Origin: an uncultured Flavobacteriales bacterium
GTDB lineage: Bacteria; Bacteroidota; Bacteroidia; Palsa-965
Reading direction: 5' to 3'
Length of the DNA stretch: 64,000 nucleotides
Assembly: GCA_903873905.1 (NCBI GenBank)
Contig: CAIQQJ010000059.1
Coordinates: 1-64,000, forward strand
Shown here: positions 1 to 64,000 of the stretch, in pieces
Numbering within the stretch: the first letter of the stretch is position 1
Layout of the letters: each line of letters starts with the position of its first letter
The notes under the pieces: generated by a model
Told to the model about the DNA's origin: nothing
What the model saw: the letters and a program-made list of their open reading frames with translations, nothing else
The model's database searches: none
Made by a program: the position numbers and the translations under genes

Positions 1-361
1 TGTTGAAGGATAAAAATAATTTGGAGCAGGGAGTTTTCATTTTTCATCAAGTCCTCACCTGCTGTCCGCTTCAAGTCCGTCTGCGCACAGCCATCCCATT
101 CGGGCTTTCCACTCCCATCAGGGCTATTTTCGAACACTTCAGTTTCAAACGAAAAAAATCGCGCAAAATCCTACCGCACCAATAATGCCACAGCGGCACA
201 GCGACACAGCTTATAATCTGTTTCAGCTAATAGATATTCAATCAAACATCAACTATCAAACATCAAAAATTCATTATCATAATTAACATTTTTTTGGAAC
301 AGGTGAATTTTCTTCACTTCAGATGAACCTACCTTTGAAAACACACTGAAATTACCCTCTT

Positions 362-1360
362 ATGACAATTGCAACAGCCGACATTCAAGCACTCAATGAG
401 CGAATTAAACAGGAAAGTTCTTTCGTAGACAAAATCAATAGCGAATTGGATCACGTTATCGTGGGACAAAAAACCATGATCGAACGTTTGCTCATCGCAT
501 TACTTTCCAATGGGCATATTCTCCTCGAAGGCGTTCCTGGTCTTGCGAAAACATTAGCGGTAAAATCACTTGCTTCAACCATACATGCCGATTTCAGCAG
601 AATTCAATTCACACCCGATTTGCTTCCAGCCGATTTAGTTGGCACAATGATTTACAATCAAAAACAGGATTCTTTCACAGTGAGAAAAGGTCCTGTGTTT
701 GCAAATTTTGTTTTGGCTGATGAAATCAATCGTGCTCCTGCAAAAGTGCAAAGTGCATTGCTAGAAGCCATGCAAGAAAGACAGGTTACCATCGGTGATG
801 AAACGTTTAAATTGCCCGATCCGTTTTTGGTACTTGCCACCATGAATCCAATTGAGCAGGAAGGAACTTACCCGCTTCCAGAAGCGCAAGTCGATCGCTT
901 CATGTTGAAAGTGGTGATTAAATATCCAACACGCGAAGAGGAACAAGCAATCATTCGCCAACAACTCGCTGCCGTTCGCATTCCACCAAAACCTATTCTC
1001 ACACCAGAAGATATTCTTCGCGCAAGAAAAGTTGTGCAAGATGTTTATCTCGATGAGAAAATTGAAAAATATATTGTCGATATCGTTTTCGCAACACGTT
1101 TCCCTGCTGAATACCGCTTGCAGAAATTACAAAACATGATTTCTTTCGGTGGTTCTCCTCGCGCATCCATTTCACTTGCGCAAGCATCTAAAGCCTATGC
1201 ATTCTTGCAACATCGTGGTTTCGTAATTCCAGATGACATTCGCGCCATTGCGTACGATGTGCTCCGCCACAGAATCGGTCTAACCTACGAAGCGGAAGCA
1301 GAAAATATCACAACAGAAAATATTATCAGAGACGTTTTAGCTGCAGTACAAGTACCTTAA
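362..1360 (+). CDS. MoxR-family AAA+ ATPase (first gene of Bat/aerotolerance operon)
   Basis: Walker A GVPGLAKT, Walker B ADEINRAP, ATMNPIEQEGTYPLPEAQVDRF typical of MoxR; followed by DUF58 and VWA genes. Confidence 0.95.
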   Translation: MTIATADIQALNERIKQESSFVDKINSELDHVIVGQKTMIERLLIALLSNGHILLEGVPGLAKTLAVKSLASTIHADFSRIQFTPDLLPADLVGTMIYNQKQDSFTVRKGPVFANFVLADEINRAPAKVQSALLEAMQERQVTIGDETFKLPDPFLVLATMNPIEQEGTYPLPEAQVDRFMLKVVIKYPTREEEQAIIRQQLAAVRIPPKPILTPEDILRARKVVQDVYLDEKIEKYIVDIVFATRFPAEYRLQKLQNMISFGGSPRASISLAQASKAYAFLQHRGFVIPDDIRAIAYDVLRHRIGLTYEAEAENITTENIIRDVLAAVQVP

Positions 1361-1440
1361 GTGGTGGCATGTGGTAAGTGGCAAGTGACAAGTAAATTTT
1401 TCACTTGCCACCCGTCACCTGTCACTTGTCACTTTTTTAA

Positions 1441-2316
1441 ATGGAGACAATAGACATTCTCAAAAAAGTCCGTCAGATTGAACTGAAGACACGTGGCCTC
1501 ACCAACCAAGTTTTTTCGGGAGAATATCATAGTGCTTTCAAGGGACGTGGAATGACTTTTTCAGAAGTACGCGAATACCAACCTGGTGATGAAGTGCGAA
1601 CAATTGATTGGAATGTTACTGCGCGTTTTAATCATCCTTATGTAAAAGTTTTTCAGGAAGAAAGAGAACTCACTGTGATGTTGTTGGTGGATGTAAGTTA
1701 TTCCGGCGCATTCGGTACACATGCACAATTGAAACAGGATCTCATAACAGAATTATCGGCAACACTTTCCTTTTCCGCAATGTTGAATAATGATAAAGCG
1801 GGCGTTATTTTTTTCAGCGACATAGTAGAAAAATTCATTCCACCGAAAAAAGGGAAATCGCATATCCTTCGAATCATTCGTGAATCATTGCAATTCAAAT
1901 CAACAGGAAAAGGAACAAATCTTTCTGCCGCATTGGAATATTGCACCAACGCAATCAAGAATCGTTGTATTGTTTTTGTCATTTCCGATTTCATGAGCGC
2001 ATCCTTTGATGATGCGCTGAAAATTGCAAATCGAAGACATGATGTTGTGGCATTGCACATTTATGATCGTCGTGAATTGGAATTGCCTGATATCGGTCTT
2101 GTGCAATTAATCGATTCTGAAACCAATGAATTGCTTTGGGTGGATACATCTGATTCAGCCGTGCGCGACAGGTATGCACGCACAGCGAGAATGCATCGTT
2201 TGTGGATGGATGATCTTTTCAAAAAAAGTGGAGTGGATTCTGCACACATTGCCACGGGAGATAATTATATAAAAACTTTATCCGCACTTTTTCGCAAACG
2301 TGAAAAGCGCCGCTGA
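1441..2316 (+). CDS. DUF58 domain-containing protein
   Basis: GRGMTFSEVREYQPGDEVRTIDWNVTAR motif, downstream of MoxR. Confidence 0.93.
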   Translation: METIDILKKVRQIELKTRGLTNQVFSGEYHSAFKGRGMTFSEVREYQPGDEVRTIDWNVTARFNHPYVKVFQEERELTVMLLVDVSYSGAFGTHAQLKQDLITELSATLSFSAMLNNDKAGVIFFSDIVEKFIPPKKGKSHILRIIRESLQFKSTGKGTNLSAALEYCTNAIKNRCIVFVISDFMSASFDDALKIANRRHDVVALHIYDRRELELPDIGLVQLIDSETNELLWVDTSDSAVRDRYARTARMHRLWMDDLFKKSGVDSAHIATGDNYIKTLSALFRKREKRR

Positions 2317-2319
2317 AAA

Positions 2320-3288
2320 ATGAAAACGAAAATTCCATTTCTTATTTTTCTGTTGCTTTTCATAGGCAAAACAATACACGCCCAAAATTCCGAGGCAGAA
2401 GCTATATTGATGCGTTCACAAATAAAAATTGGCGAACAGGTTGATTTGAAACTGGCAGTGCGTTATCACGAGGGGACAAAAAAAAGTGTTGTCACTTGGC
2501 CAGAATTAAAGGACACGCTTTCCAAAGAAATTGAAATCATTAAAATGGACAGCATCAAAACTGTTCTCGCAAGTCGTTCTTCCGTTTTGTATGAACAGGC
2601 AAGAACAATCACGATTACTGCTTTTGATTCTGGAACCTATATTATTCCTTCCCAAATCTTCATCGTCAACAAGGATACGATTTACACCAATGAACTGAAG
2701 TTGTATGTTAACACAATCCCAGTTGACACCACCAAACCGATTAGGGACATCAAATCAATTTATGATGTTCCCGGAGCTCCTATAGTGGATGAGCCCAAAA
2801 CTTCCAATCAATGGATGTGGTTTGCATTGGGCGGATTACTGGTAATAACTGCTGTATTTCTAATAATTTATTTTACGCGCAAGAAGAAGTTGATTCCAAT
2901 GATTCATTCTCCACAAAGAGAATTATTGCCACATGAAAAAGTTTTGGAACAACTTGCTGAACTCGGTCGGAATAAACCCTGGTTGCATGGCGAATTAAAA
3001 CAATATCACATTTCCATGACGGAAATTCTTCGTGCTTGGGTGGTGGAACGTTTTCGCATTCATGCAAAGGAAATGACGACTGGAGAAATTATTTATTTGC
3101 TCAATTCAAATCGTGCTGATGCAAGTGCAAGCATGAAACTTGAACGTGTTTTACGCACAGCTGATATGGTCAAATTTGCAAAAGGCATTCCTGAGAATGA
3201 AGAAAATGAATATTGTCTGCAACTAGCAATGGATTTCGTTTCAGCAACTGCAATTTACCCTGAACCTTCAATACCTCAAATACAATGA
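2320..3288 (+). CDS. BatD-like/DUF4381-like membrane protein of the Bat operon
   Basis: signal peptide, beta-rich N-terminal region, single TM (WMWFALGGLLVITAVFLIIYF), cytosolic C-terminal domain; operon position. Confidence 0.7.
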   Translation: MKTKIPFLIFLLLFIGKTIHAQNSEAEAILMRSQIKIGEQVDLKLAVRYHEGTKKSVVTWPELKDTLSKEIEIIKMDSIKTVLASRSSVLYEQARTITITAFDSGTYIIPSQIFIVNKDTIYTNELKLYVNTIPVDTTKPIRDIKSIYDVPGAPIVDEPKTSNQWMWFALGGLLVITAVFLIIYFTRKKKLIPMIHSPQRELLPHEKVLEQLAELGRNKPWLHGELKQYHISMTEILRAWVVERFRIHAKEMTTGEIIYLLNSNRADASASMKLERVLRTADMVKFAKGIPENEENEYCLQLAMDFVSATAIYPEPSIPQIQ

Positions 3289-4304
3289 TTGAATGGTGGG
3301 ATAATATAATTTTCGCTGAAACTTGGGTACTGTGGTTCCTAACCGCAATTCCTGCATACGCGATTTTGATTTATTATCTAGGTGGAAGAGGTCGTCCTGC
3401 ATTGACACTTTCCTCCTTCCATTTTTTATCAGGAATAAGAGTGCCTGCAAAAGTAAAATGGAGATCAGTCCTTTATTTATTGCGGTTTTTAATTGTCATT
3501 TTATTGATCACAGCATTTGCTCGTCCTCAATCGAAAACAGGATTCAAAAGAAAAAAAGGAGAGGGTATTGATATCATGCTTGTTCTTGACATTTCCCAAA
3601 GCATGGATGCGCAAGATTTCAAACCATCACGAATGGAAGCTGCAAAAATGCAAGCAATGCATTTTGTTGATCAACGTCCTGATGATCGAATTGGAGTTTG
3701 TGTTTTTAGCGGAGAAGCATTTACAGTTTGTCCTCTTACTTCTGATCATGAAGCATTGAAAATGCTCATCACGAACATTGAAAGCAATCAGGGAGAATTG
3801 GAACAGGGAACTGCAATTGGAATGGGTTTGGCCAAAGGTGTGGAACGAATTAAAGAAAGCAAGGCGAAAAGCAAAATTGTGGTTTTGATCACTGACGGAA
3901 GCAATAATAAAGGAACCATTCAACCATTGGATGCAGGCAGAATTGCGAAAACTTTTGGAATAAAAACGTACATCATTGGTCTAGGTGCTACACAGGGAAA
4001 AGTTCTTTCTCCCACCTCTCAAAATCCCGATGGAAGTTATGTGATGCAATATCAGGATGTGGATATTGATGAAAGTACATTGATGGAAATTGCCCAAACC
4101 ACAGGAGGAAAATATTTCCGTGCATCCGACACAAGAAATCTTGAAAATATTTATGAAGAGATAAATAAATTGGAAAAAACCGAATTTGATAAAAACGGAA
4201 CAGAAGAACGTCAAGAGGAATTTCTTCCGTTTCTGCTTGCCGCACTCATTTTGGTTTTGGGAGAATTCATTTTACGTTACACCACATTCGACAGCCTAAC
4301 ATGA
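3285..4304 (+). CDS. batA: BatA-like VWA domain membrane protein
   Basis: MIDAS motif VLDISQSM, flanking TM helices, ATGA overlap with upstream gene. Confidence 0.9.
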   Translation: MIEWWDNIIFAETWVLWFLTAIPAYAILIYYLGGRGRPALTLSSFHFLSGIRVPAKVKWRSVLYLLRFLIVILLITAFARPQSKTGFKRKKGEGIDIMLVLDISQSMDAQDFKPSRMEAAKMQAMHFVDQRPDDRIGVCVFSGEAFTVCPLTSDHEALKMLITNIESNQGELEQGTAIGMGLAKGVERIKESKAKSKIVVLITDGSNNKGTIQPLDAGRIAKTFGIKTYIIGLGATQGKVLSPTSQNPDGSYVMQYQDVDIDESTLMEIAQTTGGKYFRASDTRNLENIYEEINKLEKTEFDKNGTEERQEEFLPFLLAALILVLGEFILRYTTFDSLT

Positions 4305-5326
4305 CCTTCGATTATCCATATCTTCTTTTTTTGTTGCTGCTTGCTGTGCCCCTTGCGCTTCTATGGAGAAGGTCCGTGCAAAGAAGGCAAGAGCGAATTC
4401 GGAAATTTTCAGAAAGTGCTTTTACTGAAAAATTACTGCTTGGAAATAATCCCAAATTACGTCGCTGGCATTTTCTGCTTTTCTTTTCAGGATGCGTCCT
4501 ATTGATTTTCGCAATAAGCGGCCCGCAAATTCCAGGTGGAAAAGAAAAAGTGAAATCAACTGGAATTGATATCATGGTTGTATTGGATGTTTCAAACAGC
4601 ATGCGTGCAAATGATATTCAACCAAGCAGGATTGAACGCGCGAAATTGGCATTGGGACAAATGGTTTCAAAAATGGGAAGTGATCGTTTGGGTATTGTTG
4701 TTTTTGCAGGACAAGCTTACACCTGCCTTCCACTTTCCGATGATCATGCCGCTGCAGAAATGGTCATACAAACCGTTTCTACCGATATGATTTCGATGCA
4801 AGGCACTGCAATCGGTAATGCAATCGACAATGCAATGGCATCCTTTTCAAATGCAGATAAGAATCGCGGAAAGGCAATCATTCTAATTTCAGATGGAGAA
4901 AATCACGAAGACAATGCTTCCGATGCTGCGAGTCGTGCTGCAGAAAAAGGTGTGGTTGTTTGTAGTATTGGAATTGGTTCCCCAGAAGGTTCAACTATAC
5001 CAGAATTCGATGCCACAGGAAAATCTTTGGGAAATAAAAAAGATAGTGACGGAAAAGAAATTATTTCAAAACTCGATGAGCAGACCTTAAGAGAAGTTGC
5101 CAATGAGGGTCGAGGAATTTATACCAGAGCAAATAATTCTGATTTAGGAATAAGCAAAACCTATTCGATGTTGCAAGGGTTAAATAAAACAACAAAAGAA
5201 TCTTGGAGTTATACAAGTTACACACCCATGTTTCGCTGGTTTCTTCTTGCTGCATTATTGCTTTTTATGACAGAAGCCTTATTGCCAGAAGGAAAACGAA
5301 ATGAAACAAATGCACGAATCTCATGA
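4301..5326 (+). CDS. batB: BatB-like VWA domain membrane protein
   Basis: MIDAS motif VLDVSNSM, TM helices, ATGA overlap. Confidence 0.9.
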   Translation: MTFDYPYLLFLLLLAVPLALLWRRSVQRRQERIRKFSESAFTEKLLLGNNPKLRRWHFLLFFSGCVLLIFAISGPQIPGGKEKVKSTGIDIMVVLDVSNSMRANDIQPSRIERAKLALGQMVSKMGSDRLGIVVFAGQAYTCLPLSDDHAAAEMVIQTVSTDMISMQGTAIGNAIDNAMASFSNADKNRGKAIILISDGENHEDNASDAASRAAEKGVVVCSIGIGSPEGSTIPEFDATGKSLGNKKDSDGKEIISKLDEQTLREVANEGRGIYTRANNSDLGISKTYSMLQGLNKTTKESWSYTSYTPMFRWFLLAALLLFMTEALLPEGKRNETNARIS

Positions 5327-6036
5327 TGAACAGAACAATCATTTCGCTCTTGTTATCGGTTTTTGTTTTGCAAATGAATGCGCAACAAATTCCGAAAATA
5401 CCAAAAGACGGATATAAAAATACTCGTAAAGGAAATGAGAGTTTTAAAAAACAGGATTACGCCAGTGCAGAAAAATATTATCAGGGCGGAATACAAACCG
5501 ACACCAATAAAAATGCTGCCTATTATAATCTTGGAAATGCGCTATACAAACAGAAAAAATTCGATGAGGCTGGTCAAGCTTATGCGAATGCTACTGCTGG
5601 AAAAAATTCCGATTCCCTTTCACGTACTTGGCACAATTTAGGTAATTCGATGATCGAGCAAAAAAAATATCAGGAAAGCATCAACGCTTACAAGCAAGCC
5701 TTGAAATTAAATCCGAATGATGAGGAGACACGTTACAATCTTGCTTACGCACAATCGAAATTGAAACAACAACAAAAACCTCAGAAACAAAATCAAAAAA
5801 ACAATCAGCAACAAAAAAACCAACAACAACAACAACAGCAGCAGCAAGATCAACAACAGCAAGATCAACAAAAACAAGACCAACAGAAAGATCAGCAGCA
5901 AAAACAAAACATGAGTAAGGATGAAGCGCAACGCATGTTGGATGCCTTGAAGGATGACGAGAAAAAAACGCGCGACAGAATGAATAATCAGAAAACCAAC
6001 CGTCGATTTTCCAGAAGCAAGACCAAAGACTGGTGA
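5323..6036 (+). CDS. batC: BatC-like TPR protein with Q-rich C-terminal tail
   Basis: TPR repeats (AAYYNLGNALYKQKKFDEA; WHNLGNSMIEQKKYQESINAYKQALKLNP) followed by poly-Q/KDQQ tail; ATGATG overlap. Confidence 0.88.
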   Translation: MMNRTIISLLLSVFVLQMNAQQIPKIPKDGYKNTRKGNESFKKQDYASAEKYYQGGIQTDTNKNAAYYNLGNALYKQKKFDEAGQAYANATAGKNSDSLSRTWHNLGNSMIEQKKYQESINAYKQALKLNPNDEETRYNLAYAQSKLKQQQKPQKQNQKNNQQQKNQQQQQQQQQDQQQQDQQKQDQQKDQQQKQNMSKDEAQRMLDALKDDEKKTRDRMNNQKTNRRFSRSKTKDW

Positions 6037-7772
6037 GAACTTTTAAATTCATAAAATCCCGATTTTTTACAGCATTTATTTTTTTTCTGCTGAGTGGAAT
6101 TATTTTGCCCGCTCAGCAAATCCATCTTTCACTTGATAAAGACACCATCAGTTACAATGAAAATGTTGTATTGACTTTGAGTGGTGAAACTGGAAATCAA
6201 AATATGTACACTGGAATTCCATCGCCTGATGGAGTAATGGTTGTTGGCACAAATGAAACAACATCCTTTAATAGCAGCAGCGGAAAAACAAAATTCACCA
6301 GAACCTATACACTTTCTCCTTATGAAATCGGGACTTTTACCTTTGGCCCAGCATGGGCGCAAGTCGGAAGTCACCGCTTTTATTCCAATAAGGTTACGCT
6401 TGTCATTAAACCAGGAAATAAATCTTCGAAAGACTCCGAAATTTTTCTGCGTTGCGAATCGGACAAAAAGAAAGTTGTTCTTGGCGAACAAATTACACTT
6501 TCACTCATGCTTTATTCAAGAGTGGAAAGATCTCTTGGATCCGAACGACCAATTGCAAAAACATTTAATGGCTTTTGGTATCATGAAGGTGCACCAATTC
6601 AAAGAGTAAAAGATACTTTGGTTTTTGTCAATGGTTTGCCTTATCAACGATCAACTATTTACAAGGAATATGTTTTCCCAAATGTCACAGGCAAACTGTC
6701 CATTCCCGCCTACACTTACACTTGTTTCATTAAACAAAATCCCTATCCAACTGGAGATCCGCTCATTGATGATGTGATGAGCATGCCCACACAAATTGAA
6801 TTGACTTCACCTGAAAATTCCATTGAGGTTTTGCCCGTTTCAAAAAACAATCAACCTGCCAATTTCAAAGGAGATGTTGGTGAATTTTCTCTGAGCGCAA
6901 CAATTGATCATGATAAAATAAAAGCCAATGAACCGGTCATTCTCAAAGTTTCAATCCGTGGAATTGGAAATATCAATTTTATTCAATTTCCTCCAACAAA
7001 ATTTCCAGATGGAATAGAAAATTTTGCACCCGTTTCCAATGACACAACATCGGTTACTGAAAAAGGAATTGAAGGTGAAAAAACATTTTCAGTTACACTC
7101 ATTCCGAAGAACAAAGGAAAATTCACCATTCCAGGAATTTCATTTTCCTATTTTGATCCGCGTAAAAAAGAATTTATAACACTTCATACACCTGAATTTC
7201 CACTCACTGTCGAGCAAGGTGATACGACCAAAGACATTTCTGAAAATAACCTTCCCGAATCTTTTCTCGATGCCACTTCAAATGGAAAAAATATATTTAA
7301 ACTATTTCTCATTTCCATTCCATTGTTGGCACTAATTCTTGTTTTGTTTTTCATTTACCGAAAAAAGAAAAAGAAGAATGTAGAAGGAAATGGATTACTG
7401 AATAAAAATGAAAAAACAGAAAACGAAGAACCTATTCTTCCACAAAAAAAATCCACAGATATTCAAGCAATGATAAATGTTGCGGAACATTTTTTTATAA
7501 GCGGAAATACTAAAACAGGAATTGCGCAATTATACGAATCGCTGTTAACTGCACTCTGCGAAAAAACGGAACTCTCCAGAGAAGAAGCTTCCATCAATCA
7601 ATTGCGTTTCAGATTGGAATTGAAAAATTATTCGAAAGAATTCACCTCTGAAATACTTGCACTTGTGGTTCAACTTTCGGAATTGAGATATTCAAGTGTC
7701 GAATTAAGCAACCAAGACCTTTTTGAAAAACTCGGCAACACAAAAAAATTAACACTGCTGCTCAAGAGATAA
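6033..7772 (+). CDS. batD: BatD-like oxygen-tolerance protein
   Basis: LSLDKDTISYNENVVLTLSGE N-terminus, repeated beta domains, TM near C-terminus; GTG start overlapping the batC stop. Confidence 0.88.
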   Translation: MRTFKFIKSRFFTAFIFFLLSGIILPAQQIHLSLDKDTISYNENVVLTLSGETGNQNMYTGIPSPDGVMVVGTNETTSFNSSSGKTKFTRTYTLSPYEIGTFTFGPAWAQVGSHRFYSNKVTLVIKPGNKSSKDSEIFLRCESDKKKVVLGEQITLSLMLYSRVERSLGSERPIAKTFNGFWYHEGAPIQRVKDTLVFVNGLPYQRSTIYKEYVFPNVTGKLSIPAYTYTCFIKQNPYPTGDPLIDDVMSMPTQIELTSPENSIEVLPVSKNNQPANFKGDVGEFSLSATIDHDKIKANEPVILKVSIRGIGNINFIQFPPTKFPDGIENFAPVSNDTTSVTEKGIEGEKTFSVTLIPKNKGKFTIPGISFSYFDPRKKEFITLHTPEFPLTVEQGDTTKDISENNLPESFLDATSNGKNIFKLFLISIPLLALILVLFFIYRKKKKKNVEGNGLLNKNEKTENEEPILPQKKSTDIQAMINVAEHFFISGNTKTGIAQLYESLLTALCEKTELSREEASINQLRFRLELKNYSKEFTSEILALVVQLSELRYSSVELSNQDLFEKLGNTKKLTLLLKR

Positions 7773-7860
7773 AATTGGATTTAGTCATTTCCCCAGCCTA
7801 TTCGTCTGATAGTGTAAAAGATACGAGAATTTTTATATCTTTGAATCAGGCAAATACTAC

Positions 7861-10281
7861 ATGAAAATACGATTACTACTCTCTGGAATTTTCTTCCTGA
7901 CTTCTTTTTGCGTAATCGCACAGGGCGGTTCTACACCATTAAGTGGTCATAATCCTGTTGCCACAACCTCCACTTTAAGATCTTCTGACCCCAATACTCC
8001 ACAGGATGGAAGTGCCACGCTTGGTGCAACCTATTCTTACAGTGCTTGCGGTCTGAATTATACAACGGCTAGCCAAAAACTTGGAATGCGTTTCCCTCTT
8101 CTTAATTCACCAAGTTCAGTTCAACCAGCAACATTTGCTATTGCTGGAATTCCTCCTTCAGCAGTTATTCAAAAAGCATTTGTCTGGTGTGACGCATCAG
8201 GAAATGGTGTTCCAATTTCCCTTAATGTTACTAATCCATTTGCAGTCTCAGCAGCATTCAACATGACCATGATTGGACAAGATCAGGATAAGTGTTGGGG
8301 GTACGTGGGAACGTTCACTTATCGTGCTGATGTCACTTCACTTGTTGTAGGAAATGGAAATTATACCATCAGTGGTTTTCCAACTAATCCACCAAATACA
8401 TTAAATGATGTGGATGGAGCAACCATGATTGTAATCTGGAGTGACCCAACACAAAGTTGGCAAGGTGATATCAATATTTGGGATGGTTGTTTGGTTATTA
8501 ATGGTGGAATTACAACTCAAACCATTACAGGATTTACCGCATGCGCTGGAACCGTAAGCAATGCAAGAGCATTTATGGCAGAGGGAGATTTGCAAGGACT
8601 TGCATCTCAAATGACTTTGAATGGAGTTTTCCCTATTACTTGTAATGAAGATTGGTGGAATTGGATTGACGTTCCAACTACCGTAACTCCTGGTCAAACT
8701 TCATCCGTATTTGGTAATAATTCAGGTGGAGATTGTTATAATTTTTGTGTGATGGGATTGTATTGGCAATCGAACTGTTCTACTTGTTGCGCATCGCCAT
8801 TTACACTTAACATGGATTCCATTCCAAGTCAATGTTCTGCCTCGAATGGAACGGCTACTGCAACACCCGTTGGTGGAATTGGACCATTCACGTATTCGTG
8901 GAATACAGTTCCTATTCAAACAACACAAACTGCAACTGGCCTTCCTCCTGGCGTATACATTTGTACCGTACAAAGTCAAGCAGGATGCACATTCATTGAT
9001 ACTGTTACAGTAATGGGAACAGGATCATTACCATTTACAAGTTCTTCAACCAATAATCTTTGTTTTGGTGACACCATCGGAACTGCCATTTTTAATCCGA
9101 CTGGAGGAACCGCACCTTATACCTACGTATGGTCCCCGAATGTCAGCACAACAAATAGTGCGATAAATCTTGCAGCAGGAGTTTATTCTGTGAATGCCAC
9201 TGACAATTTTGGTTGTCAGAATTCAGCAACATTCACAATTACTGAACCACCAAACGTACCGATCAATGCTTCAATAAATGGTATTTCACCAATATGCTGG
9301 GGTCATTCTACAACACTGACAGCAAGTGCTACAGGCGGTGCTCCACCTTATACTTATGCATGGATCACTCCCGCTGGAACAAATCCTGTTGTTACAGTAA
9401 GTCCTACTGTTACCACAACCTATTCCGTTGTTGTAGCTGATGCCTGTTTTACAATTCACGATACAGCAACATTTACAGTTGTTGTAAATCAACTTCCTAT
9501 AATTTCATTCACCGGTGATTTACTGAGTGGTTGTGCTCCAATTTGTGTTGATTTCACAGCACTTTCCAATCCTGGAGTTTCAAGTTGTCTATGGACTTTT
9601 GGAGATAATACTAGCTCAACACAAATTAGTCCATCACATTGTTTCTACAATTCAGGTCAATATTCAATTGGCCTTCATGTAACTGACATCAATGGTTGCA
9701 TTGATTCCACTAGCCTATTAAATTATATTTATGCCTACCCAAATCCGATTGCTGGATTTAATGTTATTTCTGAAAATCCTGCGACACTTTTAGAACCAAC
9801 TGTTATGGTTGATGATATCAGTACAGGTGGAGACACTTGTTATTGGGATTTTGGTGATGGAAATTTGTTGACTGTTATTGGATGCGGAGACGTTTCAAAT
9901 CAATATGCTGACACGGGTGCTTATCACATTATTGAAATTGTGGTAAACAATTTCGGTTGTTCAGATACCGTTGCCTATGATGTTTATATTATTCCATACA
10001 CAACCATTTTCGTTCCCAATACATTTACACCAAATGGAAACGGTAACAATGATGTGTTTCTATCTTTCGGAGAATATGTAGATGATTTCCATATGATGGT
10101 TTTCGACCGTTGGGGAAATTTAATTTTTGAGTCGTACGATCAAGATAAGGGCTGGGATGGGAAAGCGAATGGTGGAAAATATTTAGCTCAGGAAGACACC
10201 TATGTTTGGGTAATTACCTACACTGAACAACATAGTAAAGCCAAGCACAAAATAATTGGTCACGTGAATCTTATCAGGTAA
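7861..10281 (+). CDS. Secreted adhesin-like protein with SprB-like and PKD-like repeats and gliding motility-associated C-terminal (CHU_C/T9SS type B) domain
   Basis: signal peptide; SprB-like repeats (CFGDTIGTAIFNPTGGTAPYTYVWSP); C-terminal FVPNTFTPNGNGNNDVF...FDRWGNLIFES...GWDGK. Confidence 0.9.
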   Translation: MKIRLLLSGIFFLTSFCVIAQGGSTPLSGHNPVATTSTLRSSDPNTPQDGSATLGATYSYSACGLNYTTASQKLGMRFPLLNSPSSVQPATFAIAGIPPSAVIQKAFVWCDASGNGVPISLNVTNPFAVSAAFNMTMIGQDQDKCWGYVGTFTYRADVTSLVVGNGNYTISGFPTNPPNTLNDVDGATMIVIWSDPTQSWQGDINIWDGCLVINGGITTQTITGFTACAGTVSNARAFMAEGDLQGLASQMTLNGVFPITCNEDWWNWIDVPTTVTPGQTSSVFGNNSGGDCYNFCVMGLYWQSNCSTCCASPFTLNMDSIPSQCSASNGTATATPVGGIGPFTYSWNTVPIQTTQTATGLPPGVYICTVQSQAGCTFIDTVTVMGTGSLPFTSSSTNNLCFGDTIGTAIFNPTGGTAPYTYVWSPNVSTTNSAINLAAGVYSVNATDNFGCQNSATFTITEPPNVPINASINGISPICWGHSTTLTASATGGAPPYTYAWITPAGTNPVVTVSPTVTTTYSVVVADACFTIHDTATFTVVVNQLPIISFTGDLLSGCAPICVDFTALSNPGVSSCLWTFGDNTSSTQISPSHCFYNSGQYSIGLHVTDINGCIDSTSLLNYIYAYPNPIAGFNVISENPATLLEPTVMVDDISTGGDTCYWDFGDGNLLTVIGCGDVSNQYADTGAYHIIEIVVNNFGCSDTVAYDVYIIPYTTIFVPNTFTPNGNGNNDVFLSFGEYVDDFHMMVFDRWGNLIFESYDQDKGWDGKANGGKYLAQEDTYVWVITYTEQHSKAKHKIIGHVNLIR

Positions 10282-10303
10282 ATTTCTTAAAAGATATCCA
10301 TTG

Positions 10304-10333
10304 AAGGTCAAGACATTGTTTTGACCTTTTTTT
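10304..10333 (+). terminator. Rho-independent-type terminator after the first adhesin gene
   Basis: AAGGTCAA gacattgt TTGACCTTTTTTT. Confidence 0.75.
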
Positions 10334-10451
10334 ACGTCTAGTGTTAGGATGATAAGATTCCAGAAAATTATTTGGATATCAAGGCAACTTACCCTAAATT
10401 GCGTATGGCTAACACTTAGAGAACCCTTTCACTACTTAATTATTGGACGAT

Positions 10452-13400
10452 ATGAGAAAACAATTACTCAATTCCATATTGTTCGCGTTGTTATTATTGC
10501 CGATTTTTTCAATCGGACAACAGCTACCGACGCGTTCAACTACTGATTGTCCAGGAGTACCTGGGGCATGCGGCTATACTGGTGACAGCACCAATGCCAT
10601 TGCACGAAGTGGACCACAAACTCCTCAAAATGGAAATGGTACACTTGGTGTTTGTTTCTCAATGACAAAATGCGGATTGGATTTTACATCTGCATCGCAA
10701 CGTCTTGGTCGTCGCGGTTCTTTGGCAGGAGTTCTTCAACCTGCTCCATTTGTTATTTCTGGAATTCCAGTTGGTGCCGTAATTGAAAAAGCATTTTTGT
10801 GGGCAGAAGGTTCTGGAAATGGTGCAGCACAAACAGCAACTGTGAACGGCCCTCTTGGACCAGGAAATTATCCAATGGCAGTCGTTGGTCAAGGTCCTGA
10901 CAAATGCTGGGGATATTCAGGTTCCTATACCTATCGCGCTGACGTTACTGCAGCTGTAAATGGAAATGGAACATATAACATTAGCGGAATTCTAACAAAC
11001 CCTCCAACTGCAGGAAATGATATGGATGGTGCGACACTTGTTGTAATCTGGAGTCAGGCCTCAATGGCTTGGCGCGGAACAATAATTCTTGCTGATGGAG
11101 CTTATGTAGTAAATGGAGGAACAGCAACATACAATATGCCATATCCTGCGGTTTGTGGCCCTACATCTGGTGCAAAGGCATTTTTCTGTGTTGGTGATAT
11201 TCAATTCAATCCAACTTCATGGTCTGCAAATGGAACAGCAGCTCCATTGTCTTGGAATTGGTGGGATTATAAACAGGTCAATACAACAGTGGCAGTTGCA
11301 CAGGCTAGTTCTGCATTCATTGTAAACACTGGCGGTGATTGTTTTAATTTATGCGTAGCAGGGATGTATTATAGAACAACTTGCATTTCATGTTCCCTCT
11401 GTACACTTGTGCTTACAGGTTCTACCAACCTTGTCTGTAATGGACAATGCACCGGAACAGCAACAGTGACTTCAACTGGAACTGCTCCCTTTACTTATGT
11501 ATGGTCGCCAATTGCTGCCAATACTACAACAGGCTTGACCAATACAGCTACGGGATTATGCGCAGGTGTATATACCTGCACGGCCACCGATGCTACAGGT
11601 TGTATTTCAACACAAACTGTTACAATTACTCAACCTACAGCACTGACAGCTACAACATCATCTGTGAATTCAACATGTGGAAATCCAAATGGAACTGCAA
11701 CAGTTGTTCCTTCTGGAGGTACTCCTAACTACACTGTACTTTGGACTCCATCGAATCAAACAACATTAACTGCGACCAATTTACTTGCCGGTCTTTATAC
11801 TGTTCTTGTAACCGACTTAAATGGTTGTACCTATACCACAACTGTTACAGTTAACAATACAGGCTCTCCAACATTAGCGGCTACTGCATTTACGAATGTA
11901 ATTTGCAATGGAGCTTGTAATGGAACGGCAACCGCAACAACATCGGGAGGAACTGCACCTTTCACTTATGCATGGTCTCCTGCTTCTGCAAATACAACAA
12001 CAGGAAATGCAAATACAGCAACAGGATTATGCCCTGGAGTTTATACTTGCACTGTTACAGATGCTAATTTATGTACTGCCACTACCTCTTTTACTATTAC
12101 AGAACCACTTGCTCTTTCAATTGTTCCTTCTCAAGTGGATGTTCTTTGCAATGGTGTTTGTAGTGCAACAGCCACTGTCGCCGTTTCTGGGGGAACTTTG
12201 GGTTACTCTTATTTGTGGACACCAACTGGCCAAACAACTGCAACCGCCACAGCACTTTGTGTAGGCAACTACTCCTGCCTAGTTACTGATGCCAATGGTT
12301 GTACTTTAACACAAACCTTCACTATTACAGAACCTCCATTACTAACTCTTACATCAGCAGGATTTAACGTTTCCTGTTTTGGAGTTTGCGATGGGCAAAT
12401 CGTGGTTATTCCTGCGGGAGGAACACCTACATATAATTTTTCTTGGAGTACAGGATGCACAACAGCAAGTTGTAATAATATTTGTGCAGGTACTTATATT
12501 GTAACTGTAACTGACCTAAATGGATGCGTTGCAACATCTACTGCGACTGTTACTCAACCAACAGCTGTTGTTGTCACAGCTACTTCAGTGGATGCTCACT
12601 GCGGATTACCCGATGGGTCTACAACCAGCATTTTCAGTGGAGGAACAGGAACCTTAACGCCAGTTTGGTATAACCCAATGACACCAGGGGTAGGCTTAAC
12701 TAACGTTATTGCAGGAAATTATTTTGTGGTTGTGACAGACGCAAGTGGTTGTGATGATACTGCAAATGTTATTATCAATAATATAGCTGGAGTTACTGCA
12801 ACTGCTGGTATCATAACACCTGTTTCTTGTTTTGGTGGAAATAATGGTGCGGCCGCAGTTAACGTTACTGGAGGAACTGGAATAATTACTTACGCGTGGA
12901 ATTGTTCTGCGAGTATTACAAATTCCGCAACCAATCTTGTTGCTGGTCCATGTAGTGTTATAGTTACTGATTCTGCAGGTTGCACTTCAACAGTTAGCGT
13001 CACGATCACTCAACCAACACAGCTTACGGTAAATGCAACAGCTGTTCCACCTGCAATTTGCGTCGGACAAACCTCTACAATCACAGCTATTGGAGCAGGT
13101 GGTACACCAGCATATAATTATGGATGGACACCAGGACCAATGTTAGGTTCTTCGCAAACTGTTTCGCCAGCAGCAACTCAAGTTTATACTGTTATTATTA
13201 CCGATGCAAATCTTTGTGTTGATAGTACAACGGTAACCGTTAATGTGAATACCAACCCAATTGCAATTCTATCAGGAGATTTACTTTCTGGTTGTGCTCC
13301 ACATTGCGTTAACTTCTCTGATCTTTCCACCATTCTTTCAGGAACTATTACACAATGGTCATGGGATTTTGGAGATGGTTCACCATTATCCTCCACTCAA

Positions 13401-14051
13401 AACCCAACACATTGTTATCCGATTTCGGGAACTTATTCCGTTACGCTTACAGTAACTACTTCCATTGGTTGCTCGGCAACGATAATTATGCCTAATTACA
13501 TTCAAGTCTTTGCAATTCCTGTTGCTGAATTCTCAGCGAGCCCACAACCAACAACAGAATTGAATCCAGTAATTTCATTCACGGATTTGTCATCACTTGC
13601 AAATTCTTGGAACTGGGGCTTTGGAGATATTCTAAATGGAGGATCAACTTTGCAAAATCCTTCATTCGATTATGGTGGACCTGGATGTTTTGATGTTGTA
13701 CTTACGGTTACTTCAATAAACGGTTGTGTAGATTCCACCATGCATCAGATTTGCATTGACCCAGATGTAACATTATTTGTTCCGAATGCATTCACTCCGA
13801 ATGGAGATGGTTCAAATGATTTATTCTATCCACAAGGAGTTGGTTTGGATCGCGATCATTTTGAAATGTGGATTTTCGACCGTTGGGGAAATATGATTTA
13901 CTACACAGATGATATCACAAAAGGTTGGAATGGTGCAGTACAAGGGCACGAAGATCTTTGTCAACAGGACACCTATGTTTGGAAAATTAAAGCCAGAGAT
14001 TTGATGGGTGGAAAACATAATATCATCGGGCACGTTTCGTTAATTCGATAA
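10452..14051 (+). CDS. Paralogous SprB-repeat adhesin with gliding motility-associated C-terminal domain
   Basis: N-terminal domain matches the upstream gene (GQGPDKCWGYSGSYTYRADVT vs GQDQDKCWGYVGTFTYRADVT); about 7 SprB-like repeats, Ig-like/PKD-like modules, C-terminal FVPNAFTPNGDGSNDLF...FDRWGNMIY. ATG at 10452 preferred over the TTG at 10443. Confidence 0.9.
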   Translation: MRKQLLNSILFALLLLPIFSIGQQLPTRSTTDCPGVPGACGYTGDSTNAIARSGPQTPQNGNGTLGVCFSMTKCGLDFTSASQRLGRRGSLAGVLQPAPFVISGIPVGAVIEKAFLWAEGSGNGAAQTATVNGPLGPGNYPMAVVGQGPDKCWGYSGSYTYRADVTAAVNGNGTYNISGILTNPPTAGNDMDGATLVVIWSQASMAWRGTIILADGAYVVNGGTATYNMPYPAVCGPTSGAKAFFCVGDIQFNPTSWSANGTAAPLSWNWWDYKQVNTTVAVAQASSAFIVNTGGDCFNLCVAGMYYRTTCISCSLCTLVLTGSTNLVCNGQCTGTATVTSTGTAPFTYVWSPIAANTTTGLTNTATGLCAGVYTCTATDATGCISTQTVTITQPTALTATTSSVNSTCGNPNGTATVVPSGGTPNYTVLWTPSNQTTLTATNLLAGLYTVLVTDLNGCTYTTTVTVNNTGSPTLAATAFTNVICNGACNGTATATTSGGTAPFTYAWSPASANTTTGNANTATGLCPGVYTCTVTDANLCTATTSFTITEPLALSIVPSQVDVLCNGVCSATATVAVSGGTLGYSYLWTPTGQTTATATALCVGNYSCLVTDANGCTLTQTFTITEPPLLTLTSAGFNVSCFGVCDGQIVVIPAGGTPTYNFSWSTGCTTASCNNICAGTYIVTVTDLNGCVATSTATVTQPTAVVVTATSVDAHCGLPDGSTTSIFSGGTGTLTPVWYNPMTPGVGLTNVIAGNYFVVVTDASGCDDTANVIINNIAGVTATAGIITPVSCFGGNNGAAAVNVTGGTGIITYAWNCSASITNSATNLVAGPCSVIVTDSAGCTSTVSVTITQPTQLTVNATAVPPAICVGQTSTITAIGAGGTPAYNYGWTPGPMLGSSQTVSPAATQVYTVIITDANLCVDSTTVTVNVNTNPIAILSGDLLSGCAPHCVNFSDLSTILSGTITQWSWDFGDGSPLSSTQNPTHCYPISGTYSVTLTVTTSIGCSATIIMPNYIQVFAIPVAEFSASPQPTTELNPVISFTDLSSLANSWNWGFGDILNGGSTLQNPSFDYGGPGCFDVVLTVTSINGCVDSTMHQICIDPDVTLFVPNAFTPNGDGSNDLFYPQGVGLDRDHFEMWIFDRWGNMIYYTDDITKGWNGAVQGHEDLCQQDTYVWKIKARDLMGGKHNIIGHVSLIR

Positions 14052-14066
14052 AATAATTTTTATTTC

Positions 14067-14106
14067 AAATCGGTCATCGACATACAGTTGATGACCGATT
14101 TTTTTT
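14067..14106 (+). terminator. Terminator after the second adhesin gene
   Basis: AAATCGGTCATC gacatacagtt GATGACCGATTTTTTTT. Confidence 0.85.
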
Positions 14107-14239
14107 GGAAACGGTTGAAAAGGATTATTGTGAGCAATCGATTCAAATGATCACCTTAACATGAGCCTCATCTATCCTTATAATAATTCAGACCTTTGTA
14201 TGAATGCAGCGAAAACTCACATTGATACAATAAATTTTT

Positions 14240-14734
14240 ATGCGACGAATTGCATTACTTTCTGATACCCATTCTTACATCGATCCGCGTATTCTTGAAT
14301 ACTGCAAACCTTGCGATGAAATTTGGCACGCAGGTGATATCGGAAATATTAAAGTTGCCGATACTCTTGAAAAAGCTAAAACATTCCGCGCTGTTTATGG
14401 AAACATTGACGGACAAGAAATTCGAATTCGATATCCAGCAACCTTACGATTCAATTGTGAAGAAGTTGATGTGATGATGACGCATATTGGAGGACGACCA
14501 GAACATTACGTGTCGGAAGTAAAAGAAGTAATGAAACTAAATCCACCGAAAATTTTTATTTGTGGACATTCGCATATTCTATTGGTGAAATTCGAAAAGA
14601 AAAATAATTGTTTGCATATGAATCCCGGAGCGGCGGGGATTTCTGGATTTCATCAAATGAGAACGATGTTGCGATTTACCATTGATGGAAAAGATATTCG
14701 CGATTTAGAAGTGATTGAGTTGGGGAAGAAATAG
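14240..14734 (+). CDS. YfcE/MJ0936-type metallophosphoesterase
   Basis: ALLSDTHSYID, WHAGDIGN, VYGNIDG, CGHSHI, MNPGAAG motifs. Confidence 0.92.
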   Translation: MRRIALLSDTHSYIDPRILEYCKPCDEIWHAGDIGNIKVADTLEKAKTFRAVYGNIDGQEIRIRYPATLRFNCEEVDVMMTHIGGRPEHYVSEVKEVMKLNPPKIFICGHSHILLVKFEKKNNCLHMNPGAAGISGFHQMRTMLRFTIDGKDIRDLEVIELGKK

Positions 14735-14853
14735 TTGGGAATAGTTGGAAAGTTGAAAGGTTGAAAAGTTGGAAGGTTGGAAGGTTGGTTTTTTCTGAAA
14801 TCTTTTATGGTTATGTGGTGTTCATTTTTGTGCGAGGATTTGTGCGTTTTTAT

Positions 14854-14979
14854 TTGCGTGAAGGATAGTAGTGCCACATAGTGGTCCCTTTGGGAGAAAG
14901 CCCATCCACCCAACAGAATTGTTGGGGTTGGGAAGGACTTGCAACGAATAGCCTGACATGAGGCACGAGGGACACGCCC
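14854..14979 (-). repeat. Modular intergenic element family 1, copy E (divergent)
   Basis: minus strand GGGCGTGTCC-CTCGTGCCTCATGTCA-GGCTATTCGTTGCAAGTCC...CCCAACAATTCTGTTGGG...ATCCTTCACGCAA. Confidence 0.75.
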
Positions 14980-15014
14980 GGAAAAAATTTAAACGACAGT
15001 AAGAAATCTGAAAA

Positions 15015-15446
15015 TTATCTTAATCGATCGGCTGCTTTTACTAGATCTTCATCTTTTTTAATGAAGTAAGCGGCAAATGCAAATAACACGATGTTGACAG
15101 GGAATAAATAGGCGCCATTTCCAACTTGCAAATTATCTCGAATCATTCCGTGAATGAAAAACTGTGGAAACACAATTGCATTAACTGAAATCAATAAGGA
15201 TAAAATCAAACCAATTCTGCATAAAACTATTTGTCGAGGACGATTTTTATAATTAAAAATTGTGAAAAGAGCAAGCAGTGAAATGCAAGCAGTTGGAATT
15301 AATAGAAGTGGAATGAACAAAAGTTTGCCTGATAATTGTCCGTCGATGTTTGATGTAACTTTAATTTCATAAATCGGCATGAATAGCAAGAGGATAAATA
15401 CCAGGACAATAAGTGCAAGAAAAATCGATTGTTTACGCTGTATCAT
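15015..15446 (-). CDS. DUF4293-like membrane protein
   Basis: MIQRKQSIFLALIVLVFILLLFMPIYEI, four predicted TM segments, typical Bacteroidota family. Confidence 0.75.
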   Translation of the reverse strand: MIQRKQSIFLALIVLVFILLLFMPIYEIKVTSNIDGQLSGKLLFIPLLLIPTACISLLALFTIFNYKNRPRQIVLCRIGLILSLLISVNAIVFPQFFIHGMIRDNLQVGNGAYLFPVNIVLFAFAAYFIKKDEDLVKAADRLR

Positions 15447-15736
15447 AGCAAATATGTTTTGTGCTACAAATTAACGCATTCTTAAGCTTACCTAAAACCC
15501 TAAAAAAAGACCAAAATTGTTTTGGATCGGAATAATCTTCGTATAATTGCAGTACAGAATTCGTGTGAGAAAACCATGTTGGTTTTCATTTCCCAAAAAA
15601 AGTATCTTAAAATAATCATGCATAACTAATTCATTTTCCAGACGTGGCATTTGCCTATTCCCTCCTGTACGCCTCGCTTAAATTCCATCCAACAAAAAAA
15701 TAAACCATATCATTTTATCAATTTACATATCAACAC

Positions 15737-17803
15737 ATGTACGACATAATTGACCTGAACAGCAAACTGGTAGGCGAACTTCGTGAAATTGCACGTGAGC
15801 TCAGCGTTCCAAAATTTGAAAGCTTAAAAAAACAAGAACTCGTTTACAAAATTCTAGATCAACAGGCTATGAGTGGAGCGAAAAATTCAACAAAAGAGTC
15901 AGGCGATGAAAAGCCTAAAAGAGGTCGCAAACCGAAAGTAGAAAATGTGGCGGAAGAAAATCCTGCTCTTTTTAAAGAAGAAATCAAAGTGGATTCCAGA
16001 TTTGTTTCATTGGAAGATAAAACTGAAGTTCCTTCCGACAATACAAAACCTGCCGATACCAATTTGAATGTCACAAGCAATGAAGTTCCAAAACCCAATC
16101 CGCACCCGGTAAATCGCCCACATGCGAAACCAAATTTTCCACAGCAAAAGCCTTTTCAAAAACAGAATCCTTATAATAAAAATACCCCTCCTCCACCTGC
16201 TGCTCCTGCGTACAATCAACCTCCGGCATTCATTCAGGCGCAAATGGGAAAAGATAATTTTCAGAAACCAACAGATCAGCAAAACGAAACTCCTAAAAAT
16301 ACTAGCAACAAACCTACAGGTGAAATAAACACACCACAGCAAAATCCAAATCAAAACCAAAACCAAAATCAGAATCAAAATATAAATCCAAATCAAAACC
16401 CAAATCAGAATCAAAATATAAATCAAAACCAAAATCAGAATCCAAATCAGAATATAAATCCAAATCAAAACCAAAATCAGAATCAGAATCAGAATATAAA
16501 TCCAAATCAGAATCCAAATCAGAATATAAATCCAAATCAGAATCCGCGTCCCCCATTCAATCAGCAACAACAGAATAATCCTCAACAACGTCAACAATTT
16601 CCACAACAACAAAATACACCTGGCGATTTTAACCGTCAGCCTTTCCAACAAAGCAAACCAGTTGAAGAAATGTACAATTTCGACAACATTGTAGTTGCTG
16701 AAGGAGTTTTGGAAATTATGCCTGATGGATATGGTTTTCTTCGCTCATCGGATTACAATTATTTGAATTCGCCAGACGACGTTTACGTTTCACAATCACA
16801 AATAAAACTTTTTGGATTAAAAACTGGTGATACTGTTAAAGGTGCGATCCGTCCTCCTAAAGAAGGAGAAAAATATTTCCCATTAGTAAAAGTTGACAAA
16901 ATTTCCGGACGTGATCCTGCATTCGTTCGCGATCGTGTTCCGTTTGATTTCTTGACTCCACTTTTCCCGAAAGAGAAATTCAATCTTTGCGGAACAGGAA
17001 AATCAAAAACAAATATGTCGATGCGAATCATTGACATGTTTACTCCAATCGGAAAAGGTCAGCGTGGATTAATTGTCGCACAACCTAAAACCGGTAAGAC
17101 AATTTTGTTGAAGGAAGTTGCCAATGCAATCGCAGATAACCATCCTGAAGCATATTTGATGATTCTTCTTATTGATGAACGTCCAGAGGAGGTTACAGAT
17201 ATGGCGAGAAGTGTCCGTGCTGAAGTTATCGCTTCCACATTTGATGAACCTGCTGATCGTCACGTAAAAATTGCCAACATTGTTTTGGAAAAAGCGAAAC
17301 GTATGGTAGAGTGCGGACATGACGTTGTTATTCTTCTTGATTCCATTACACGACTTGCACGTGCCTACAATACTGTTCAACCAGCTTCAGGAAAAGTTCT
17401 TTCCGGTGGTGTGGAAGCAAATGCATTACAGAAACCAAAACGTTTCTTCGGTGCTGCGCGAAAAATTGAAGGTGGTGGTTCATTGACAATTATCGCAACT
17501 GCCTTAATTGATACCGGTTCGAAAATGGATGAAGTAATTTTCGAGGAATTCAAAGGAACAGGAAACATGGAATTGCAACTCGATCGCAAACTTTCCAATA
17601 AACGAGTATTCCCTGCTATTGATCTTGTTGCATCTTCAACACGGCGTGATGATTTATTGTTGGATAAAGAAGCACAACAACGCATTTGGATTTTGCGTAA
17701 TCACCTTGCCGATATGAATCCACAAGAAGCGATGGATTTCCTGAAATCACAAATGAAAAACACACAATCGAACGAAGAGTTTTTGATTTCGATGAATGGG
17801 TAA
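15737..17803 (+). CDS. rho: Transcription termination factor Rho with large Q/N-rich N-terminal insertion
   Basis: Rho_N SAP-like start; RNA-binding region [38 protein letters not shown]-loop [33 protein letters not shown]. Confidence 0.97.
16340..16545 (+). repeat. In-frame hexanucleotide-like tandem repeat encoding (N-Q-N-P/I) in rho
   Basis: aatcaaaaccaaaatcagaatcaaaatataaatccaaat... encodes [24 protein letters not shown]. Confidence 0.95.
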
Positions 17804-17931
17804 AAAAGGGACGAGGGACATGGGACATGGGACATGGGACATGGGACATGGGACGAGGGACATGTGACAAGTGACATGTGACATGTGACAAGAAAAAAAA
17901 TGATTGTTTCAGTAAACTGTTTGAATTATAA

Positions 17932-18399
17932 ATGAAATTCCCAATACTTTTTGGATTAATAGGTGGAGTGGTAATTGCTTGTCTCCAATTTATTTCAATG
18001 ACGCATGAACCTGGAGGAACATTCGGGTGGTTATTGTTTTACAGCCCATTGATTTTATATTTCATGTGCATTTACATGGGAATAAAAAAAGTGATGGTGG
18101 ATGGCGTTCTTGATTGGAAAACAGGATTGAAAGCAGGTGGCTTAACCGCACTATTGATTTCCTTTATTTGGGGAATTGGAATTTTTGTTGGGATGACACA
18201 TATTGATATTGCATCTTTGATTCATTACAAAATACAACATCACGAAACTGCTGACATTCCACACGTACTTAAAAATTTCACACGTCAGGGAATGTTCGAT
18301 CAAACAAAGTTTTTCACCTTCCCTAATTTTTTATTGGGCTTTGTAATGACCGTTTTGGTGACGGTAGTTTTTCGCTTGAGAGGAAAAAAAGCGAATTGA
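17932..18399 (+). CDS. DUF4199-like membrane protein
   Basis: four hydrophobic segments; MKFPILFGLIGGVVIACLQF; family assignment from memory. Confidence 0.65.
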   Translation: MKFPILFGLIGGVVIACLQFISMTHEPGGTFGWLLFYSPLILYFMCIYMGIKKVMVDGVLDWKTGLKAGGLTALLISFIWGIGIFVGMTHIDIASLIHYKIQHHETADIPHVLKNFTRQGMFDQTKFFTFPNFLLGFVMTVLVTVVFRLRGKKAN

Positions 18400-18412
18400 T
18401 AATTCCAATACC

Positions 18413-19003
18413 ATGTTTTCTGAAAAGTTGAATCTCGATAATGGCGATGATGAATTCAACTGCATTTACCCTGCGCAAATTCAACAATTAGCAATTCGTC
18501 ATTTCACACCAATAGCTGTTGCGAAAATGGCTGCTGATTTCCTTGTTCCATTTCCCAAAGCAAAGGTCCTTGACATTGGTTCAGGCGCTGGAAAATTTTG
18601 TTTTGTAGGAGCCCTTTCAACTAAAGGAATCTTTACAGGAATTGAACAAAGGGAAAAACTTGTTCATCTTTCAAATGAAATTGCTTTGCAGCATGGAATT
18701 TCAAATGCACAATTCATCCAAGGAAACATTACAGAAATTGATTTTTCAGAATATGATTCCTTTTATTTCTACAATTCATTTCAGGAAAACATTGAGAAAG
18801 CTGCGAAGATGGATAGCAGTTTAGAAACCGATCCAAAATATTATGGAATGTATTCTGATTATGTCAGCTATGCTCTTTCAAATCAAAAAACAGGAACGCG
18901 TTTAGTAACCTATTGGAGTTCGTTGGATGAAGTTCCTTCCGAATTTGAAATTCAGTTTACCGCATTTGACGAGCGATTGAAATTCTGGAAGAAAATAAAA
19001 TGA
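18413..19003 (+). CDS. Class I SAM-dependent methyltransferase
   Basis: VLDIGSGAGKFCFVGAL motif I and downstream FTGIEQREKLVHLS. Confidence 0.85.
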   Translation: MFSEKLNLDNGDDEFNCIYPAQIQQLAIRHFTPIAVAKMAADFLVPFPKAKVLDIGSGAGKFCFVGALSTKGIFTGIEQREKLVHLSNEIALQHGISNAQFIQGNITEIDFSEYDSFYFYNSFQENIEKAAKMDSSLETDPKYYGMYSDYVSYALSNQKTGTRLVTYWSSLDEVPSEFEIQFTAFDERLKFWKKIK

Positions 19004-19019
19004 TCTTACAAGAGCAATT

Positions 19020-20378
19020 TTACATTGAAAGTCCTGCTGCTAATTCTGCAAAATCCACTCCATCAAAATTCCCCGAAGTCATTAGCAGCAAAACAGAATT
19101 ATCCCATTTTCTAGATTTCAATTCTTCCATCAGTTTTTTTGAATCGGTAGAAACTTTCAAATCATTTCTTGCAAAAGCATCTTTCACTTGCTCAATTGAA
19201 ATTGCAGAAAGTTTTTTGTGTTCAATGGTATGCGGATTGAAATAAACAAAAGCCTCATCAGCTGTATTCATTGATCCATTGTACTCTTTTAGAAAATCGG
19301 CAGTCAGCGAACTGAACGTATGCAACTCCATACAGGCAACGATTTTCCTATTGGGGAATTGCTGTTTTACGGCAGCTGTTGTCGCTTTCAATTTAGAAGG
19401 TGAATGAGCAAAATCCTTGTAGCAGGAAAAACTTCCTTCCTTCCGTACCAATTCCAAACGTCGCGCAGCACCTTTAAAAGACTGAACGGCTTCATCAAAA
19501 AGTGAATCGCTCACTCCCATTCCACCACACACGCGCCTTGCTCCTTCGATATTCATGAGATTATGATCACCAAAAATCAAAAGTGGAATTCGTTTCCCAT
19601 CACGAATTAAATAGGTTGTGCCTTCTACAATTTCATTTGGTGGAACAGCATATGGTTTGCGAATAATATCAGGTCGCGCATTTTCACAAACATTTTTCAA
19701 CACTTCATCCGCTTCACAATAAACCAAAGTTCCATTTTTCTCAATGAGATTGATGAAAATCCGAAATTGCTCAATGTAATTTTCAAACGTAGGAAAAACA
19801 TTAATATGGTCCCAAGCAATTCCACTGAGCAAAGCAATATGCGGATGATACAAGTGAAATTTCGGTCGGCGATCAACTGGTGATGCAAGATATTCATCTC
19901 CTTCCAACACAATGAATTTTGCATCCGAAGTAACCTTAACCATCGTTTCAAAACCGGCCAATTGCGCTCCAACCATATAATCGGAATCAATATGGCAATA
20001 TTTCAATACATGCAACACCATTGCTGTGATCGAAGTTTTCCCATGACTTCCTCCAATAACAACGCGCGTTTTATTTTTACTTTGTTCGTATAAATATTCC
20101 GGATACGAAAATATTTTCAAACCCAATTCTTGCGCACGAATGAGTTCAGGATTATCGGCACGCGCATGCATTCCAAGAATCACTTCATCAATATTTTCTG
20201 AAATCACTTCAGGCCGCCACCCCATTTCCGTTGGAAGCAATCCATGTTTTGCCAACCTGCTCTTCGAAGGCTCGAGGATTTCATCATCAGATCCCGTTAC
20301 TTCATGACCTTTTAATTTCATTGCAATGGCCATGTTATGCATTGCACTTCCCCCGATGGCGATAAAATGGATTTTCAT
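19020..20378 (-). CDS. mpl: UDP-N-acetylmuramate--L-alanyl-gamma-D-glutamyl-meso-diaminopimelate ligase-like (Mpl, Mur ligase family)
   Basis: MKIHFIAIGGSAMHNMAIAMKLKGHEVTGSDDEI; GGSHGKTSITAM; DFAHSPSKLKAT. Start set at the internal ATG (20378). Confidence 0.9.
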   Translation of the reverse strand: MKIHFIAIGGSAMHNMAIAMKLKGHEVTGSDDEILEPSKSRLAKHGLLPTEMGWRPEVISENIDEVILGMHARADNPELIRAQELGLKIFSYPEYLYEQSKNKTRVVIGGSHGKTSITAMVLHVLKYCHIDSDYMVGAQLAGFETMVKVTSDAKFIVLEGDEYLASPVDRRPKFHLYHPHIALLSGIAWDHINVFPTFENYIEQFRIFINLIEKNGTLVYCEADEVLKNVCENARPDIIRKPYAVPPNEIVEGTTYLIRDGKRIPLLIFGDHNLMNIEGARRVCGGMGVSDSLFDEAVQSFKGAARRLELVRKEGSFSCYKDFAHSPSKLKATTAAVKQQFPNRKIVACMELHTFSSLTADFLKEYNGSMNTADEAFVYFNPHTIEHKKLSAISIEQVKDAFARNDLKVSTDSKKLMEELKSRKWDNSVLLLMTSGNFDGVDFAELAAGLSM

Positions 20379-20560
20379 TGGCAAAATAGTTTCTTCGAAG
20401 CTACATGCATTACGTAGACCAAAATAAATATTCTCACCCATTTTTAAACATGATTATGTTAATGCCAATATCCACATTTGAAATCTGAAATCTGCACATC
20501 AGTTTATTTGCAAATCTGAACATCCTTTCCCTACCTTTAAACAAACAAAAAACACTGTTT

Positions 20561-20983
20561 ATGAAAGCGCTGTCCATCATAGGAATCATCATGAGCATAG
20601 GAGGATTACTCACATCTCTTTTTGTGATGACCGAAGCAAAAGCAAATTGCTATTGCAATGAAGATTACCTGTATAGTAGCGGATCAGTTCCCGACGAAGC
20701 CATTTCTGGTTCTCTAATTTCCATGGTCATCTTTGTTTTTTTTCTTGTTTTTTCAATTGTAAATACAGCCAAAAGCTTTGGGAAAAACAACAACGCACTT
20801 ACACAAAGCATTCCTCCTTTTCAAGCAAATCCATTTCAGAATTTCCAGCAACCTTACGGACAACAATTTCAACAACAGTTTCCTCCGAATCCTTATCAGC
20901 AGAATCCTTACCAGAATCCACAGCAAAATCCAACGCCTCCTTCTACTCCACCTACTAATCCATGGGAACCACCAAGGCAGTAA
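20561..20983 (+). CDS. Small two-TM membrane protein with Q/N/P-rich C-terminal tail
   Basis: N-terminal TM, second TM LISMVIFVFFLVFSIVN, tail QPYGQQFQQQFPPNPYQQNPYQNPQQNPTPP. Confidence 0.75.
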   Translation: MKALSIIGIIMSIGGLLTSLFVMTEAKANCYCNEDYLYSSGSVPDEAISGSLISMVIFVFFLVFSIVNTAKSFGKNNNALTQSIPPFQANPFQNFQQPYGQQFQQQFPPNPYQQNPYQNPQQNPTPPSTPPTNPWEPPRQ

Positions 20984-21027
20984 ATTGTTACTAACGGACT
21001 TCAAATTATTTTTACGAATAAATCATT

Positions 21028-21876
21028 ATGAAACTACATACAATCGAAACCGGATTTTTTAAATTGGATGGCGGCGCTATGCATGGTGTTGTTCCAAAAA
21101 GTTTGTGGAGCAAGGAAAATGTCCCTGATGAAAAAAACATGTGCAATTGGGCCATGCGTTGTTTACTTGTGGAAGATGGCGAACGATTGATTCTCATCGA
21201 CAATGGAATGGGCGACAAACAAGACGCAAAATTTTTCGGTCATTATTTTTTAAATGGAAATGATTCACTTGAAAAATCATTGAAGGCAAAAGGATTTGAT
21301 TTTTCGGATATCACCGATATGTTTCTCACACATTTGCATTTCGATCATTGTGGTGGAAGCATAAAATACAATTCGGACCGTTCGAAATTAATTACTGCAT
21401 TTCCAAACGCAACCTATTGGAGCAATGAAACTCATTGGGAATGGGCCACGAAACCAAATGCACGAGAGAAGGCGAGTTTTCTGAAAGAAAATATTTTACC
21501 AATAAAAGAAAGCGGACAATTAAAATTCCTGAAAGAAGGAGAAGATTTATTTCCAGGTTTCAAAGTTTTGTGGCTGAACGGACATACAGGAGCGATGATG
21601 TTGCCACAAATTTCCTACAAGGGAAAAACCGTTACCTACATGGCCGATCTCATGCCAAGTGTTGCACACATTCCGCTTCCATGGATCATGGCCTATGATA
21701 CGCGTCCACTGTTAACACTCGCAGAAAAAGAAATCATTCTTCCCCAAGCAGCAAAAGAAGAACACGTTTTTTTCTTCGAACATGATGGATTAAACGAATG
21801 TTGCACCGTGGAAGAAACAGAAAGAGGTGTTCGTGTGAAACAGAAATTTTCATTGGCCGATTATTTTGGAAGATGA
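21028..21876 (+). CDS. MBL-fold metallohydrolase
   Basis: LTHLHFDHCGG motif, LNGHTGAMM, MADLMPS. Confidence 0.92.
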   Translation: MKLHTIETGFFKLDGGAMHGVVPKSLWSKENVPDEKNMCNWAMRCLLVEDGERLILIDNGMGDKQDAKFFGHYFLNGNDSLEKSLKAKGFDFSDITDMFLTHLHFDHCGGSIKYNSDRSKLITAFPNATYWSNETHWEWATKPNAREKASFLKENILPIKESGQLKFLKEGEDLFPGFKVLWLNGHTGAMMLPQISYKGKTVTYMADLMPSVAHIPLPWIMAYDTRPLLTLAEKEIILPQAAKEEHVFFFEHDGLNECCTVEETERGVRVKQKFSLADYFGR

Positions 21877-21963
21877 GAAATGGTATCGGGTATCAAGTAT
21901 CTGGTATCTGGTAAAATAATATAACCCATACCCGATTTTTGATACCAGATACCAAAATTACAA

Positions 21964-22716
21964 ATGAAAAACTCCTTAGTTCTAAGCGGTGGTGGTGCAA
22001 GAGGATTCGCTCATCTTGGCGTGTTGCAGGCATTTGAAGAATTGGAAATCCCCATTGACGAAATAGCGGGCGCGAGTGCAGGTGCGATTGTAGGTGCATT
22101 TTATTTTGCCGGACATAAACCAAAAGAAATTCTGAAATTAATTTCCTCCTACAGAATTTATCATTGGGCAAGACCAATTTGGAGAAAGCCGGGATTTATG
22201 CACATGGACAAAATCGCGGAATTATTTTCAAAATACATGCCCGACACTTTTGAAAAATTGGATCGTCCACTTACAGTTTCAGTCACAGATATTTTACAAG
22301 CAGCAACTTTATTTTTTAATTCAGGTCCGCTTGTTCCTGCTGTTTGTGCTTCCGCTTGCCTTCCTGTTTTGTTTGAACCTATAAAATTCGCAGGTTCTCA
22401 AATGGTCGATGGTGGAATATTGAATAATTTTCCCACTGATCCATTTATAGGAAAAGGAACAAATATCATTGGCGTTCATGTCAATCCCGTTCCTGGTGGA
22501 CTTGAACATATTCATTTTAAAAACATGCCTGATCGTACTATAAATTTGCTTTTACGCAGGGAAGTTTTGGAGAAAAAAGATCAATGCACTGTTTTCATCG
22601 AGCCGATGGAATGTTGGAAATATAATATTCTTGATATTGGCGAGGGAGAAACCATTTTCAAGATTGGTTATGATGCAACGATGTTAATGAAAGATGAATT
22701 ATTGAAATTGAAATGA
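21964..22716 (+). CDS. Patatin-like phospholipase
   Basis: LSGGGARGFAHLGVL oxyanion loop, GASAGA nucleophile elbow, DGGILNNFP. Confidence 0.94.
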   Translation: MKNSLVLSGGGARGFAHLGVLQAFEELEIPIDEIAGASAGAIVGAFYFAGHKPKEILKLISSYRIYHWARPIWRKPGFMHMDKIAELFSKYMPDTFEKLDRPLTVSVTDILQAATLFFNSGPLVPAVCASACLPVLFEPIKFAGSQMVDGGILNNFPTDPFIGKGTNIIGVHVNPVPGGLEHIHFKNMPDRTINLLLRREVLEKKDQCTVFIEPMECWKYNILDIGEGETIFKIGYDATMLMKDELLKLK

Positions 22717-22748
22717 TTTTTCGGTATCATTTTTGCAAACCAATATTT

Positions 22749-23729
22749 ATGAAAAGGCTATTACTTCTGTTTTACGTGTTTTTAGGATCAAGTTTTTTGT
22801 TCGCCCAGGAATTCACTCCTCCAGATTCCGTTGCCATTCGAAAATCAAAAGTGAAAACCGTCAAGATTTTTTACACGGGCACTGGTACAGTCAATTCCCT
22901 CACACATGAATATCATTACAACCGCAAAGGCCAGTGCATTTTCAGTAGCGAAGGGTCGACTGCCACTTATTATTATTCCTTTCGTTACGACAGCTTGGGA
23001 AGATGTAACCGTTGGGATCAGCGACAAATGAACGGAAATTTAATTTCTGGAAATGAGAGCGATTTTTATTCTGACGGAAAATTATTTCACATGAAATATT
23101 ATTCGGATAAGGACACTGTGTTCCCCAACAGAATATGCACCTATGACACATTGGGAAATACCATTGACGAAAAACATTTCAATGGAAAACAGTTCATACA
23201 AACAATTTCGCGTGTTTACGATGCCAATAGAAGCACCATTAGAATTTGCGATTCAACAAATTCATTAGTAACAATCATATCGAAGGGAAAACTAATTTAC
23301 AATGCAAGCTACGATTCAATTCATCATGCCATTGAAATTTGGAATTTTGTTTATGATAAGGATTGGAAACTTGTTTCAAGCACTTGCAGAACCAAGGACA
23401 AAACTATTCTAACTGAATTGACTTACGCCAACGACGGAAAAATCAAGGAATTGATTACCTACTCACTGAAAATTAATGGTAAGCCCGCAACTTTTGATCA
23501 AGAAATGGAATGGAAAAAGCGTTGGGATTATCTGACTCCAAAATTTAAAATTTGCGGAACCGATGACCTCAAATTGCCGATCTCAGATCCAATTCCTATT
23601 GAAGAATATAAGCATCAACTAAAAAAAGATAAGATGGGAAATATCATTTCAGATCGCGTGATTTCTGGCAATGAATGGATGAATGAGAAACCTGTACTCT
23701 TTTCATATAAATACGAATATTGGAAATAA
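22749..23729 (+). CDS. Secreted hypothetical protein with RHS/YD-like beta repeats
   Basis: MKRLLLLFYVFLGSSFLFAQ signal peptide; HEYHYNRKGQ, RYDSLGRCNRW-type motifs; start placed at the signal peptide. Confidence 0.7.
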   Translation: MKRLLLLFYVFLGSSFLFAQEFTPPDSVAIRKSKVKTVKIFYTGTGTVNSLTHEYHYNRKGQCIFSSEGSTATYYYSFRYDSLGRCNRWDQRQMNGNLISGNESDFYSDGKLFHMKYYSDKDTVFPNRICTYDTLGNTIDEKHFNGKQFIQTISRVYDANRSTIRICDSTNSLVTIISKGKLIYNASYDSIHHAIEIWNFVYDKDWKLVSSTCRTKDKTILTELTYANDGKIKELITYSLKINGKPATFDQEMEWKKRWDYLTPKFKICGTDDLKLPISDPIPIEEYKHQLKKDKMGNIISDRVISGNEWMNEKPVLFSYKYEYWK

Positions 23730-23861
23730 GTATCATGCATTTCATTTATTATCCAGAGTGTTCTTTTTATCATTCCTTCAATCCATTCTTAGCAAACATT
23801 AACGTGCAAATTCACTATACAAAATCGTAATCATAAAAACCTACCACGTACATTTGCCAAC

Positions 23862-24737
23862 ATGGATTTAGTCCGCGAAAAATTACTTTTCCTTATCTCC
23901 ACTCCCACTTACGCCTTTTTCATTGGTGCAGAAATTCTTTTCAGTTACATTTTCAAAAAACATTATTACTCCACCAAAGGCACATTAATGAATGTGTGGT
24001 TGTCCGCATTGAATTTAGGACTCGATCTTTTGCTTCGCGGATTTGTTTTGGTTTTTCTCACTTACTTCTTTCAATTTCATTTTCTCCTCATAAAAACGCC
24101 ATGGATTTATTGGATGGTTATTTTATTCGCCGAGGATTTCACATTCTATTGGTTGCATCGCATCGATCATTTTGTCCGATTTTTTTGGGCCGTTCACGTC
24201 ACACATCATTCATCCGAAGAATATAATCTCACCATCGGATTTCGTTCTTCCGTTTTCCAACCACTCTATCGTTTCATTTGGTTCATTCCGCTTCCGCTAT
24301 TAGGATTCAGAGGTGAAGACATCATGTTGATGTACGCCATCACTCAGATTTACGGAATTCTCATTCACACACAATTCGTAAAAAAACTCGGTCCGCTCGA
24401 ATGGTTCATGTCAACACCTTCGCATCATCGTGTGCATCACGCATCCAACATCAGGTATCTCGACAAAAACATGGGAATGGTTTTGATTATCTGGGATAAA
24501 CTTTTCGGAACATTTCAGGAAGAGGATGAAGCTGTGAAATTCGGTCTCGTCACCAATCTTACACAACCATATCATCCGTTCAAAACCATTTTTCACGAAT
24601 GGAAAGCGATCATAAATGATTTGAAAAAGGAATCTTCCTTCAAGGCAAAACTCATGTACATCTTCGGCCCTCCCGGTTGGAGTCATGATGGCTCCAAAAA
24701 AACATCGAATCAATTAAGGGAAGATTCGAAAATTTGA
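23862..24737 (+). CDS. Sterol desaturase/fatty acid hydroxylase superfamily protein
   Basis: histidine boxes HRIDH, HVTHHSSE, HRVHHASN. Confidence 0.93.
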   Translation: MDLVREKLLFLISTPTYAFFIGAEILFSYIFKKHYYSTKGTLMNVWLSALNLGLDLLLRGFVLVFLTYFFQFHFLLIKTPWIYWMVILFAEDFTFYWLHRIDHFVRFFWAVHVTHHSSEEYNLTIGFRSSVFQPLYRFIWFIPLPLLGFRGEDIMLMYAITQIYGILIHTQFVKKLGPLEWFMSTPSHHRVHHASNIRYLDKNMGMVLIIWDKLFGTFQEEDEAVKFGLVTNLTQPYHPFKTIFHEWKAIINDLKKESSFKAKLMYIFGPPGWSHDGSKKTSNQLREDSKI

Positions 24738-24802
24738 TGATTTGAAATTCCATTTCGATATTCAGAGTTCTATATTCATTATTCGATATTCAATTTTGTT
24801 AT

Positions 24803-24920
24803 GGCGTGTCCCCAATCCCAACAATGCTGTTGGGATTGAGGTCGGGCTTTACGCTTTTACTCCTCGTCCCAACAGTACTGTGGGGACTGTGGGGTAACCG
24901 CTTCAATCCCTCACGCAAAA
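24803..24920 (+). repeat. Modular intergenic element family 1, copy A
   Basis: GGCGTGTCC-[CCAATCCCAACAATGCTGTTGGGATTGA]-GGTCGGGCTTTACGCTTTTACTCCTCGT-[CCCAACAGTACTGTGGGG..]-GTAACCGCTTCAATCCCTCACGCAAAA. Confidence 0.92.
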
Positions 24921-25027
24921 AAGAATTGCCACAATAGCACAAAGGTCCGAAGGACCTTAGAAATTTCAAAAAAACTCATTTCATATATTCAAAGTCCCTC
25001 TCCACCATAGAGGGATTTAGGGTGAGG

Positions 25028-27490
25028 TCAAGCAGGATCCACATCAGGAACAACTCTGATCTTTTTGAAATCAACATTTGTTTTGAAAAGCAATATTTCC
25101 CTCGCTAGAATTTCCTTCAACTTCGTGCTGTTCGATTCGCGTTCCACTTTTATCAGAATATTTTTAACATATTCATCACGAATTTTTCCCACTGGAGGAA
25201 ATTCCGGACCCAGTACCCGTTCCCTGAATTGCTCTCGCAATCGCTCTGCAAAATATTGCGCGCCATTATCCAACAAAACATGATCCTTTGCCTTTAAAGA
25301 CAACCTGATCAAACGATAGAATGGTGGATATTTAAATTCCATTCGTTCCGCTAATTCATTTCGGTACATCGTTTCATAATCATGTGCAATAACACATTTA
25401 ATAATCGGATGCTCCGGATTATACGATTGAATGATTACTTCTCCAACTTTTTCCCTTCGTCCCGCTCGACCTGCAACTTGTGCCATTAATTGAAAAGCAC
25501 GTTCTGCAGCACGGAAGTCAGGATAATTCATCAATTGATCAGCAGATAAAACTCCCACAAGAGAAACATTTCCGAAATCCAAACCTTTCGTCACCATCTG
25601 TGTGCCGACCAAAATATCAATCTTGTGCGCTTCAAAATCATTCACCAAATTCTGCATCCCAAATTTTCCACGCGTGGTATCTAAATCCATCCGTGCAATT
25701 TTGGCATTGGGCAAAATCAATTGCAATTCCTCTTCAATTTTTTCCGTTCCAAAACCTTTCATCTTTAATTCCGTGCTTCCACAAGCCGGACATTGACGCG
25801 GTGGCGGTGTTGTCCATCCACAATAATGGCAGCGTAACTGATCAGAATTTTTATGATATGTCAAACTCACATCACAACGCACACAATGAGGAATGTGACC
25901 GCAGTCCTGACATTCAATGGAAGGCGCAAACCCACGACGATTTTGAAAAAGAATTATTTGTTCTTTTGCCAGTAATGCCGCTTCAATTCGCTCAATGAGA
26001 TAGGGAGAAAAATGCGATTTCATCAATCGCTTTTTCGAAAGTTCTTTTATATCCACAACCGTAATTTCCGGAAGTGAAGTTCCTCCATAACGTTCTGTCA
26101 AAACAGCAATTCCATAACGACCATGTTGTGCATGATGAAAAGATTCCACAGATGGTGTTGCTGATCCCAATAAAGTTTTTGCGCCATGCAATTTAGAAAG
26201 CCAAATCGCACTCTCGCGCGCATTGTAACGCGGTGCAGGATCCTGTTGTTTGAAGGAGGAATCATGTTCTTCATCGATAATAACCAAACCCAATTTCCCA
26301 AATGGCAAGAACATGGAAGAACGTGCACCGATCACAACATTTGGTTTGTTTTTCAAAACTTCATTCCAAACCTCTACACGCTCATTTTCATTGAAGCGGG
26401 AATGATAGACCAAAACTTTTTCGCCAAAATGTTTTTGCAAACGCACAATCAATTGAGTCGTCAAGGCAATTTCAGGAAGCAAATATAAAACCTGTTTCCC
26501 CAATGCAATTTGTTCGGAAATTAAACGAATATAAACTTCTGTTTTCCCACTCGAGGTAACACCGTGTAAAAGACAAACATCTTTTGTTTCAAAATGCGAG
26601 CGAATTTCTGTAATTGCAATTTCCTGATGTGGGCTTAAGGTCAAAATTTTATTGGCACTTTCCTTCAACATCAATCGGGAAACTTCCATTTCTTCCAAAA
26701 CGAAAATCTTCTTTCTAACCAGGGAAGAAAAAATTCCATCTCCAACACCTGATGATTTCAAAAGATCAATTTTCCGAACTGCCTTTGGATTTTTACTATA
26801 TCGCTCCGACAAATGAATGAAAGCCATCAGCAATTGTAATTGCTTGAAAGCACGCTTTTCCAATTGTTCGAAAACTGCTTTCAACTTTTCTTCATCGGCA
26901 AATTCATCGGCAAACCGAACATACGTTTCATATTTCGGTTGATAGCGCTGTTGAATTTCCTCATATATCAAAATCACTCCTTCATCCAACAACTTTCTAA
27001 TTACCGGATAAACCGTTTTCTTATCAAGTATTGCTGAAATATCTTCCAACGTCAAAGTGGTTCGCACATCAAGCGCCTCACATAATGAAAAAGCCTCATC
27101 ATCCAGATTTTTTCTGTCGCCTTCCCAACTTACATTCAACAATATTTTTGTTTCACTCGTCAATCGCAGTCCTGACGGAAGCGCCGCCAACATGATTTCT
27201 CCTTTTGCACACAAATAATAATGCGACATCCATTCCCAAAAATTCAATTGTAATTCTGTTACCACTGGATGTTCATCCAAAACAGAATCAATATACTTTG
27301 TGGTATATGACGGAGCCGTTTCATGCACTTTCCAAACAATCGCAGCATACAATTTATTTTTTCCGAATTGAACCACCACGCGCATACCTGGCCGAACACG
27401 ATCGTTTAAGCCTTGCGGAATACGATACGTAAACAGATTGGGCAGTGAAAGCGGAAGAACAAGATCAGCGAAATAGTCGGTGCGAGACAT
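25028..27490 (-). CDS. priA: Primosomal protein N' (PriA helicase)
   Basis: LLHGVTSSGKTEVY, IDEEHDSSFKQ, zinc-binding CQDCGHIPHCVRCDVSLTYHK...CHYCG...CPACG, GTQMVTKGLDF. Confidence 0.97.
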   Translation of the reverse strand: MSRTDYFADLVLPLSLPNLFTYRIPQGLNDRVRPGMRVVVQFGKNKLYAAIVWKVHETAPSYTTKYIDSVLDEHPVVTELQLNFWEWMSHYYLCAKGEIMLAALPSGLRLTSETKILLNVSWEGDRKNLDDEAFSLCEALDVRTTLTLEDISAILDKKTVYPVIRKLLDEGVILIYEEIQQRYQPKYETYVRFADEFADEEKLKAVFEQLEKRAFKQLQLLMAFIHLSERYSKNPKAVRKIDLLKSSGVGDGIFSSLVRKKIFVLEEMEVSRLMLKESANKILTLSPHQEIAITEIRSHFETKDVCLLHGVTSSGKTEVYIRLISEQIALGKQVLYLLPEIALTTQLIVRLQKHFGEKVLVYHSRFNENERVEVWNEVLKNKPNVVIGARSSMFLPFGKLGLVIIDEEHDSSFKQQDPAPRYNARESAIWLSKLHGAKTLLGSATPSVESFHHAQHGRYGIAVLTERYGGTSLPEITVVDIKELSKKRLMKSHFSPYLIERIEAALLAKEQIILFQNRRGFAPSIECQDCGHIPHCVRCDVSLTYHKNSDQLRCHYCGWTTPPPRQCPACGSTELKMKGFGTEKIEEELQLILPNAKIARMDLDTTRGKFGMQNLVNDFEAHKIDILVGTQMVTKGLDFGNVSLVGVLSADQLMNYPDFRAAERAFQLMAQVAGRAGRREKVGEVIIQSYNPEHPIIKCVIAHDYETMYRNELAERMEFKYPPFYRLIRLSLKAKDHVLLDNGAQYFAERLREQFRERVLGPEFPPVGKIRDEYVKNILIKVERESNSTKLKEILAREILLFKTNVDFKKIRVVPDVDPA

Positions 27491-27667
27491 AAAATAAAAT
27501 CAAACCTCAAATCAGATAGTAATGCCAAACCTTTTCCCTGAAATAAACTCGGAAAAACAACAAAATAATTTACTTGGCAATGATTGCATTTTTGATTTTA
27601 TAAAGATAATCCTAAACTTCAATTTTCATGAGGGAAATTTCTTCATTTTTGTAGTATAAATTGTTCT

Positions 27668-29284
27668 ATGACCACCGAAGAAATTGCGAAAAAGCTCAAC
27701 CTCACTGCTCAATTGCAGGAACTTCACGGACAAAATCCGTTCAAGGTGAAGGCCTTAACAAATGCAGCTTTCCGATTAAAAAAAACCGAGATTAGTCTGG
27801 AAGGAAAAAGTCTTGAGGAATTGACTGCAATGGAAGGAATTGGAAAGGGAATTGCTGCAAAGATTTTTGAATTGCAAACCACAGGAAAGCTCAAGGAACT
27901 GGAAGAGGTGCTTTCAATTACGCCACTTGGTGTAGTTGAAATGTTGCATATAAAGGGAATTGGGCCGAAAAAAGTTGCGCAATTATGGAAAGAACTGGAA
28001 GTGGAATCGCCTGGAGAACTTTTATACGCCTGCAATGAAAATCGTTTGGTTGAACTCAAGGGATTCGGTGAAAAAACACAAGCCGCTGTAAAAAAGTTCA
28101 TTGAATTTTCAATGGAGAGTAAAGGCAAATTCCATTATGCCGCCTGTGAAAAAACGGCACTTGCATTGGTGGAATTCCTAAAAAAACAAACTGGCTCAGA
28201 ATTCATTTCGCTCTCCGGAGACATTCGCAGAAAATCCATCATCATTTTGGGAATTGAAATTGTTGCCGCCGTTCCTGAAAAGAAAATCAATTTATTGAAT
28301 TTTGAAAACCCTAGAAATATTCCTGTTCATGTTCACACCTGCGAAGAGGATGAATTCGCTGAGGTTTTGTTCCGCACAACAGCTTCTCCTTCTCATTTGA
28401 AACAACTCGAAACTTTTTCATACCGCGGAGAGTTACATCCTGAAACGGAAGAAGAACTTTACGCCGGATATGAATTGGATTATATTGAGCCTGAATTGCG
28501 CGAAGGCCGAGGCGAAATAATGTTGGCGCAACACAGCAAACTTCCAAAACTCATTGAGGAAACTGATCTGAAAGGAGTGCTGCATAATCACAGCAAATAC
28601 AGCGATGGCATGAGTTCACTTTCTCAAATGGCAGAAGCTTGTCGTACATTGGGCTATTCCTATTTCGGAATTTGTGACCATTCTCAATCTGCTTTTTATG
28701 CAAATGGAATGAAAGTCTATTCCGTTCAAGAACAACAATTGGAAATTGATGAACTCAATAAGAAAATGTTTCCTTTCAAAATTTTCAAGGGAATAGAATC
28801 TGACATTTTGAATAACGGCTCGCTCGATTATGAAAAAGAAATTCTTGAAACCTTCGATTTCGTTGTTGCTTCCGTTCATTCCAATCTGAAAATGGATAAG
28901 GAAAAAGCAACTGCAAGATTATTGAAAGCGATTGAAAATCCATTCACAACAATTTTAGGTCATCCAACAGGCAGATTATTGCTTTCACGTGAAGGTTATC
29001 CAATCGATCATAAAAAAATAATTGACGCTTGTGCCGCGAATGGAGTTGCCATAGAATTGAATGCGCATCCTTATCGTTTGGATATCGATTGGACTTGGAT
29101 TCCTTATTGTATTGAAAAAGGCATTATGATTTCCATCAATCCCGACGCGCATGAAACAGCTGGCTTGCTCGATTTGCATTGGGGAATCGCTGCTGCAAGA
29201 AAAGGAATGTTGACGAAAGAAACTTGTTTGAATGCAATGAGTCTGGAGGAAATTACAAAGTGGTTTGGTGCGAAGAAAAAATAA
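27668..29284 (+). CDS. PolX-type DNA polymerase/PHP domain protein
   Basis: HhH motifs (GIGKGIAAKI; IKGIGPKKVAQLW), PHP domain LHNHSKYSDGMSSL...GICDHSQSA...INPDAHE. Confidence 0.92.
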   Translation: MTTEEIAKKLNLTAQLQELHGQNPFKVKALTNAAFRLKKTEISLEGKSLEELTAMEGIGKGIAAKIFELQTTGKLKELEEVLSITPLGVVEMLHIKGIGPKKVAQLWKELEVESPGELLYACNENRLVELKGFGEKTQAAVKKFIEFSMESKGKFHYAACEKTALALVEFLKKQTGSEFISLSGDIRRKSIIILGIEIVAAVPEKKINLLNFENPRNIPVHVHTCEEDEFAEVLFRTTASPSHLKQLETFSYRGELHPETEEELYAGYELDYIEPELREGRGEIMLAQHSKLPKLIEETDLKGVLHNHSKYSDGMSSLSQMAEACRTLGYSYFGICDHSQSAFYANGMKVYSVQEQQLEIDELNKKMFPFKIFKGIESDILNNGSLDYEKEILETFDFVVASVHSNLKMDKEKATARLLKAIENPFTTILGHPTGRLLLSREGYPIDHKKIIDACAANGVAIELNAHPYRLDIDWTWIPYCIEKGIMISINPDAHETAGLLDLHWGIAAARKGMLTKETCLNAMSLEEITKWFGAKKK

Positions 29285-29310
29285 TTTTGAATTTTAAATT
29301 TTGAATTGGG

Positions 29311-29508
29311 ATGGGAAATAAATTTGTCAAAATTGTCATTTGCATTGTAATGATAATTTCAGGTTTCTTATTGCCAGGGATTGCATTTACAACACCGATG
29401 GGCGACCATCACATAAATGAATTACTAATTATACTTGGGTTCATTTTGATGCCACTTGGAATTATTCTATTAGTTTTTGCCTCCATTTCAAAAGCGAAAA
29501 AATGCTAA
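29311..29508 (+). CDS. Small two-TM membrane protein
   Basis: 65 aa, two hydrophobic segments, not overlapped by a better ORF. Confidence 0.5.
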   Translation: MGNKFVKIVICIVMIISGFLLPGIAFTTPMGDHHINELLIILGFILMPLGIILLVFASISKAKKC

Positions 29509-29589
29509 TTAAAAATTTAGAATTCAAAATTCAAAATTAATTTCACAACTTTTCAACCTTTCAACTTTCAAACATTTCAACCGTAAAAA

Positions 29590-31107
29590 ATGGCCCTCCT
29601 AAATTCCATAGCAAGTTGGTACATGACCAAACGAATCCATCAAATAGATTTGTTCAGGAAATATCCGCATGAAGTGCAGCAAGAGTGGTTTCAGAAATTA
29701 ATTGAATCAGGCAGAGAAACAGAGTTTGGGAAAAAATATGGGTTTAATGAAATCACAAACGCTGAACAATTCCGAAGGCAAATTCCATTACAAAATTACG
29801 ATTCGTTAAAACCGTACATCGAACGTTTACGCAAAGGTGAACAGTTTTTATTGTGGCCAACCGACGTAAAATGGTTTGCCAAATCGGCCGGAACCACCAA
29901 CGACAAAAGCAAATTCATTCCCATCACCGAAGAATCATTGAAAGGCTGCCATTACAAAGGTGGAAAAGACATGATCACTTTTTATTGTAATAATTATCCC
30001 GATCATCATTTGTTCACCGGAAAAAATCTTGCGCTCGGTGGTTCGCATCAAACGGAAGTTTATGATTTCAATGAATCCTACACGGGCGACGTTTCTGCAA
30101 TCATTATTCAGAATCTCCCATTGATCGCTGACTATTTTCGTTCTCCAAGTGTTGACATTGCCTTGATTGGGGAATGGGAAGAGAAATTGGAAAAAGTTGC
30201 ATCCTCCACCATCGATGAAAATGTGGTGAGCCTTGCTGGTGTACCTTCCTGGATGTTGGTGTTGCTCAAGAAAGTTTTGAATGACACCGGGAAAAAATCC
30301 ATCAAGGAAATTTGGCCGAACCTTGAAGTTTATTTTCATGGCGGTGTAAGTTATTCTCCCTATCGAAATCAGGTAAATGAATTGTTGGGTTTCGATATTC
30401 ATTTGCTTGAATTGTTCAATGCATCGGAAGGTTTTTTCGGAATGCAAGACCAGCGCGATTCTAATGAATTGTTACTCCTCCTGGATTACGGAATATATTA
30501 TGAATTTCTCCCTGAAGAGGAATGGAACAACGAAAACGGCAAAACACTGACACTTGATGAAGTTGTATTAGGTCACAACTACGCACTTGTCATCTCAACA
30601 ACAGGAGGTTTATGGCGCTACAATGTTGGCGACACCATTGAATTCACAAATCTCCTTCCCTACCGTTTCAAAATCACTGGAAGAACGAAACATTTCATCA
30701 ACGCGTTCGGAGAAGAATTGATGATTGGCAATGCGGAGAAAGCCTTAGAAATTGCTTGTGAAAAAACGGGTGCGGAAATAAATGAATACACCGCTGCTCC
30801 TATTTACATGAACAAAGAAAATAAACAAGGCGCTCATGAATGGCTAATCGAATTCAAAAAAACTCCCGCCGATTTAATTTATTTTTCCGAACTCCTCGAC
30901 AACGCACTAAAAACAATCAATTCTGATTACGAAGCAAAACGGTATCACAACCTGGCCTTGCAGTTTCCAATCATACGAAGTCTTCCGCAAGGAACATTTT
31001 ACAATTGGTTGAAATCAAAAAACAAATTGGGCGGTCAACATAAAATTCCACGCTTGTCGAATGAAAGAAAATTTGTGGAAGAAATCCTGGCATTGAAGAA
31101 ATGGTAG
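29590..31107 (+). CDS. GH3 (auxin-responsive promoter) family protein
   Basis: FAKSAGTTNDKSKFIPIT, ASEGFFGMQ, GGLWRYNVGDTIEF, KHFINAFGEELM. Confidence 0.92.
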   Translation: MALLNSIASWYMTKRIHQIDLFRKYPHEVQQEWFQKLIESGRETEFGKKYGFNEITNAEQFRRQIPLQNYDSLKPYIERLRKGEQFLLWPTDVKWFAKSAGTTNDKSKFIPITEESLKGCHYKGGKDMITFYCNNYPDHHLFTGKNLALGGSHQTEVYDFNESYTGDVSAIIIQNLPLIADYFRSPSVDIALIGEWEEKLEKVASSTIDENVVSLAGVPSWMLVLLKKVLNDTGKKSIKEIWPNLEVYFHGGVSYSPYRNQVNELLGFDIHLLELFNASEGFFGMQDQRDSNELLLLLDYGIYYEFLPEEEWNNENGKTLTLDEVVLGHNYALVISTTGGLWRYNVGDTIEFTNLLPYRFKITGRTKHFINAFGEELMIGNAEKALEIACEKTGAEINEYTAAPIYMNKENKQGAHEWLIEFKKTPADLIYFSELLDNALKTINSDYEAKRYHNLALQFPIIRSLPQGTFYNWLKSKNKLGGQHKIPRLSNERKFVEEILALKKW

Positions 31108-31176
31108 CAAGTATCAGGTATCTGGTATCAAGTATTTGGCATTAAATATTTCTTGAAATAATTAATTCTCAATTTT

Positions 31177-31262
31177 GGGCGTGTCCCTCCTGCGTCAGGT
31201 CGGGCTTTTCACTGCAAGTCCTCCTGCGTCTGGGCTTTCCGTTACAATCCCTCACGCAAAAA
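31177..31262 (+). repeat. Modular intergenic element family 1, copy B
   Basis: GGGCGTGTCC-CTCCTGCGTCA-GGTCGGGCTTTTCACTGCAAGTCC-TCCTGCGTCT-GGGCTTTCCGTTACAATCCCTCACGCAAAA. Confidence 0.93.
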
Positions 31263-31325
31263 CAGCATCTACCAGATACCAAATACCCGAAACCCGATAC
31301 CTTTTTTTTCCACTAACTTTACTAA

Positions 31326-32117
31326 ATGATCCGCCTGCTCACATTCCTAACAATACTTCTTCCACTCGCAGCATTTTCCCCTGTTATGAAGCTGCCGGAT
31401 TTTGTCATCAATGTTGAAGCTTCAAGAATGACTTCCGACAATATCGGAAACGTATATCTCATCAAGGACGAATCCATTGCGAAATACGATTCGAAAGGAG
31501 TTCTGCAAAAAACATTCAGCAATAAAAATTTCGGAGCCATCACTTCGGCTGACGCGACCAATGCCTTGCGCATCATTTTATTTTACAAGGATTTTAATCG
31601 CGTTGTCACGCTCGACAATACACTAAGTCAGAATGGCGATCCTTTGACCTTGGAAACAATTGGCTATCCACTTGCCTCTCTCGTTGCAGCTTCGCACGAC
31701 AATGGTTTGTGGGTTTTTGATCAGGCGAATTTCGAATTGCTTCGTCTCAATAGAAACCTGCAAGTGGAAAATCGCAGTGGAAATCTTTCCCAAATACTGG
31801 GAATTGATTTACAACCCAATTTTCTAATTGAAAAAGACAATCGTTTATTTCTGAATAATCCATCCACAGGAATTCTCACGTTTGATGTATTCGGAACCTA
31901 TTCAAAAACATTGCCGATAAAAAATCTAAATAAATTCCAAGTGGTGGACGATGCAATTCTTTATTTCGAAAAAGGGACCTTGGTTACCGAATCCATTAGT
32001 ATCGACAATAAACTTTCTTTCACCGAACCTTCCGACACCACCGCACTCGATATGCGTATGGAAAAAAATGCTGTTTTCGTTTTGAAAAGGAATTCATTGG
32101 AGATTTACAATAAATAA
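31326..32117 (+). CDS. Hypothetical secreted protein, possibly beta-propeller
   Basis: signal peptide, beta-rich sequence (DNIGNVYLIKDESIAKYDSKG). Confidence 0.6.
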   Translation: MIRLLTFLTILLPLAAFSPVMKLPDFVINVEASRMTSDNIGNVYLIKDESIAKYDSKGVLQKTFSNKNFGAITSADATNALRIILFYKDFNRVVTLDNTLSQNGDPLTLETIGYPLASLVAASHDNGLWVFDQANFELLRLNRNLQVENRSGNLSQILGIDLQPNFLIEKDNRLFLNNPSTGILTFDVFGTYSKTLPIKNLNKFQVVDDAILYFEKGTLVTESISIDNKLSFTEPSDTTALDMRMEKNAVFVLKRNSLEIYNK

Positions 32118-32123
32118 AATTTT

Positions 32124-32201
32124 ATTGTCAGACTGAGTGTTTTTTGTCAACGGAAATTTCAATTACTTCTCAAAAATCAATTGACAAAAAAAGTATCGAA
32201 A
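32124..32201 (+). repeat. Intergenic element family 2, with internal hairpin
   Basis: GTCAGACTGAGTG-TTTTTTGTCAA...TTGACAAAAAA-AGTATCGAAA. Confidence 0.75.
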
Positions 32202-32203
32202 TA

Positions 32204-32273
32204 TGCGTGAGGGATTGCAGCAAGCTACCACGTAGCGCGAAAAGCCCGACCTGAGGAACGAAGGACACGCCCC
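32204..32273 (-). repeat. Modular intergenic element family 1, copy C
   Basis: minus strand GGGCGTGTCC-TTCGTTCCTCA-GGTCGGGCTTTTCGCGCTACGTGGTAGCTTGCTGCAATCCCTCACGCA. Confidence 0.92.
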
Positions 32274-32392
32274 AATAATATAGAAGCAGTAGTATTTAGA
32301 AGTAAGGGTTTCGGATATTAAAAAAAACGTCAGAAAAAAAATGAATATCGAAGTGAAAAAAATCTGAAATTTCGAATTCTCAAATTTTCAAA

Positions 32393-33391
32393 TCAAGAAT
32401 TCATTTTCACAGCCAAATCAATCAGTCTGTTGGAGTATCCCATTTCATTATCATACCATCCCAAAACTTTCACCATGTTCCCTACGATGGAAGTGAACTC
32501 GGCATCGTAAACACAGGAGTGTGGATTTCCTACACAATCAATGGAGACAATCGGATCTTCGGTATACTCCAGAATGCTCTTTAATTCGCCCTGAGCAGCT
32601 TTTTTGAAGGCCGCATTGATTTCCTTTACTGAAGCGCTTTTATTCAATACGCACGTAATGTCCGTCAAAGAACCATCGGGCACAGGCACACGAATTCCGC
32701 AGCCACCCAATTTTCCTTCGAGGTGCGGGAATATTTTTGTGATGGCTTTCGCTGCTCCTGTTGAAGTTGGAATCATTGAAACGGCTGCAGCACGCGCACG
32801 ACGCAAATCGGAATGTGGCGCATCATGCAAACGCTGATCGCCGGTATAAGAATGGACGGTTGTGATATAGCCATCTTCAATTCCCCAATTGTCGTCGAGT
32901 ACTTTTATCATTGGTGCGGCACAATTGGTGGTGCAGGAAGCATTGGAAACAATCAGATCCTCATTGGTGACAATGGAATCGTTGACGCCCATCACAATCG
33001 CCTTGATGTCATTTCCATTGGGTGGTGCAGAAAGCAAAACTTTTTTCGCTCCAGCTTTCAAATGAAGTGTTGCAGAAGCTGTATCCAAAAATTTTCCAGT
33101 CGATTCAATAACGATATCCGTTCCAAACTCACCCCATTTCAATTTCGATGGATCTTTTTCAGCGGTAACCGGAATACGTTTTCCATTGACGATTATCGCA
33201 TTTCCCTCTACGCTAACATCGCCATTAAAGCGTCGATGAACAGAATCATACTTCAACAAATGCGCGAGTGTGTGAGCATCTGTTAGATCGTTTATGGCAA
33301 CGATTTCAATATCCTTTCGTTCGAAAATCACGCGAAGAGAAACTCGTCCGATTCGACCGAAACCGTTTATTGCAATGCGAAGAGGTTTCAT
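32393..33391 (-). CDS. gap: Glyceraldehyde-3-phosphate dehydrogenase
   Basis: INGFGRIGR, SNASCTTNC active site, WYDNEMGYSNR. Confidence 0.97.
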   Translation of the reverse strand: MKPLRIAINGFGRIGRVSLRVIFERKDIEIVAINDLTDAHTLAHLLKYDSVHRRFNGDVSVEGNAIIVNGKRIPVTAEKDPSKLKWGEFGTDIVIESTGKFLDTASATLHLKAGAKKVLLSAPPNGNDIKAIVMGVNDSIVTNEDLIVSNASCTTNCAAPMIKVLDDNWGIEDGYITTVHSYTGDQRLHDAPHSDLRRARAAAVSMIPTSTGAAKAITKIFPHLEGKLGGCGIRVPVPDGSLTDITCVLNKSASVKEINAAFKKAAQGELKSILEYTEDPIVSIDCVGNPHSCVYDAEFTSIVGNMVKVLGWYDNEMGYSNRLIDLAVKMNS

Positions 33392-33565
33392 AAATAAAAT
33401 ATTTGATTCAAAGTTACAAGATTGGAATCAGTAATTGGTGATTGGTGATTGGTGATTGTTCTCAATGTCACTTGGGCGAAAAAACAAAATAGAGGTAAGC
33501 ACATAAACCAACCACAAATAATTTTCTTAATCATAAAAAATCAATTTTACCAATGAAAAAGGCAT

Positions 33566-33595
33566 AAAAAAAGGGGCAATGAAGCCCCTTTCTTT
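33566..33595 (-). terminator. Terminator downstream of the SWIB-domain gene
   Basis: AAAGGGGC aatgaa GCCCCTTT. Confidence 0.8.
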
Positions 33596-33611
33596 GAAAA
33601 TAATCCGCAGA

Positions 33612-33950
33612 CTATTTTACGTGTTTTGAAAGAACTTTTGCAAGTTCGAACATGGAAATTTGTGCTTTTCCACCGAAAACAACTTTCAATTTCGCGTCAG
33701 CATTGATCATGCGACGGTTCTTTTTGTCTTGAAGACCATTTTTCTTAATGTACACCCAGATCTTTTTAACGATCTCTGTGCGAGGAATTGGTTTGCTACC
33801 AACTACTTCTGCAAGAGCTGGGCTAAGTGTGAGTTCTTTCATGAAAGCAGCATTCGGCTTACGAGCTGATTTCTTTTTAGCTGCTTTTTTAGGAGCTGAT
33901 TTTTTAGGAGCTGATTTCTTAGCTGCTTTTTTTGCGACTTTTTTTGCCAT
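33612..33950 (-). CDS. SWIB/MDM2 domain protein with lysine-rich histone H1-like N-terminal tail
   Basis: MAKKVAKKAAKKSAPKKSAPKKAAKKKSARK tail; SWIB core ...EVVGSKPIPRTEIVKKIWVYIKKNGLQDKKNRRMINADAKLKVVFGGKAQISMFELAKVLSKHV. Confidence 0.92.
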   Translation of the reverse strand: MAKKVAKKAAKKSAPKKSAPKKAAKKKSARKPNAAFMKELTLSPALAEVVGSKPIPRTEIVKKIWVYIKKNGLQDKKNRRMINADAKLKVVFGGKAQISMFELAKVLSKHVK

Positions 33951-34149
33951 GATTTTTTTTTGTTTTTGTTAATACCAATTGGTGCCCCAAAAATAGGATA
34001 AAAACTTATTGATAAACACGTTTTTACCAATGGTTAATAAAATGTCGAAAAAATCAAAAAAAAGTGATTCTATAAGGGGAATTTTCTCTTTTCAACTTTT
34101 TTTTTGTGCGGCGATTTTTTTTCTGAAATTTTTATCGATACAAAAAAAA

Positions 34150-34177
34150 CATCCCGATTGTTTTCACAACCGGGATG
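34150..34177 (-). terminator. Terminator of the 34203-37496 gene
   Basis: CATCCCGATTG ttttca CAACCGGGATG flanked by A/T tracts. Confidence 0.8.
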
Positions 34178-34202
34178 CTTCGAAAAAAAAATAATTTATT
34201 TA

Positions 34203-37200
34203 TTAATTCATTTTGATGAATCGTCCGCTTCCTATACGTTTAGTGCCTTGTAGCACAGTGATGATGTAAGTTCCTTTCGAAAATTCTTGCGTTTCAAATC
34301 GTACAGTATTACTTCCTACACTCAGATTTTCGTAATCCTGTGCATAGATTAATTTACCTGTGAGATCATAAATTTTCACTGAAGCATCACCTTGTTTTGT
34401 GAGGTTAAAGGTCACATTTGAGTTATCAACAACTGGGTTCGGGAACACAAGTAAGTCGTGATTAATTCCATTTTCAGAGTTTGTATAAGAACTTGCTGGA
34501 GTATTTATTCCCACAAAACCTGGTTGGTAAGAAGAATCATCACGCCACATTCCGCGACCGTGTGAAGCCAAATAAAAACATCCTGAATTTGGCACTTGCC
34601 AATTTTCCCAACGCTGCTGACGAATCATGTCAACAGGACAAACATCGAATCCGTTCATTGCTGTTGCAAAGGATGGCACCGCAGCAGTAATGTTTGCAGT
34701 TTCATAAACACCATGCTCTGTACCAACAAGAACACGATTAGGAACATATTTATCAAACGAAATAGTGTAACAAGGAACACCTCCGATATTATCAAGATTT
34801 CCTGTTTTGTCAACGAATGTTCCAGTAGAATTTGTTGCTGTAGTAGCTACTGTAGTTAAATACACATAAGCAGTATTACTGAAATTACCCAATGAAACAA
34901 CAACCTGATTTGGATTATTTGGATTAACATCAATCATGCTGACATCACGTCCACCAAAATTACCAATGAGGGTACAAGTCACTTGACAAGTTGGATTGGC
35001 AACTGTTAATACTGCTGTGCTTTTGTGGTCAACATCTCCATGTGCAGAATCCGTTACAGTTCCAAGATTACTGATACGATATAATCCACCTGATGCAGTT
35101 CCGACATAAAGATCATCACCATTAGGTGACCAAGCCATACAGGAGCATTCACCTGCATAAGGATTCGGTTGAGAGAAAGTTCCTGCAATTTTTAGCCAAA
35201 GTGGATTGGTAGAAAAATCGATTGCTCTTCGTGTCATCCAAATTCCGCTATTGCTAGTAAATCCAACTGCAATGTGAGATTGTACCACATCTTGGATTTT
35301 CACAGTATCTCCTGGGTTTACTTGTGAAGCTACAGTATGATTGAGGTATTTTCCTGCAACATTACTTTCAACAGTAAATACAGTTCCTGCACCATATTGC
35401 AAGTAGAAGAATGCTTTAATAATTTTATTTGCTGCTGGAGCTGTAGAGAAAGTGATGCTGTAATTACCGTTCACACCATTTACTGTACCTGTTGTTCCAG
35501 CAGGGCTAGAAAGGTTTCCACTACCATTGCAATCGATTGTATCAAGACCACAAGCGAATCTAACGCTATCAAGAACCAAAGTTCCGACTGGACTTGCAAC
35601 TGGAATTGTTACAGAAATATTTCCTGTGTAATTTACAGAAGAGCCATCTGTAATGTTTTTGTTTTGGAGGATTCTTCCATCTACAACAGCAATGGTATCA
35701 CCACTTAATAAGTCATTGTTACTTTCCCAAAGACGTTCAGGTGTAACAAAACTTGCAAAGGCTTGTGTACCGAAACCGGTAATACCAGTTATTCTTGTAT
35801 TGTAAAATGAAGATGCACTTGCTCCACGATTATTTGAACGACTCAATGCACCAAAATAAACAGTTTGGAAAGTAGCAAGTGGATTGAGATAAGAGATATC
35901 GCACCATGCTCCATCACCACCACCAGTTACACTTGATGACATTGAAGTATTTCCAGTTCCGTCAATAAAGTTTGTACCGTTATCTTGACAACCGGCCATT
36001 GCCTGATTTTTCAATCCTGCAGTGTTTTCAATTGCGACAGAATAACATTGTGTAACATTATAACCTGCATTCATTGCAGAGTAAGTATGTCCATTATTGA
36101 GTGTGCGGAATATTCCTCCATCGCAACCAACATAAAATACACCTGCTAATGTTGGATGCCAAATGATTTCATGTTTATCAGAGTGAACATAATACGGATT
36201 GAAAGCACTTGCAGGGAATTCCATAGCAATTTGATTCCATTGTCCTGCAATTGGATTGGTTGTAATCATGTTCCATTCATACAATGCAGTACCACCAAAA
36301 ATTGCACGCATTTTATTACTAGGATCAACCGAAACAACATTATCATAAGTACCTTGACCATTGCCACCAAATGGATCAAACTGTGCATTACCTGCACCAC
36401 AAACTTGTGTCCAATGGGCACCTTTGTCAATCGAAACATCAACTGCTAACATTGTTCCTTGTCCTTGCGCTAAAAAAGCATAAACATAATTCGGATCAGA
36501 AGGTGCAAAAGCAACCGTAACACGTGATGCTGTACCAGTTGACCAACCATTTGCTGTAAGACCAACATTGGTAAATGTTGCGCCATGGTCCGTTGAAAGC
36601 CAAGGCTTATTTGATACAACTGCCATTACATCACCATTACTAGAAATTTCAACATCTAATGTAGCTGCTGTTGCAAGAGGTCCATTTGCACTTACCCAAT
36701 TTACTCCACCATCAGAAGAGATCTTAAATCCTTTATTTGTACCAGCATAAATGTGCTGAGGGTCTGCTGGATCAACTTTGATTTTATTTACACTGATCCA
36801 AGCTGAGGAAGTACTATTTGCATTGGAAGGTTGTGTACTTGAAAGTACATTCCAAGTTCCACCAAGGTCAGTTGATTTATAAATTCCACCACCAGTGAAA
36901 CCACCTGCACCTGTACCATATGTTGGATAGAAATTTCCTTCACCAGTTCCAACGTACAAATCTCCATTTGAAGCTTGAGCAATTGTTACCACTGTATTTA
37001 CAACACCAGAAACCGCAAAGAATCCAGCACAACGATGCCAGGTATTTGCAGCATCAATTGACTCCCAAAGACCACCACTTACTCCACCAGCAAACATATG
37101 TTGATGGGTAGCATCTTGGTTATCAAAAAGTATTGCTCGTGTTCTTCCACCAACATTATCAGGGCCAAGTTCAGTCCATGATGCAGCAGTAGCCACATTT

Positions 37201-37496
37201 GGATTTGAACCTCTTTGCGCTGAAGCGTTAAGCAAAGCAAGACGTGACAATTCTTGAACACGAAGCACTTCGTTCATATCAATCTGGCCAGTTTCAACAT
37301 TTTTCATTCTGTTAAACCACCATTCAGCAGCTCCAGTAATACCTTCTGCCTCCTCGCTTTCACCAGCAGAAATAATTTCTGCTTTAGCAGATGGCTTGTA
37401 CCAAGATTTTGATTGGTTTTGTCCAATGAATGCAGTGAAAACCGCAAGACCTACAGCAGCAACGGAGGTCAGGACAATGATCCTTTTGTTTTTCAT
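34203..37496 (-). CDS. Large secreted BNR/VPS10-like repeat protein with T9SS type A sorting domain
   Basis: repeated S-x-D-x-G-x-x-W motifs (KSTDLGGTWNVL, KISSDGGVNWVS, LSTDHGATFTNV); C-terminal LLVFPNPVVDNSNVTFNLTKQGDASVKIYDLTGK. Confidence 0.9.
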   Translation of the reverse strand: MKNKRIIVLTSVAAVGLAVFTAFIGQNQSKSWYKPSAKAEIISAGESEEAEGITGAAEWWFNRMKNVETGQIDMNEVLRVQELSRLALLNASAQRGSNPNVATAASWTELGPDNVGGRTRAILFDNQDATHQHMFAGGVSGGLWESIDAANTWHRCAGFFAVSGVVNTVVTIAQASNGDLYVGTGEGNFYPTYGTGAGGFTGGGIYKSTDLGGTWNVLSSTQPSNANSTSSAWISVNKIKVDPADPQHIYAGTNKGFKISSDGGVNWVSANGPLATAATLDVEISSNGDVMAVVSNKPWLSTDHGATFTNVGLTANGWSTGTASRVTVAFAPSDPNYVYAFLAQGQGTMLAVDVSIDKGAHWTQVCGAGNAQFDPFGGNGQGTYDNVVSVDPSNKMRAIFGGTALYEWNMITTNPIAGQWNQIAMEFPASAFNPYYVHSDKHEIIWHPTLAGVFYVGCDGGIFRTLNNGHTYSAMNAGYNVTQCYSVAIENTAGLKNQAMAGCQDNGTNFIDGTGNTSMSSSVTGGGDGAWCDISYLNPLATFQTVYFGALSRSNNRGASASSFYNTRITGITGFGTQAFASFVTPERLWESNNDLLSGDTIAVVDGRILQNKNITDGSSVNYTGNISVTIPVASPVGTLVLDSVRFACGLDTIDCNGSGNLSSPAGTTGTVNGVNGNYSITFSTAPAANKIIKAFFYLQYGAGTVFTVESNVAGKYLNHTVASQVNPGDTVKIQDVVQSHIAVGFTSNSGIWMTRRAIDFSTNPLWLKIAGTFSQPNPYAGECSCMAWSPNGDDLYVGTASGGLYRISNLGTVTDSAHGDVDHKSTAVLTVANPTCQVTCTLIGNFGGRDVSMIDVNPNNPNQVVVSLGNFSNTAYVYLTTVATTATNSTGTFVDKTGNLDNIGGVPCYTISFDKYVPNRVLVGTEHGVYETANITAAVPSFATAMNGFDVCPVDMIRQQRWENWQVPNSGCFYLASHGRGMWRDDSSYQPGFVGINTPASSYTNSENGINHDLLVFPNPVVDNSNVTFNLTKQGDASVKIYDLTGKLIYAQDYENLSVGSNTVRFETQEFSKGTYIITVLQGTKRIGSGRFIKMN

Positions 37497-37706
37497 TTTT
37501 GTTTGATTTAGTTCCCTCTTAATAAATTTGAATTGGTCAGTGGAAAACTGATTTTAACAGTTTCCAAAACTAAGGTTTTTTACAAGATGTGCAAATAGGC
37601 AAAGCCAATAATAAACCTGTTTTTATAAATTAATCCGTGGGGATGGATTTTTTGGGGATGGCAGATCAAATATAGTCAATGAAATAGGCGAAGTCAAGCA
37701 AAATCT

Positions 37707-38582
37707 TTAAAGATGCTTTTCGGCCCTGTAAGAAGAGCGGACTAATGGGCCACTCTCGACATAACGAATTCCTTTTTGCAAGGCTATTTCCTTATATCGG
37801 GCAAATTTATCGGGATGAACGAATTCCATTACGGGAAGATGTTTTTTGGAAGGCTGCAAATATTGGCCTAGGGTTAGAATTTCAACTCCAACTTTTTGCA
37901 AATCGTCAATTGTTTCCAGGATTTCTTCTTCTCGTTCGCCCAAACCCAGCATAATGCCCGATTTCGTTTTGCACCCACCTTCACGCAACATTTTCAAAAC
38001 GTCAAGACTTCGATCATATTTCGCTTGTATGCGAACTTCTTTTGTAAGGCGTCTGACTGTTTCCAAATTATGGGAAACAATTTCAGGCTTGACGTCAATA
38101 ATGCGCTGAATATTTTCAGTTATGCCTTGAAAATCTGGAATCAATGTTTCTATTGTTGTTCCAGGAGAAACTCTTCGAATTGCCTCAATGGTTTGTTGCC
38201 AAATAATTGAACCGCCATCCTTCAATTCATCACGATCCACAGAAGTGATAACGCAATGTTTTAGTCCCATTAATTTGACTGATTCTGCAATGTGCATTGG
38301 CTCGTCCTGATCAACTGCCAATGGCCGCCCTGTTGCAACTGCGCAAAATCCACACGAACGAGTGCAGATATTTCCAAGAATCATAAATGTTGCGGTGCCT
38401 TCTCCCCAACATTCTCCCATATTGGGACAATTTCCACTCTCACAAATTGTATGAAGTTTGTATTTATCTACAAGACTTCTGAGTTGCAAATAGTTTTTGC
38501 CAATAGGTAATTTGACACGTAACCAATCTGGTTTTTTTACACGGGGTTCTTCAGCAGGCACATTGGTCATTTCAGAAATCAT
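37707..38582 (-). CDS. lipA: Lipoyl synthase
   Basis: [23 protein letters not shown] radical SAM cluster. Confidence 0.97.
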
Positions 38583-38687
38583 TTTATTGGGTACGAATTT
38601 ATATGAATCTACGAATTACGAATGATCAAGAATGAGATGAAATTTCAAAAGGGAAAGCTTCTCCAAAATTCGAAAATAGTACAGCAC

Positions 38688-39455
38688 CTAAAACCATTTT
38701 CCACCGTAATTAAAATCGAGGTAGAGGGAAATGAGAACAAGGTGATTGTGTTCATTTGCCATTAATGGAATTGCTTTGGGATAAGCATCAACAGTAATAC
38801 CTGTTTCAATTGACTTGATATCATTATCCAATGCACCATATTCAAAATTTATTCCCAACTTGACATAAGCACCAGGATGAATTTTTGTTTCGCCTATGCC
38901 TCTCATAAATGGAGCACGTCCATAAATATTGTCAATGAAGTGAACTGCAGGATCGTATTTTTCAGTAACGACCATTCGTTGGTTTTGAACAACTGGCTCG
39001 AGAATTTCAAGATAAACTGGTTTTGCAAGTCCGATTGAAGCCCCTACAAAAGCAATCCACCGAATTTCAATTCCGTTGTGTTCTGGTTTTGTAAAGAAAA
39101 CATTTTGATACCCGAATCCTGGACGAATTATTATAAGGCTGTTCAGTTTTCCGTAAAAATATCCTTTCGGATGATCCATATATTGATTGGTGATTTTCAC
39201 TTCCTTAGGATGACGATAGGTCACTCCTTCAATTTCAAAAACACGTTTGCGTGCATTGGTAACTTGCCAGCCACGACGGTAAGAAAAACCTAGTCCATTG
39301 GTGGTAACAATCAAACCTGCATTCGCCTCATTGCGATACAGCAATTTGGTTTCATCATACACATTGGAATTCACATTCACTGTTTGTGTTTCCACTTGTG
39401 CGTGAAGCATGTTGAAAAGAAAAAATCCCAGTAATATTGGAAGCAAACGGCGCAT
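38688..39455 (-). CDS. Conserved secreted/outer-membrane hypothetical protein
   Basis: MRRLLPILLGFFLFNMLHAQ signal peptide, beta-rich sequence; start moved to the signal peptide. Confidence 0.65.
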   Translation of the reverse strand: MRRLLPILLGFFLFNMLHAQVETQTVNVNSNVYDETKLLYRNEANAGLIVTTNGLGFSYRRGWQVTNARKRVFEIEGVTYRHPKEVKITNQYMDHPKGYFYGKLNSLIIIRPGFGYQNVFFTKPEHNGIEIRWIAFVGASIGLAKPVYLEILEPVVQNQRMVVTEKYDPAVHFIDNIYGRAPFMRGIGETKIHPGAYVKLGINFEYGALDNDIKSIETGITVDAYPKAIPLMANEHNHLVLISLYLDFNYGGKWF

Positions 39456-39518
39456 TTTTCGCCTAATTTTGGTACGTACTTCAAAGTTAACAAGAAAAAA
39501 GACCAATACTCCTTTCCT

Positions 39519-39923
39519 ATGAAAATTTCAAGCATTGAATATTTAGGTGGACTTCGCACTTCTGCTGTTCATTTAAAATCTGGAAACACCATCATTACCG
39601 ATGCGCCACCCGATAATAATGGGAAAGGAGAAGCATTTTCGCCCACTGATTTATTATCAACTTCACTCGGTTGTTGCATGCTTACAATCATGGGCATTGT
39701 TGCAGACCGTCACGAATTGAATATCACAGGAACAAAAGTGGAAATCACAAAAAACATGGAGGCAAATCCTAGAAGAGTTGGTGAAATAGTTGTGGAAATG
39801 ACAATGCCGAAAAATAATTTTTCTGATAAGGACAAACAGTTAATTGAAAATGCTGCGATGACTTGTCCTGTTGCAAAGAGCTTGCACCCTGATCTGAAAC
39901 AGACGCTAGTTTTTAATTGGTAA
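39519..39923 (+). CDS. OsmC family protein
   Basis: DLLSTSLGCCMLTIMGIVADRH; NAAMTCPVAKSLHP. Confidence 0.92.
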   Translation: MKISSIEYLGGLRTSAVHLKSGNTIITDAPPDNNGKGEAFSPTDLLSTSLGCCMLTIMGIVADRHELNITGTKVEITKNMEANPRRVGEIVVEMTMPKNNFSDKDKQLIENAAMTCPVAKSLHPDLKQTLVFNW

Positions 39924-39959
39924 GAATCAAACCTCACCTTTCCGAAGGAACAGGGATTT

Positions 39960-40110
39960 TTGTTTGAAACAGAAGGGATCGGAAATAGCCCCGGGTGTAG
40001 CGGTTAGCCCACAGGGAAAGAAACTTGTTTTGGAAAAAACTTGCGAGGACTAATAGCGAAACACGGGTGAGATGTGTTAGAAAAACGGAAACTATCTGCT
40101 CCCCTAAACC
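39960..40110 (+). repeat. GC-shifted non-coding element with ATAGCCCCGG/GTAGCGGTTAGCCC motifs
   Basis: ATAGCCCCGGGTGTAGCGGTTAGCCCACAGGGAAAG ... GCGAGGACTAATAGCGAAACACGGGTGAG between convergent genes; no ORF. Confidence 0.5.
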
Positions 40111-40169
40111 AGTGCAAAAAAAATCAGATCAACCTTTCGACTGACCTGAATGATTCAAAAAAATATTAC

Positions 40170-40307
40170 TCAGGAATTGGTTTGTGCCCCTGTGTGATGA
40201 CTTGGGATGCTGCTTTTATAAGCATCACATTTTTCTTTCGTCTTGCATGAAGCGAAGAAGAGTCCAGAGAAAGCTACAATAGCAAGGGCGAAAATAATTT
40301 TTTTCAT
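40170..40307 (-). CDS. 45-aa putative lipoprotein (below the ORF-track cutoff)
   Basis: minus strand MKKIIFALAIVAFSGLFFASCKTKEKCDAYKSSIPSHHTGAQTNS*; lipobox-like FFASC. Confidence 0.65.
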   Translation of the reverse strand: MKKIIFALAIVAFSGLFFASCKTKEKCDAYKSSIPSHHTGAQTNS

Positions 40308-40489
40308 TTGGGTTTGGTTATAGAGTTGCCAGGGTTAGTACAAATACCATGCAAAAATAGACTTCTGCCGCAATCAACAGCAATTTGTCTTTACGTTTTT
40401 TATTAACATTCTTAAAATATTACCTTTGGCTTTCAATTTTTGAGGGAATTTAATTTCTATTTATCCCATTGTAATAACGAATTTCTAAT

Positions 40490-41179
40490 ATGAGCAGCAC
40501 AGCAAGTACCGCATCTCCACAAATAGGCGAAGGATGGAAAAATGCACTTCAGGAAGAATTTCAAAAACCCTATTTCCAGGAACTGAAGAATTTTCTCACT
40601 GAAGAAAAGCAACAAATTCCCGTTTATCCTCCAGGGCCGCTTATTTTTAATGCTTTCAACAATACACCATTTGAAGATGTGAAAGTGGTTATTTTGGGAC
40701 AAGATCCCTATCATGGACCAGGACAGGCGAATGGACTTTGTTTTTCTGTTTCAACTGGTATTAAACACCCACCTTCCCTTGTAAATATTTTCAAGGAGAT
40801 GCAGAAAGACCTGAATGTTCCATATCCAAAGTCAGGTGATCTTACAGGATGGGCGAAACAAGGCGTACTACTTTTGAACACCACATTGACGGTTCGTCAG
40901 CATGCACCAGCATCACATCAAGGAAAAGGTTGGGAAGAATTTACAGATGCTGTAATCAAAACATTATCTGAAAAGCGAGAAGGTATTGTTTTCATTTTGT
41001 GGGGACGTCATGCACAAAACAAAAAGCCTCTAATTGATATGTCGAAGCATTTTATTCTGGAAGCTGCCCATCCCTCTCCATATTCTGCAAATGGATTTTT
41101 CGGTTGCAGGCATTTCTCGAAGGCAAATTACATGCTGATGCAGAGTAATCAGGCTCCTGTGAATTGGATTAATCTTTAG
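40490..41179 (+). CDS. ung: Uracil-DNA glycosylase
   Basis: GQDPYHGPGQANGLCFSV and HPSPYSANGFFGCRHFS. Confidence 0.97.
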   Translation: MSSTASTASPQIGEGWKNALQEEFQKPYFQELKNFLTEEKQQIPVYPPGPLIFNAFNNTPFEDVKVVILGQDPYHGPGQANGLCFSVSTGIKHPPSLVNIFKEMQKDLNVPYPKSGDLTGWAKQGVLLLNTTLTVRQHAPASHQGKGWEEFTDAVIKTLSEKREGIVFILWGRHAQNKKPLIDMSKHFILEAAHPSPYSANGFFGCRHFSKANYMLMQSNQAPVNWINL

Positions 41180-41214
41180 GAAGAAACGGTAGCGGTAGTC
41201 AAAAAATATTTTAG

Positions 41215-41244
41215 AATGGGAATCTGCATTTCGCGATTCCCATT
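41215..41244. terminator. Convergent-gene terminator
   Basis: AATGGGAATC tgcatttcgc GATTCCCATTTTT. Confidence 0.75.
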
Positions 41245-41245
41245 T

Positions 41246-42619
41246 TTATTGCTTCACTAATTTCGCAACTGAAGTTTGTCCATTTTCCAAAACGAGGCGT
41301 ACAGCATAATAGCCGCAGCTTACAGCATCGAGATTAATCGTGAACAAATTTGATCCCCTTTGAACAGAAATTTTTTGGACAAGAATTTCTTCTCCCAAGG
41401 AATTAGAAACATATAGTTTAGCGGATGCAGTTACATATCCAACAAAACTGATGGAATAAATTCCAACACCCGGATTTGGGAATAATTTGAAACCAGAAAT
41501 ACTGGAAGCATCAGGCAAACCTGTAACACTCCAAGAAATAGAATTTGAAATAATTGGACAAGGATTGGAATAGGTAACTTGAACACTGTAAACCCCATTC
41601 TGAACAGGTGTATAATTTTGACTTGTTGCTCCCACAATTGGCACTCCGTTCAATAACCATTGATAAGTTGAAGCAGGTGTGGAAGTCAGAACATTTAGAT
41701 TTTGTGAAATAATCGGAACTAGTGTTGTGCAAGAAATATGGGATGTAATACGCGGCGAAACATTAAGGGAATCATTGAAATTTTGCCATGCAGCACAATC
41801 ACCTTTCAAATAATAATTCAACCACATTAATGAATAATCTTGTGCGGCATCTTCTTGCTGACCTCGCGTAATGGTTGGATTGGGAGAACAGGTTCCTTCA
41901 CCAAACGAACAATTGAAATTACTTTCAGCAAAATAACAATGGCCACCACCTTTTATTTCAACATACGCCTTGCATGCTGAAGCCAGTGAATCATACATTG
42001 GAATTTGATTTGAAACAGGTGGCGCGACACAATCATTTTGTCCTGCAATTACAAGCGAAGGAATATGAATATGAGCAGCTGCTGTAATGGAAGAAGGCGT
42101 TGTATTTGCAGCTGCAAATGTGATCATCGTGGTGACATTTAAATTGTTTTCACAAGCTAAAAAAGAGGAACCTCCTCCCATGGAATGGCCCATAATTGCA
42201 GAAGCGGTGTCAACATGATTATAAAAAATTGAACTTGAATTGGTCGCACTTTCAGATTGCATTTTACCAACTAAAAAAACAAGATCCATTCCGAAGTCAG
42301 CGTGCACGGGAGAAAAACCAGATTCCGTGGTTGGGAACACCAAGATATATCCGCTTGGAACGAATGCAGACCAAACATTTTGATAAGCACTCCAAGCCAT
42401 CACAAAACCATGTCCGAAAACTACGACAGGATAAGTGGTTCCAGTAACAGGAACATTATTCCCAGCAGTAAGTGCGGGATAATAAATATCAACAGGAACA
42501 GCACGATTACTCCTTGCAGGATCGGTGAAATTAATTTGCGTATGCCCAACAGCATAAGGTTGGGAATAAGCAGTTGCATAAATGCAAAGAGTGATAATGG
42601 AGAGAAGCAGTTTTTTCAT
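41246..42619 (-). CDS. Secreted alpha/beta hydrolase (cutinase/PETase/dienelactone hydrolase-like) with T9SS type A sorting domain
   Basis: signal peptide; GHSMGGGSS nucleophile elbow; IPSLVIAGQNDCVAPPVSNQIPMYDSL; VEIKGGGHCYF; C-terminal FKLFPNPGVGIYSISF. Confidence 0.85.
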   Translation of the reverse strand: MKKLLLSIITLCIYATAYSQPYAVGHTQINFTDPARSNRAVPVDIYYPALTAGNNVPVTGTTYPVVVFGHGFVMAWSAYQNVWSAFVPSGYILVFPTTESGFSPVHADFGMDLVFLVGKMQSESATNSSSIFYNHVDTASAIMGHSMGGGSSFLACENNLNVTTMITFAAANTTPSSITAAAHIHIPSLVIAGQNDCVAPPVSNQIPMYDSLASACKAYVEIKGGGHCYFAESNFNCSFGEGTCSPNPTITRGQQEDAAQDYSLMWLNYYLKGDCAAWQNFNDSLNVSPRITSHISCTTLVPIISQNLNVLTSTPASTYQWLLNGVPIVGATSQNYTPVQNGVYSVQVTYSNPCPIISNSISWSVTGLPDASSISGFKLFPNPGVGIYSISFVGYVTASAKLYVSNSLGEEILVQKISVQRGSNLFTINLDAVSCGYYAVRLVLENGQTSVAKLVKQ

Positions 42620-42706
42620 TTAACAAAATAATAAAGTGCGACTATTTGAATAGTATGAAATGAATTTCAATAAAAAAATTAGCAATTAATGAATTTGAAA
42701 TCTTTT

Positions 42707-43297
42707 TCACTCTTGTCCAGGCTGAATCCACATCTCCTGTGCAGTTTGTTCTGTGGTCATCATCATTGCCAATAACTCGGGAATTGTTTCGGCAACGAAG
42801 AGTAAATCACGATTGGCAACAGTTAAAAAACCTTCCTCCACCATTCTATTCATTTGCAAAACGAAATGATTATAATAGCCATGCTGATTTAAAATTCCGA
42901 TTGGCTTTTTATGAAGGCCGAGTTGTTTCCAGGTGAGCATTTCAAAAATCTCATCCATTGTTCCAAATCCACCTGGCAATGCAATGGCCGCATCACATAA
43001 TTTTTCCATCACCGCTTTGCGTTCGTGCATGGATTTTACAAGATGCAATTTTGTCAAACTCTTGTGTCCAATTTCTTTTACATTGAGAAAATCAGGAATA
43101 ACACCTTCCACTTCGCCCCCATTTTTCAAAACCTCATTGGCCAGAATTCCCATTAGTCCAATACTTCCTCCACCGTAAATCAATTTTATTTTTTCACGCG
43201 CAAGAATTTTGCCGAGACCTTTCGCGGCTTCACCAAACTTGGGATGAAAACCTTCGTGGGCACCACAATAAACAAGAAGTGATTTTATTTCAGTCAT
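42707..43297 (-). CDS. LOG family protein (TIGR00730-type nucleotide 5'-monophosphate phosphoribohydrolase)
   Basis: GGGSIGLMG and PGGFGTMDEIFE motifs. Confidence 0.93.
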   Translation of the reverse strand: MTEIKSLLVYCGAHEGFHPKFGEAAKGLGKILAREKIKLIYGGGSIGLMGILANEVLKNGGEVEGVIPDFLNVKEIGHKSLTKLHLVKSMHERKAVMEKLCDAAIALPGGFGTMDEIFEMLTWKQLGLHKKPIGILNQHGYYNHFVLQMNRMVEEGFLTVANRDLLFVAETIPELLAMMMTTEQTAQEMWIQPGQE

Positions 43298-45687
43298 TAG
43301 AAATCCAATTTATAATAAAACAAAGGTAAGAAGCCCAATTGATATTGTTCAACAACCGGATCCGCCGAAGGATTAGTTGGATTCGGAGAATACGTCAATC
43401 CCAAAATATTTTTCCTATTCAATACATTCACCAAATCAAGTCCAATTTCATGTGTGAGACCTTTTGTATTGAGTTTCCAAACAATTCGAGCATCCAATCG
43501 CATATAGGAAGAACTGAATGTTTTTGTATTTCGAAGCGAGTCAATGACAACCATGTCGTTTTGAATACGTGATTGTGCGGTATCAATCGGTGTATAATAA
43601 CGCTTGCCTGCCATTGTCAATTTCAATCCGGTTTCGAGTGTTTGTTTTTTGCCAATTTTAAATTCGCGCGCACCAAGCATATTAATGGAATAATGTGTGT
43701 TGTAATCTGAGTTGCGTAAAACGCCATCGCTGCCTGTGTATTTTGCATCGAAGACAGAAGCGGTTGCCATGAAGAAAAATTGTTTGCTGAAATATTTCTC
43801 AATGGTAATTTCCGCACCCATATTATAACCGGTTCCAGTATTCACGAGCGTGTCAGGAAAAAATCTACTGAATCCACTTCCCTGATTGAGCACGGAAAAA
43901 GAAGAACTTCTTTTTTCAACAGGAACATTGTAGAGATATTGATAATAGGTTTCGATTTTGATATGCATGTTTTTGCCGACCAGCAAATCATATCCGAGAA
44001 TGCTGTGTAAACTTTTTACAAAATCCACATTCTTATTGTGCAATATGTATTGTCCATTTGTAGAATCGGGAAGATGCGTGTAATAAACATAAGCGGGAAG
44101 CATTTGACTGTGCAATCCAACACCCACATTCAAGGTTTGTTTTTCATTCACATTAAATCGAAGTCCCGCACGAGGCTCAATAGATTTACTTCCATTCAAT
44201 GAAAAATATTGCCCGTGCAAACCAAGATTGAAAGTCAATCGCTCAGATGGTTTATATTTCCATTGAGCAAAAGGTTGAATCAACAATGAAGTTCCGTGAT
44301 AATCCTGGCGATTGTAAAAACGATTGGTGATTTCACTGTGAATGCTATCGATAAGATCATTGACGAAATAATCGTTTGTCATTCCGAATTTGATTGAACT
44401 CTTGGAATTGATTTTACGTGAAAAGAAAAAATTTGCTGAGATTTTACTTTCCGTATTTCTATAGCCCATTTTCGGAGTAATGGAATCGAGTGTAAAAGAA
44501 GTATCTCTCCAAACCAAAAGGTGATGCGATGCAGAATACCGACTACTACCTGCTACAACTACATGGAAATAAGTTTTGTCATTGATCGGTTTCATATAGG
44601 TGATTCCTGCAACGCCCATTCCAGTTTTGAAATGTTGATCGCGATTATCCACTCCATACAATTCATCTGAATAGACCTTGTAATCACTGACCATGATATC
44701 GATTTTGCTCGCACCTCCCACTCCAAACATGGAAATATTCCCACCTTTTTTCAAAGGAAAATTGAGTTTGAATGCACCATCCTGATAATTCGGAACAGCT
44801 CCTGTTCCAATGGGAATGTGCATGGCATCAAATAATTTCAAAGTTGAATAACGATAACATACGAGAAATGAAGAACCTTTTGTTTTACTGATTGGTCCTT
44901 CTGCACAAAATTCAGTTCCAAGAAAACCAAATTGTCCAGTGAACTCATATTTCTGATTGTTGCCACTTCTCATTCGCAAATCGAAAGCAGCTGCAATACC
45001 ATTTCCATACTCAGCAGGAAAAGCTCCCGTGAAAAAATCGGAATTGGAAAGGACTTTGTTGTTGAGAATACTCGCTGGTCCTCCTGTTGTTCCCTCAATC
45101 GCAAAATGATTTGGATTTGGAATATCAACACCTTCCAAACGCCACAGCACGCCACTGGGAGAATTCCCCCTCACAACAATATCATTCCTGGAATCATCCG
45201 CACCTTGCACACCAGCGAAGTTCGAAGCCATACGCGCAGGATCGCCACGACTTCCAGCATAACGATTTGTTTCTTCAACAGAAAACTGTCGTCCACTTCC
45301 CGTTCCAAAATCATTGACAGTTCCCTCCTTATTTGTTCCTTCAATCACAACTTCTGTATTGGTAACAACTGCTTGTTCCAATTCAATATTAATAATGCTT
45401 TCCTTACCGGAATTGACAATCAAATTCGGAATGGAAACAGGAAGGTAACCGAGATATTGAACACGAAGTGTATAACGACCAACAGCAACATTTTCCATTT
45501 TATAATTCCCGTTCATATCAGCGGATGCACCGGTAATCAGCGTGGAATCCTTATAGAGTGTGACCACTGCAGGTAATGGGAATTTTGTTTCCTTTTCCAC
45601 AATTTGCCCTCGAACAGTTTGTGTGTTTTGTGCGAATGTATTCGCAGTATAAAGCAGAAGGAAAATCAGTGTTGGAAAATATTTCAT
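43297..45687 (-). CDS. TonB-dependent receptor with carboxypeptidase-regulatory-like N-terminal domain
   Basis: GQIVEKETKFPLPAVVTLYKDS...GNYKMENVAVGRYTLRVQYLGY; plug VQGADDSRNDIVVRGNSPSGVLWRLEGVDIPNPNHF. Confidence 0.93.
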   Translation of the reverse strand: MKYFPTLIFLLLYTANTFAQNTQTVRGQIVEKETKFPLPAVVTLYKDSTLITGASADMNGNYKMENVAVGRYTLRVQYLGYLPVSIPNLIVNSGKESIINIELEQAVVTNTEVVIEGTNKEGTVNDFGTGSGRQFSVEETNRYAGSRGDPARMASNFAGVQGADDSRNDIVVRGNSPSGVLWRLEGVDIPNPNHFAIEGTTGGPASILNNKVLSNSDFFTGAFPAEYGNGIAAAFDLRMRSGNNQKYEFTGQFGFLGTEFCAEGPISKTKGSSFLVCYRYSTLKLFDAMHIPIGTGAVPNYQDGAFKLNFPLKKGGNISMFGVGGASKIDIMVSDYKVYSDELYGVDNRDQHFKTGMGVAGITYMKPINDKTYFHVVVAGSSRYSASHHLLVWRDTSFTLDSITPKMGYRNTESKISANFFFSRKINSKSSIKFGMTNDYFVNDLIDSIHSEITNRFYNRQDYHGTSLLIQPFAQWKYKPSERLTFNLGLHGQYFSLNGSKSIEPRAGLRFNVNEKQTLNVGVGLHSQMLPAYVYYTHLPDSTNGQYILHNKNVDFVKSLHSILGYDLLVGKNMHIKIETYYQYLYNVPVEKRSSSFSVLNQGSGFSRFFPDTLVNTGTGYNMGAEITIEKYFSKQFFFMATASVFDAKYTGSDGVLRNSDYNTHYSINMLGAREFKIGKKQTLETGLKLTMAGKRYYTPIDTAQSRIQNDMVVIDSLRNTKTFSSSYMRLDARIVWKLNTKGLTHEIGLDLVNVLNRKNILGLTYSPNPTNPSADPVVEQYQLGFLPLFYYKLDF

Positions 45688-45859
45688 ATTGGAATTATTT
45701 TATTCCCAAATATAAAGATCGCAGTTTTTGAAAAAACAGACTTTCCTAAATGTATTCAACAAGTTATTCAGTTGGGAAAACACTTTGCGTCCTTAGCGAC
45801 TCTGCTGCAAAAACTTTTTACAATTGGTCTCATGCCGCAGAGTCGCAGAGGACGCGGAG

Positions 45860-46888
45860 TTAGAATCGAAAATTCTTAATCGTCTCTACAAAGAATTTCA
45901 CTTTCTCCACTTCCGTGTCGGGATATAATCCGTGACCAAGATTTGCGATATGGCGATTTGGTCCGAAGGCGCGGAGCATTTTTTCCGTTTCCTTTTTGAT
46001 CGTATCATAATCGGCATAGAGTAAACAGGGATCCATGTTTCCTTGAAGCGTTTTGTTTTCACCAATCAATTCACGTGATTCTGCAATGTCCATTGTCCAA
46101 TCCAATCCAATTGTATCGCAATTGATATTGCGCAAATCTTTTCGAATGAAATGCGCGTCTTTTGCAAAAACGGTAATGGGAACCAAAGGATGAATTTCAT
46201 CGCAGATTCTGGCAATGTATTGCAATGAAAATTCCTTGTATTGTTCGGGTGAAAGAACGCCCGCCCATGAATCAAAAATTTGAATCATATCAGCACCTGC
46301 ATGCACTTGTGCTTTCAAATATGAAATGATGCTTTGTGTAATTTTTTCGAGAAGAAGATGTGCTTGCTTCGGTTCGGTATAGAGGAATTTTTTTGCTTTG
46401 GAAAATGTTTTCGATCCACTTCCTTCAATCATGTAGGAAAGAAGTGTCCAAGGTGCACCCGAAAATCCAATGAGCGGAACACGATTTGCAAGTGCCGCTT
46501 TTGCCAAACGAATTGCATCGCACACGTAAGCGAGATCATTTGCGCCATCAACGACATGCAACTTTTCTATATCAGAAGAATTTTTAATTGTGTTTTCAAA
46601 CCATGGACCTTTTGCCTCGATCATTTTGTAAGGAAGTCCCATTGCTTCGGGAATAACCAAAATGTCGGAGAAAATAATTGCGGCATCCACACCAAGAATA
46701 TCGACTGGTTGAATGGTTACTTCCGCAGCGAACTCGGGTGTTTTTACAAGTTCAATGAAGCCGCCCATTTTCGCACGCACTTCACGGTACTCAGGCAAAA
46801 CTCTTCCAGCTTGTCGCATCAACCAAACAGGAGTGCGTTCTGTCTTTTCGCCACGAGCGGCACGGAGAATCAAATCATTTTGTAACAT
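45860..46888 (-). CDS. hemE: Uroporphyrinogen decarboxylase
   Basis: [44 protein letters not shown]. Confidence 0.97.
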
Positions 46889-47023
46889 AACAGCAAAAGT
46901 AATCTTTGTCAGTTGTCGCTTGTCAGAGAAAAGTCAGATTTTTTTGTTTCGGGAAAGGATGTGCTAATTTACTGATATGCTAATGTGCTGATGCTTCCTA
47001 GTTGCTGATTGGTTGTGAGTTTT

Positions 47024-47065
47024 TTTATCAGACTGAGTAGCCGACGAAGGAGGCGTATCGCAGTC
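47024..47065 (+). repeat. Intergenic element family 2, short copy abutting a family 1 copy
   Basis: TCAGACTGAGTAGCCGACGAAGGAGGCGTATCGCAGTC. Confidence 0.65.
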
Positions 47066-47158
47066 TTGCGTGAGGGATTGCAGTGGAAAGCCTCCCAACA
47101 GCATTGTTGGGAGACTTGCAGCGAGCCCGACCCTCAACAGTATTGTTGGGGGCACGCC
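47066..47158 (-). repeat. Modular intergenic element family 1, copy D
   Basis: minus strand GGCGTGCC-CCCAACAATACTGTTGAG-GGTCGGGCTCGCTGCAAGTCT-CCCAACAATGCTGTTGGG-AGGCTTTCCACTGCAATCCCTCACGCAA. Confidence 0.93.
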
Positions 47159-47330
47159 ATTATAAACAAGGGGCGGGTAAAAATTTGAATGTAGAATATC
47201 CAATGTAGAATATCCGATATGGAAATAAAAAAATTGGGAAAGCGTTTTTCATTGGTAATTGGTAATCACGCAATTGGTAATCCTATAATTGGTAATCATT
47301 TTTTCCAAGGCAATTATGATTCCAATCAAG

Positions 47331-48605
47331 ATGCTATGTCACATCGACCCTTATCTTTACAAAAATTTCATTCCCGTGAGTACAGAAAAATATTCTTTCG
47401 ATGTTGTGGTTGTTGGTGGAGGTTGTGTTGGATTGGCAACTGCGTACAAAATCAATTTGCGTCATCCGCACTTGAAAATTGCAGTGTTGGAAAAAGAGGA
47501 TCATCTTTCACCGCATCAGACAGGACATAATTCAGGCGTTATTCATTCTGGAATTTATTACAAACCCGGTTCTGAAAAAGCGAGGAATTGTGTGGAAGGC
47601 AGAAGGGAATTGGTTGCGTTTGCGAAGGAACATCATATTCCAATTGACATTTGCGGAAAATTAATTGTGGCAACACATGAAAGTGAATTGGCGCATATGA
47701 ATAAGGTTTTTGCCAATGGAAAAGCGAATGGTGTGGAAGACATGGAATTGGTGGATGCGAAACGCATAAAAGAAATTGAGCCGTTTGTGGAAGGTATCGC
47801 AGGAATACGAGTGGGTTGCACAGGCATCATTGACTATCCAGCTTTGACAAAAAAGATTGCAGAACTGATTGAGAAAAATTTCTCTGGAAGTAAAATATTC
47901 CTTTCCACGAAAGCGGAGGATTTTATTCACAAGGGAGAAACCACCGATATCCTAACGAATCGCGGAATTTTTACAACAAAATATATTGTAACGTGTGCCG
48001 GATTGCAAAGTGATCGCATTGCAAAAAAAGAAGGTGCAAAACCTGGTGCGGCTATAGTAGGTTTCCGTGGCGACTATTATGATTTGACGGAAATAGGAAT
48101 GAAGAAAGTGAAGAATTTGATTTATCCCGTTCCCAATCCTAAATATCCATTTCTTGGTGTTCATTTTACGCGCATGATTGAAGGCGGAGTGGAATGCGGA
48201 CCGAATGCAGTTTTTGTTTTCAAGCGCGAAGGTTATGGAAAAACATCCTTCAGTTGGAGAGACACTTTTTCCGCGTTTACATTTGGTGGAACATGGAAAT
48301 TCTTCGCAAAGAATATGAAATTCGGTTTGGACGAATACCGCGGCGCATTTTCAAAACGTTTTTTTCTGAAACGATTGCGCACTTTGATTCCAACTTTACA
48401 ATCGGAAGATATCGTTTCGAGTCGCAGTGGCGTGCGTGCCATGGCGCTTGCACCACAAGGAGAAATGATTGATGATTTCAAAATTGAATTTCATGGCAAC
48501 GCGATTCATGTTTTGAATGCGCCTTCTCCAGCTGCAACGGCTTGTCTTTCCATTGGGAAATCCATTGAGGAAATGGCAACCAAACAATTCAATTTGGGGA
48601 ATTGA
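47331..48605 (+). CDS. lhgO: L-2-hydroxyglutarate oxidase family FAD-dependent oxidoreductase
   Basis: VVVVGGGCVGLATAYKI, HQTGHNSGVIHSGIYYKPGS; start codon uncertain (ORF opens at 47289). Confidence 0.9.
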   Translation: MLCHIDPYLYKNFIPVSTEKYSFDVVVVGGGCVGLATAYKINLRHPHLKIAVLEKEDHLSPHQTGHNSGVIHSGIYYKPGSEKARNCVEGRRELVAFAKEHHIPIDICGKLIVATHESELAHMNKVFANGKANGVEDMELVDAKRIKEIEPFVEGIAGIRVGCTGIIDYPALTKKIAELIEKNFSGSKIFLSTKAEDFIHKGETTDILTNRGIFTTKYIVTCAGLQSDRIAKKEGAKPGAAIVGFRGDYYDLTEIGMKKVKNLIYPVPNPKYPFLGVHFTRMIEGGVECGPNAVFVFKREGYGKTSFSWRDTFSAFTFGGTWKFFAKNMKFGLDEYRGAFSKRFFLKRLRTLIPTLQSEDIVSSRSGVRAMALAPQGEMIDDFKIEFHGNAIHVLNAPSPAATACLSIGKSIEEMATKQFNLGN

Positions 48606-48655
48606 TTTGCAGATTCCTGATATGCAGATAAATTTATTTGACAGCTAACAACTGC

Positions 48656-49204
48656 TTATTGCCCGCTCTTTTCCCCTTCGAAATGATCATTCTTATTCTG
48701 AAAAAGAATATTGAAAGTTGTCAAACTTCCGTAAATTTTTGTGATGTATTGTTGCATGTCCACTTTTTCCTCATCTGCTAATTTTGGATGTGCATTGATT
48801 TTTTGCTCGAGCACACGCAAGCGATCGCGCAACATTACAATTTTATGAAAAAAGGTTTCGATTGGAATATCCTTTGATTTCTGGGAAGCATCAGCAGGTT
48901 GCAGAATCATTGTTCCGCCCTCCCATTTTCCACCCAATTCAATGTTTTCTGAAATGTCGCTGTAATCCTCAAGAACGCGGCGAAGTGTTTTTTCTAATTC
49001 TTCCATGGTGTATGAATTATTATTTTCATTTTCTCGTGGCAATGCCAAAAGCGTAAGCATGTCGGCATTCCGTTTTGTAATTTCTATGATTCCTTTTTTA
49101 CCAAAATCAATTGTCCAGAAAAGTTCCTGCTCATCAAGAACCTTTCCTTTTCCATAATGATCATGGTCAATTGTACTTCCAATTTGTAAATCCATACCAT
49201 TCAA
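48656..49204 (-). CDS. Conserved hypothetical protein
   Basis: 182-aa ORF with plausible N-terminus; IGSTIDHDHYGKGKVLDEQELFWTIDFGKKG. Confidence 0.7.
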   Translation of the reverse strand: MNGMDLQIGSTIDHDHYGKGKVLDEQELFWTIDFGKKGIIEITKRNADMLTLLALPRENENNNSYTMEELEKTLRRVLEDYSDISENIELGGKWEGGTMILQPADASQKSKDIPIETFFHKIVMLRDRLRVLEQKINAHPKLADEEKVDMQQYITKIYGSLTTFNILFQNKNDHFEGEKSGQ

Positions 49205-49311
49205 ATTTCTAGTATTACGAATGTACGAATATTGGTATTCTGAAAACGCGAAATGTTGTCCAGCTCACTATCGGCAATTCGTATCTTCGTACACATTCAT
49301 ATTCATAAAAA

Positions 49312-49680
49312 TTGCAGTCACATCGCATCGATAAATTCCTCTGGGAAGTTCGCCTTTATAAAACACGAACATTGGCAAGTGCTGCCGTGAAAGTGGGAAA
49401 AGTAAAACTCAATGGCGAAATAACTAAAACCGGAAAAGAATTGAAAGTGGCTGATGAAATCAGTTTCAGAATTGGTCCGATGACACGACTTGTTCGTGTA
49501 AAAGATTTCCCTACAAACCGTGTCAGTGCAAAACTTGTCCTCAATTTCATTGATGATCTGACTCCTCCAGAAGAGTACGAGAAAATAAAACTGATGAAAG
49601 AATTGGGTCCTCCTGTTTTTCACACAGGGAAAGGCCGACCTACAAAAAAAGATCGCAGGAAACTAGATGGGTTCTTTTAG
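49312..49680 (+). CDS. S4-domain RNA-binding protein (Hsp15/HslR-like)
   Basis: RIDKFLWEVRLYKTRTLASAAVKVGKVKLNGE; TTG start. Confidence 0.88.
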   Translation: MQSHRIDKFLWEVRLYKTRTLASAAVKVGKVKLNGEITKTGKELKVADEISFRIGPMTRLVRVKDFPTNRVSAKLVLNFIDDLTPPEEYEKIKLMKELGPPVFHTGKGRPTKKDRRKLDGFF

Positions 49681-49816
49681 AAGATGTACGAATTACCAAT
49701 GTGTACTAATTTTACGAATCCTGACACCAATAATATTTCGCAACTATTCGCATAAATTCATAATTCGTACACCAATTCGTAATCCGTATATTCGTAAAAA
49801 TTAGTAATTCTAAAAT

Positions 49817-50086
49817 ATGGAAGAACCAAATTTTGATGAACTCAGAAAAAAATTAGAAAAGGATTCTTGGCCTGCAGTTTATCTATTCAAATTCATTGTG
49901 CCTTCCGACAATCAAAAGATTGCACAAGTTGAAAGTTTTTTCGAGGACGATTCCGAAATCAAAATACAAGCTTCTTCCAATGGAAAATACACAAGTATCT
50001 CAATTCGTCAAGTGATGCTCAGCCCAGAAGCAATCATTGAAGTTTATAAAAAAGCTTACGTTATTGAAGGAATTATTTCCCTATGA
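49817..50086 (+). CDS. DUF493 (YbeD-like) family protein
   Basis: WPAVYLFKFIVPSDNQKIAQVESFF...SSNGKYTSISIRQVMLSPEAIIEVYKK. Confidence 0.8.
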   Translation: MEEPNFDELRKKLEKDSWPAVYLFKFIVPSDNQKIAQVESFFEDDSEIKIQASSNGKYTSISIRQVMLSPEAIIEVYKKAYVIEGIISL

Positions 50087-50128
50087 AAATATCAGTACAC
50101 ATGGAGAATTTAATTCCGAGAAATATTT

Positions 50129-50226
50129 GGGCGTGTCCCTCCTACGTCAGGTCGGGCTTTACGCTTTTACTCCTCGTCCCAACATTTCTGTTGGGAGGGT
50201 AACCGCTTCAATCCCTCACGCAAAAA
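50129..50226 (+). repeat. Modular intergenic element family 1, copy F
   Basis: GGGCGTGTCC-CTCCTACGTCA-GGTCGGGCTTTACGCTTTTACTCCTCGT-CCCAACATTTCTGTTGGG-AGGGTAACCGCTTCAATCCCTCACGCAAAA. Confidence 0.93.
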
Positions 50227-50263
50227 ACAACAAACAACAAACAACAAACAACAATCTTTCCCA

Positions 50264-52549
50264 ATGAAAAAATCGCTCCTCTTACTTCTGCTGATTCCCT
50301 TTACAACTATTTCCGCTCAAGAAAAAATGTTGACAACAGAAAATTGTGTGTTCGCCAATCGCGATGGGCTTACCCCTCAACGCCTAACACAACTGAATTG
50401 GATTATCGGAACAGTTGATTATTATTTCATTGACAAAACGAGCGGAACGGAAACTTTGGTCCGTTCAAAAGCTTCAGAAAAAGGAACTGCGAAAAAAGTA
50501 ATTGACCTCAATGAATTGAATGATCTGCTGCGTAAGATAAACATCACTGGAGTTACTGTACAAGCAAGTTTTCCTTCCATCACTTGGACATCAGCAAGTA
50601 CATTTTCTTTTGAAATTGAAAAGTCAGTTTTTGTTTACAGCACCTCTACAAAAAAACTAAGTGCAAGTACCATAAAACTTTTTCCTAACGGTGCAGAAAA
50701 TTTTGATGCTACCAAAGGAGATATAAATATTGCATTCACAGTCGACAACAATCTGTTCATCAAACACAAAACAAATTCAACCGAACCAAGTGGTGATGGA
50801 ACAAAAATATTGACCGTAAGCGACGACAAAGACATCAATATTGTCAATGGAAAATCAGTTCATCGTGAAGAGTTCGGAATTTCAAAAGGAACTTTTTGGT
50901 CACCTGATGGAAATCTTTTAGCCTATTACAAAATGGACCAAACCATGGTAACAGATTATCCGATCATGGATTTGACAAAACAACCTGCACAAGCGCGCAT
51001 GATAAAATATCCTATGGCAGGAGGAACTTCGCATCAAGTTATCGTGATGGTTTATAATGTTGCCAATGGAAAAACAGTTCATTTAAAAACCGAAGGTCCG
51101 AAAGACCAATACCTCACCAACATCGCTTGGAGTCCCGACAATAAATTTGTTTACATCGCAGTTTTGAATCGCGATCAAAATCATTTGTGGTTGAATCGTT
51201 ATTCTGCAGAGACGGGCGCATTTGATAAAACACTATTTGAAGAAACCGATCCTAAATATGTTCATCCAATGCATCCGATGGAATTTGTTACTGCACATTC
51301 GAATGAATTCATTTGGCAGAGACAATTATGCAGTGCGGAAAATCCGTACGGACTGAATGAAATTATTCTTTTCAATACCGATGGGAAACTCCTTCAACAC
51401 TTAACCCTATTTCCTCCCAATCCAAATGCGAAATTCATGCAACCAGGAAACGTGACAGACGTTTACGGATGTGATCTCAAAGGAGATGTTCTCTATTTTC
51501 AAGCTAGTCCAATTAACACCTGTGAAAAAGCGCTTTATTCCGTAACACTTCACTCGACAGCACCCGAATTAAAAAAACTTTCGAATGAAATTGGTACACA
51601 CACTGGAATTTTCTCTGATGATAAAAAATATTACATCGATACTTATTCGAATGTTGACATACCATGCATCCAATCCATTTATGATAATTCAGGCAAGCAA
51701 ATAAAAATTCTACTTATGTCAGCCAATCCACTCGTCAACATTGCTCCTAATGTTAGACTTGACATGAATTATTTCAAAGGCAGCATTCGCATTAAATTAT
51801 TTACAATTAAATCAGCTGATGGAGAAACGGAACTCTGGTGCAGAATGATTCTTCCTTCGAATTTTGATTCCACAAAAAAATACCGCACCATGACTTATGT
51901 TTACAACGGACCGAACGTTCAGTTGGTAACCAACAGTTGGATGGGCGGAGCAGATTATTTCCAATACTACATGGCACAACAAGGATTTGTTGTTTTCACT
52001 GTTGATGGAAGAGGTTCCGACAATCGCGGAATGAAATTCGAGCAAGCAACATTTCAACATTTGGGTAATCAGGAAATGGCCGATCAAGAAAAAGGAAATC
52101 AATATTTGCGTTCCTTAAAATATGTTGATGCCACTCGAATGTCAGTTTTTGGATGGAGCTTCGGTGGATTCATGACCACTTCCTTGATGACACGCAAACC
52201 TGATTTATACAAATGCGGTGTTGCTGGTGGACCAGTTATCGATTGGAGTTATTATGAAATAATGTACACTGAGCGTTATATGGATACACCACAAACAAAT
52301 CCATTAGGATACAAAGAAGCTTGCCTCACGAATTATGCAGGAAGTTTGAAAGGAAAATTAATGCAGATACACGGAACTTCCGATGATGTTGTGGTTTGGC
52401 AACACAGTTTGCTATTTCAAAAAGCCTGCGTAGATAAAAATGTGCAATGCGATTATTATGTTTATCCTGGTCACTTGCACAACGTACGCGGAAAAGACAG
52501 AGTGAATTTATATGACAAGATTAGTCAGTATATTATTTCCAATACCTGA
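50264..52549 (+). CDS. S9 family peptidase (DPP-IV-like)
   Basis: SPDGNLLAYYKMD; YNGPNVQLV; DGRGSDNRG; FGWSFGGFMT; GTSDDVVVWQHS. Confidence 0.95.
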   Translation: MKKSLLLLLLIPFTTISAQEKMLTTENCVFANRDGLTPQRLTQLNWIIGTVDYYFIDKTSGTETLVRSKASEKGTAKKVIDLNELNDLLRKINITGVTVQASFPSITWTSASTFSFEIEKSVFVYSTSTKKLSASTIKLFPNGAENFDATKGDINIAFTVDNNLFIKHKTNSTEPSGDGTKILTVSDDKDINIVNGKSVHREEFGISKGTFWSPDGNLLAYYKMDQTMVTDYPIMDLTKQPAQARMIKYPMAGGTSHQVIVMVYNVANGKTVHLKTEGPKDQYLTNIAWSPDNKFVYIAVLNRDQNHLWLNRYSAETGAFDKTLFEETDPKYVHPMHPMEFVTAHSNEFIWQRQLCSAENPYGLNEIILFNTDGKLLQHLTLFPPNPNAKFMQPGNVTDVYGCDLKGDVLYFQASPINTCEKALYSVTLHSTAPELKKLSNEIGTHTGIFSDDKKYYIDTYSNVDIPCIQSIYDNSGKQIKILLMSANPLVNIAPNVRLDMNYFKGSIRIKLFTIKSADGETELWCRMILPSNFDSTKKYRTMTYVYNGPNVQLVTNSWMGGADYFQYYMAQQGFVVFTVDGRGSDNRGMKFEQATFQHLGNQEMADQEKGNQYLRSLKYVDATRMSVFGWSFGGFMTTSLMTRKPDLYKCGVAGGPVIDWSYYEIMYTERYMDTPQTNPLGYKEACLTNYAGSLKGKLMQIHGTSDDVVVWQHSLLFQKACVDKNVQCDYYVYPGHLHNVRGKDRVNLYDKISQYIISNT

Positions 52550-52552
52550 CTT

Positions 52553-52652
52553 CGATACATTTTTTGTCAGACGATTTCATCATACTGAATGATCTTTGTC
52601 AGCTGATAACCTTATTCTTTCCCAATACTTCCTCTGACAAAAAAATGTATCG
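52553..52652. repeat. About 100-nt element with 19/20-nt near-perfect terminal inverted repeats (family 2-like)
   Basis: CGATACATTTTTTGTCAGA ... TCTGACAAAAAAATGTATCG. Confidence 0.85.
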
Positions 52653-52654
52653 AT

Positions 52655-53776
52655 TCACATCATCTGATACCACCGATTTGCTTTCATCTTATGCACGAAT
52701 TTACCATGCGGTGCTCGGAATCGATAACCTAGATTTATATCGCCTGCAAAGTAAGTTGTCGTTACCTTAATTTGATTTGAATTGTATTTATTAATATCGT
52801 ACCTACCGGTAATGGAATAAAACCATCTCTTCCCATTCAATCCAATTGCAATTCTAAAATCATTTGCTACTCCTACTTTCCAATAATCCGCGGGTTCACT
52901 TCCCTGACTGGTTTTAATTGTCCGATGTTGAAAATCCAATCCACTGGTAAAAGTTGCATTTGCATACAACGTTTTCCATAATACAAGATTGTACGAATAT
53001 CCAGGTCCGATTGAAATTCCAGAAACCTTGAAGTAATTCAACTTGCCATATTCCAAAAATAAAGATTGTGCGGAACTTGGAATAAAAGAGGAATCGGTAG
53101 TCAATAAATTTTGATAAATATTATTCAACAACAAAAATGACCCAGCTGATTTCAATTGGCGTTGTGTATTGTAGTAGGCAGAGGAATAGGAAAAATGTTT
53201 CTTGTTGAAGATGAAAATCGTTTTAACACGAAGGGACCGAACATTCATTGAGGGATTTTGAAGAAACACACCCGTTGAGTCAAATGCCAACGTATCATAC
53301 ATTCTGGAATTGGGATAATAAAAACCTTTGTAATTCCTGTAACTACTCTCTACTCGAAAGCGATAAGCGCTGAAAGATAAATTCACGGCCTTGTGTGTTG
53401 TGGTCCCATATTTATGAATTTGATCGTCTGTCGCTTCTGATTTTCCCAAACCAAATGACAATGAAATTTTATCGAAATCTATCGACACTCCCGGTGACCA
53501 ATTTGTTCCTGCTTTCAGTTGAGGTGCTCCCCATCCCAAAGTGTCGGTTGACATTAATTGCGAAAAAGTAAAATCATATTCCCGATAAGATTGTCCTAGC
53601 GTAACAATGAATTTATCAGGGAAAGTCCGAATGTAGTTGGTGTCTTTTGTATTCCATTTTGTAATCAAGGTATCAAAATGGGAATGCTGAATGCCAACCG
53701 AAACTTCTTGAGCGGATACAGAATGAATTATTATGTAAAAAAGAAAAATGGAAATTAAATGGCGGTGAAATTTCAT
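52655..53776 (-). CDS. DUF4421-like outer-membrane protein
   Basis: MKFHRHLISIFLFYIIIHSVSAQ signal peptide; beta-strand-rich; family from memory. Confidence 0.6.
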   Translation of the reverse strand: MKFHRHLISIFLFYIIIHSVSAQEVSVGIQHSHFDTLITKWNTKDTNYIRTFPDKFIVTLGQSYREYDFTFSQLMSTDTLGWGAPQLKAGTNWSPGVSIDFDKISLSFGLGKSEATDDQIHKYGTTTHKAVNLSFSAYRFRVESSYRNYKGFYYPNSRMYDTLAFDSTGVFLQNPSMNVRSLRVKTIFIFNKKHFSYSSAYYNTQRQLKSAGSFLLLNNIYQNLLTTDSSFIPSSAQSLFLEYGKLNYFKVSGISIGPGYSYNLVLWKTLYANATFTSGLDFQHRTIKTSQGSEPADYWKVGVANDFRIAIGLNGKRWFYSITGRYDINKYNSNQIKVTTTYFAGDINLGYRFRAPHGKFVHKMKANRWYQMM

Positions 53777-53819
53777 TGTTATTTTGTTGAGCAATGTGAA
53801 TTTACAAATTTCCAGCAAA

Positions 53820-54026
53820 TTATTCCATAACAATTGTATCTCCGTCCACTTCTATTTTATCACCCACACGAAGTTTCGCCCGCTTTCGGTATTCGATTTC
53901 ACCATTCAATTTCACCAAACCATCCTCCACAATAATTTTCGCGTGACCACCCGTTTCTGCAATGCCAAGAACTTTTAGCAATTGAATTAGCTCGATAAAT
54001 TCACCTTTGATTTTAAAGTTTTGCAT
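53820..54026 (-). CDS. S4-domain RNA-binding protein (YaaA/RlbA-like)
   Basis: FKIKGEFIELIQLLKVLGIAETGGHAKIIVEDGLVKLNGEIEYRKRAKLRVGD. Confidence 0.9.
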   Translation of the reverse strand: MQNFKIKGEFIELIQLLKVLGIAETGGHAKIIVEDGLVKLNGEIEYRKRAKLRVGDKIEVDGDTIVME

Positions 54027-54506
54027 AGGATAGTTGAAAATGATTTTATTTCGATTTATTTGAATGACAATTTTTCTTTAAAACTTTTGCTAAAAAAAAT
54101 TATTGTGCAAGGTAATAAGTTTCGAGTTCATTGTTTTTTCAAAAAATCATCTATGAAAAACCTCCAAACCTCAAAATTCAAATCAGTAAAGTGAATTTAG
54201 GTCCAGTTTGATGTTAAAAGGATTTAATTACATGTGATCAATATCAAAATGCATTGTGCTCAGTATCACATTAAATATAGGACCTACACAATACATTTGA
54301 GGTGACTAGTACAAAAATAAATCTAGTTATAGGTTGTGTTTTTTATTGTCAACTATTAGTTGTTGCATTGATAGGGTCAGTGCATTCACGGGGGTAATCC
54401 CATGTAGATTTTAACGTATTAATAATACCATAATCAAATGAGAAAGACTTATTTTCCTATATTTGAGGCTGAATTTTTTTTTTGCAAAAACCCCAAACCC
54501 CTTCCA

Positions 54507-57017
54507 ATGAAAAAAAAATCTTACAATGTGAGGACGCTCTCACGATCATTATTAGTATTTGTACTGAGCTTTGCTAGCTTGATGTCAAGTGGACAAACCT
54601 TGGTTGATTTTAATGCCGCCATTCTAAGTGGAATTTCACCACAATTGCCTTATAATTCAGTAACTGCAAATTTGAATTCGACTGCAATTACTAGATCATC
54701 TCTGACTTCCGCAACTGCAACCGCCGGCTTTGGTTCTAGTTCTTGGCCGACAACAGCTTCAGCGCCAACAAGTGCAAAATTCTTGACCTTCACTCTGACG
54801 GCAACAGCAGCACATGTCATAAATCTTGGAGGAGCCACACTATCTTTTGGTATTTCGAGAAGCGGAGTAGGTCCTACAATTGCATATATCTATTCTAGTG
54901 TTTCAGGCTATTCAAGTACAGCCAATGTATTGAACACAACCACACCCATCGCATCACTGCCAACAGTTTCGACTGTCAATTATGTTTTCCCTTCAACAGG
55001 TGCCTACGACAATCTTTCTACAGTCACAATACATATCTATGCAGATGTAGCTGGATCTTCAGCTGGCATTCTGTACCTAAAAAATCCTTCATCAGGAAAT
55101 ATTAGAATTTCTGGAGGTTCAGTTACCTCGTGCATTCCTGTTTTCTCCTTAATTTCAAGCAATAGTCCAATTTGTTCAGGTTCAACACTCAACCTAACTT
55201 CAACTGCAACCTCTGGAATAACTCCTATTACTTATTCATGGTCAGGACCCAATGGATTTGCTTCATCCAGCCAGAATCCAAGTATACCTTCAGCTACAAC
55301 TGCTGCTGTTGGAACATATTCGGTAACGGCTTCAAATTCTTGTGGAACCTCACCGTCCAGCACAACCAATGTTGCGGTCAGTTCAATTGTTATGACGGCA
55401 TTGTCCCAAACAAATATTTCTTGCAATAACGGATCAAATGGCTCAGCCAGTGTAAATACCGCAAGTGGTGGTCAAGGTTCATACACCTATAATTGGACAC
55501 CTGGTAATCCAATTGGGGATGGCACTACTACCGTTTCTGGACTTACTGTCGGAACGTATACTTGCAACGTAACTGATGGAATCGGTTGTATGGCAACACA
55601 ACCATTTAATATTACTCAACCATCTGCTATTGCCCTAACTTTAAATGGAACAAATGCAACATGCGCTAATAATGATGGGTCTGCAACTGTCTCTGCTTCC
55701 GGTGGAGCTGGAGGTTATACATATTTATGGATGCCTGGTGCATCAACATCAGCAAATCCAACTGGACTTTCTGCCGCAACATATACCTGTACAGTTACAG
55801 ATATCAATTCTTGCTCCAATTCAGGAACAGTTCTTATCACTGCCGCATCAGTATGCCTTACACAGTTAAATGCAGCATCGTGTGGAGCTACTTTAACTGC
55901 TTTGAATCAACCAATTTATTGTAACGCAGTAGCTGGTGCGACAAACTACCAGTACACTTTTAAGCAGGGTGCAACAACCGTTGCGCTGTATACTCGCGGT
56001 AATTATTTAACGAATTGCATCTTATCAACAATTCCATCTCTCCAATATGCTCAAACCTATCAGGTGACTGTTAGTTCTTATGTTGGAGGTAATTGGAGTA
56101 GTTTTGGGCCAAGTTGTAATGTAACCACTCCAGCTTTCCCTGCTGGGCACGTCAGCGCTGGGTCTTGTGGAATCACTCTAACTTCACTTGCTACGCCTAT
56201 TTATTGCAATACTGTAATTGGCGCAACAAATTATGAATGGAAATTCATGCAAGGTGCAACACTAATTGGAACCTATCAAAGGGGTAATTGGCTTACAGAC
56301 ATTACACCTACTAATGTTAACAGCCTGTCATACGGACAATCATACGATGTATACGTCCGAGCGCAAGAGGGCGGAATTTGGGGACCTTTCGGAACTTCTT
56401 GTGCATTAACTACTCCTGCTTTTCCTTCTACGCAGGTTGGTTCAACTTGGTGTAATAGTTCTGTAACTAATCTGAGTTCTGGTATTTCTTGCAATATTGT
56501 TTTAGGTGCTACAAATTATCAATGGAAGGCGGAAAAGGGTGCATTTTCCTCAATAGTGAATCGTGGCAGCAACCTAAATAATTGGAGATTGTCTTGGAAT
56601 GTTGGAACCACTATAAACACAACATACAATGTTTCAGTACGTGCAATGGTCGGGGGTGTTTGGGGAACTTTTGGACCTGTTTGCACTATTTACGTTGGGC
56701 CGAATTTATTGCCACAATTTCCTGGAGATAATATTGTTCCGAGTGAAGTCCGACTTGCAAACCCAGATGTGAATTTTGGAAGTGATGAATCTTCGATATC
56801 AGTTTTCCCAAACCCATTCTCCGAAAACATCACAGTAACAACTGATGCAGATGTTCAGAGTCTTTCCATTTACAATTCATTTGGAGAACTTGTCCGAATG
56901 GTAGAAATCAAGAATGGTACTGCTGAAATAAGTCTTGGAGATTTGGCGAATGGCATTTATTTGATCCAAGCAAAAACAGCAAATGGAATGCTCACTAAGC
57001 GAGTTATAAAACAATAA
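54507..57017 (+). CDS. Secreted T9SS (type A) protein with SprB-like repeats and three tandem GATNY...FGP(S/V)C modules
   Basis: SprB-like repeats (ISCNNGSNGSASVNTASGGQGSYTYNWTP); three about 85-aa modules; C-terminal ISVFPNPFSENITVTTDADVQSLSIYNSFGEL. Confidence 0.88.
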   Translation: MKKKSYNVRTLSRSLLVFVLSFASLMSSGQTLVDFNAAILSGISPQLPYNSVTANLNSTAITRSSLTSATATAGFGSSSWPTTASAPTSAKFLTFTLTATAAHVINLGGATLSFGISRSGVGPTIAYIYSSVSGYSSTANVLNTTTPIASLPTVSTVNYVFPSTGAYDNLSTVTIHIYADVAGSSAGILYLKNPSSGNIRISGGSVTSCIPVFSLISSNSPICSGSTLNLTSTATSGITPITYSWSGPNGFASSSQNPSIPSATTAAVGTYSVTASNSCGTSPSSTTNVAVSSIVMTALSQTNISCNNGSNGSASVNTASGGQGSYTYNWTPGNPIGDGTTTVSGLTVGTYTCNVTDGIGCMATQPFNITQPSAIALTLNGTNATCANNDGSATVSASGGAGGYTYLWMPGASTSANPTGLSAATYTCTVTDINSCSNSGTVLITAASVCLTQLNAASCGATLTALNQPIYCNAVAGATNYQYTFKQGATTVALYTRGNYLTNCILSTIPSLQYAQTYQVTVSSYVGGNWSSFGPSCNVTTPAFPAGHVSAGSCGITLTSLATPIYCNTVIGATNYEWKFMQGATLIGTYQRGNWLTDITPTNVNSLSYGQSYDVYVRAQEGGIWGPFGTSCALTTPAFPSTQVGSTWCNSSVTNLSSGISCNIVLGATNYQWKAEKGAFSSIVNRGSNLNNWRLSWNVGTTINTTYNVSVRAMVGGVWGTFGPVCTIYVGPNLLPQFPGDNIVPSEVRLANPDVNFGSDESSISVFPNPFSENITVTTDADVQSLSIYNSFGELVRMVEIKNGTAEISLGDLANGIYLIQAKTANGMLTKRVIKQ

Positions 57018-57037
57018 TTTTCATTAATAACATATCA

Positions 57038-57078
57038 GCATAAAAAAGCGGGAAGAATATCTTCCCGCTTTTTTATGC
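57038..57078 (+). terminator. Strong bidirectional-looking terminator hairpin
   Basis: GCATAAAAAAGCGGGAAGA ata TCTTCCCGCTTTTTTATGC. Confidence 0.92.
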
Positions 57079-57125
57079 TATTAATTTTTCAGTAACCTTG
57101 TTATTTTGAAAACACTTTTCAAACC

Positions 57126-59393
57126 TCACGCCTTCACCCCAGCCCGAATAATATTCAGCGCACCACCCGCTTTAAACCACTCAATCTGCTGTTCATTGTA
57201 AGTATGATTCACTGAAATCTCTTCCTTACTTCCATCAGCATGATTCAATACCAATGTCAGAGGTTTATTAGGAGCAAATGAATTCAATCCAACAATGTCA
57301 ATTGAATCATCCTCTATGATTTTGTTGTAATCTTCTTTGTTAGCAAATGTCAACGCCAACATTCCCTGTTTTTTCAAATTCGTCTCGTGAATACGTGCGA
57401 ATGATTTCACAAGTACGGCGCGTACACCCAAGAAACGCGGCTCCATCGCAGCATGCTCACGTGAAGAGCCTTCTCCGTAATTTTCATCACCCACTACAAT
57501 CGACCCGATTCCTTTTGCTTTGTAATCGCGCTGAACTTTAGGAACAGAATCGTATGCACCAGTCAATTGATTTTTTACGTTGTCGGTTTTTTCATTGAAG
57601 AAATTTACTGCACCAATCAACATGTTGTTGGAAATATTATCGAGGTGACCACGATATTTCAACCATGGACCAGCCATAGAAATATGATCCGTTGTACATT
57701 TTCCTTTTGCCTTGATCAACAATTTCAAACCTTTCAAATCAATACCCTCCCATGCTGTAAATGGATCCAACAATTGAAGACGATCTGATGTTGCTGAAAC
57801 TTTTATTACAACACCACTTCCATCAGCAGCTGGTTGTTGGTAACCGGCATCCTCAACAGCAAATCCTTTTTTCGGCAGCTCATCTCCTTTTGGTTCGTCC
57901 AATTTTACTTTTTCTCCTTTATCATTAATCAGAAAATCAGTAATCGGATTGAAAGTCAAATCTCCTGCGATTGCCAATGCTGTTACCATTTCAGGTGAAG
58001 CAACAAATGCCATCGTGTTCGGATTTCCATCAGCACGTTTCGCAAAATTTCTATTGAAAGAATGAACGATAGTATTTTTCTCTTGCTTCTCCGCTCCCAT
58101 TCTATCCCACATTCCAATGCAAGGTCCACAAGCATTCGTGAATATTTTTGCACCAATGGATTCAAACACATCCACAAATCCATCACGTTGAATCGTAAAT
58201 CGAATTTGTTCAGAACCCGGGTTAATCAAAAAATCCGCTTTTGCTTTTAATCCTTTTTCCTTTACTTGTTTCGCAACAGAAACAGCACGGGAGATATCTT
58301 CATAAGAAGAATTTGTGCAAGAGCCAATCAAACCAACTTCAACCTTCACAGGCCAGTTGTTTTGTTTCACAACTTCTTTCATTTTGGAAATTGGCGTTGC
58401 CAAATCCGGAGTGAAAGGTCCGTTCAAATGCGGTTCCAATTCCGACAAATTGATTTCAATAACCTCATCAAAATAACTGGAAGGGTCTGCATAAACTTCG
58501 TTGTCGCCAGTGAGATGTTCTTTCACACCATCAGCTAATTTCGCAACCTCTGCTCTTCCTGTTGCATTCAAATAACGCGACATCGATTCATCGTAACCGA
58601 ATGTTGAAGTTGTAGCTCCAATTTCAGCACCCATATTGCAGATGGTTCCTTTTCCTGTGCAAGACATTGATGTTGCACCTTCTCCAAAATATTCTACAAT
58701 TGCTCCAGTTCCACCTTTTACTGTAAGAATTCCTGCAACTTTCAAAATCACATCTTTCGGTGCAGTCCAACCCGATAATTTTCCTGTCAATTTTATGCCT
58801 ATCAATTTTGGAAATTTTAATTCCCAAGGAAGTCCTGCCATGACATCACACGCATCAGCTCCTCCAACACCAATCGCAATCATTCCTAATCCACCTGCAT
58901 TCACTGTATGTGAATCGGTTCCAATCATCATGCCACCTGGAAACGCGTAGTTTTCTAATACAACTTGGTGAATGATACCTGCACCTGGTTTCCAAAATCC
59001 AATTCCATATTTATTCGAAACGGAAGCAAGAAAATCATAAACTTCTTTGCTTTCGTTATTCGCTACTGCCAAATCTGCTGTCGCTCCATTTTTTGCTGTA
59101 ATCAAATGATCGCAATGTACTGTAGAAGGAACCGCCACTTTTTTTCTTCCTGCTTGCATGAATTGCAACAAAGCCATTTGCGCAGTTGCATCTTGCATCG
59201 CCACACGATCCGGATTAAAATCAACGTAATCTTTTCCACGACCAAATGCATTCGATGGAAGATTTTCTGCAAGATGTGCGTAAAGAATTTTTTCTGTGAG
59301 TGTAAGTGGACGTCCTACTAATTTACGTGCCGCTTCCACTCTAGCAGGAAGTGCCGAATACAATCGCTTAATCATTTCAAGATCGAAAACCAT
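57126..59393 (-). CDS. acnA: Aconitate hydratase
   Basis: [43 protein letters not shown]. Confidence 0.96.
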
Positions 59394-59711
59394 TTTTGAT
59401 AGATTTTAATTTCTTATTCCGTTAATTCAATTGCCAAATTTACAAATTCGCTAGTTGCTAGAATAAGTTTTTTATGAGAATTTCTCGAATGAGGAGCGGA
59501 CCAAAAGTGCAAAAATGTTTTTCATGTCCTGCTTTCCGTTACAAATCCTCGTTCAGCCCACAAACCACGCCACTGCGGCTTTTCCCCAAAGAGACCACTA
59601 TGCTACACTACGATCAGGGCTAAATTCAATTCATTCGGATCAAAACTTTTTCACCCCATTCCCATGTCCCAAGTCCCAAGTCTCGCTTCTATTAGGTAAT
59701 TTTACTTCCAA

Positions 59712-60950
59712 ATGAATTCCTCATTTCGAGAAAATTTTCGAGTTGCATTATCCTCCATAAGAGGACAATCACTTCGTGCATTTCTTACTATCTTAATTAT
59801 CGCTCTTGGAATTGGCGCACTCGTTGGAATCCTAACTTCCATTGATGTGATGAAAACTTCGCTCACCAGCAATTTCACTAGCATGGGCGCAAACACATTC
59901 ACAATTAGAAATAGGGAATTTAGAATTCGTATTGGACGCGGTGGAAAAAAACCAAAAAAATTCCGTCCAATTACTTTCAAGGAAGCAATGGAATTTTCAG
60001 ATCGATTTGATTTCCCAGGTACCGTTTCTGTTTCCACAATGGCGTCAATGGCTTCAACATTGAAATACAAATCGGAAAAAACAAATCCAAATATTCAAGT
60101 CCTTGGAGTGGATCAAAATTATCTTGCCACTTCCGGTTATGAAATCGAAAGAGGACGGAATTTTTCACGACTCGAAGCCACGAGCGGTGCGCATGTCGCA
60201 CTCATTGGCCATGATTTGATTTTAACGCTTTTCAAAAAGGAAGATCCAATAGGAAAAGAAATTTCCGTTGGCGCAGGAAAATATTTGATTATCGGAACAT
60301 TAAAACCAAAAGGAAGTGCAATGGGTTTTGGTGGCGATAAAACAGCCATGTTGCCAATAGAAAATGTGCGTCAATATTTTTCAAGACCCGACATGACATT
60401 TACCATCAGTGTACTTTCAAGAGACGCCAGATTGATGGAGGCAACGATAAGCAATGCAACTGGCCTCTTTCGAATCATCCGAAAAGTAAACATTGGTGAT
60501 GATGAAAATTTTGACATCATCAAGAGCGATAGTTTTGCATCTGCACTTTTTGAGGATCTGAAATACGTAACGATTGGTGCAACAATAATCGGAATCATTA
60601 CACTACTTGGTGCTGCAATAGGCTTAATGAATATTATGTTGGTTTCCGTTACAGAACGTACGCGAGAAATAGGAATCAGAAAAGCATTAGGTGCAACAAG
60701 ATCTTCCATCCGAAATCAATTCCTCACTGAAGCAATTGTCATTTGTCAATTCGGCGGACTGTTCGGTGTTCTCCTCGCAATGATTATCGGACTTCTAATT
60801 TCTTTCTCAATGAATTCCCCTTTCGTAATGCCTTGGGCTTGGATTATTTTAGGCTTTACAATTTGTTTTTGCGTCGGACTTATTTCCGGAATTTATCCAG
60901 CCATCAAAGCTTCTAGATTAGATCCTATCGAAGCGCTTCGTTACGAATAA
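59712..60950 (+). CDS. MacB-type ABC transporter permease
   Basis: MacB_PCD N-terminal domain; VTERTREIGIRKALGATRSSIRNQFLTEA; C-terminal GIYPAIKASRLDPIEALRYE. Confidence 0.95.
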   Translation: MNSSFRENFRVALSSIRGQSLRAFLTILIIALGIGALVGILTSIDVMKTSLTSNFTSMGANTFTIRNREFRIRIGRGGKKPKKFRPITFKEAMEFSDRFDFPGTVSVSTMASMASTLKYKSEKTNPNIQVLGVDQNYLATSGYEIERGRNFSRLEATSGAHVALIGHDLILTLFKKEDPIGKEISVGAGKYLIIGTLKPKGSAMGFGGDKTAMLPIENVRQYFSRPDMTFTISVLSRDARLMEATISNATGLFRIIRKVNIGDDENFDIIKSDSFASALFEDLKYVTIGATIIGIITLLGAAIGLMNIMLVSVTERTREIGIRKALGATRSSIRNQFLTEAIVICQFGGLFGVLLAMIIGLLISFSMNSPFVMPWAWIILGFTICFCVGLISGIYPAIKASRLDPIEALRYE

Positions 60951-60985
60951 TTTTATTTTATTCAATTTCACTATTCAATATTTTT

Positions 60986-61098
60986 GGGGCGTGTCCCTTT
61001 GGGTCGGGCTTTCCGCTGCAAGTCCTCAGCCGTGGTGTCGGGTTTACAAACCCTACACCACGTCTTCCGGGCTTTCCACTACAATCCCTCACGCAAAA
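60986..61098 (+). repeat. Modular intergenic element family 1, copy G
   Basis: GGGGCGTGTCC-CTTTG-GGTCGGGCTTTCCGCTGCAAGTCC-TCAGCCGTGGTGTCGGGTTTACAAACCCTACACCACGTCTTCC-GGGCTTTCCACTACAATCCCTCACGCAAAA. Confidence 0.94.
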
Positions 61099-61116
61099 GA
61101 AAATATATTCAAATAA

Positions 61117-61146
61117 AAAATCCCCTCGATTGCTCGAAGGGATTTT
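61117..61146 (-). terminator. Terminator downstream of rplI
   Basis: AAAATCCC c TCGA ttgc TCGA a GGGATTTT. Confidence 0.85.
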
Positions 61147-61151
61147 AAATT

Positions 61152-61199
61152 TGTCAGACTGAGTGTCCCAATAGAATTGTTGGGATGTATCGAAGCCTA
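61152..61199 (+). repeat. Intergenic element family 2 copy carrying a CCCAAYA hairpin; right edge overlaps the rplI stop codon
   Basis: TGTCAGACTGAGTGT-CCCAATAGAATTGTTGGG-ATGTATCGAAGCCTA. Confidence 0.8.
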
Positions 61200-61646
61200 C
61201 TCAGGAACTACTTCAAATTGGAATGAAGCAACAACTTCCTTGTGCAAACGAACTTTCGCATTATATACGCCAGTTGTTTTTACAGTTTCCTCGTTCTCAA
61301 TCGTAATATTGCGACGATCAAGTTCGAATCCAAGTTTGCGAAGAGCTTCTGTCAATTGAACACTTGTGATTGATCCGAAAATTTTTCCGTTTTCGCCAGT
61401 CTTAGCACCAACTTTAACGATCATTTCTCCGAGTTTCGCTGCGTTCTTTTCAGCTTCAGCTTTAATCTTAACTTCTTTATGTGCGCGCTGTTTTACGTTT
61501 TCAGCGTGAATTTTTTTCGCAGTTGCATCAGCGGCAATTGCTATTCCTTTTGGAATAAGAAAATTGCGACCAAATCCTGGGCGAACATTTACAACATCGT
61601 CTTTATAGCCGAGGTTCTTTACGTCTTGTTTTAGAATGATTTCCAT
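61197..61646 (-). CDS. rplI: 50S ribosomal protein L9
   Basis: MEIILKQDVKNLGYKDDVVNVRPGFGRNFLIPKGIAI. Confidence 0.98.
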   Translation of the reverse strand: MEIILKQDVKNLGYKDDVVNVRPGFGRNFLIPKGIAIAADATAKKIHAENVKQRAHKEVKIKAEAEKNAAKLGEMIVKVGAKTGENGKIFGSITSVQLTEALRKLGFELDRRNITIENEETVKTTGVYNAKVRLHKEVVASFQFEVVPE

Positions 61647-61661
61647 TTTGTGTTCCTCCGT

Positions 61662-61931
61662 TTATTTAAGTTGGTCGGCCACGTATGGCATAAGAGCGAT
61701 GTGACGAGCGCGTTTAACTGCACTTCCAACTTTACGTTGGTATTTCACAGATGTTCCAGTGAGACGGCGTGGCAACAATTTGCCTTGCTCGTTTACGAAC
61801 TTCAAAAGGAAAGTTGCGTCTTTGTAATCAATGTATTTAATACCGGCTTTCTTGAAGCGACAGTATTTTTTCTTTTTTACCTCAACAGATGGTGGGTTGA
61901 GATAGCGGATTTCAGAGCTATTTTCTGCCAT
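61662..61931 (-). CDS. rpsR: 30S ribosomal protein S18
   Basis: [61 protein letters not shown]; start reset to the ATG at 61931. Confidence 0.97.
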
Positions 61932-61950
61932 GTTTTTTTCGTGTTGAGGA

Positions 61951-62310
61951 TTAAACTGATTCTTTTTCTTTTTTCGCATTCTTCAAACGTGTGCGACGCT
62001 TCTCAGCATAAGCAACACCGTGTTTGTCGAGAGCAACTGTCATGAAACGTAGGATACGCTCATCACGTTTGAAAGTAACTTCAAGTTCTGCAACGGCAGC
62101 GCCATCTTTAGCAGTGAACTCGAATAAATGATAATGGCCGGTGGACTTCTTTTGGATCTGGTAGGCTAGCTTTCTTAAGCCCCAAGATTCCTCGTGAATG
62201 ATGTTCGCTCCAAGATCCTTAATGGTCTTGCGGAACTTGCCCACCGCCTCCTTTGCCTGATCTTCAGACAAAACGGGAGTTAAAATGAAGACGGTTTCGT
62301 AATGATACAT
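61951..62310 (-). CDS. rpsF: 30S ribosomal protein S6
   Basis: [27 protein letters not shown]...[18 protein letters not shown]. Confidence 0.97.
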
Positions 62311-62348
62311 TTTGTTGGTTTTTGTTTACCCCCATTATTGGGGATGGC

Positions 62349-62378
62349 AAAGGTAGTAATTTCAGTCAATTCACCAAT
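62349..62378 (-). promoter_or_regulatory. Putative Bacteroidota-type promoter for rpsF-rpsR-rplI
   Basis: minus strand TTG-N19-TACCTTTG, matching TTG/TAnnTTTG, about 40 nt upstream of the rpsF ATG. Confidence 0.65.
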
Positions 62379-62462
62379 GAAAATCTAATAATCCGAATAT
62401 TATTTTCAAAACAGTCTGGAAAAGGAAAATCCCCTAAACTATTGAAGTTCAGAGGATTTGTG

Positions 62463-62534
62463 TAGCCCGTACGAGAATCGAACTCGTGTTTACAGAATGA
62501 AAATCTGCTGTCCTAACCCCTAGACGAACGGGCC
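62463..62534 (-). tRNA. tRNA-Glu (anticodon TTC)
   Basis: minus strand GGCCCGTTCGTCTAGGGGTTAGGACAGCAGATTTTCATTCTGTAAACACGAGTTCGATTCTCGTACGGGCTA; cloverleaf pairs by eye; 3' CCA not encoded. Confidence 0.95.
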
Positions 62535-62617
62535 GTGTTTGTTTTGGGAGTGCAAATTTAGACTGAAATTCGAATTCTGCAACAAATGGAGCAAAAAGAG
62601 GTGATTTATTATTCAAA

Positions 62618-63313
62618 CTATTCTGGAAGATCGGTGTCTGCTTGAAATCTGAAGCCAAGCCTTTTCCCTGTCTTCACCGTCATCATTGAACTTTCTTCAA
62701 GTACTTGGGCAATTGTGACCACTTTCATTTCTTCGAAGGGAGGCGTAAATAAATCGAAGTTGAGACAATAAACAATCGAAGATTCGACAATTTTCTTCAA
62801 TTCCTCTTTATTTAAGATAGCATTTGCGAAATCGTTGTACATAAATCCGAGCTGGCGTTTTCCTTCAACAAAATAATGCTGGTCTTTATTAAGGAAAATC
62901 CTTGCTACTAAATATCCTAGATCATTTGCTCGATTGTATTTAAAGGAATCCGCAAGGAAATTATAAATGTTAATCATGCCACAAAAAGAATTTCCTGTGT
63001 TTTCCTTCACATAAGATGTCTTCCACATTTGGTGAGAGGTGTCAAATTCAAACACATTCGTGTGCATGTGAAAAATCAATACATCACCTGCCACTCTTAA
63101 TTCAACTTCGAATTCACTTTTGTCTTTGTACTCAACAAGGATGCGTTTGTCAATGGCGGTTGCCTTCGGGCGCAACTCATCAGCTACTTCTTTCACCACC
63201 TGTTTTAGTTCCCTAAAAACATCAATGGTCTTATAAAAAACATCCTGCTTCAGGGATGCCTTTTCCTTTAGAAGTTGTAAAATTGTTTCGTTTGCAGATT
63301 TTTCTGACATCAC
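62618..63313 (-). CDS. Conserved hypothetical protein
   Basis: 231-aa ORF, no recognised motif. Confidence 0.7.
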   Translation of the reverse strand: MMSEKSANETILQLLKEKASLKQDVFYKTIDVFRELKQVVKEVADELRPKATAIDKRILVEYKDKSEFEVELRVAGDVLIFHMHTNVFEFDTSHQMWKTSYVKENTGNSFCGMINIYNFLADSFKYNRANDLGYLVARIFLNKDQHYFVEGKRQLGFMYNDFANAILNKEELKKIVESSIVYCLNFDLFTPPFEEMKVVTIAQVLEESSMMTVKTGKRLGFRFQADTDLPE

Positions 63314-63404
63314 TTTGAATTTATAAGTTCCAAAATTTTATTCTGAGATCAGAAAATAAATTATTAATTATTCCTGAACTCAAAATACCAAACTCCTTTT
63401 TGTT

Positions 63405-64000
63405 TTAATATGCTCTTGCAAAAACCACACGTTGTGAAGATGGATTTCCTGAGAAAATACATTTGCCATCTTCCATTTTATTATTCAAAGGAATACAACG
63501 AATGGTAGCTTTTGTTTTTTCCTTGATCTTCTGCTCCGTTTCTGGCGTACCATCCCAATGTGCATGAATAAAACCACCTTTTTCCAAAGCCGCTTCGAAC
63601 TCCTCAAACGTATCTACAATATGAGTGCTGGATTGTTGACGCTGAAGTGCTGCATTGAACATTGAATTTTGAATTTCATCCATCAGTCCAAAAACAATAT
63701 TGACAACTTCAGAACGATCAACACTTATCTTGGTTAAGGTATCGCGACGAGCCAATTCAATTTTTCCATTCTCCAAATCTTTCGGTCCAATTCCTAAACG
63801 TACTGGCACACCGCGCAATTCATGTTCAGCGAATTTAAATCCTGGACGTTGCGTATCACGATCATCAAACTTTACACGAATGTTTTTTTCTTCTAATTCT
63901 TTTTTCAAGATAGAAACATGTTCAATAATTCGCGCATGTTCTTCATCCGTCTTATAAATCGGAACTATCACCACTTGAATTGGCGCCATTTTCGGAGGTA
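63405..64000 (-). CDS. proS: Prolyl-tRNA synthetase, C-terminal part (5' end beyond the window)
   Basis: APIQVVIVPIYKTDEEHARI anticodon-binding domain; KFDDRDTQRPGFKFAEHELRGVPVRLGIGPKDLENG; ORF runs off the window edge. Confidence 0.95.
   Translation of the reverse strand, partial: PPKMAPIQVVIVPIYKTDEEHARIIEHVSILKKELEEKNIRVKFDDRDTQRPGFKFAEHELRGVPVRLGIGPKDLENGKIELARRDTLTKISVDRSEVVNIVFGLMDEIQNSMFNAALQRQQSSTHIVDTFEEFEAALEKGGFIHAHWDGTPETEQKIKEKTKATIRCIPLNNKMEDGKCIFSGNPSSQRVVFARAY

Follow-up and report, generated by a model that had tools for sequence, protein, structure and literature searches.

Scattered between the genes of the stretch of DNA analysed here (64,000 nt from an uncultured Flavobacteriales bacterium; hereafter, the window) are seven copies, A to G, of a short repeated sequence, which raises the question of whether they are a structured RNA or a non-autonomous REP/MITE-like element, the two readings offered by the initial annotation. 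All seven were recovered where that annotation had placed them (±2 nt), share a common core, and were found with E ≤ 5e-8 by a covariance model, R1, trained on 14 short copies from this genome. All are intergenic and, as annotated, four of them lie between convergent genes: copies A (nt. 14853–14979, minus strand; R1 score 38.9 bits), B (nt. 24802–24919, plus; 48.7 bits), D (nt. 32202–32272, minus; 94.8 bits, as a member of the training set), and G (nt. 60987–61097, plus; 49.3 bits). Copies C (nt. 31177–31260, plus; 55.1 bits) and F (nt. 50129–50224, plus; 58.5 bits) lie between tandem genes, and copy E (nt. 47065–47159, minus; 38.0 bits) between divergent genes.

The copies consist of a core that carries two variable arms. 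Read on the annotated strand, this comprises a conserved foot, TNATTW (ahead of GGGCGT); GG; a closing stem, P1 (GCGTG/CACGC); a hairpin, P2 (arm1); TC; and a second stem, P3, in which GGG-C-UU is paired with AA-U-CCC. Next to P3 comes a conserved 3×3 internal loop (UCC/UKC, read as GGA/GMA from the opposite strand), followed by a GC/GC clamp of two pairs and by arm2; an A-rich run follows the CACGC end. An exact end-to-end pattern matched the genome 36 times and the reversed pattern 0 times.

The pairing of P1, P2, and P3 into a three-way junction is backed by compensatory changes. The ends of the element, which the initial annotation suggested might close a long stem, do change in concert, with GCGTG/CACGC replaced by GCGTT/AACGC, GCGCG/CGCGC, GGCTT/AAGCC, or GCGGC/GCCGC, and by GCGAT/ATCGC in a phage copy. 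P3 likewise occurs as GGG/CCC, AGG/CCT (as in copy A), GCG/CGC, and GTG/CAC, while the pair next to this segment varies between UU/AA, UA/UA, and UG/CA. Pairing holds in 97.6% of cells over 84 distinct rows, and 63 cells were changed on both sides vs. 21 in shuffles (0/500 shuffles as high); slid-control alignments all failed the same test. Which strand folds was less clear, with G.U vs. A.C counts of 15:3 in P1 and P3, 18:32 in the arms, and a minimum free energy that favours the other strand. The core and the arms thus contradict each other, the choice of strand by this measure was dropped, and the counts do not settle RNA vs. DNA.

Some copies hold a second, head-to-head internal-loop motif. 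The half-motif occurs five times within three mismatches (0.06 expected; 0/100 shuffles), and its doubling, annotated in B, D, and G, holds for G and is actually seen in C (as CTGCAAGTCC ... GGGCTTTCCG) and G, partly in E, and in copies elsewhere. At this position, B and F have a TTACTCC...GGGGTAA stem that closes arm2 (GGGTAA on the closing side in F), and D, a short form, has a GCTAC-GTAGC hairpin as its arm2. Of the remaining arms, arm1 of copy B is CCAATCCCAACA-TGTTGGGATTG, arm2 of copy A is of type 3 with an extra insertion, and arm2 of copy G holds GTGTCGGGTTTACAAACCCTACAC, which resembles a REP adjoining a RAYT gene of the same genome.

As to whether the element has been seen before, a search of the window at the default Rfam threshold returned one tRNA only. 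When matches were instead selected by E-value, five of the seven copies hit the Flavo-1 family (RF01705), on the complement of the annotated strand, at 29–36 bits (B 32.8 bits on the minus strand, C 35.3, E 29.1, F 35.5, and G 31.6), and no RF01705 match was listed at E ≤ 1 for A and D. Given the gathering cut-off of RF01705 is 42 bits, which none of the window copies reach, this homology is hidden from a default search. We also noted two simpler Flavo-1 relatives in the window, both on the minus strand (the Rfam strand) and outside the annotated set, one without P1 and P2 at nt. 51–129 (37.6 bits, E 2e-4) and one at nt. 59521–59625 (29.0 bits, E 0.05).

Across the whole genome, 78 Flavo-1 matches were listed, many of which coincide with extended copies, and ten copies exceed 42 bits; in a set of 17 loci (16 of them loci of this genome with extended copies), none scored above the cut-off. 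In Flavobacteriaceae and other Bacteroidota, copies with the three-way junction pass it with 48–67 bits, and stretches among these (L178, 67.1 bits; L169, 65.3; L170, 63.0; L105, 62.9; L164, 62.8; L133, 59.5) are the same that R1 matches with both P1 and P2. Since the same architecture passes the RF01705 threshold elsewhere, and ten copies pass it in this genome, the window copies are divergent, extended Flavo-1 relatives, and on sequence comparison the element is homologous to Flavo-1. The Rfam model covers only the second hairpin (P3 onward), as a single hairpin with unpaired ends, and P1 and P2 are thus new structure.

Rfam has listed Flavo-1 among its sRNAs for more than 15 years, and it is counted as one of the most abundant sRNA families. 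The 2010 publication describes it as likely to be an RNA, not cis-regulatory and with no known function (Weinberg et al. 2010, PMC2864571). The element is therefore not undescribed. The initial annotation's own reservation, that a named family might already explain it, applies only by half, since Rfam names the element without explaining it. A literature search with sequence strings returned no relevant paper, and neither the three-way-junction form, its genome-scale repeat behaviour, nor the in-place covariation described below was found in the open literature searched; the family is known, and these three aspects of it appear to be new.

The genome-scale behaviour is that of a dispersed repeat. 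Searching the 3.93 Mb genome with the covariance model yielded 93 copies at E ≤ 0.0011 and 110 at E ≤ 1; for further analysis, these copies were extracted as stretches surrounding the matches. The annotated density of about 1 per 9 kb is correct locally, at about four times the genome average, which is about 1 per 36–42 kb. Seven congeneric genomes hold about 110, 13, 7, 3, 1, 1, and 0 copies, and 27 of the 59 genomes searched (this one included) have matches. In a scan of named genomes, matches came from Flavobacteriia, Cytophagia, Chitinophagia, Sphingobacteriia, Bacteroidales, Treponema, and one B. fragilis plasmid, a range that agrees with that of Flavo-1 (Bacteroidetes), being Bacteroidota throughout, plus Treponema. 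A plasmid collection that was searched gave no match, 17 IMG/VR contigs did (at E ≤ 2e-6 with the covariance model, which confirmed most of them), and the element is also present in two Microcystis phage records.

Comparison of sites shows that presence is lineage-specific. In congeneric genomes no copy is present at sites C, D, and G, and the order of neighbouring genes is the same wherever it could be checked; in one relative (G004), the gap measures 72 bp at C and 25 bp at D, vs. 218 and 275 bp here. Essentially all of the 83 copies examined in the source genome are intergenic, and their orientation is neutral (21:19 in tandem contexts, and 5:4). For 13 pairs of copies located at unrelated loci, identity is ≥ 93%, with flanks 50–69% identical under forced global alignment. 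No significant replication-strand bias was seen in seven complete genomes. A composite transposon was considered and rejected, given copies a few kb apart in two genomes have ordinary genes between them.

The arms turn over more freely than the core. Types of arm1 and arm2 are shuffled among copies, and arm hairpins also occur on their own, as with CCCAACA-N4-TGTTGGG (34 inside elements and 7 outside, counted in stretches around model matches), or elsewhere as other repeats, as with GTGTCGGG...CCCGACAC, a repeat that also adjoins one of the RAYT genes here. Flavobacterium copies at orthologous sites have had their arm swapped in place for other dispersed hairpins. Aligned copies thus show a conserved core with arms that can change freely while remaining hairpins, and other dispersed hairpins sit in the arms.

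That arms at times resemble RAYT-linked REPs, together with the short, palindromic, intergenic, and high-copy nature of the element, would suit ordinary REPs that the genomes' own RAYT (Y1) transposases mobilise. Among relatives, three of 91 RAYT loci have the element within 1.5 kb, where a rough estimate expects ~0.2; these three, however, also have their own simple REPs adjoining the RAYT gene. None of the three Y1_Tnp (RAYT) genes in the source genome is flanked by the element, and other REPs lie beside all three. Furthermore, the PF01797 gene is absent in three genomes (98–100% complete) that carry 25 (G049), 15 (G020), and 9 (G026) copies, so RAYTs are not required for its presence. The foot of the hairpin is TNATTW, with no GTAG or CGTC tag found there. 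We therefore rejected a direct RAYT link as a requirement, and this explanation, largely refuted, is now quite improbable. A search for an enriched neighbouring gene family at 108 loci found ordinary families only, with no transposase family recognised, nor any recombinase family of the kind that an integron attC site would have as its neighbour.

An intrinsic or bidirectional terminator would account for a GC-rich stem between convergent genes, a context that fits 25 of the 79 classifiable copies. Tandem genes, however, flank half of the copies, and some copies immediately precede a start codon. Moreover, the stem is preceded by a T-rich tract and followed by an A-rich one (on the annotated strand), such that on both strands it is followed by A and neither strand has the form of a stem and then a U-tract. 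We consider a terminator very improbable.

A more serious alternative, in keeping with the Rfam view, is a functional RNA module, i.e., a structured sRNA or UTR element that would fold within the transcript and either bind a protein or serve to stabilise or insulate adjacent mRNAs, its spread reflecting recruitment into many transcripts. The strong covariation and the conserved unpaired bases of the loop are in its favour, as are two Flavobacterium sites, chosen solely for their high-scoring copies and located before the MNYLIT... gene and the MRNTITS... gene, respectively. At each of them, about 19 of 30 loci keep the element at the same position and in the same orientation, at a coding identity of 68–90%. 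Here P3 has changed in situ between CCCG/CGGG, CCTG/CAGG, CCAG/CTGG, and CCGG/CCGG (few calls were mismatched), with its third pair found as C-G, T-A, A-T, and G-C. The rows were picked by regular expression and checked by eye, and include a few mis-picks (e.g., L399, L400, L403, L407, and L440). One locus (L434) has an apparent internal-deletion scar. The structure is maintained in place, at least there, whether by selection, by conversion from other copies, or by template switching. High-scoring Flavobacterium copies also show a 24:6 orientation relative to genes (three of these loci are apparently one orthologous site) and often lie 10–40 nt before a start codon. This retention and orientation point to function and count against a purely mobile repeat, and some copies do look functional, given they keep place and orientation through compensatory changes.

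As a general explanation, however, a functional RNA sits poorly with the neutral orientation in the source genome, with the lineage-specific presence at C, D, and G, and with the lack of a consistent strand in the G.U vs. A.C counts, where the arms and the minimum free energy oppose P1 and P3. In the F. psychrophilum transcriptome (2021), moreover, Flavo-1 matches are sense or antisense indistinctly, and many are without transcription (PMC9723704). On balance, we regard a functional RNA as the unlikely reading.

The sum of the evidence better fits a non-autonomous REP-like mobile DNA element than an RNA gene, and the copies are probably an extended, three-way-junction form of Flavo-1 with the behaviour of a mobile DNA repeat, dispersed and non-autonomous. 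The alternatives first annotated were right in outline: covariation backs the structure, and the mobile-like repeat is backed by the number of copies, by syntenic sites that are empty, and by the neutral orientation. The latter is supported by the spread in copy number and by near-identical pairs at unrelated loci, and further by arm shuffling, arm hairpins outside elements, occurrence in phages, a plasmid, and Treponema, and strand indifference in F. psychrophilum. Counting against it, no mobilising enzyme, enriched gene family, precise insertion, or target duplication was found in the genomes compared; the flanks are biased in composition, and the complementary ends span 5 nt.

The sequences show that when one strand is single, its ends pair as P1 around the P2 hairpin and P3, the internal loop, the clamp, and arm2, and comparison among genomes shows that new sites between genes gain copies in both orientations. 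For such a mobile repeat, we propose that a putative trans-acting enzyme recognises the junction, internal loop, and foot of the folded single strand and copies or moves it, much as REP or IS200-type single-stranded DNA elements are mobilised. The arms could change by template switching, by recombination between copies, or by insertion of other REPs, and some copies, notably in Flavobacterium intercistronic spaces, may later have been retained for a hairpin function in the transcript.

A broader version of this proposal is more tentative, and we hold it as possible rather than probable: that Flavo-1 as a whole is primarily a mobile single-stranded DNA structure, with a three-way-junction core that a putative non-RAYT enzyme moves and on which other REPs can land, shared across Bacteroidota and Treponema, carried by phages, and with some copies later recruited as conserved intercistronic structures. 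If Flavo-1 is a mobile DNA structure, its counts as an sRNA family have been wrongly assigned, and Bacteroidota would hold a new, non-RAYT system of mobilisation still to be discovered. The Flavobacterium sites with in-place covariation provide concrete loci for a direct test of the question of function.

Among known systems, the element resembles MITEs in being short and non-coding, with complementary ends, and in being gained between genes; it differs in that these ends are only 5 nt long, with no target duplication seen and no parental transposon identified. With REP/REPIN sequences and their RAYTs, it shares short intergenic hairpins, a high and variable copy number, and imperfect stems with conserved unpaired bases. 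Unlike these, it has no cognate RAYT and no GTAG-type tag, some of its sites are long retained, and it forms a three-way junction rather than one hairpin or a pair of REPs. In Flavo-1 itself, P3, the 3×3 internal loop, the GC clamp, and the variable arm2 are the same on the opposite strand; the window form adds the closing stem P1 and the hairpin P2, and what Rfam lists as an sRNA behaves here, genome-wide, as a dispersed DNA repeat.

Two simple-form relatives of Flavo-1, lacking both the closing stem P1 and the arm1 hairpin P2, lie in the window at 51-129 and 59521-59625, scoring 37.6 and 29.0 bits, respectively, against RF01705. The window also carries a perfect 20-bp palindrome with a 3-nt loop (57037-57079), which is flanked by convergent genes and is probably a bidirectional terminator; the Rfam matches to MIR8001 and L20_leader that fall on this palindrome look like chance hits. 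A second inverted repeat (28 nt, 23-nt spacer, 82% complementarity; 45782-45860) sits immediately downstream of the gene at 45860-46888(-).

Elsewhere in the source genome, ctgtaatcatta or a near variant was repeatedly found immediately 5′ of several copies of the element, and cttcgatac immediately 3′ of others (among C178:26946, C62:22318, C14:11329, and C179:19065), possibly representing other repeats that adjoin the element. This genome encodes three RAYT (Y1_Tnp) genes (loci L031, L032, and L033), each with its own distinct set of simple REPs nearby.

At Flavobacterium site 2, locus L434 has AAAGCTATAAAGGGCTTAAA, an apparent scar from the internal deletion of an element. A full element of the Bacteroidota type occurs in MZ447863 (L360, 2484-2547), a phage whose assigned host is Microcystis; this assignment could be mistaken, or else the element crosses phyla. 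Treponema genomes (L114, L148, L166, and L180) carry elements with an identical three-way-junction architecture.
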